A DNA stretch of 24,679 nt from a virus, in the IMG/VR virus record IMGVR_UViG_3300048032_000498, positions 1 through 24,679 of that record; one strand, 5' to 3'. Below the pieces are notes generated by a model. That model was not told the origin of the DNA. It saw only the letters and a program-made list of their open reading frames with translations, and ran no database searches. Numbering within the stretch: the first letter of the stretch is position 1; each line of letters opens with the position of its first letter. Positions 1 to 24,679 of this stretch are shown here, piece by piece. The position numbers and the translations under genes are program-made.

Positions 1-408
1 TGTTGAAGGTGTAATTGTAAATACATTGTCCGCTTGAGATACTGTTGCTGTAGAACCCAATGATCCAGATGATACCGCATAGGACCAAGTTAAAGCAAAT
101 CCTTCAGGATCAGTAGAAACCGCAGTAATAGTTGTGGCTGTACCATCTATTGCAAGTGCATATGTATCACTAACTCCAGTGATAGCAGTTGGAGATGCAT
201 TTGTAACTGTAGCGATTAAGTACCATCCAACACCGCTCCAAATATATAATTTATTTGTTGCTACAACAAAAGCTGTATTTCCTGGTGTAGAACCAGAAGC
301 TGGTAAATCAGCAAAAGTTGCATATGAATACGAGCCTGGTGCTGAATTTACGCTTTTTGGAAAGCTAGCCGATTCAGTTGCGTATCTTTTTCTGGAATAG
401 CTTCCCAT
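1..408 (-). CDS. Virion structural protein with cadherin-like domain (3' end outside window)
   Basis: This minus-strand frame stays open from an ATG at 408 to the window edge, giving 136 residues with no stop, so the C-terminus is missing. AGGGTG lies just upstream as a ribosome binding site. Residues 1-30 are Ser/Tyr-rich. Residues 45-67 contain an LYIWSGVGWYLIA segment of the kind seen at the start of phage fibre and structural proteins. From about residue 72 a cadherin-like or Ig-like module begins (ITGVSDTYALAIDG, then TDPEGFALTWSY), continuing to TVSQADNVFTITPST at the edge. Such repeats are common in virion surface proteins of marine T4-like phages. The role as a tail fibre or decoration protein is inferred. 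The plus-strand frame at 134-400 is antisense to this gene and is not accepted as coding. Confidence 0.82.
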   Translation of the reverse strand, partial: MGSYSRKRYATESASFPKSVNSAPGSYSYATFADLPASGSTPGNTAFVVATNKLYIWSGVGWYLIATVTNASPTAITGVSDTYALAIDGTATTITAVSTDPEGFALTWSYAVSSGSLGSTATVSQADNVFTITPST

Positions 409-422
409 TTAAATCACCCTAT

Positions 423-1634
423 TTAAATATTCAAAATACCTTGTCTATTATCTTTATCTTTATGCTTTAAATCTTTAACTATTTCGTTATGTTCTGGATT
501 TATGCTTGATATTGCTTTTTTATAATACGCTTTACGGGCCTCGGCATCAACTTTATTGTAAGCAGCTTTCTTATTAAGTTTAGTTTTACTTTTTGTACCT
601 TTCGGAAGGCTGTCTTCATGTTTTTTCTGGCTATCAACCATTTTATTATAAGCATGATGAGCTGCGGTAGCAGTTTTAGCTAATTTATGAAAAGTAGCAG
701 CATGTGTAGGACCGGCATATTCGCCATCTCTTACTTCTTCATAATGTGGATGATCTTCATGTTTATGATCATATCCTAATCTTGCATTATCTATATGTGT
801 TTCAGAAGGATTCTTTTGTTCAGCTTTTTTATGCCTTTCCATTTCATCATAATGATGATCTTCCTCTCCATTACCGTAATGATGGTCGTGATAATGGTTA
901 TAATTTGAAGTTGTAAACTCTTTTGTTTTATGAGTTTTCAGATGAGCACCTGCAGCATCGTGAGCATCATGATGGAGTTTTAAAGTATGTTCAGCATGAG
1001 CTATTCTCTCTTTTGCTTCTGGGGCGTGTCTTTTAAGCGCCGCCGTATGCTTTTTAATAGTAGTCACACGTTCTTCAGCATCACTAGGACCGTGGTATTT
1101 CCTGCGCTCTTTGTCTGCCGGGTCGTTTAGTCTATTTTCTGTAGCAGAGATTCGACTCGCAGATAAGGTACTACTATGAGTCATCGCTATACGAGTATGC
1201 TTTCCGGTATTTCCAGCAGCATCTACCCAATCTCCTTTAGGATGGGGCGCCATTGAGCCTTTATTACCGGGATTATGTTCTACAGTAGAATCCCAGAATG
1301 ATCCGTCTTTACCCGGAGGTCGCATTGAGTTTGGATTATCAGCATTACCTTTTTTGGTAATATTATAACCTTTGCTTAACCCTTTTAAGTTTCCTAATTT
1401 TTTGGCGTTACTTTTACTTTTATCACTCAAAGCAGCTTTTGCTTTTTCATGCTCAGCATCTTGGGCCTTGGCTCTATTACTTATATTCTTCATTCTTTCT
1501 GCATGCTTTTCAGGGTCACTTTTAAATGACGCTATTGCAGCATCTTTTGCCCGCCTAATTTTCCTAAAAAAGCCCTTTTCATTAAGCTGCTTCTGATGTT
1601 GAATATCTTCGTTCATCTGTTTAAAAGTTTTCAT
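423..1634 (-). CDS. Histidine-rich, highly charged core-type protein with capsid-targeting-like N-terminus
   Basis: The 403-residue product has no fold I recognise. It opens with MKTFKQMNED, matching the N-terminal tag found on seven other genes here and resembling the T4 capsid-targeting sequence. Residues 20-90 are Lys/Arg/Ala-rich and probably helical. Residues 196-340 are exceptionally rich in His (clusters such as HYHDHHYG and EEDHHYDEMERH), and the C-terminus is Lys-rich. Low complexity plus charge fits an internal virion or prohead-core protein that contacts DNA or is processed by the prohead protease. The His clusters could bind metal, but no standard ligand spacing is evident. A TATAAATA late promoter lies 38 bases upstream of the start, which supports late expression. 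The cadherin-like structural gene follows after 14 bases. Confidence 0.75.
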   Translation of the reverse strand: MKTFKQMNEDIQHQKQLNEKGFFRKIRRAKDAAIASFKSDPEKHAERMKNISNRAKAQDAEHEKAKAALSDKSKSNAKKLGNLKGLSKGYNITKKGNADNPNSMRPPGKDGSFWDSTVEHNPGNKGSMAPHPKGDWVDAAGNTGKHTRIAMTHSSTLSASRISATENRLNDPADKERRKYHGPSDAEERVTTIKKHTAALKRHAPEAKERIAHAEHTLKLHHDAHDAAGAHLKTHKTKEFTTSNYNHYHDHHYGNGEEDHHYDEMERHKKAEQKNPSETHIDNARLGYDHKHEDHPHYEEVRDGEYAGPTHAATFHKLAKTATAAHHAYNKMVDSQKKHEDSLPKGTKSKTKLNKKAAYNKVDAEARKAYYKKAISSINPEHNEIVKDLKHKDKDNRQGILNI

Positions 1635-1672
1635 GTCTACCCCATTCGATAATTTGCTAAACCATTTTACTA

Positions 1673-1680
1673 TATTTATA
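1673..1680 (-). promoter_or_regulatory. T4-type late promoter box TATAAATA
   Basis: TATAAATA reads on the minus strand, 38 bases upstream of the ATG at 1634 and just downstream of a terminator hairpin. The octamer is the T4 late consensus read by the gp55/gp33 system. The intergenic position between terminator and gene makes it more credible than copies inside genes. Confidence 0.65.
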
Positions 1681-1685
1681 CAAAT

Positions 1686-1716
1686 AAAAAAAGGAACAAA
1701 ACTAATTGTTCCTTTT
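1686..1716 (-). terminator. Rho-independent terminator, possibly bidirectional
   Basis: Arms GGAACAA (1693-1699) and TTGTTCC (1706-1712) are perfect complements around a six-base loop, extended by A/T pairs on both sides. Read on the minus strand the stem is followed by a run of seven T. It lies just past the stop of the small gene at 1739-1909 and just ahead of a late promoter. On the plus strand the T-run is shorter (TTTT). Confidence 0.75.
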
Positions 1717-1738
1717 CTATACTATTTCTTGTAAGGAA

Positions 1739-1909
1739 TTATGCTACCATATCCTCTAATTCATATATCTTCTGATCTAAATATACTTTTTTTGATTCTA
1801 GTTTCTTAGCTAAAGAATGGTTACCCTTTTGTTTTATTTCCTCTACATAAGCTTTGAGCTCAGTAGAATCTTTTTGTAATTTCGCTATTTGATTGTTATG
1901 TAAAACCAT
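1739..1909 (-). CDS. Small coiled-coil protein, 56 aa
   Basis: The ATG at 1909 is preceded by GGAG seven bases upstream, and the frame runs 56 codons to TAA. The product begins MVLHNNQIAKLQKDSTELKA and ends YLDQKIYELEDMVA. It is rich in Lys, Glu and Leu with heptad-like spacing, so it is probably a single amphipathic helix or short coiled coil. It has no Cys or membrane segment and no recognised family. Terminators flank it on both sides (1921-1956 upstream, 1686-1716 downstream), so it may be a separate short transcript or be reached by read-through. The good ribosome binding site and clean fit between terminators support it as real. Confidence 0.6.
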   Translation of the reverse strand: MVLHNNQIAKLQKDSTELKAYVEEIKQKGNHSLAKKLESKKVYLDQKIYELEDMVA

Positions 1910-1920
1910 TTTAGTTCTCC

Positions 1921-1956
1921 TAAAAAAAGACAGACTCTTCCGAAGAAGGCCTGTCT
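1921..1956 (-). terminator. UUCG-tetraloop terminator
   Basis: On the minus strand AGACAG and CTGTCT pair around an inner CTTC-TTCG-GAAG stem, giving a classic C(UUCG)G tetraloop, followed by a run of T (1921-1927 read in reverse). It lies 40 bases after the stop of the gene at 1997-2407 and ends the rnh transcript. The Shine-Dalgarno of the next gene (1739-1909) starts right after the T-run. Confidence 0.85.
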
Positions 1957-1996
1957 ATAAATCTAATTATAAGTATATTTTCCAATCATTATATAT

Positions 1997-2407
1997 TTAT
2001 TTCTGTATCAAATTTGGAAAGGCTTCTTTTGCTACTGCTTTGGTGACTCCTTTTATTGGGTTTTTATTAATCATATTAATAATTAATTCTGCTTCAGGTG
2101 GCTCAACTGACTCTAACAAAATAATAAAAGCTTTTTCTCTTTTTACTTTTTGCATAGAGTCACCAGGTCCACCTTTAACAAATGAAATAAAATCTTTATG
2201 TCTTTTATAAAGATTAGATGGTGCATTGTAACCATCATTTGCTTGAAATGGTGGAGGAGGGCCAGTTGGGATATTAAATTGAACACTAGTGTCGTATGTT
2301 CCTCTTAAAATATCTTTTAATGCCCAGCATTCATTCTTTTTCAATATCTCAATCTTTTCTTTTTTAGATCGAGCTTTTCTTGTATCATTAATTATATCAC
2401 TTATCAT
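1997..2407 (-). CDS. Conserved T4-like phage protein (DUF6433-like)
   Basis: The 136-residue product starts MISDIINDTRKARSKKEKIE and contains a Pro-rich stretch (PTGPPPPF, about residues 48-55), then LYKRHKDFISFVKGGPGD, then KREKAFIILLESVEPPEAEL, and ends with VAKEAFPNLIQK. From memory this pattern (a helical start, a proline-rich middle, a KREK..F..LLE block and a KEAFP end) matches a small conserved protein of cyanophages and other marine T4-like phages annotated as DUF6433. I have not checked this against a database and the function is unknown. It starts two bases after the rnh stop, so it is translationally coupled to rnh and shares its promoter, and a UUCG terminator follows. Confidence 0.8.
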   Translation of the reverse strand: MISDIINDTRKARSKKEKIEILKKNECWALKDILRGTYDTSVQFNIPTGPPPPFQANDGYNAPSNLYKRHKDFISFVKGGPGDSMQKVKREKAFIILLESVEPPEAELIINMINKNPIKGVTKAVAKEAFPNLIQK

Positions 2408-2409
2408 TA

Positions 2410-3261
2410 TTATATAAACTCCTGTACACTTTCAACTAACATTCTACAACGCTTAGCTACAAGATATGGGAACACTTTACTTTTATTTGCCCACTGATCC
2501 TGTGCTTCATATGTATTTATAATTTCTTCTTTAATATTTTGAGGACATTCTGATTTTTCCGTTAAATCTATTAGTTTTTTATTGCGTAAATAATTACGAT
2601 AAATTTCATCACCTAAAGCTTTTGGATCTTCGAGTAGTATTGCTTTTTTCTTAGCAGATAATGGTGTTTGTCTACGGCCTTCAACAAAGCATTTATCGTC
2701 TGATAATACATTTGGTACACCATCAGTGCCACATCCAGTAAGAATGTGTTCTTCAAGATATAATCTAGGATTAGGTTCATCTACAAATTTCTTAGTTGCT
2801 GTTGACCATTGACGAACATTACCATATTTTTGTAGTTGACGAAAATCTTTATCAGCAGATACAATCATTACCTCTTCATGATTACCAAACTCTTGAGTCC
2901 ATTTTACTATTTCAGCAATAGAATCATCAGCTTCACATCCCCATTGATGAATAACTTTATATGGAAAATGTTCTTTTAATTCTTCACGAACTAAATTAAT
3001 ACAACGAAAAGCTTCTTCCCAATCAATTTTAGATTTTTCACGAGATTCTTTGCGCTTACCTTTATATTCAGGATATACATCTTTGCGCCAGTTTCCGCCG
3101 GCATCACACACAATAACTATTTCACCATATTTGTCTTTAAACTTTTGACGATACATACGAATACTATTTAATATCATATGGCGTATTAGATTTTCATCAG
3201 CATTTGTTAAACCCATTGCAACAGGTGCAATTGAAATACCTGAGAAGTCAATTAAAATCAT
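2410..3261 (-). CDS. rnh: T4-like RNase H (FEN-1/5'-3' exonuclease family)
   Basis: This 283-residue protein belongs to the flap-endonuclease/T4 RNase H family, which removes RNA primers and flaps from lagging-strand fragments using two metal ions. The acidic metal-binding residues are visible in order: D5 (MILIDFSG), D53 (VCDAGGNWRK), E110/D112/D113 (GCEADDS), D137/D139 (SADKDFRQL), and D180/D188 in CGTDGVPNVLSDD. Basic substrate-contact residues lie at WRKDVYPEYKGKR (58-70). Length is close to T4 RNase H (about 305 residues). AAAGGA lies before the ATG, and a near-consensus sigma70 promoter sits just upstream at 3287-3315. That lets it be made early and independently of the upstream nrd genes. 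In phage replication it works beside DNA polymerase and ligase. Confidence 0.93.
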   Translation of the reverse strand: MILIDFSGISIAPVAMGLTNADENLIRHMILNSIRMYRQKFKDKYGEIVIVCDAGGNWRKDVYPEYKGKRKESREKSKIDWEEAFRCINLVREELKEHFPYKVIHQWGCEADDSIAEIVKWTQEFGNHEEVMIVSADKDFRQLQKYGNVRQWSTATKKFVDEPNPRLYLEEHILTGCGTDGVPNVLSDDKCFVEGRRQTPLSAKKKAILLEDPKALGDEIYRNYLRNKKLIDLTEKSECPQNIKEEIINTYEAQDQWANKSKVFPYLVAKRCRMLVESVQEFI

Positions 3262-3286
3262 AGTTGATTCCTTTCATTATATAGTT

Positions 3287-3315
3287 ATTATATCATAGTA
3301 TTACTCAATTGTAAA
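3287..3315 (-). promoter_or_regulatory. Sigma70-type promoter for rnh (TTTACA-N17-TATAAT)
   Basis: On the minus strand a TTTACA -35 box (3310-3315) and a perfect TATAAT -10 box (3287-3292) are separated by exactly 17 bases. The -10 lies about 25 bases before the rnh ATG. The same -35 hexamer and spacing recur at 7088-7116 and 24497-24525, so this is probably the host-polymerase early promoter type of this phage. Confidence 0.8.
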
Positions 3316-3319
3316 CCTT

Positions 3320-3772
3320 TTATTCAGATAATTCTTGAATTAATTTTACGTCTACTTTACCTTCTTGCATTAATCTTTGACGATTAGCTAAATGACCCTT
3401 TTCAACATCAGCTTTTGATTGTCCATGATATGGAACGGCATGACCTTCATCAATAAGAATATCGGTGCACATACGTCCGTCAGGAGCAACAAAATCACCA
3501 AGGACTCTACCAAACTTACCTTTCATATCTTCACCATCTTTATTGATTTCAGTCTTTAACACGCCTTCAGATCCAAGAAGTTCTTGAAGTCTTGCTTTAG
3601 CTGCTTTACCAAAAACTTTTTCAACCTTATCGCTGGTACGAGATTCAGGTGTATCGATACCCATTACACGAACTCTTTCATCAGTTAACACAATACCAAA
3701 TCCAAGATCAATATCTACATCAACAGTATCTCCATCAACTACTCTATTAATAGTACATTTATATTCGTACAT
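3320..3772 (-). CDS. Staphylococcal-nuclease-like (SNase/TNase) endonuclease
   Basis: The 150-residue protein is a compact thermonuclease-family domain that hydrolyses DNA or RNA with Ca2+. Motifs are intact: VVDGDTVDVD with D13 and D15, the catalytic-site segment RVRVMGIDTPES with R35, D40, T41 and E43, and KFGRVLG with R89 matching Arg87 of the Staphylococcus enzyme. There is no signal peptide, so it should act in the infected cell's cytoplasm (or travel in the virion) rather than be secreted. Its ATG overlaps the stop of the GIY-YIG gene (TAATG), so the two nucleases are coupled. With rnh and nrdAB nearby, a role in host DNA breakdown to feed dNTP pools is plausible, but this is inference. 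Confidence 0.93.
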   Translation of the reverse strand: MYEYKCTINRVVDGDTVDVDIDLGFGIVLTDERVRVMGIDTPESRTSDKVEKVFGKAAKARLQELLGSEGVLKTEINKDGEDMKGKFGRVLGDFVAPDGRMCTDILIDEGHAVPYHGQSKADVEKGHLANRQRLMQEGKVDVKLIQELSE

Positions 3773-4188
3773 TATTCTTTTCCTTTTACATGCTTTGAAT
3801 GAATTTTACATCCAATAAATTCATTATAATATTCATCATTAAAAAGGACTTCACGATCAAATTGTTCTTTTGCCTCATAATAGCTCATAAGACCTTTTGT
3901 CTTACATAACTTTAGTATTTCTCTTTTAAATCTATTTTCTCCATCATTTTCTACAAGCAACTTAACTTCTTCATTTGAGCCATAGTAACTCATCCAATCA
4001 GATTGAGCTTTTTTTACTCTTCGTCTAGTTTTACCTTTTAAGGGTTTAAGTCTTCTTGTGGACCATAATGTTTTTTTCCCAATATACTTTTTACCGTTGT
4101 TTAAATCAGTTATACAGTAAACAAATCCAGCTAAGTCATCAATACGAGAATCAGCTGGATCAAACTCTTTATTTTCAAATAACCACAA
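3772..4188 (-). CDS. GIY-YIG family endonuclease, TTG start
   Basis: The 138-residue product has an N-terminal GIY-YIG nuclease core: GFVYCITDLNNGKKYIGKK at residues 21-39 (FVY standing for GIY, then YIG at 35-37), Arg45/Arg46 in WSTRR, and a candidate catalytic Glu105 in SYYEAKEQF. A DWMSYYGSNEEV block at 64-75 resembles phage homing-type members. No extra DNA-binding domain follows, so it could be a free-standing homing-like nuclease or a host-DNA-degrading enzyme. The first in-frame start codon is TTG, eight bases after AAGGA; no ATG or GTG fits, because the next frames stop early. TATAAATA lies 26 bases upstream, so late transcription is possible. The downstream SNase gene overlaps its stop codon. 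Confidence 0.85.
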   Translation of the reverse strand: MWLFENKEFDPADSRIDDLAGFVYCITDLNNGKKYIGKKTLWSTRRLKPLKGKTRRRVKKAQSDWMSYYGSNEEVKLLVENDGENRFKREILKLCKTKGLMSYYEAKEQFDREVLFNDEYYNEFIGCKIHSKHVKGKE

Positions 4189-4214
4189 TATAGTATTCCT
4201 TAATTACAAAATAC

Positions 4215-4222
4215 TATTTATA
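4215..4222 (-). promoter_or_regulatory. Late promoter box TATAAATA ahead of GIY-YIG gene
   Basis: TATAAATA on the minus strand sits in the 38-base gap after the zinc-ribbon gene, 26 bases before the TTG start at 4188. It is embedded in the palindrome ATTTATATAAAT, so some similarity could be chance, but the intergenic placement favours a real late promoter. Confidence 0.5.
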
Positions 4223-4226
4223 TAAA

Positions 4227-4364
4227 TTAATCGTTATCCTCTGCATCTAATAATTGAGCATTTATTTCATGTCCACAACATGGGCAATATTCAGGCTCTT
4301 TGTCTTCTGTTGATACTTGTGATTCTGCGTCACAATAATCGCACTCAATATAATAGTGTAACAT
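4227..4364 (-). CDS. Zinc-ribbon microprotein, 45 aa
   Basis: An ATG at 4364, preceded by AAGGA within the end of nrdA, opens a 45-codon frame. The product starts MLHYYIECDYCDAESQ and has a second cysteine group CPCCGHE at 27-33. The pairs C8/C11 and C27/C29/C30 plus H32 form a zinc-ribbon-like C-x2-C...C-x2-C arrangement with 15 residues between pairs. The tail is acidic (LLDAEDND). Zinc ribbons of this size may bind nucleic acid, bridge proteins or serve as small redox partners. Its place 10 bases after nrdA, where T4-like phages often carry glutaredoxin or thioredoxin genes, makes a link to ribonucleotide reductase possible but unproven. Confidence 0.72.
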   Translation of the reverse strand: MLHYYIECDYCDAESQVSTEDKEPEYCPCCGHEINAQLLDAEDND

Positions 4365-4374
4365 ATAGTCTTCC

Positions 4375-6018
4375 TTACGCTTCGCAACTAGCGCAGTTCA
4401 TAATATCACGAACTAATTCTTGCGCAGGGTTTGCTGATCTTTGATAGTAAAATGTTTTAACTCCTAACTTCCAACCTTCAATAATTAAAGAATTGACATC
4501 TTTTGCTGGAATATCTGGATGAATAATAATATTTAATGATTGAGATTGATCGATATATTTTTGTCTTCCGCCAGCTTGTTGCACAATAGAAAGTGGTGTA
4601 ATTTCACTAAATGTTTTATATACATCTTTTTCGTGTTCAGATAAAAAATCAAGATGTTGAACTGACCCACCGTGTTTTAGAATATCTACCCAAGTTTCTT
4701 CATTATCTTTTCCATGATCATGTAGCACACCTTTTAAATGTGGATTGCGATAAGTAAATTTACCTTTTGCTAAATCTTTTGTAAAATAGTTAGATGCTAG
4801 TGGCTCAATAGATGGTGATACCTGTCCAAGAATAAATGATGATGAAGTAGTTGGAGCAATAGCAGTTCGTGTTAAGTTGCGCTCACCGGTTCCTAACATA
4901 CCTTTTGGTTCACCATATTCAATTGCTAATTCTTTTGATGCTTCAAGTGACTTATCATCAATAAATTTACTAATTTTCATAGAAAGCATTTGTGCCTCAA
5001 ATGATTCAAATGCCACACTTTTAGATTGAAGATATGTATGCCATCCCAATTGTCCTAAACCTAATGCTCTCCAATGTAAAGCAAAATTATAAGCAGAATG
5101 CATAAACTGAATATCTTTAGTTTTTTCAATATATTCTTCCATTACAGCATCAAGAAACCAAATCATTGTTTCTACTGCATCAGTTTCAGACCATTCATCA
5201 AATGTAGCACAATTCATCGATGCTAGATTACATACAAATGACCATTCATCACTTGAAGGCAAACAAATCTCAGAACAAAGATTAGAAGCCCAAATAGGAA
5301 TATCTTGATCTTTTAAAATTTGAGGCTTATTATTATTTACTGTATCACTAAAGAACAAATATGGATAACCACTTTCTCTGCGCTTGCGAAGTACTCTTGC
5401 CCATACAGTTCTTTTATCAGCATCACCATCAATCATAGATTGCATCCACTCATCAGAGATACAAACACCAAGTGACAAATGCATTATAGAAGAACCTTCT
5501 TCACGACACTCTAAAAACTCCATAATATCTGGTGAATCAATAGGCAAATACGCAGCAAAAGATCCTCTTCTTACAGATCCCTGCGCAACAACATCTACTT
5601 GAGTTTCTGTAAGATTCATAAAATGGACAGGTCCATCAGCAACTCCACCAGATTTAATTGGTTCGCCTCTAGCACGAATAGATCCAAAATAACCTGAAGT
5701 TCCTGCACCCATTTTAGTTTGCATACCCACTTCAGCATTTTTCATTAAAATCGATGCCATATCGTCTTCAACAAAAACACCATTACACGAAATAGGTAAT
5801 CCTTTTTTAGTACCAAAATTAGACCATACTGGAGACGAAAGAGAATAGAATCCTCTGCTCATATAATCATAAAACTTATCAGCAAATCCTTCTTTATCAA
5901 GAATTTCTTCTGCAGCTTGAGCAATCATTCTTACTCGCTCTTCAGTTGTCATATTTCCATCAATATATCCACGACTTAAAAAAAGTCGTGAATCATCATT
6001 AGCCCACTCAAATCCCAT
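4375..6018 (-). CDS. nrdA: Ribonucleotide reductase class Ia large subunit, short form
   Basis: NrdA reduces ribonucleoside diphosphates to dNDPs. Visible catalytic features are the redox cysteine in LPISCNGVF (about residue 78), the SNLCSEI active-site loop with Asn, radical Cys and Glu (about 245-251), the second redox cysteine in WSFVCNLASMN (about 263), the paired tyrosines of the radical pathway in VKTFYYQRS (about 521-529), and a C-terminal CASC pair that would be re-reduced by thioredoxin or glutaredoxin. At 547 residues it is about 200 shorter than E. coli or T4 NrdA. The missing part is N-terminal and includes the ATP-cone, so overall dATP feedback control is probably absent. AAAGGA precedes the ATG, and nrdB lies 11 bases upstream in the same operon. 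Confidence 0.95.
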   Translation of the reverse strand: MGFEWANDDSRLFLSRGYIDGNMTTEERVRMIAQAAEEILDKEGFADKFYDYMSRGFYSLSSPVWSNFGTKKGLPISCNGVFVEDDMASILMKNAEVGMQTKMGAGTSGYFGSIRARGEPIKSGGVADGPVHFMNLTETQVDVVAQGSVRRGSFAAYLPIDSPDIMEFLECREEGSSIMHLSLGVCISDEWMQSMIDGDADKRTVWARVLRKRRESGYPYLFFSDTVNNNKPQILKDQDIPIWASNLCSEICLPSSDEWSFVCNLASMNCATFDEWSETDAVETMIWFLDAVMEEYIEKTKDIQFMHSAYNFALHWRALGLGQLGWHTYLQSKSVAFESFEAQMLSMKISKFIDDKSLEASKELAIEYGEPKGMLGTGERNLTRTAIAPTTSSSFILGQVSPSIEPLASNYFTKDLAKGKFTYRNPHLKGVLHDHGKDNEETWVDILKHGGSVQHLDFLSEHEKDVYKTFSEITPLSIVQQAGGRQKYIDQSQSLNIIIHPDIPAKDVNSLIIEGWKLGVKTFYYQRSANPAQELVRDIMNCASCEA

Positions 6019-6029
6019 TATATAATCCT

Positions 6030-7001
6030 TTAAAATAAATCATCTGCAGTAATACCCTGACCTTTTGCGTATTCAACAGGCCTCTTTTGAAAGAAATCTG
6101 TCATATTTGCTCCTAGTAATTCTTCATCAAACCAAAATGTTTGATCAATATCATCTTGATTATATATAATCTCTGAATTATCAAAACCAATTTGATCTAA
6201 GGAATCTGCCATTCTTTTAGCAATAAATGATTTAAGAATACAAGCCGATAGACCTTTTGTTTCATAATCACCCATAATCCAATCAATTACTTTACTTTCT
6301 GCTTTCAAAGCTTCAATGCATTCTTCTCTTACTCTTGATTCCAATTCTGCATCAAATAATTCTGGGTATTCTTCGCGTAATGTATTGATTAGTTTAATAC
6401 CAACTTGAGCATGTAGCATTTCTTCATTTCGAGTATATTGTACTTGTTGCGCACAATCTTTCATTACAGCTTTATTACGATTCATATGCATAATAATATA
6501 AAATTGACTAAATAAACTTACATTTTCAACAAATAATGTAAACAACATGATAGAGTAGATATATTGCTTTTTATCGTCAGCATAAACTTTATTGTTATAC
6601 TTACGCAAATAATCTACACGGCCTTTGATTACTTTTTCATTTAGATTTTCTTCAAATACATGAGTCAAATGCAAGACATCAAGAATTTTCTCATATGCCA
6701 TATTATGAATGACTTCTGAATTAGCCATAGCATAACCCAAGTCTTTAATCGATGGATGTGGTAAATGATTACCCACATCTGCCCAAAATGATTTAACAGC
6801 AATTTCAATTTGACCAATAGCTGACATAGTCTTAACAACAATCTCACGTTCTTCTGGACTTAAATCTGATTTAAATTGTGAATAATCTGAACGAAAGTTA
6901 AATTCTTCTGGTGTCCAAAATCCTTTCCAAATAGCTTCAATAAAGTCTTTTGTCCATGGATATAAGTCTGGTTTTCTTGAGATTTGTTCTTGAAATAACA
7001 T
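6030..7001 (-). CDS. nrdB: Ribonucleotide reductase class Ia small (radical) subunit
   Basis: NrdB holds the di-iron tyrosyl radical used by NrdA. The expected ligands are all present: acidic D75 in SFWADVGNH, E96 and H99 with radical Tyr103 in NSEVIHNMAYEK, E159 in FVENVSLF, and E194/H197 in RNEEMLHAQ. Length (323 aa) is slightly short of the bacterial enzyme but normal for phage versions. The C-terminus ends TADDLF, an acidic/aromatic tail of the type that docks on NrdA. AAGGGA precedes the ATG. It is the first gene of an nrdB-nrdA operon read from the strong promoter at 7088-7116. An overlapping frame starting at 7045 is a shadow. Confidence 0.96.
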   Translation of the reverse strand: MLFQEQISRKPDLYPWTKDFIEAIWKGFWTPEEFNFRSDYSQFKSDLSPEEREIVVKTMSAIGQIEIAVKSFWADVGNHLPHPSIKDLGYAMANSEVIHNMAYEKILDVLHLTHVFEENLNEKVIKGRVDYLRKYNNKVYADDKKQYIYSIMLFTLFVENVSLFSQFYIIMHMNRNKAVMKDCAQQVQYTRNEEMLHAQVGIKLINTLREEYPELFDAELESRVREECIEALKAESKVIDWIMGDYETKGLSACILKSFIAKRMADSLDQIGFDNSEIIYNQDDIDQTFWFDEELLGANMTDFFQKRPVEYAKGQGITADDLF

Positions 7002-7087
7002 ATAATTTTCCCTTGAGCGTAAAATATATACTCAGCAAATCGCATATTTACTAAGTATTAATTAAAGTTTGTTTTATGATTGGTACT

Positions 7088-7116
7088 ATTATATATCAAT
7101 ATTAGGTTTTTGTAAA
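7088..7116 (-). promoter_or_regulatory. Sigma70-type promoter for the nrdBA operon (TTTACA-N17-TATAAT)
   Basis: TTTACA (7111-7116) and TATAAT (7088-7093) on the minus strand are spaced by 17 bases, identical in both boxes and spacing to the rnh promoter. It leaves a leader of roughly 80 bases before the nrdB ATG. The -35 box touches the right end of a large inverted repeat (7115-7163). Confidence 0.8.
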
Positions 7117-7163
7117 TACAATATATGGCCTTTTTTTTGAAAAAAAGTAATATATATTGTATT
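7115..7163. repeat. Large inverted repeat next to the nrdB promoter (operator or terminator candidate)
   Basis: Arms AATACAATATAT (7115-7126) and ATATATTGTATT (7152-7163) are perfect 12-base complements. Between them is a smaller nested inverted repeat of C-T7 and A7-G. The structure starts inside the stop codon of the gene at 7162-7485 and ends against the -35 box of the nrdB promoter. It could terminate the upstream transcript, but no T-run follows the outer stem on the minus strand, so it is not a classic terminator. It could instead be a repressor-binding site or a cruciform. Confidence 0.5.
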
Positions 7164-7485
7164 ATTTTTTAAAATCTTTTGATATTGAATTGGCCGTTGT
7201 TTTTGCACGACCTTTTAAATTTCTATTATCGCCACTTATATTAGATAGTTTATTAATCCTATCTTCTAATTCCTGAATCTTAGCAGCAATTTTTGGATTT
7301 ACTTTTTTCCATGCTTCTGGATCTTGATCAAACCATGTCCATCCATATCTATCACGCAAATAGTCGCATACTTGATCAAATTTTGAATATCCCCACAGAC
7401 CTATTCTAGTATCTCTTATATAAGCTAAACATGCTGCTCCAAGAAGTGCTCCAGCAATGCTAGTATAAATCCATAAGTAATCCAT
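7162..7485 (-). CDS. Small membrane-anchored protein, possibly lysis-associated
   Basis: The 107-residue product has one N-terminal membrane segment (about residues 5-22, WIYTSIAGALLGAACLAYI). A soluble part follows with a Trp/Tyr-rich patch (YLRDRYGWTWFDQDPEAW, 42-59), a helical stretch and a Lys-rich end. No family is recognised. It follows the spanin-like gene pair by three bases with a strong GAGGA ribosome binding site, so it shares their transcript. That neighbourhood suggests lysis or envelope function, perhaps an accessory or a holin-type protein, but one membrane segment alone does not settle this. Transcription probably ends in or near the inverted repeat at 7115-7163. Confidence 0.72.
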   Translation of the reverse strand: MDYLWIYTSIAGALLGAACLAYIRDTRIGLWGYSKFDQVCDYLRDRYGWTWFDQDPEAWKKVNPKIAAKIQELEDRINKLSNISGDNRNLKGRAKTTANSISKDFKK

Positions 7486-7488
7486 TTA

Positions 7489-7893
7489 TTATTCCTCTAT
7501 AGTAACTGCCTTATCCATTGTTTTTTCGCTTTCAATATAATAATTTTTATATGCTTGTATGATTGCTTGTTGTTGACCTATATACATTCTAATATCAGAT
7601 ATATTCAAACCCAATTTTCCATAATCATCTCCAGTTAATCCAAATAAAACTAGATCGTCACCTGTCTTTTTTAGATCATCAAAAACTTCTTCATGATTAT
7701 TTGGTGTTATTGCAACCCATGTTATATCACGTTGATCAATTTGATCTGCTTCTGGTAAAACAAGTTCAGGTCTTTCGACTGGTTTAGTTTTAATCTCTAC
7801 TGTTTCGGGAAGTCTCTTCAAGCTGCTGCAACCGTTCAGGGTCAACAAGAGTATCAAACAACCAAGGGCATTCACGATTAAACGCTTTTCCAT
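7489..7893 (-). CDS. Outer-membrane lipoprotein, o-spanin candidate
   Basis: Starting at the ATG at 7893, the 134-residue product begins MEKRLIVNALGCLILLLTL, then NGC-SS: a basic n-region, a hydrophobic core and a lipobox ending at Cys22. This is a lipoprotein signal sequence. The mature part is Pro-rich at first (KTKPVERPELVLPEA), then has the WVAITPNNHEEVF and NISDIRMYIGQQQAIIQAYKNYY blocks that I recall from spanin-region genes of T4-like phages. A GTG eight codons earlier (7917) is a possible but poorer start. The first 104 bases overlap the i-spanin gene in another frame, the overlapping Rz/Rz1 layout. Spanins fuse inner and outer membranes in the last step of lysis, so the host is Gram-negative. 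Confidence 0.8.
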   Translation of the reverse strand: MEKRLIVNALGCLILLLTLNGCSSLKRLPETVEIKTKPVERPELVLPEADQIDQRDITWVAITPNNHEEVFDDLKKTGDDLVLFGLTGDDYGKLGLNISDIRMYIGQQQAIIQAYKNYYIESEKTMDKAVTIEE

Positions 7894-8299
7894 TTTCTGC
7901 TTCTCTTTCTTTTTCACTTAATGGAGCGCCAGACATTAATTCAAAACATCTTAATGCATTGGCAGTTCCCCTATTAATTAATCTTTCAACTACATCTGGC
8001 TTTTCAGCACCAAGCAAACCAAGATCTAAACTTTCTAATTTCTTTGCAAGTATTTTATTCCGCGTGCGTGTACGGGTCATTTGTTTATTAACGCTTTTTA
8101 ATTCATTGTTAACTGCTTGAATATCAGACTCAAGCGCGCCAATAGTATCTTTTTGAGTCTGTACAGCACCTTCAAGCTTAGCATTGTTTGCTGTTAATAT
8201 TTCTATTTTTGCTTGCATATGATTCCACGTAGCATAGGCTCCATAACCTATAGAGCCTATTAAACCGATTACAAATATCATCATATAAATTTTAAGCAT
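7790..8299 (-). CDS. i-spanin candidate (N-terminal membrane anchor plus coiled coil)
   Basis: The 169-residue product has an N-terminal membrane segment (residues 4-23, IYMMIFVIGLIGSIGYGAYA). A long coiled coil follows at about 30-90 (KIEILTANNAKLEGAV, then DIQAVNNELKSVNKQM, then KILAKKLESLD). A periplasmic C-terminus holds two Cys (C117 and C144). This type II membrane topology with a coiled coil is that of Rz-like inner-membrane spanins. The C-terminal coding part overlaps the start of the lipoprotein gene in a different frame, which strengthens the pairing. It starts directly after the stop of the upstream gene (no gap), with only a weak ribosome binding site, so coupling is likely. Confidence 0.8.
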   Translation of the reverse strand: MLKIYMMIFVIGLIGSIGYGAYATWNHMQAKIEILTANNAKLEGAVQTQKDTIGALESDIQAVNNELKSVNKQMTRTRTRNKILAKKLESLDLGLLGAEKPDVVERLINRGTANALRCFELMSGAPLSEKEREAENGKAFNRECPWLFDTLVDPERLQQLEETSRNSRD

Positions 8300-8608
8300 T
8301 TACTTGCCGTATGCGTGTTTCTTAAATGTAGTTAACAATAGTTCTTTACCTCTATATTTTTTCTTTAAAGTATTAGCTTTTGAACTATTGAGTTTATATC
8401 TACGATCAGTTACTGGAACTTCTTTGACTCTACGCATCATTTCATGACCAAGCGGAATATTATCGTGGCCAGCAACTGGTCCACCGGCACTGATTGAATT
8501 AGCTGGGGCATCTTCTTGAACTTCATCTTTTTTATCATCTTTTTCAAGAGGCTTATAATTCTTTAGAGCCTCTTTCAAAGACTTCATCTGTGCTAGTTTG
8601 TTTTTCAT
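8300..8608 (-). CDS. Small basic phage protein, unknown function
   Basis: The 102-residue product begins MKNKLAQMKSLKEALKNYK, has an acidic-lysine linker with VQED, then a Gly/Pro/Asn segment (APANSISAGGPVAGHDNIPLG, residues 34-54), and ends very basic (KANTLKKKYRGKELLLTTFKKH). I do not recognise a family, although similar Asn/Gly/Ala-rich segments occur in small virion-linked proteins of marine phages. Its ATG overlaps the stop of the nuclease gene (ATGA) and its own stop abuts the i-spanin start, so it sits in one coupled transcript. A DNA-binding or internal virion role would fit the charge, but this is a guess. Confidence 0.7.
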   Translation of the reverse strand: MKNKLAQMKSLKEALKNYKPLEKDDKKDEVQEDAPANSISAGGPVAGHDNIPLGHEMMRRVKEVPVTDRRYKLNSSKANTLKKKYRGKELLLTTFKKHAYGK

Positions 8609-9408
8609 ACCTTCACCTTTGGTTTGATTATTCCTTGAGTTACCATATCTAATCCAATATCAGACTTTTTAGGCACTTTGATAGCTTGACACATTCCTGC
8701 CAAATTCTTGGGCGACGTATTAACCATAAAGATAATTGGATTTGCAGAAAGATATTTATGAGCGGCATCGATATAAGGAGTTTCAACTTCTTTTTTCCAT
8801 CTGGCCGCAAGCTTTGGTATTTTTTTAATGGCCGCCATTTGTTTCTGATTTACACCAGATTTTTCTCTGCCTAAAGCTCCTTTGGGGTCTGCCATATTTT
8901 TAAGTTCGAGGGCTGGACCGACTATTTTTGTCATATCCATAGTGGCACCTAATTTATAGTTAACCATATATCCGTCTCTAGTAAAATTGCCAGCTTTAAT
9001 TTCATAATTTTTACCGTCAACTACTAAATCAACTCCTGCAGAAGAGCCACCACCTAAGTGAGCATCATCTAAAATAAAGAATAACATGGCTTCACCAGGA
9101 CCAACACCTTTAATATCATACTTATGTAATTTTCCAAATGCGGTTGAGTCAATCCTTTTTAATTCCTTTAAAACTGAATTAACTTTGCCTACAGTTGGTT
9201 GACCTTTTATAGTGCCATCCATATCAAACTTTGGAAAATATTTCATATGAAATAAATGTTGAATTTCTTTTTTATATTTTAAAGAAGTAAAATCAGATCC
9301 TTTTAAATTAAATGATGTTAATGTTTGAGCCTTTGCTAAAAATTCTGTATCTAAATCTGAAACTGCCACTGCCGCCATTTCTTTGATATATTTTTTTAGC
9401 GTCATCAT
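8605..9408 (-). CDS. PD-(D/E)XK-type nuclease with capsid-targeting-like N-terminus
   Basis: The 267-residue product begins MMTLKKYIKEMAAVA, a variant of the shared tag with a possible protease cut after Glu10. A PD-(D/E)XK nuclease core follows: a helix Glu106 in GVGPGEAML, Asp127 in AGVDLVVDGKN, and Glu136-x-Lys138 in YEIKAG. This is the metal-binding D...ExK arrangement of restriction and repair nucleases. The C-terminal 80 residues include a Lys-rich patch and an INPIIFMVNT-like strand. If the tag works as in T4, the enzyme would be packed in the head and injected, perhaps to attack host DNA or competing elements. The gene overlaps its upstream neighbour by ATGA and the next gene likewise. 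No methyltransferase partner is present. Confidence 0.75.
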   Translation of the reverse strand: MMTLKKYIKEMAAVAVSDLDTEFLAKAQTLTSFNLKGSDFTSLKYKKEIQHLFHMKYFPKFDMDGTIKGQPTVGKVNSVLKELKRIDSTAFGKLHKYDIKGVGPGEAMLFFILDDAHLGGGSSAGVDLVVDGKNYEIKAGNFTRDGYMVNYKLGATMDMTKIVGPALELKNMADPKGALGREKSGVNQKQMAAIKKIPKLAARWKKEVETPYIDAAHKYLSANPIIFMVNTSPKNLAGMCQAIKVPKKSDIGLDMVTQGIIKPKVKV

Positions 9409-9995
9409 GACATTATTTCCCCTATAGTGATATATACTTTTTGTCTTGTATTTACATGCGTAGCTTCATACACATTTAATCCAAACATTTCACCTACAGG
9501 ATAACAGTCATTTCCAACTCGAATCCAATCTTTTGGTCGTACAACCTCTTCAAATGTGCTATTTACTATTTTATTATTTTTAACTCTATATGATCCTGGA
9601 GCCAATGCACCGCTTTCTAATAAAAACCAACCACTTTGTTCAGATAAAAAATCAAGTGGATCAAGTCCACATTTTTCTGTAATTTGTTTTATTGACTTAT
9701 CAGATAGTTCTAAATTTTCTTTAATAAGATATAAAGCTGCGCCATAACGAGCAATAACTGATTGTCCGCCTGGAGCTTTAGCCATTAAACGCTTAATATT
9801 AAATACTAAACGAATAAATGGTGTATATGCATCTCTTTGCTCTGGATAATCCAGATCGCCAGGTGTTTTAGTACGTTTACCATCTTTATCAATAAGACCT
9901 AATTCAAAGGCCTTTGTTTTTTCAAATGGTGTTACTAATAGAGCTAAAAATCTAAAAGTATATACTAAATCACCAGCCTTTTTAATAAATCCCAT
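9405..9995 (-). CDS. Conserved T4-like phage protein, unknown function
   Basis: The 196-residue product starts MGFIKKAGDLVYTFRFLALL, then VTPFEKTKAFELGLIDKDGK, PFIRLVFNIKRLM and PGGQSVIARYGAALYLIKE. From memory this order is typical of a conserved hypothetical protein in cyanophages and other marine T4-like phages, and the gene lies beside the Q-like neighbour (9999-10367) in those genomes too. No catalytic motif is visible. The C-terminal third is beta-rich (APGSYRVKNN, then VGNDCYPVGEMFGLNVYEAT). It begins three bases after the upstream stop with a weak AGAAAG site, and its TGA overlaps the next ATG. A virion-morphogenesis role is likely given the neighbours, but unproven. Confidence 0.75.
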   Translation of the reverse strand: MGFIKKAGDLVYTFRFLALLVTPFEKTKAFELGLIDKDGKRTKTPGDLDYPEQRDAYTPFIRLVFNIKRLMAKAPGGQSVIARYGAALYLIKENLELSDKSIKQITEKCGLDPLDFLSEQSGWFLLESGALAPGSYRVKNNKIVNSTFEEVVRPKDWIRVGNDCYPVGEMFGLNVYEATHVNTRQKVYITIGEIMS

Positions 9996-9998
9996 TCT

Positions 9999-10367
9999 TT
10001 ATATCTTTCTTAATATTTGTACAATCTTATCATCCATTTCAATATCCACAAAATCAGTTGGCTTAATATGATTTAAAAATATCAAAAATGGTTTTATTAC
10101 TTTCCAATGATCATTATTTAATTTATACTTTAAAATCTTTATGCTTGCGTCAACTCCAAAAACATTAAAAATAATAATAAGATGGTTTAGTATCAATCTA
10201 TCTGCTAATCTTTCAGATTCAATATATCTATTTACTAATCTTTTTACATACTTAAATCTATTCAGATCTTCATAAAACTCCTCGACATCAATACATTTTG
10301 GATTGTAGTAATGCCGAGAAGCAAATATTAGTAAATTGTCATCATTTATTTCATCAAATAATTGCAT
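9999..10367 (-). CDS. Conserved T4-like phage protein, helical, unknown function
   Basis: The 122-residue product reads MQLFDEINDDNLLIFASRHYYNPKCIDVEEFYEDLNRFKY at its start (two blocks, about residues 1-20 and 21-40), then VKRLVNRYIESERLADRLIL and NHLIIIFNVFGVDASIKIL. It is mostly alpha-helical and hydrophobic-acidic with no membrane segment. I recall this as a very conserved small protein of marine T4-like phages, present next to the gene that follows here, but I know no function. Upstream is a 27-base gap with a TATAAATT sequence (10387-10394) that differs by one base from the late box; this could be a weak late promoter. The ribosome binding site is weak. Confidence 0.75.
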   Translation of the reverse strand: MQLFDEINDDNLLIFASRHYYNPKCIDVEEFYEDLNRFKYVKRLVNRYIESERLADRLILNHLIIIFNVFGVDASIKILKYKLNNDHWKVIKPFLIFLNHIKPTDFVDIEMDDKIVQILRKI

Positions 10368-10394
10368 TATGTTTTTATACTTTATTAATTTATA

Positions 10395-10931
10395 TTATTC
10401 TTTTTCTTTTTCCGGCTTTTGGAACATCAACGCATGGGCATGTTCTTTTGCGTTGATATCCATATCATAAGAATAAGATGATTTTGTTACTTTATATTTG
10501 TGACCCTTTTGGCTTTTAAGCGGTAGTTGGATAATTTTTACAAACGGCGATGGGTGAGGATGCGTGCGATCCAAATGAATTTTTCCACCTTTATAATGAA
10601 TTTTAATCGAACCTCTGTTATAATGTGGTTTTTTTGTGGTTCCAACATTTCTATCATCGGCGTGATGAATATAAGATACATAGCCTGAATGAGTGGCCTT
10701 TAAATTTTCAGGCTTGGGCCATTTACTGCTTGAACGAACTATTGCATTAGCAAGATGCCTATGATCATCCTTTTCATTCTTCGCATCGGGGATATGTGGC
10801 GATGAATACCGGTACCGATTTCCCTCGGCCCACTTATCAGCTTCTTGCTCAGCTTTATTGCCTTCTCTTATGTCTTGCAAAAGCGACGCATAAGTTTCTA
10901 TAATTTTTTCATTATCATCATTTGCAAACAT
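10395..10931 (-). CDS. Core-type protein with MFAN-family N-terminal tag, His/Lys-rich
   Basis: The 178-residue product carries the MFANDDNEK N-terminus and ends the tag in TYASLLQDIREGN, shared with the genes at 10956-11285 and 14753-15181. After the tag the sequence is unique: an RYRYSSPHIPDA block, then beta-type segments YVSYIHHADDRNV, GSIKIHYKGGKIHLDR and YKVTKSSYSYDMDINAKEHA. The composition is basic and His-rich. The tag's IRE-G matches the consensus cut site of T4-type prohead protease ([LI]-x-E before G/A/S), so this is probably a packaged internal protein. The body could be a small nucleic-acid or peptide-binding beta domain; no family is recognised. A strong GAGGAGA ribosome binding site precedes the ATG. 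Confidence 0.72.
   Translation of the reverse strand: MFANDDNEKIIETYASLLQDIREGNKAEQEADKWAEGNRYRYSSPHIPDAKNEKDDHRHLANAIVRSSSKWPKPENLKATHSGYVSYIHHADDRNVGTTKKPHYNRGSIKIHYKGGKIHLDRTHPHPSPFVKIIQLPLKSQKGHKYKVTKSSYSYDMDINAKEHAHALMFQKPEKEKE
10861..10931 (-). repeat. MFAN tag repeat, copy 1
   Basis: This 71-base stretch encodes the N-terminal 24 codons of the gene at 10395-10931. It is highly similar to 11215-11285 and clearly related to 15111-15181. Shared words include TTTGCAAA near the start codon and CTTTTGC followed by AGACATA near the far end (minus strand). Confidence 0.8.
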
Positions 10932-10955
10932 TACATTTCTCCTCTTAGGCTTTTT

Positions 10956-11285
10956 TTATAATCCATTACCTTTATCAGTCTTAGGATCAAATCCAACAGT
11001 TTTACTCATGAAATTTGTTACGTGTTCACGGTTTTTTCCTGTAAAAGTATAATGTTCACCAGTCTCTGCTCTACTTTGATCGCGTAGTCTAGTTATCTTT
11101 ATACCGCTTTCCTTAGCCTTAGCCTTTGTCGCTTTCCACTCAGCATGGTCGTCAGGATGATCGCCGCGCATGGGAACCATAAGATCTGGTACATGATGGG
11201 TATACGTATTGTTACCCTCTCGTATGTCTCGCAAAAGCGACGCATAAGTTTTAATAGTTTTTTCGTTATCATTATTTGCAAACAT
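10956..11285 (-). CDS. Small core-type protein with MFAN-family N-terminal tag
   Basis: The 109-residue product begins MFANNDNEKTIKTYASLLRD and IREGN, the second member of the MFAN family. Its body is unique: YTHHVPDLMVPMRGDHPDD, then EWKATKAKAKESGIKITRL, and ends TGKNREHVTNFMSKTVGFD plus a short tail. The middle alternates helix and strand like a small alpha/beta domain, but I recognise no family. It starts inside the stop codon of the 784-residue gene (TAATG) with GAGGAGA upstream, so it is coupled. Downstream, 24 bases separate it from the paralogue at 10395-10931; this tandem pair probably arose by duplication of the tag with different bodies attached. Confidence 0.7.
   Translation of the reverse strand: MFANNDNEKTIKTYASLLRDIREGNNTYTHHVPDLMVPMRGDHPDDHAEWKATKAKAKESGIKITRLRDQSRAETGEHYTFTGKNREHVTNFMSKTVGFDPKTDKGNGL
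11215..11285 (-). repeat. MFAN tag repeat, copy 2
   Basis: This 71-base copy encodes the first 24 codons of the gene at 10956-11285. It is nearly identical to copy 1, 354 bases away, including the ribosome-binding-site region GAGGAGAAAT just upstream of both start codons. The similarity of the leaders means the duplicated unit extends beyond the coding tag. Confidence 0.8.
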
Positions 11286-13639
11286 TATATTTCTCCTCTA
11301 ATGTATTTAGCATACTTATCCATATAGCTTTCGCCTACTACACCAGCATTAGCTGCAGGAGCTTCTGTAGATTTTACTTTATTTTTATCACCAGCAGTTG
11401 GATTTTTATTAGGTGTTGGTGATACTTTTGGAGCTTTTTTAATAGCTTCAGCTGTCTTTTTAGCCGCAACGTTACCATCAAACTCTGGTAGAACATCCGG
11501 ATGAATAGTATGCATATCAACAAATTCTTTTTCAGTCATTGTATTAGGACCAGCCTTATCAGTCCAACGACCTGCTGCCTGTTCATCGTTAGCTTGAGCT
11601 GCAGTTACCGGTGTTGAGTGATGAATTGCAGTTGGCTTAGCGGCTTCTTGAACAGACTTTGCTTTCTTTCTGTTCTCGCTGTTGCGGATCTTCTGGATCT
11701 CAGCACGGGCTGCTTTTTTGGAATTCTTATCGTCTCCATCATATGGATATTTCATACCGCGCTTTTCATATTCGGAGGAGAAGCGATACCTCTGTAGACT
11801 TTTCCTATCTGTTGGAATAAATACTTTTTTTCCAGCGACTTCTTGCACAGATTCACCAGCATAATGAGATGCATTATTTGCACTATTAGATAGTTTTCCT
11901 GCAGCTCTTAATTCTTTTTCTTTCTCTGGGTCCATAGTTTTTACCCTCATTGGCTCAGCTGGTCCACTCCCTTGCCAGCCACCGCGGGGCATACCTTTCA
12001 TTGGGTTATTAATATCGCCCGCGCCTTCTTTAGCCATTTTATCAATAGCCTTTTTAATACCAGCTTTACGATTACTAGCCTTATCTGAAGCACGGTTTGA
12101 TTTTTTAAAATTCTTGTCCATTACTCCAGGGTTTTTAGCTGCCATTCCACGCTTTTCATATTCGGTGGCGAAGCGGCTTTGTGTATCTACATCATCCATA
12201 GCTTTTTTGGCATAACTACTAAGAGTTTCCTTGCTCACTTCATTGATTTTAGCGGCGCGATCTTCTTGTATATCAACCCGAATATCTTCAACCATATTAC
12301 TAACACGATCCATAACAGATTCTTTTTGTGGACTATTGCCATGGCCATGCTTACGTAAATGTTCAAGATCATCTTTCGTAATTTTATCTCTTGGCGGAGT
12401 TTGTTTTGCTATTTTCTCTTGGCCAGGTGAAAGTTTAATATTAGCATCAACCCTCGCTTTTATGCGAGCTCGGTCTTTTGGTGATACCATACTACCATAG
12501 CCTTCATCAACCTCAACAGATTCCCAAGGAGCTTTAGCTACAGACACTTTATCTTTTGATTTAGCCATTCTTGCCGCTTTATCAAAATCGCGCTGCTGCT
12601 GTTTTGTACCAGGTCTAACAGGTGCAGTATCTGCTCCTTTTGCTGGAATTGACCTTTGATCATTTGCCATATTTCTATCATTATCTCCAGCTTTTGGTTG
12701 TTTACGTGAAGCTTTTAATAGTTTTTTATCATCAGGATATTTCCGTGACGATACCATCGTCGTGCCGCCTGTGCCACCACCACCGCCGCAAGCTTCTGCA
12801 ACCATTGCTTCAGCTTGATCTAATGTATAGCCCTGATCGATAAGTGCTAATACATCGTCTACATTTACTGATTCGTTATAAGATGCATGCAATTTACCAT
12901 CTCCTTCTTTTTTTGATAGGCTTACTCGATCACCGCCATATAATTCGCTTGCAGCGCCTTGGCCTAAATGATCAATTGCTAAACTATGAATTTTTTCTCT
13001 AGGTTCAGTGTCCAGTTCATCAGCGTGATCTCTGGCTTGATCCCAGTTACCGGCTTTAACATGTTTTGCATGATCTGCGAAATCTTTATGATCCATATGA
13101 TCTTTGCCGATTTCTTTACAATAATCCATAAGACCTTTATGGAAGGCGGCTTGACGTGCAGCACCTTCTTGTAAATCTGTTGATTCATCAATTTCTTCTG
13201 GTTTATCGTGAGTGTATCCCATCTTTTTCATACGCAAATGATCTTCTTCTTTTTCGGCCTTATAACCTTTACCAGTTTTCGGATCATACATCATATGTGG
13301 CTCAAACTTATCTTCTTTATCTTCACTAACCTTTGTACCTTCTTGATCATTTTTATCATCACCAGTATAAGCTTTAAACTTATCTTGATCATCACCGTCA
13401 TCTTTTTTATTAATAGCTTTTTTCACAGCTTTTCTTTTGTTATGAAGATATTCATCAGAGCTATCTTCATCACCATCATTATCGATGTCTTTATCATCGC
13501 GATCTTCGTGATCACCTTCTAATTCTTCAGGGTCTACTTTATCTAAAGTCTTAGCATGATTCTTCTTTGCTTCAGTATTTTTTTTCTCGACCATCTCAAG
13601 ATATGCCAAGCCTATGCTATTTAAATCTTTCGTTTCCAT
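11285..13639 (-). CDS. Large acidic modular core-type protein with EF-hand-like loop and ESV-type repeats
   Basis: The start at 13639 has GGAG seven bases upstream; an ATG four codons earlier (13651) lacks one. The product (784 aa) is modular. Near residue 51 is an EF-hand-like loop (DIDNDGDEDSSD, fitting D-x-D-x-D-G). Near 256-285 a VDDVLALIDQGYTLDQAEAM helix pair precedes a glycine linker. Two copies of a RF-x-x-EYEKRGM block follow (about 489 and 620), and it ends ESYMDKYAKYIRGEI. Short [EK]S-type peptides punctuate it (ESTDLQEG, ESVEVDEG, ESVQEV, KSVQEA), several fitting [LIV]-x-E cut sites. It lacks a recognised enzyme domain. A late promoter lies 38 bases upstream. It may act as scaffold or polyprotein-like prohead core, by analogy with T4 gp22 and the internal proteins. 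Confidence 0.75.
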   Translation of the reverse strand: METKDLNSIGLAYLEMVEKKNTEAKKNHAKTLDKVDPEELEGDHEDRDDKDIDNDGDEDSSDEYLHNKRKAVKKAINKKDDGDDQDKFKAYTGDDKNDQEGTKVSEDKEDKFEPHMMYDPKTGKGYKAEKEEDHLRMKKMGYTHDKPEEIDESTDLQEGAARQAAFHKGLMDYCKEIGKDHMDHKDFADHAKHVKAGNWDQARDHADELDTEPREKIHSLAIDHLGQGAASELYGGDRVSLSKKEGDGKLHASYNESVNVDDVLALIDQGYTLDQAEAMVAEACGGGGGTGGTTMVSSRKYPDDKKLLKASRKQPKAGDNDRNMANDQRSIPAKGADTAPVRPGTKQQQRDFDKAARMAKSKDKVSVAKAPWESVEVDEGYGSMVSPKDRARIKARVDANIKLSPGQEKIAKQTPPRDKITKDDLEHLRKHGHGNSPQKESVMDRVSNMVEDIRVDIQEDRAAKINEVSKETLSSYAKKAMDDVDTQSRFATEYEKRGMAAKNPGVMDKNFKKSNRASDKASNRKAGIKKAIDKMAKEGAGDINNPMKGMPRGGWQGSGPAEPMRVKTMDPEKEKELRAAGKLSNSANNASHYAGESVQEVAGKKVFIPTDRKSLQRYRFSSEYEKRGMKYPYDGDDKNSKKAARAEIQKIRNSENRKKAKSVQEAAKPTAIHHSTPVTAAQANDEQAAGRWTDKAGPNTMTEKEFVDMHTIHPDVLPEFDGNVAAKKTAEAIKKAPKVSPTPNKNPTAGDKNKVKSTEAPAANAGVVGESYMDKYAKYIRGEI
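11753..11785 (-). repeat. EYEKRGM coding repeat, copy A
   Basis: These 33 bases inside the large acidic gene encode RF-x-x-EYEKRGM and match 12143-12175 at 29 of 33 positions. DNA-level identity is higher than needed for the protein alone, so the duplication seems fairly recent. Confidence 0.75.
12143..12175 (-). repeat. EYEKRGM coding repeat, copy B
   Basis: This is the second copy of the 33-base coding repeat, 390 bases from copy A, in the same frame. Flanking sequences after the repeat are both Lys/Asn/Ser/Ala-rich but diverged. Confidence 0.75.
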
Positions 13640-13677
13640 TTTTGTCTCCATTTATACAAGCTTGGATATTATAGTTC

Positions 13678-13685
13678 TATTTATA
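13678..13685 (-). promoter_or_regulatory. Late promoter box TATAAATA
   Basis: TATAAATA on the minus strand in the 63-base gap between the tail-anchored protein gene and the large acidic gene, 38 bases from the chosen ATG at 13639. The spacing is the same as at 1673-1680. A partial second copy (TATAAATG) overlaps the unused upstream ATG. Confidence 0.65.
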
Positions 13686-13702
13686 TAATTTTTTTATTGA
13701 AT

Positions 13703-13990
13703 TTACATCATTCCAAAATGAGCAATTGCAGATCCAATAGCCGCAACAATCATAGCCCAAAATAACTTATTAATCACGTGAACGGTATTCGCGTTTTCAT
13801 TTACTTTTCTTTCAATACAATCAAGCTTCTCCGAAAATTTATTCATTCTATTCCAAGAGTCATCTCTATACTTATTATAAGCATCCATTTTTTCTTCGAA
13901 TCTAGCTATATTTACTAGAGCGTCTGTTAGTTTATCGATTTTTTCTTCGATTCTATCCAACCGTTTTTCCGATCTATCGTCTGTGACCAT
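13703..13990 (-). CDS. Coiled-coil protein with C-terminal membrane anchor
   Basis: The 95-residue product begins MVTDDRSEKRLDRIEEKIDK and is a continuous charged coiled coil to about residue 70 (heptads such as KLTDALVNIARFEEKMDAY). It then has one membrane segment (VINKLFWAMIVAAIGSAIAH, about 72-91) and ends FGMM. This coiled-coil-plus-tail-anchor layout resembles XhlA-type and other small phage membrane proteins linked to holins. No lysozyme gene is nearby, although spanin-like genes lie about 5.4 kb downstream on the same strand. It may be a lysis accessory or a membrane tether; the sequence does not decide. GGA lies about nine bases before the ATG. Confidence 0.72.
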   Translation of the reverse strand: MVTDDRSEKRLDRIEEKIDKLTDALVNIARFEEKMDAYNKYRDDSWNRMNKFSEKLDCIERKVNENANTVHVINKLFWAMIVAAIGSAIAHFGMM

Positions 13991-14017
13991 ATGGGTATTC
14001 CAGTTCTATACTACTAA

Positions 14018-14305
14018 TTAACATTTCCAACGTCTTAACGACATTGCTTTTCGTGTTGGTCTACCCTTTTCGTCTTTCATAGGGCCTTTCATACCGCTCA
14101 TACGAGCACAAAATGATTTTCGTCTTTTTGCATCTTTACTACCAGCTTTTACTTTACCAGTCACAGCGGTTTGTAAATTACCTCCACTTTTTCTATTAGC
14201 AGCATCAACTCCTTTTTGAGTCATACCAGCACCTTTATCAGTTGCTCTAAAATGTCCTTTGGAATCTGCCCCACGTTCAGAAATATATTGTTTAAAAGTA
14301 TCCAT
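14018..14305 (-). CDS. Small basic protein with capsid-targeting-like N-terminus (DUF6321-like)
   Basis: The 95-residue product starts MDTFKQYISERGADSKGHFR, a clear member of the shared-tag set with a possible cut after Glu9. The remainder is strongly basic: GVDAANRKSGGNLQTAV, then KDAKRRKSFCARMSGMKGPM and a C-terminal RKAMSLRRWKC. The RRKSFCARM-SGMKG block is, from memory, that of a small conserved phage and prophage domain listed as DUF6321; I have not checked it. Two cysteines, one at the very end, and the Arg/Lys content suggest binding to packaged DNA. GGAGGA in the last codons of the preceding gene is its ribosome binding site, so the two are coupled. Confidence 0.8.
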   Translation of the reverse strand: MDTFKQYISERGADSKGHFRATDKGAGMTQKGVDAANRKSGGNLQTAVTGKVKAGSKDAKRRKSFCARMSGMKGPMKDEKGRPTRKAMSLRRWKC

Positions 14306-14307
14306 TG

Positions 14308-14748
14308 TTATCCTCCAAACTCATGGCCAGCAACTCTTGCCATTTCCTTATTAAATTGTTCCTGTGAAGGCTTTTCTTTATATAGTTTAATAGAAATTTC
14401 AGGTCTTTCCTTACCTTTGATTCTCCAGTTATAGCCTTTTTCTTTATGTTCAGGTTTTGTAGTTTTTACAACACGTCTTTTATAACCAGCTTCCCAAGTT
14501 TCAGATTTTTTTTCATTAACTGATTCTGTTTTTATTTCATTTTTCATATAGTCACGAGCTGTATCAATATAATCTGTAGCTTTTGTAATTTTTGATTGAA
14601 CCCATTCGGGCATATTATCGTTATCACTTAGCATATCATGTAACTCTTGAGCAGCATCAATCATGGTCTTAAGTTGACCTTTAGACATGCCACCTTCATT
14701 GTTATATTCATTTTCTTTATTCTCTAATAGCTCTCTAAATGTTTTCAT
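14308..14748 (-). CDS. Core-type protein with capsid-targeting-like N-terminus and ESVNE linker
   Basis: The ATG at 14748 begins MKTFRELLENKENEYNNEGG, which matches the shared tag. Longer open frame upstream (to 14892) overlaps the preceding gene and is unlikely. Residues 20-75 are helical and include DNDNMPEWVQSKITKATDYI and DTARDYM, a block I recall from several marine phage internal proteins. After it comes TESVNEKKSE, an instance of the ES-type linker, then a basic beta-type segment (YKRRVVKTTKPEHKEKGYNW, RIKGKERPEISIKLY). The 146-residue protein therefore has two modules separated by a putative processing site. It starts four bases after the previous stop with only a weak AGATGA site. 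Confidence 0.75.
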   Translation of the reverse strand: MKTFRELLENKENEYNNEGGMSKGQLKTMIDAAQELHDMLSDNDNMPEWVQSKITKATDYIDTARDYMKNEIKTESVNEKKSETWEAGYKRRVVKTTKPEHKEKGYNWRIKGKERPEISIKLYKEKPSQEQFNKEMARVAGHEFGG

Positions 14749-14752
14749 TTGT

Positions 14753-15181
14753 TCATCTTTTCTTAAACAAAGGCTTTGTTTTGACGGAACCCTTTTGTGC
14801 AGGTCTTGATAACCGACCGATGGCTTTTTTTGCTCTAGCGGCCTTATCCATATTGTCATGATAATAATCTGACTGCATTTGCCTAATCTCATCAGGTGTT
14901 TTTCCGCTGGTGTCTATTCCTGAATTATCGAAATTTGCAAGGTCTGATTTTCTAAATTGTTTTTTAAGCTTTCTTTTCATTAAGATTTTACTAAGGTTAC
15001 CAAGGCCTTTAAATGGACCTTCTGATAACTGGTTTAAATCACTCTCAGTTAAATCAAATAAAATATCATCTAATTCTTCTGAAAGTGATTTCTCATTTGT
15101 AGATTCTTTACCTTCTCTTATGTCTTGCAAAAGAGCAGCATATGTTTTAATGTTTTTTTCATTGTCGTCGTTTGCAAACAT
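14753..15181 (-). CDS. Core-type protein with MFAN-family N-terminal tag
   Basis: The 142-residue product begins MFANDDNEKNIKTYAALLQD and IREG, the third member of the MFAN family and the most diverged. The following part is acidic and helical (SLSEELDDILFDLTESDLNQ, residues 32-51), then strongly basic (ILMKRKLKKQFRKSDLANF), and it ends in a Lys/Arg tail (RPAQKGSVKTKPLFKKR). It lies about 3.8 kb from the other two members, between shared-tag genes, so the family is dispersed through the cluster. AAGGA precedes the ATG. No fold is recognised; an internal virion protein is most likely from the tag and the charge pattern. Confidence 0.72.
   Translation of the reverse strand: MFANDDNEKNIKTYAALLQDIREGKESTNEKSLSEELDDILFDLTESDLNQLSEGPFKGLGNLSKILMKRKLKKQFRKSDLANFDNSGIDTSGKTPDEIRQMQSDYYHDNMDKAARAKKAIGRLSRPAQKGSVKTKPLFKKR
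15111..15181 (-). repeat. MFAN tag repeat, copy 3
   Basis: This 71-base copy encodes the start of the gene at 14753-15181. It is more diverged from copies 1 and 2 than they are from each other, mostly at third codon positions, which suggests selection on the protein tag rather than on the DNA. Confidence 0.75.
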
Positions 15182-15199
15182 TTTAATTTTCCTTATGTT

Positions 15200-17026
15200 T
15201 TATTTTTTAACTTTTGCGGCCAAATCTTTATCAGCTTTACCCCAAGTACCAGAAGACTTAGTAATAAATGAATTTACACGAGCCATGCCCCACTGTTCTG
15301 GAGTTGTACCTGGTCTATGACCAGTTTTCCAAGCAGCCATACCACGGTTATATACTTGCTTTAAAACACCAAGTGGCATTCCAGACTTTTCAGCTTTATT
15401 TTGTAAACCTTTTTTATTTTCATTTATATTGTATGATTCTTTTTGAGCACTACGAATAGCTTCAGGTGTAGGTGCACCTTTCTCACCTTTCTTTCTCATT
15501 CTCTCGCCACGTTTTCTCTTAGCATGAATATTTGCCCACAATCCAGCTTCATTTGGGCCCATGCCCATTGCTGCAGCTTTCTTAGTATGAATAGATGGTT
15601 CGGTTTCTGCTGTATCATCTCCAGGAGCTGGCTTATAAGCAGAGTTATCATCATCTGCTTTTTTGCCATGCTTTTTAAAATGTGCTTTACGATCATCAGC
15701 AGTACTTTTTGAAAGACCAGCATAATATGCTTTAGATTCATTCGTATAATATTCTTTTAATTTGTTAATAACATCTGCGGTTGCTTCACCTACATCAATA
15801 GGATCATGTTTATGTCTATTTCTTACACTATTATAATAATCCATTGCTTCTTTTCGTTCAGGCGATCCTTGAGGGTGCATCATAGCTTTTTGATATGCGG
15901 CTGTTACATCACTTGCAGTTACCTCATCTATTGATGATTGTAATACTTTAGCGTTCTTTTTACGAAATGTTGCTAAATCGTTGTCAGAATCTTGTCTAGC
16001 CTTTGAAGCTTTAGTTGCATCTTTTTCTCTATCAGTTTGTGTACGACCACTTGCTTTATCCATTTCACCAGAAATTCTAGATCTTGTTACAGATGATTCT
16101 TTTTTAAATCTAGATGGAGGTGCCGGTACGTCAACAACATAAAATTTACCATCTTTATGTTTCTGAACAAATGATTTATGCGAAGCTTCTTCCTTTCCTA
16201 CTAGATGATCATTATGACGCTCAGCTTCTTTACGACCTATAAAACCTTTGCTAACAAATTTCAGTTTAGGTTGGTCAAACTTTATATAAGTTTCATTCAT
16301 TTCTTCTTCCTCTTTGCCTTGGGACCGCAGCCGTAATCTTTTCTTAACTTCTTGAGGTGTAACTCTTTTAATATCGCCAACTGCTTTTGATGGATTACGA
16401 AGAAGACCAACTAAATCTTTTCTTAATTCTTCTCTATTTGCAGAATTAACATACATCGTAGGTAACCCTTCAATCTTTACTTTAAAATACATATCCTCAT
16501 TTAGACCAACCATACATGATTCACTAATTATTTCTACTACTGACATATCATACTCCGTTGATTGATTCATCATAGATTTTTGTAAATTAATCTTTTTTCT
16601 CATAGCATGAAACTTTGCTGAAGTAGCAGCTGCTTTATACGAACTTGCATTTTTAGCAGTAGCAAGTTTTATTCTTGCTCTATTTAATTTTGTTGAGGAT
16701 GTAGTAGTACCTTTTCCAGTTACTAATTGTCTTTTACTAGCTGCTCTTGCTCGGATTTTAGCACCACTTGCATTTTGTCTAGCTAACTCGACCTGTCTAT
16801 TTCCCCGTTTTTCGACTCTGGCATCATGACGTTCTTCTTTAGCTTTTTTCTCAGCTGCGCGTTTATTATCGAGTTCTTCTTTTCTTTTTTCCCGAGTAGC
16901 GGCCTGTTGTTTTTTCAGTTCTTCACGTTTTTTCTTTTTTTGTTCTCTTTCTGCAGCCTTTTCAGCCGGAGTCATAGGTGTAGCAGGTTGTCCAAAACCA
17001 AATATTTCTGATAGAGCCTTAGTCAT
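15200..17026 (-). CDS. Large basic modular protein with C-terminal DUF5824-like domain
   Basis: The 608-residue product starts MTKALSEIFGFGQP and has a long charged helix at 20-90 (KKKKREELKKQQAATREKRK style). Around 165-245 is an alpha/beta segment (MYFKVKIEGLPTMYVNSANR and beyond). Residues 495-529 hold GLWANIHAKRKRGERMRKKG, a block very common in phage internal proteins. Residues 538-608 (KAEKSGMPLGVLKQVYNRGM, then TGHRPGTTPEQWGMARVNSF) match, from memory, DUF5824. An ESYNINEN peptide sits exactly between the last two blocks, and SIDEV lies further upstream. The start overlaps the end of the previous gene by eight bases, with AAGGG as ribosome binding site. Probably an internal virion protein processed during head maturation. 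Confidence 0.75.
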   Translation of the reverse strand: MTKALSEIFGFGQPATPMTPAEKAAEREQKKKKREELKKQQAATREKRKEELDNKRAAEKKAKEERHDARVEKRGNRQVELARQNASGAKIRARAASKRQLVTGKGTTTSSTKLNRARIKLATAKNASSYKAAATSAKFHAMRKKINLQKSMMNQSTEYDMSVVEIISESCMVGLNEDMYFKVKIEGLPTMYVNSANREELRKDLVGLLRNPSKAVGDIKRVTPQEVKKRLRLRSQGKEEEEMNETYIKFDQPKLKFVSKGFIGRKEAERHNDHLVGKEEASHKSFVQKHKDGKFYVVDVPAPPSRFKKESSVTRSRISGEMDKASGRTQTDREKDATKASKARQDSDNDLATFRKKNAKVLQSSIDEVTASDVTAAYQKAMMHPQGSPERKEAMDYYNSVRNRHKHDPIDVGEATADVINKLKEYYTNESKAYYAGLSKSTADDRKAHFKKHGKKADDDNSAYKPAPGDDTAETEPSIHTKKAAAMGMGPNEAGLWANIHAKRKRGERMRKKGEKGAPTPEAIRSAQKESYNINENKKGLQNKAEKSGMPLGVLKQVYNRGMAAWKTGHRPGTTPEQWGMARVNSFITKSSGTWGKADKDLAAKVKK

Positions 17027-18731
17027 TTTTTGAACCCTTTAAAAGTACCCGAGCTTTAGATCTTGCAGCCATTGCTGTCTTAATTACTGGATCTGGTTTT
17101 TTTCCATATGTTTCTAAACCCTTTTTAATTTTAGAATAACTATTAGTGGCTTTATCATTTCCTGGTGCGTAACCGTCCATATCTGGACCTGACCGTTTCA
17201 TAGCACCCTCACCTATACCACCGGCGTCTGATACATCACTACCTGGATGTTTTCTTGTTCTAGTTTTAGACTTTGGAGTTGGTTTGACATCTGGCATAAC
17301 TTGACCTGGAGTAGAACCTACCCATCTTTTAGTGGTTTCTTTAGTTCCCCATCCAGTCTTATTATAAGCATCTAACTCAGCATCTTCACCTATTGTCTTC
17401 ATAACTCTTCCATCACGAGGAATCGGTTCAGCGAATACCGGTCTATTTCTATTACGGTTTGCTTTAAATTTATCTACGATCTTCCTACCTTTTGTCTGTA
17501 TTACTTTAGTAATAGGGTCTGCGATGCCGTATTTTATTGCAGCGCCTGCCGCTGTAATACCAAGACCTTTCAGCATTTCTGCTGAAGTAACAACATCATG
17601 TGCTAACTGAGTAGGATCTTCGTTAACTGACTCAATAGATTCAGTAACTTTTTTGCCTTTGGAATCATATTTACCCAGTTCCATGACCATTGCTTTCGCA
17701 TGCCATTGCGGGCTGTATGTTTCATGCCAATCCCAATCACGTGAACGCTTATTCCATTCCATAACTTTCCATTCGCCTTTATGGCGCTCATTTTGATCAA
17801 GTTGTTTTTCTATTTGGAATCGGCGGCCAGTAGAAAATGTAATTTCTTTTTCTCCATTAGGACCAGATTTTTTCCATTTTGGCCCTGCAACTTTTTTAAC
17901 TGCTTCATCAAGTGATTCAACTGCCTCAATCCATTTTCTTACAATAGATCCGTCTTCCTTTTCAAGAATCAAATAATTAGGTCCACGAAATGTGACTTCT
18001 GCTAATTCATCGGTATCTTTAATGCGTAAACGTTCACCAAGATTATAAATCTCGCCTTGAATATATTTTTCTCGTAGATCGCCTACAGATTCTAATTGCA
18101 CATGCTTATAGAATTCGGTTTCTTCTTTTAGACCCATACCAGATCTTACACCATTAAATAAGTCCTTTGAATCTTTATTACTAAAATTCTTTGGAAGGCC
18201 TTTTGTAAATTGATTAAAATCATTGCCACTGGCCGCTGCTCTCATTTTAGATGCAGACATACCATCTACACCTTCTGAGTCAGGGTCTCTTTCACCGGCT
18301 GATATTACATCAATTGTTCTAAAGTTATAGAAACCGTACCGTTGTCCAGTTTTACCATTATACTTTGTCAATAAAGATTTAAATTCAGTGATTCTATCTG
18401 ATCCAACTACCATTACTACATTTACAAATCCTTCATTGTAAATAGCATTAGCTGCATCAAATATTGTTTTAACATCTTTGTTTAACATAATATAACGAGC
18501 ATGCTTAGGCATCATTTTTCTAGCATATTTAACTTTATCATTATATAGTAATGGATTTTTCTTTTTATCATTTGTTTGAGAAAGATAAATTCGATATGGA
18601 TTATTACCTGACTTAGAAGAAAGCACCTCTAGCAGTTTTTCATGACCAATAGTTGGAGGATTCATTCTACCAAATGTAAAATAAAGTGTCTTTGCCTCTT
18701 CAACAATATACTGCTTAAAAGAATTAATCAT
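17019..18731 (-). CDS. Capsid-tagged nucleotidyltransferase fused to several small modules
   Basis: From the ATG at 18731 the product has 570 residues (a TTG two codons earlier is less likely). MINSFKQYIVEEA is the shared tag. The cytidylyltransferase-superfamily fold begins at once: FGRMNPPTIGH (residues 20-30, with T27-x-G29-H30 as the HxGH signature), VVGSDR (108-113) and SASKMR (159-164, the ISxxxxR-type signature). Such enzymes join a nucleotide to phosphate compounds, as in NAD or CoA synthesis; the substrate is unknown. After residue 200 come an SH3/KOW-like strand module (229-262), a Trp-rich module (293-345), a hydrophobic helix (386-405) and a basic tail. ES-type linkers lie at ESVGDL, ESLDEA and ESVNED between modules. 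Confidence 0.82.
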   Translation of the reverse strand: MINSFKQYIVEEAKTLYFTFGRMNPPTIGHEKLLEVLSSKSGNNPYRIYLSQTNDKKKNPLLYNDKVKYARKMMPKHARYIMLNKDVKTIFDAANAIYNEGFVNVVMVVGSDRITEFKSLLTKYNGKTGQRYGFYNFRTIDVISAGERDPDSEGVDGMSASKMRAAASGNDFNQFTKGLPKNFSNKDSKDLFNGVRSGMGLKEETEFYKHVQLESVGDLREKYIQGEIYNLGERLRIKDTDELAEVTFRGPNYLILEKEDGSIVRKWIEAVESLDEAVKKVAGPKWKKSGPNGEKEITFSTGRRFQIEKQLDQNERHKGEWKVMEWNKRSRDWDWHETYSPQWHAKAMVMELGKYDSKGKKVTESIESVNEDPTQLAHDVVTSAEMLKGLGITAAGAAIKYGIADPITKVIQTKGRKIVDKFKANRNRNRPVFAEPIPRDGRVMKTIGEDAELDAYNKTGWGTKETTKRWVGSTPGQVMPDVKPTPKSKTRTRKHPGSDVSDAGGIGEGAMKRSGPDMDGYAPGNDKATNSYSKIKKGLETYGKKPDPVIKTAMAARSKARVLLKGSKND

Positions 18732-18741
18732 TATCAATAGC

Positions 18742-20616
18742 TCACTTATTCTTATTTCTTTTACGATCAGCTTCCATTCTACGAGTAGCCGGTAATTGTT
18801 TTTGTGCTAGTTGTTTAATACGTGGTCCTAATTTAGCAATACGTTTTTCCATATCTGCCCGTCTTACAGCAGACAAATCAGTTTTGCTAGAGCCCTTTGT
18901 AAATTTTTTGATAAGATCAGATTTGACTTTTCTAATTGCTCTATTCATTAATTTTTCTTTTGTAGCAGTTCTATTTTTAGATCTTTTAATGCCAAGTTTA
19001 ATTCGTGGAGCAAGGATTTTCATACGTCTTGCTGCTGCTCTTCTCATGCTAGGAGTCCATGCTTCTGGCAAATCTTCTTCAGTTAATTCGTAATCTTCAT
19101 TTTGTGTTTCTTCAGCCATACGAGCTCTCATTGCTTGAAGTTCGGCATCTAACTTATCTCTTTTTTGTTGTTGATTTTTATTAAGTTGAGATTTATTAGG
19201 AACCATTTGAGCTAATTCGTCAACTTCAGTTGATTCTTTAGGATATGCATCTCTGTCATTCCAATCATGATCTTTAGGTAAATCAGCCTCAGTTCCAGGT
19301 CTCACCATCTTATTTTTAGCCGCAGCTTTACGCGCCGCTATTTGACTTGGAGTATTACGTAATGAAGCGACTCTTGCTTTTACTTCGGGAGACATTTCTT
19401 CATTTCTTACTTTTCGGCTTTGAGCAATTTTAGTGTCTATTTGCAAAGCAAGATCTCTAGTTTTTACGGCCTGTTTTAAACCTTTATTTAATTTTTTTCT
19501 ACTATCAGCCCATGATGCAGCTGCTGCATCTGAAGTTTCGTTCACATATTCTTTAACCCAATGACTACCATTTGGATCACTGCAATCATTTGCACAATCA
19601 GTTGTTGGTTTGTTTAGTTCATCACCACAGTCTTTGCAAACCATAGTGTGTGCTTCACTAACTTCAACAGATTCTCTTGACATTTTATCTGCCCTCTTAC
19701 TAATATCAGACAATGCCTTTTTAGTAGAACTCATTTCCTTTGGTTTCTTATTTCTACTCATATGCTTTTCATATTTCTTTGGGTCTATCTTTGGTGCTTT
19801 TTCATTAACTTCAACAGACGCACCCAAGTGCTGAACTGACCCAGCGTGAGCTTTTTTACTTTTTTCTTCAAAATCTTTAATTGCTGCATCTCGCAGCTCT
19901 CCAGGAGCAATACGACTGATTTCAGCGCCAGCATCTTCGGCAGCAGAATGCAAAGATGCTTGTTGTAGATGGTATTTTTTATTTTCTGGATCTCTAGTCA
20001 TCTGTCTTTCATGATGCAGCCTAGCAAGTTGATGGGCTCTGGTTCTATCAGACCGGTCACGATCTTCTTTTGGAGCCCAATTTGTGCCAATCGAACTAGG
20101 CAAAACAGATTCTTTAAAACCCATTCCTCTTGCCACATTATCGGGATTAACACCCATTCCTCTTAGCACATTTCCAGCTCTAGATTTTAATGTTTCTTTC
20201 GGTTCTTTTGCTGCTCTTGCTTTATCTTTTTCAGCATGAGGGCCTTTTCCCATTCCTCTGATTACATCATCGGGATTAACACCCATTCCTCTTGCCACGT
20301 TTTTAGCTCTTTCAACAGATTCTTTATGTACAGAATAATGTGGTCCATCATCGTGTGGAAAAGGTTGTTTGTCTAAATGCCGGCTAATCCTACGCCCAAC
20401 AAACTGCCCTACACGCTTTTTGCCTAGGGCCTTTCTAGTTGTTTTTACTAAAAAATGTCCATCTGGTCCATCGCCCATGACCATATATTTCATGCCAGCT
20501 TCTTTGCTATTATGCACAGCCATAATGTCATGGTTAAGACCAACTGAAATGTGAACGTGATGCCCATCTTTATTTTCATTAAGTGCGCGCAATAGTTTTG
20601 TGTATCTTTTATCCAT
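18742..20616 (-). CDS. Large basic modular protein with zinc-finger-like centre and Arg/Lys-rich C-terminus
   Basis: The ATG at 20616 has AGGA eight bases upstream; one two codons earlier overlaps the ligase stop. The product (624 aa) starts MDKRYTKLLRALNENKDG. Numbered from the earlier ATG, it contains a tandem repeat of RGMGVNPDD units (107-168), a His/Arg helix (195-225), a Cys cluster CKDCGDE...TDCANDC (329-347) that may bind zinc, and a highly basic domain at the end (AWTPSMRRAAARRMKILAPR, then RKVKSDLIKKFTKGSSKTDL) of a type common in marine phages. ES-type linkers recur (ESVERA, ESVLPS, ASVEVNEK, ESVEVSEA, ESTEVDEL). No enzyme motif is seen. DNA condensation inside the head, with prohead-protease processing, is the best guess. 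Confidence 0.75.
   Translation of the reverse strand: MDKRYTKLLRALNENKDGHHVHISVGLNHDIMAVHNSKEAGMKYMVMGDGPDGHFLVKTTRKALGKKRVGQFVGRRISRHLDKQPFPHDDGPHYSVHKESVERAKNVARGMGVNPDDVIRGMGKGPHAEKDKARAAKEPKETLKSRAGNVLRGMGVNPDNVARGMGFKESVLPSSIGTNWAPKEDRDRSDRTRAHQLARLHHERQMTRDPENKKYHLQQASLHSAAEDAGAEISRIAPGELRDAAIKDFEEKSKKAHAGSVQHLGASVEVNEKAPKIDPKKYEKHMSRNKKPKEMSSTKKALSDISKRADKMSRESVEVSEAHTMVCKDCGDELNKPTTDCANDCSDPNGSHWVKEYVNETSDAAAASWADSRKKLNKGLKQAVKTRDLALQIDTKIAQSRKVRNEEMSPEVKARVASLRNTPSQIAARKAAAKNKMVRPGTEADLPKDHDWNDRDAYPKESTEVDELAQMVPNKSQLNKNQQQKRDKLDAELQAMRARMAEETQNEDYELTEEDLPEAWTPSMRRAAARRMKILAPRIKLGIKRSKNRTATKEKLMNRAIRKVKSDLIKKFTKGSSKTDLSAVRRADMEKRIAKLGPRIKQLAQKQLPATRRMEADRKRNKNK
20120..20172 (-). repeat. 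RGMGVNPD coding repeat, copy A
   Basis: This 53-base segment inside the gene at 18742-20616 encodes RGMGVNPDNVARGMG. It closely matches 20249-20301, including a shared 22-base run around the Gly-Val-Asn-Pro codons. Each copy itself contains two RGMG units. Confidence 0.75.
20249..20301 (-). repeat. RGMGVNPD coding repeat, copy B
   Basis: This is the second copy of the 53-base coding repeat, 129 bases (43 codons) from copy A, in frame. It encodes VARGMGVNPDDVIRGMG. The unequal copy number of such units between related phages would be expected if they expand by recombination. Confidence 0.75.
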
Positions 20617-20618
20617 TT

Positions 20619-21845
20619 TCATCTTCCTGGTTTATCCCATCCTTTTAAAATATCTGGCGAAAAGTTGTTGTATGAAAATTCTAATCTGTCAACAATCTTT
20701 ACCGCATCACCACCTAATTTGTCTATAGCAACATATCCTTCTTCGCCAGTGACCTTAAATCCATTAGGTGTCTTAACGAAAGTATCAATGCTCTTGAGCT
20801 TATTAAGTATATTTATAAGTTTTAATTTTACAACAATTATTAACTTTTGCAAATCGAATATCTTTTTAAGATTTTGTTTATTCTTTGGTGAAAAGAATTT
20901 TAAAAATTCATCACGTTTTATCATTTGGGCATTTTTGCCTTTTTCAGTTTTACGCTTATCAATTTCTTTTTGATAGCGGGCAGTGACCCATTTAATTAAT
21001 GCATTTACATGCTTTGTTGTATCTTTAATTTGTTCACCTTTGCGAACAAATGTATTATTAAATGTCTCAATTGTTTGAGCTAAATCTCTATTATTTTCAA
21101 GAGTTTTTAATGTAGATGCACCAATTTGATTAAACAAAAAGCCTATTTCAGATAGTTTTTTATTTACATCTTCTGTTTCTTTAGCTGACATAGTAACTCT
21201 TGTTAAATCTCTAAGCATTGCATCTTGAGACCACACATCAGCACTTTTTCTTAGTTTTGAAACATCAACACCATAAGAAGCTCTCATCGTCTCAAATGAA
21301 TCACCGGTATACGTGGTATGCCATACGATACCCATCTTAGCTCTTTTTACTGCAGTTGCTGCAACAGTTCCAGCTGGTATAGCATATGCAATAGTGTTTG
21401 GATGAAATACTACGTACTTCTGTCCACCAATTGATTGAGTAGTAAGTTCTGATTTTGAATATAAAAAGTCTCCTTGGATCACACCTTTAATTCCAAGGGC
21501 AGGCAGATACTTTAAAGCTTCTTTTAATTTAGTATTTAGATCGCCTTTAGTATCAGCATCAATATCAGCATCGGTTTTATAAACCATAGGATTTTTATTA
21601 AAAATGCCTTTTTTAGCTACAAAAAACTTTCCATCATTTGGATCAATGCCAGCAAAAACGGCAGGAGCTCCATCCCACTTAACGCTTACTCTACCTTCTT
21701 TTTTACCGCCTAGCATATCCCTTAAATCTCTTAAAGCGAATATTGCCTGTCGAGTTCCATTCACACCACCATAAAGAACACGATCCTCAATATGAGTCAT
21801 GTGAGTGTTCTTTTGTTCTGTTAAATAATTTCCAAATCTAAGCAT
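20619..21845 (-). CDS. Capsid-tagged RNA/DNA ligase-like nucleotidyltransferase
   Basis: The 408-residue product starts with the shared tag MLRFGNYLTEQK. It then shows the covalent nucleotidyltransferase (ligase) motifs: motif I VSVKWDGAPAVF with Lys56 as the likely adenylated residue, KFFVAKKG (73-80), GVIQGDFLYS (121-130) with acidic D126 in the motif III region, EGYVAI (369-374) as motif IV, and AVKIVDR (381-387) as motif V with Lys383. Between motifs III and IV about 200 helical residues are inserted, which is unusual. It lacks an OB-fold. Family members join or adenylate RNA or DNA ends. If packaged, it could repair tRNA or DNA breaks made by host defence on entry. It starts with AGGAAA, ten bases after the previous gene. 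Confidence 0.78.
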   Translation of the reverse strand: MLRFGNYLTEQKNTHMTHIEDRVLYGGVNGTRQAIFALRDLRDMLGGKKEGRVSVKWDGAPAVFAGIDPNDGKFFVAKKGIFNKNPMVYKTDADIDADTKGDLNTKLKEALKYLPALGIKGVIQGDFLYSKSELTTQSIGGQKYVVFHPNTIAYAIPAGTVAATAVKRAKMGIVWHTTYTGDSFETMRASYGVDVSKLRKSADVWSQDAMLRDLTRVTMSAKETEDVNKKLSEIGFLFNQIGASTLKTLENNRDLAQTIETFNNTFVRKGEQIKDTTKHVNALIKWVTARYQKEIDKRKTEKGKNAQMIKRDEFLKFFSPKNKQNLKKIFDLQKLIIVVKLKLINILNKLKSIDTFVKTPNGFKVTGEEGYVAIDKLGGDAVKIVDRLEFSYNNFSPDILKGWDKPGR

Positions 21846-21854
21846 AATAGTTTC

Positions 21855-22424
21855 CTAAACATTTTTCGGAATGTATTCCTTAATTTTCTTTTCAATAGCC
21901 GAAATAATCTTGTTATGTGTTTGGCTTAAATAGCGATCTTTTCGTAATCTTTTAATAGCCAATACAGTTTGAGCTGCATATTTCTTTTGAAAGTCTGCTG
22001 GTCGAGTATCAATGTCTTGAACGTTTGCTAGTCTATCTGCTAACTTTACAACCAATGCCCAACTCGACATCTTAGCCATTTTGTTTGCAATATATTCACC
22101 TTTACCAATTGCATCAGATGCTGCTTTATCAGTAGTTAATTCTTGAACCATATCAGCAACAAGAGCACCAAACTGTTTAACTAAATCCTGATATGTAGTA
22201 TCTGTATCTTCAAGTGTATCATGAAGATAAGCAGCTTGAATCAAAGCTGATAAGTTATTAGACCTTTTAAATTGTTTTACAAATCGAGCAACTTCTTTTG
22301 GATGAGCAATATATTCTCCACCACTTTTTCTAAACTGACCTTTATGAGCTTTTGTTGCAACACGAAGAGCGGTCAAAGCACTTTCATTAAGAGGTTCATT
22401 CATATGTGATTTAAAATTAAGCAT
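21855..22424 (-). CDS. Capsid-tagged HD hydrolase of the RelA/SpoT (MESH1-like) type
   Basis: The 189-residue product starts MLNFKSHMNEPLNE (shared tag), then a complete small HD domain like the alarmone hydrolase half of RelA/SpoT or MESH1. Key residues are H27 (AHKGQFRKSGG), H41 (EYIAHPKEV), the HD pair H68/D69 with E72/D73 (YLHDTLEDTD), and D130/N134 (VVKLADRLANVQD). There is no synthetase, TGS or ACT domain. Enzymes of this type cut (p)ppGpp to GDP or GTP and pyrophosphate with Mn2+. In a phage it would damp the host stringent response, and if packaged it could act at injection. Hydrolysis of another nucleotide is possible. AGGAAA lies before the ATG, in the operon behind a PD-(D/E)XK gene. 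Confidence 0.85.
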   Translation of the reverse strand: MLNFKSHMNEPLNESALTALRVATKAHKGQFRKSGGEYIAHPKEVARFVKQFKRSNNLSALIQAAYLHDTLEDTDTTYQDLVKQFGALVADMVQELTTDKAASDAIGKGEYIANKMAKMSSWALVVKLADRLANVQDIDTRPADFQKKYAAQTVLAIKRLRKDRYLSQTHNKIISAIEKKIKEYIPKNV

Positions 22425-22433
22425 TGTATTTTC

Positions 22434-23276
22434 CTATATTACTTTACCGCCGCCAGCCGGAGCTTTAGCCAATCTAAAACTAGCCATAGCGTCTATTGAT
22501 GCGTGTTTTTTCGGACTATTTAGTCCTCGAGGCTGAATACGAACTTCAAGCTTTGCTGATAAATTTTTTAAAGAATCTAATTTTGTTAATCCATGCTGTG
22601 CAGCAATTTCACTCAGATCACTTTTTGATAAAATGCCATTAGTATCTACTAGCCATATTTTATCTTTTAACATCATAAATAATACACTTGCTGCCGATCC
22701 GGCTTTAAGATTTTTTACAAATTTAGTTTTGTAATGATCAATAATTTTTTGGCCAAGTACATCACCTGTAATTTGAGCAATTTGATAATTATTTGTTTGA
22801 TTAGCAAATTCTTGAGCTTTTGTTTTACGATTTTCTTTATCTTTTATAATAGTCATTGAACCAGAATATAATTTTTTAACGTCTTTACTAAAGTAAGTTT
22901 TAAGATCTTTCAATAATCTTTTACCATTAGTAATAGCTTCAGGGGTATTATTCATTATATCAATTAGCTCTTTCTTAGATTCACTCTTTAAATCTGGCGT
23001 TGAAAACTTTCTGCCGTTAAAATGCCAGTCTCTCATTGATCCCATTTGCGCTTTATAATCAGCTTTATATTCATAGTGTAAATCAATAGTCTTTCCATTT
23101 TTTAATTTAACTCTATAAGCAAAGTCTGGAAAACCAGCATCAAAGCCAGCTGGAGAAACTATAGCTTTCGATCCAACTAATTTATTTCCAAGATCAGCAA
23201 AAGCCTTATTTTCTGCAGCTTGCGCTTTAGCGCTTACTCCTTTTGCTTCAGTTATATAACTCTTAAATGTAAGCAT
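22434..23276 (-). CDS. Capsid-tagged PD-(D/E)XK-like nuclease
   Basis: The 280-residue product starts MLTFKSYITEAKG, the best match in this window to the T4 capsid-targeting sequence, with E10-A11 fitting a prohead-protease cut. A PD-(D/E)XK-like core follows: P50-D51 in AGFPDFAYRV, then E69-x-K71 in DLHYEYKADYKAQMGS after one hairpin strand. The C-terminal half is basic with beta-type segments (SAASVLFMMLKDKIWLVDTN) and ends GGGKVI. The nuclease call is moderate because only the core pattern is seen. It is the first gene after the late promoter at 23307-23314, so it leads the large late cargo operon. AGGAAAAG precedes the ATG. Confidence 0.7.
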   Translation of the reverse strand: MLTFKSYITEAKGVSAKAQAAENKAFADLGNKLVGSKAIVSPAGFDAGFPDFAYRVKLKNGKTIDLHYEYKADYKAQMGSMRDWHFNGRKFSTPDLKSESKKELIDIMNNTPEAITNGKRLLKDLKTYFSKDVKKLYSGSMTIIKDKENRKTKAQEFANQTNNYQIAQITGDVLGQKIIDHYKTKFVKNLKAGSAASVLFMMLKDKIWLVDTNGILSKSDLSEIAAQHGLTKLDSLKNLSAKLEVRIQPRGLNSPKKHASIDAMASFRLAKAPAGGGKVI

Positions 23277-23306
23277 AAACTTTTCCTATAGTAGTTTAGT
23301 TTATAC

Positions 23307-23314
23307 TATTTATA
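23307..23314 (-). promoter_or_regulatory. Late promoter box TATAAATA for the cargo operon
   Basis: TATAAATA on the minus strand, 30 bases before the ATG at 23276 and directly after the terminator hairpin at 23321-23350. It would start the long run of tagged genes down to at least 13703. Confidence 0.7.
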
Positions 23315-23350
23315 CAAAAAAATAAGGGCAAACTTTCGCCGGCCCTTATT
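23314..23350 (-). terminator. Rho-independent terminator of the small-gene operon
   Basis: Arms AATAAGGGC (23321-23329) and GCCCTTATT (23342-23350) form a nine-base perfect stem with a 12-base loop, followed on the minus strand by a T-run (TTTTTTT). On the plus strand the stem is also followed by TTTT, so it may work in both directions. Confidence 0.85.
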
Positions 23351-23360
23351 TTTATTAATC

Positions 23361-23390
23361 GGATATAATTGGATATAATTGGATATTAAT
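23361..23390. repeat. Tandem 10-base repeat GGATATAATT x3
   Basis: Two exact copies of GGATATAATT (23361-23370 and 23371-23380) and a third with two changes (23381-23390). They lie between the terminator and the stop codon of the 99-residue gene, overlapping that stop. Replication slippage is the simple explanation. Confidence 0.7.
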
Positions 23391-23685
23391 ATGGATTTCT
23401 TTTATAGATGTATGCATCTGCATGAGCAGCATCTTCTAAACGAATACATTGCCAATGACCACAATGGTTTCCACCATATATGCTATTTTCACCAGCTCCA
23501 TATTTCCAGGCGTTTGGATTATCTTTACCAAGACGTCCCTGAAGCTTAATATAATATTGATGATTAAGACCTTCTTGCTTAAGCATCTTATTCATGTATT
23601 TTACAAATTTACGAAGGTCTTTGATTCGCGCAGAATCTTTTGAATCATTAGTAAATGTACCAATATATGCGTCAGTGCGTTTCAT
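23386..23685 (-). CDS. Small hypothetical protein, 99 aa
   Basis: The product begins MKRTDAYIGTFTNDSKDSAR, continues with a helical LRKFVKYMNKMLKQEGLNHQ, a QYYIKLQGRLGKDN strand region, and ends GGNHCGHWQCIRLEDAAHAD plus AYIYKRNPY. The HCGHWQC cluster (two Cys and two His within seven residues) could bind a metal ion. No family is recognised. AAGGA precedes the ATG, which overlaps the stop of the membrane peptide gene (ATGA). It is the last gene of the early small-gene operon and is followed by a strong terminator. Early-type promoter and size suggest a host-takeover or accessory protein, but nothing in the sequence proves it. Confidence 0.75.
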   Translation of the reverse strand: MKRTDAYIGTFTNDSKDSARIKDLRKFVKYMNKMLKQEGLNHQYYIKLQGRLGKDNPNAWKYGAGENSIYGGNHCGHWQCIRLEDAAHADAYIYKRNPY

Positions 23686-23834
23686 TTGTCATTCCTTATA
23701 TCATTTATCATTGCTGCGACACTCCAACCAACACCAATAATAATAAATCCCAAACCCACTGCTGGAGCACCAGTAGTAATTAAAACTAAGCCAGCAATAG
23801 CAACAACTGCTGAATATATAAACATTACTGGCAT
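23682..23834 (-). CDS. Small membrane protein with two hydrophobic segments, 50 aa
   Basis: Starting at 23834 (AAAGGA eight bases upstream), the product begins MPVMFIYSAVVAIAGLVLIT and has a second hydrophobic stretch (VGLGFIIIGVGWSVAAM), then a charged end INDIRNDK. Two membrane segments joined by a TTGAPA turn fit a hairpin membrane peptide. A second ATG at 23825 would give 47 residues but is farther from the ribosome binding site. Its start overlaps the end of the 68-residue gene and its TGA overlaps the next ATG. Small hairpin membrane proteins in early regions often modify the host envelope or exclude other phages; here that is only a possibility. Confidence 0.68.
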   Translation of the reverse strand: MPVMFIYSAVVAIAGLVLITTGAPAVGLGFIIIGVGWSVAAMINDIRNDK

Positions 23835-24031
23835 TCATCAAATCCTTTAAATTCTTGTGTTTTGATAAAGACAACATTTTTAATTGTTATTTCGCCAGTT
23901 TCAACCATGCTGTTGAGTAAGCTATAGATGAAGTCAAGTGCTTGAAATTCAGTAACACCATGGCGAGATGTTTCAACAGTTTCAAAAAAACCATCAAGAT
24001 TGCGAGTGTAACGAAGAGTTGCGATGTTCAT
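23825..24031 (-). CDS. Small hypothetical protein, 68 aa
   Basis: The ATG at 24031 begins MNIATLRYTRNLDGFFETVE, with GGA seven bases upstream inside the end of the preceding microgene. A TTG four codons earlier (24043) keeps the frame open but has no reason to be used. The rest alternates strand and helix (TSRHGVTEFQALDFIYSLLN, then ETGEITIKNVVFIKTQEFKG) and ends FDECQ. The predicted pattern is a compact alpha/beta domain. No family is recognised. It overlaps the next membrane-peptide gene by ten bases, so the operon is tightly coupled. Confidence 0.7.
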   Translation of the reverse strand: MNIATLRYTRNLDGFFETVETSRHGVTEFQALDFIYSLLNSMVETGEITIKNVVFIKTQEFKGFDECQ

Positions 24032-24035
24032 ATTT

Positions 24036-24119
24036 TTATCCAAAAATTAAGGTTAAGATTGAGAATACAAAAGCCATATTCAATATGGCTGATGTAAGAT
24101 TTATAAAGAAGGATTTCAT
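24036..24119 (-). CDS. 27-residue single-pass membrane microprotein
   Basis: The ATG at 24119 overlaps the TAA of the preceding gene as TAATG, and the frame ends with TAA at 24036-24038, four bases before the next start. The product is MKSFFINLTSAILNMAFVF plus SILTLIFG: almost entirely hydrophobic after a Lys, so one membrane span. The coupled start and the way it fills the gap between two real genes with no spare space support it. Nothing is known of its function; such peptides can be toxins, holin-like peptides or regulators of membrane proteins. Confidence 0.58.
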   Translation of the reverse strand: MKSFFINLTSAILNMAFVFSILTLIFG

Positions 24120-24472
24120 TAGAAGATTTCTCCAGTGATAACATTTGCAATTGGTTGATTACCAAGTGCATCCCGAGCCATCATTTGCTCTTCAGCAATT
24201 TGTTCTGGTGAACGATTTGCTTGAGCAATTTTATAGTCATCAAGAAAGCTTGAAACTTGAGCTTTACGATAACCATTTGAAGTATGAAGTACTTCATCAG
24301 AAATAAGACCAGCTTCAAAGAAATCAGTTAGCATATCTTCAAAAGGAACACGATCGTTTGAGCTCCAGAAAAATGTTTGGTTAAATGTATCAACATAACC
24401 TCTAGCAAAGGTTTCAACAATTTTTTCTGCAGTGTAACCGGTGAAAGTCTGGGTACGATTATCTCTTTTCAT
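24119..24472 (-). CDS. Hypothetical early protein, 117 aa
   Basis: The ATG at 24472 follows AAAGGAGA, a strong ribosome binding site. The frame is open further upstream to 24550, but that part covers the promoter and terminator and is not expected to be translated. The product begins MKRDNRTQTFTGYTAEKIVE, then TFARGYVDTFNQTFFWSSND, a helix VPFEDMLTDFFEAGLISDEV, and ends DALGNQPIANVITGEIF. It is soluble, acidic and helical, with several aromatic residues. No family is recognised. It is the first gene behind the promoter at 24497-24525, so it should be one of the earliest made in this operon. Confidence 0.78.
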   Translation of the reverse strand: MKRDNRTQTFTGYTAEKIVETFARGYVDTFNQTFFWSSNDRVPFEDMLTDFFEAGLISDEVLHTSNGYRKAQVSSFLDDYKIAQANRSPEQIAEEQMMARDALGNQPIANVITGEIF

Positions 24473-24496
24473 AGCATATCTCCTTTTGATATATTC

Positions 24497-24525
24497 TTTA
24501 TAAACTAGTTTTGATGAATTGTAAA
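24497..24525 (-). promoter_or_regulatory. Sigma70-type promoter of the small-gene operon (TTTACA-N17-TATAAA)
   Basis: TTTACA (24520-24525) and TATAAA (24497-24502) on the minus strand are 17 bases apart. The -35 box and spacing are identical to the rnh and nrdB promoters. It lies just downstream of a UUCG terminator and about 25 bases before the ATG at 24472. Confidence 0.75.
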
Positions 24526-24553
24526 CAAAAAAATGCACCCGAAGATGCATTTT
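24526..24553 (-). terminator. UUCG-tetraloop terminator of the upstream gene
   Basis: On the minus strand ATGCATC and GGTGCAT pair (one U-G wobble) around a UUCG loop, flanked by A and T runs, and followed by TTTTTTT. It lies about 37 bases after the stop of the partial gene at the window edge. Confidence 0.85.
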
Positions 24554-24589
24554 TTAAATATTGGAAAAAAGTGTGATATAAATGTTACA

Positions 24590-24679
24590 CTATGATGAAC
24601 TAGCTTCGTAAATCATTTTAATATTTTTTGAAATAGCTTTATTGAATTCTTCTTGACTCTGATTAAAAAATAAATTTTC
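24590..24679 (-). CDS. C-terminus of an unknown gene (5' part outside window)
   Basis: The minus-strand frame is open from the window edge for 29 codons to TAG. The visible end is ENLFFNQSQEEFNKAISKNI then KMIYEASSS, an amphipathic helix with a Ser tail. It ends 37 bases before a clear terminator, and its strand agrees with all neighbours, so it is probably the end of a real gene. There is too little sequence to name it. Confidence 0.55.
   Translation of the reverse strand, partial: ENLFFNQSQEEFNKAISKNIKMIYEASSS

Follow-up and report, generated by a model that had tools for sequence, protein, structure and literature searches.

Evidence for a T4-type capsid-targeting peptide on unrelated proteins of marine T4-like phages

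A peptide of about ten residues is shared by the N-termini of proteins with unrelated bodies in a marine T4-like (Kyanoviridae-type) phage, of which a 24.7-kb fragment was analysed (hereafter the window, i.e. the whole stretch of 24,679 nucleotides). This tag is very probably a propeptide for capsid targeting like that of T4 internal proteins, and would be docked, cut by gp21 and carried in the head with the DNA. We conclude that phages of this kind use the T4-type targeting code in a much expanded form. The packaging of tagged orthologues in relatives is well supported, and we infer docking on the core, cleavage after Glu10, injection into the host and a role of the enzymes there. Since the address label is shared, a changeable set of enzymes is suggested to travel with the DNA, explaining the enzymes in purified particles. 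Such enzymes have repeatedly been found in cyanophage particles and are hard to tell from contaminants, and the tag would account for their entry. Furthermore, with a short predictive signal, probable injected effectors can be listed from among the hypothetical proteins, and the earliest infection step of abundant ocean phages becomes testable.

The closest matches to the window were C48C1, Melnitz, HTVC008M and cyanomyoviruses, which places it among Kyanoviridae-type phages, and T4-type head genes are present in its relatives. The window also encodes exonuclease/RNase H-type and ribonucleotide reductase genes.

Tagged genes of the window

The original prediction listed eight proteins sharing one tag that resembles the T4 capsid-targeting sequence. 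All eight N-termini were found at the positions given for them, all on the minus strand, and six of them (8605-9408, 14018-14305, 17019-18731, 20619-21845, 21855-22424 and 22434-23276) fit a motif aligned in register on T4 MKTYQEFIAE ([FYLW] at position 4, [FYHLMW] at 7, [ILVMF] at 8 and E at 10, with one residue of slack). This register form was chosen because a looser motif without register brings in chance hits. The pattern of the six matches is an aromatic residue at positions 4 and 7, an aliphatic one at 8 and Glu at 10. Mutagenesis in T4 assigned targeting to positions 4 and 7 and processing to positions 8 and 10 (PMC9026906), and the agreement in exact register at these positions bears out the predicted likeness. 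The sharing of one tag by eight proteins held for these six, the other two being degenerate: MKTFKQMNED (423-1634) has N8 and D10, and MKTFRELLEN (14308-14748) has E9 and N10.

The register motif was present at none of the 175 internal methionines of the window, and at 16 of 13,704 when internal methionines of nine genomes and the fetched loci were pooled as background. With 106 candidate starts in the window, the probability of at least six matches was 3.9e-9. In addition, shuffling residues 2-31 of every ORF N-terminus, taken from the first start codon, never gave more than two matches in 5,000 trials.

Regarding the bodies, the proposal that most of them look like nucleotide or nucleic-acid enzymes was borne out in part, two of the eight being recognisable as enzymes by family. 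One of the two is the 570-aa cytidylyltransferase (17019..18731; PHROG cytidyltransferase, E 9e-68), in which the tag MINSFKQYIVE (DNA 18699-18731) directly precedes FGRMNPPTIGH of a cytidylyltransferase/NMNAT-like fold; the tag ends at the start of the catalytic fold, as had been predicted, and the protein has a long C-terminal extension. The other is a 189-aa protein with an HD_4 phosphohydrolase body (21855..22424; E 8e-16) and the tag MLNFKSHMNE (DNA 22395-22424), some close relatives of which carry MLNFKSHINQ, with E10 replaced by Q. The remaining bodies comprise DUF6267, DUF6321 and four without a family or with a weak hit to a family without assigned function.

The DUF6267 protein (20619..21845; 408 aa, E 5e-102) begins with MLRFGNYLTE (DNA 21816-21845), is tagged in C48C1, DLP6 and Melnitz too, and contains invariant KWDGAPA and GDFL motifs. 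These motifs fit a ligase-like KxDG nucleotidyltransferase, a candidate assignment for which the low-confidence model (pLDDT 69) gave no PDB match with E<=0.001 and the profile gave no meaningful match among solved sequences. The DUF6321 protein (14018..14305; 95 aa, E 2e-20), tagged with MDTFKQYISE (DNA 14276-14305), shows homology to two virion proteins, S-SCSM1_29 and S-CREM2 ORF137, at their C-termini. In the 267-aa protein with MMTLKKYIKE (8605..9408; tag DNA 9379-9408), E10 is invariant in an alignment of seven sequences, and an invariant G(V)DxVVDGKxYExKAGN stretch of the body is reminiscent, as a motif, of PD-(D/E)xK nucleases. Naming a fold for this protein (pLDDT 57) or for the DUF6267 protein was abandoned, the predicted structures being too weak. 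The 280-aa protein with MLTFKSYITE (22434..23276; tag DNA 23247-23276) has a body without Pfam or PHROG hit, and the tag is retained, as MLTFKNYIIE, in a homologue of 96% identity. As for the two degenerate tags, the 146-aa protein (14308..14748; tag DNA 14719-14748) begins at an ATG that lies within a longer ORF, a start also used in close relatives; relatives carry the C-terminal domain as a tagged protein of its own (MIGFKTFIQEAESWEAGYKRR), and the linker in the window is TESVNEKKSETWEAGYKRR. The weakest member (423..1634; tag DNA 1605-1634), which fails at positions 8 and 10, has a highly charged body without known family in a protein of 403 aa.

Conservation, prohead protease and virion proteomes of relatives

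In related contigs, tagged N-termini were found in 268 of 1,125 ORFs of at least 150 aa vs 7 of 7,043 internal methionines. The tagged bodies formed 41 clusters, 22 of them with at least three members. A few clusters are evident chance matches to the motif, and both Hsp20 (MGFDHLFNELEF) and ribonucleotide reductase (MSPELSLLIDEA) were rejected as tagged families on this ground; a few further small clusters are probably of the same kind. The plausible clusters, whose bodies are unrelated to each other, number about 25, in agreement with the modular code that had been predicted. They include cytidylyltransferase, HD hydrolase, a CCA/poly(A)-polymerase-like enzyme (PolyA_pol head domain) and an HNH nuclease (HNH_3).

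Homologues were then aligned after selection by the body alone, the tag playing no part in it. E10 was conserved in 62/62 DUF6267 and 71/71 cytidylyltransferase homologues, F4 in 57/62 and 60/71, and I, L or M at position 8 in 62/62 and 71/71, respectively. Among 34 distinct HD_4 homologues the values were 28/34 for E10, 32/34 for F4 and 25/34 for position 8, some HD homologues carrying Q or another residue in place of E10. Positions 2, 3, 5 and 6 were mostly variable. The conserved positions are those to which T4 mutagenesis assigns targeting and processing.

The gp21 prohead protease (PF03420) was present in eight of eight complete relatives, and in three close relatives it lies on the same contig as tagged genes. 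A PF03420 search of the record of the window gave no match, as expected for a fragment; the protease anticipated for phages of this kind is thus found outside the window. The maturation sites of gp23 (FGSFLTE|AEIGG in T4, GGFLTE|TGPTN in C48C1 and AFLSE|AAPTN in Melnitz) are alike the end of the tag, and we infer from this likeness that gp21 would cut after Glu10. HTVC008M encodes gp21, and no strict tag was found in it; its cytidylyltransferase begins with MKTLKELLRKK.

The evidence from virions comes from the published proteomes of four relatives, which contain tagged orthologues along with further tagged proteins. Every readable cytidylyltransferase detected in virions was tagged, namely those of S-SM1 (MKKFSAFLNEAE), S-CREM2 (MKNFSSFLTEAD), S-SCSM1 (MKSFLQFLKEAA) and S-SZBM1 (MRFRQFIIEAVA). 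In S-CREM2, a relaxed motif, fixed only after its N-termini had been seen, marked 5 of 52 virion proteins vs 1 of 167 others (Fisher p 0.003), and a stricter one marked 3/52 vs 0/167 (p 0.013). Besides the cytidylyltransferase, the tagged virion proteins of this phage are a SAM lyase (ORF6; PF23780, E 2e-19), a kinase and two others. In S-SCSM1, the motif with slightly wider spacing did not separate virion proteins (1/48) from the others (6/234, mostly loose chance matches), and for this reason no general predictive power is claimed from that phage; in addition, one gene there that lacks the virion-protein mark has a good tag (MKTFKQFMSESV). Proteomes of CsCl-purified particles may include contaminants, as their authors concede.

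The residues right behind the tag Glu in S-CREM2 are ADEKQQQAPK in ORF154, EETEAHK in ORF14 and FDRDQESLEESSLSR in ORF6. ORF12 of the same phage was set aside, since its Cas9 label was unconfirmed by Pfam and its tag-like stretch begins at about residue 17, not at the protein start.

Proposed mechanism and rival explanations

During head assembly, the N-terminal peptide would dock the protein on the prohead scaffolding core via the aromatics at positions 4 and 7; once the prohead is complete, a gp21-type protease would cut after Glu10, with the aliphatic residue at 8, and the cut body would remain alongside the DNA in the head and probably enter the host by injection. Because a signal so short does not depend on the body behind it, these phages have been able to put it on about 25 unrelated families; the targeting sequence of T4 likewise brings foreign proteins, GFP for instance, into the head (PMC9958956). 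The modular packaging code of T4 type that had been predicted is upheld by three independent lines: by the conserved T4 determinant positions, by the tagged proteins in virions of relatives, and by gp21 together with the likeness to the gp23 site.

Other explanations of these data were weighed. The tag might dock and cleave proteins of the prohead core whose bodies act only within the head, in scaffold filling or DNA condensation, with no delivery to the host. Such a role would suit the short length, basic character or disorder of many bodies, tagged as well as fused, and the degradation of several T4 core proteins to peptides by gp21 (PMC9958956); however, the tag also stands on conserved folded bodies of catalytic type (cytidylyltransferase, HD_4, PolyA_pol head domain, HNH_3, SAM lyase), and in T4 the mature IPI enters the host by injection and blocks a restriction enzyme there, so we regard a role confined to the head as unlikely. 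Targeting of another virion site (baseplate, tail or neck) or of a host structure, the likeness to T4 internal proteins being convergent, is highly improbable. In virion proteomes, head and tail proteins are not separated, and half of the window bodies are without known functional relatives, but among the tail and baseplate proteins of S-CREM2 that were detected and named, none has the register motif, and the end of the tag is similar to the site at which gp23 is cut in the head during maturation.

We give still less credit to the idea that the shared start acts at the level of DNA or of translation, by ribosome loading, by coupling or as a recombination joint through which genes can move, and that the peptide itself has no role. 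The similar short N-termini adjoin start codons, and 56 of 74 same-residue pairs within the window use an identical codon; yet 65 tagged DUF6267 homologues carry 46 distinct tags in which mainly positions 4, 7, 8 and 10 are held, Glu10 is invariant in two families, and the conserved positions coincide with the T4 mutational data. Peptides that diverge while these four positions stay point to a constraint at the protein level.

The preferred reading, a targeting propeptide of T4 type, can be compared with known systems. The tag of T4 IPI, IPII and IPIII (MKTYQEFIAE) and its use of gp21 share with the present one the length, the N-terminal place, residues 4, 7, 8 and 10, the unrelated bodies and a gp21-type protease in the genomes of relatives; in contrast, the T4 form is recorded on a handful of small basic proteins (it is identical in IPII and IPIII and similar in IPI), whereas the marine phages carry it on about 25 families including recognisable enzymes. 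T4 Alt, an injected ADP-ribosyltransferase, is likewise an enzyme that enters the head together with the DNA and is cut by gp21. To our knowledge Alt has no FxxY[IL]xE tag, and it was absent from the T4 register matches. Some tagged bodies might, by their sequence, be ADP-ribosyltransferase/KptA-like, a weakly supported assignment. Ejection proteins of phiKZ-like giant phages (SPN3US, 201phi2-1) are also numerous, loaded into the head and freed of propeptides by a cut after Glu; according to the literature, however, these are distant phages with phiKZ-type head genes and different propeptides that have almost no determinant besides Glu. The virion enzymes of cyanomyoviruses S-SM1, S-CREM2, S-SCSM1 and S-SZBM1 include orthologous cytidylyltransferases and other enzymes, for which the accessible text of the publications gives no packaging signal and leaves contamination open, whereas the tag supplies a mechanism. 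Outside subscription journals, a search for papers with both 'capsid targeting sequence' and 'cyanophage' returned a single review and no report of such a tag. In model phages, unrecognised internal proteins are predicted as well: gp61.1 in T4 and several in KVP40.

Core-type proteins and fused modules

Three long genes of the minus strand carry modules that are tagged elsewhere, or internal repeats. In the 608-aa core-type polyprotein (15200..17026), residues about 493-528 and 535-603 correspond to separate stand-alone tagged proteins in an IMG/VR contig (G001) and C48C1, and KESYNINE is the linker between both modules. The large basic low-complexity protein of 626 aa (18742..20622; three ES[VIYL] observed vs 0.5 expected) has a C-terminal module (about residues 517-623) that C48C1 (MLSFKQFVSEV) and IMG/VR contigs encode as a separate tagged protein. 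The disordered 788-aa core-type protein (11285..13651) contains internal ES[VIY] repeats (five ES[VIYL] observed vs 0.5 expected, 0/500 shuffles) and gave a short weak match to virion protein S-SCSM1_92.

Some small modules occur either stand-alone with a tag or fused into long core proteins; this alternation between tagged and fused forms in marine phages is a further difference from T4 internal proteins. We lean slightly towards an open cargo code, by which a protein that is tagged, or fused behind a protease site in a core polyprotein (KESYNINE, TESVNE), would be loaded and delivered, with the cargo (SAM lyase, nucleotidyltransferases, nucleases, kinases and hydrolases) swapped among phages. 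If true, the injected set of many ocean viruses could be predictable from sequence alone. Natural tag variants (e.g. MLTFKSYITEA and MINSFKQYIVEEA) are also on offer for loading proteins into phage heads.

A second shared N-terminus, MFANDDNEKxIxTYAxLLQDIREG, was observed on three bodies of the minus strand (14753..15181, 10395-10931 and 10956-11285).

A T4-like N-terminal tag on unrelated bodies

The window is a virus fragment of 24,679 bases whose genes resemble those of T4-like phages of the Kyanoviridae type. Its closest complete relatives are phage C48C1 (68% identity in the DUF6267 protein), Stenotrophomonas phage DLP6, Methylophilales phage Melnitz, Pelagibacter phage HTVC008M and cyanomyoviruses, and most of its genes are kept as the same block in the 151-kb IMG/VR contig G001. 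The eight similar N-termini of the original prediction were all found as listed. Six of them match the exact register of T4 MKTYQEFIAE, whereas MKTFKQMNED (423-1634) and MKTFRELLEN (14308-14748) do not. The six matches are very unlikely to be due to chance, because the register pattern was observed at 0/175 internal methionines in the window and 16/13,704 in the pooled set, resulting in P ~4e-9 (106 candidate starts, pooled internal methionines as background), and shuffled N-termini gave a maximum of two matches.

In related IMG/VR loci, the tag starts 268 of 1,125 ORFs of at least 150 aa vs 7 of 7,043 internal methionines. Clustering of the tagged bodies resulted in 41 clusters, of which 22 contain three or more sequences. 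Two of the 22, and some small clusters, were evident chance matches, leaving about 25 plausible families of unrelated bodies. Outside the families represented in the window, matches were obtained to a poly(A)-polymerase/CCA-type nucleotidyltransferase (PolyA_pol, E 7e-18) and to an HNH endonuclease (E 3e-5), and weakly to a KptA-like protein (E 0.02); several further bodies resemble, by eye only, PD-(D/E)xK nucleases or ADP-ribosyltransferases. The proposal that most tagged bodies are nucleotide or nucleic-acid enzymes was only partly borne out in the window, where family searches recognized as enzymes only the cytidylyltransferase (17019-18731) and the HD protein (21855-22424). DUF6267 (20619-21845) contains an invariant KWDGAPA motif reminiscent of nucleotidyltransferases; its structure model gave no support for a fold assignment.

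Tagged proteins in virions of relatives

The cytidylyltransferase was detected in purified virions of S-SM1 (PMC3037559) and in virions of S-CREM2 (PMC10665884), S-SCSM1 (PMC9602691; also marked in the sequence record) and S-SZBM1 (PMC9146016). All four proteins carry the tag (MKKFSAFLNEAE, MKNFSSFLTEAD, MKSFLQFLKEAA and MRFRQFIIEAVA, respectively). In addition, the DUF6321 body (14018-14305) is homologous to the C-termini of virion proteins S-CREM2 ORF137 and S-SCSM1_29.

In S-CREM2, the register motif was present in 5/52 virion proteins vs 1/167 others (Fisher p 0.003), and a stricter motif in 3/52 vs 0/167 (p 0.013). Of the five tagged virion proteins, ORF13 and ORF136 are unknowns; the others are the cytidylyltransferase, the kinase-like ORF14 and a SAM hydrolase that matches the S-AdoMet lyase family (E 2e-19). 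As a contrast, albeit a small one, the DUF6267 homologue of S-CREM2 has no tag and does not appear in the virion list. The case of S-SCSM1 was less clear, with the tagged NMNAT and one good tag on a gene without virion-protein mark. The authors of PMC10665884 did not decide between cargo and contamination for such enzymes. Altogether, packaging of tagged proteins is well supported for orthologues in relatives.

S-CREM2 genes 12-15 (OR473000, 7704-13331, minus strand) lie together as a block, and their products (ORF12, ORF13, kinase-like ORF14 and ORF15) are virion proteins that are tagged or nearly so; the Cas9 label of ORF12 had no Pfam support.

Constraint on the tag and its proposed processing

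Mutagenesis in T4 assigned residues 4 and 7 to targeting and residues 8 and 10 to processing (reviewed in PMC9026906). Homologues of the DUF6267, cytidylyltransferase and HD proteins were selected by body only, and their N-termini were then aligned. Glu10 was invariant in DUF6267 (62/62) and cytidylyltransferase (71/71) and present in 28/34 HD sequences; F occupied residue 4 in 57/62, 60/71 and 32/34, respectively. Residue 7 was mostly F, Y or H, and residue 8 was I/L in 62/62 DUF6267 and L/I/M in 71/71 cytidylyltransferase sequences, with residues 2, 3, 5 and 6 mostly free. Among 65 tagged DUF6267 homologues, 46 distinct tags were found. The conservation pattern is one of protein-level constraint, coinciding with the T4 determinants. 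The HD genes of close relatives L002, L008, L012 and L195 start with MLNFKSHINQ, in which the cleavage Glu is replaced by Gln, a natural test of whether E10 is required.

The gp21-type protease (PF03420) expected alongside the tagged genes was found in each of the eight complete genomes of relatives that were checked; in three relatives it shares a contig with tagged genes. The gp23 maturation sites are similar to the tag end: FGSFLTE|AEIGG is known in T4, and alignment predicts GGFLTE|TGPTN in C48C1, AFLSE|AAPTN in Melnitz and RSLTE|AAPTN in G001.

Considering the register, the conserved positions, the virion proteomes and the gp21 of relatives, a T4-type capsid-targeting tag acting as a modular packaging code, as originally proposed, is the best explanation. 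Such a signal would load a changeable protein set into the prohead; by analogy with T4, gp21 would trim the tag after Glu10, and the trimmed bodies would stay with the DNA and might be injected. This kind of signal is already known from T4, and a review (PMC9026906) suggested in general terms that it could help T4-like phages to acquire various proteins. A literature search reaching few subscription journals found no earlier description of the tag on many unrelated families, including enzymes, across marine T4-like phages, or as an explanation for virion-associated enzymes.

Fused modules and further candidate signals

Small modules that are stand-alone and tagged in relatives occur inside longer window proteins. 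The C-terminus of 18742-20622 (minus strand) corresponds to a tagged stand-alone protein in C48C1 (63080-63451), two adjacent modules of 15200-17026 (minus strand) to tagged proteins in G001 (110533-110697) and C48C1 (64854-65126), and the C-terminus of 14308-14748 to tagged proteins in the related loci L050 and L063. In two of the cases the linkers are KESYNINE and TESVNE, possible protease sites at which cleavage might occur. ES[VIYL] was enriched in three of five proteins examined (observed vs expected, 5 vs 0.5, 4 vs 0.6 and 3 vs 0.5). Four window genes on the minus strand (11285-13651, 15200-17026, 17019-18731 and 18742-20622) encode long disordered proteins that contain internal ES[VIY] motifs, with enrichment in three; some of these motifs lie where modules known elsewhere as individual tagged proteins are joined.

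A second common N-terminus, MFANDDNEKxIxTYAxLLQDIREG, is found on three different window bodies (10395-10931, 10956-11285 and 14753-15181, all minus strand); it recurs in the close relatives L010, L173, L179 and L272, again on several bodies. This peptide is possibly another core-targeting sequence, ending at IRE|G. In T4 (AF158101), hypothetical protein gp61.1 (18966-19130) starts with MKTFKEFIKEDMVAG, a full register match, which makes it a candidate unrecognised internal protein. Three KVP40 proteins (AY283928; 37733-39178, 39187-39834 and 57882-58160), starting with MLGNFDSFLSEN, MKQFCNFLAEVQ and MDNFIEFIVEAE, are likewise candidate internal proteins.
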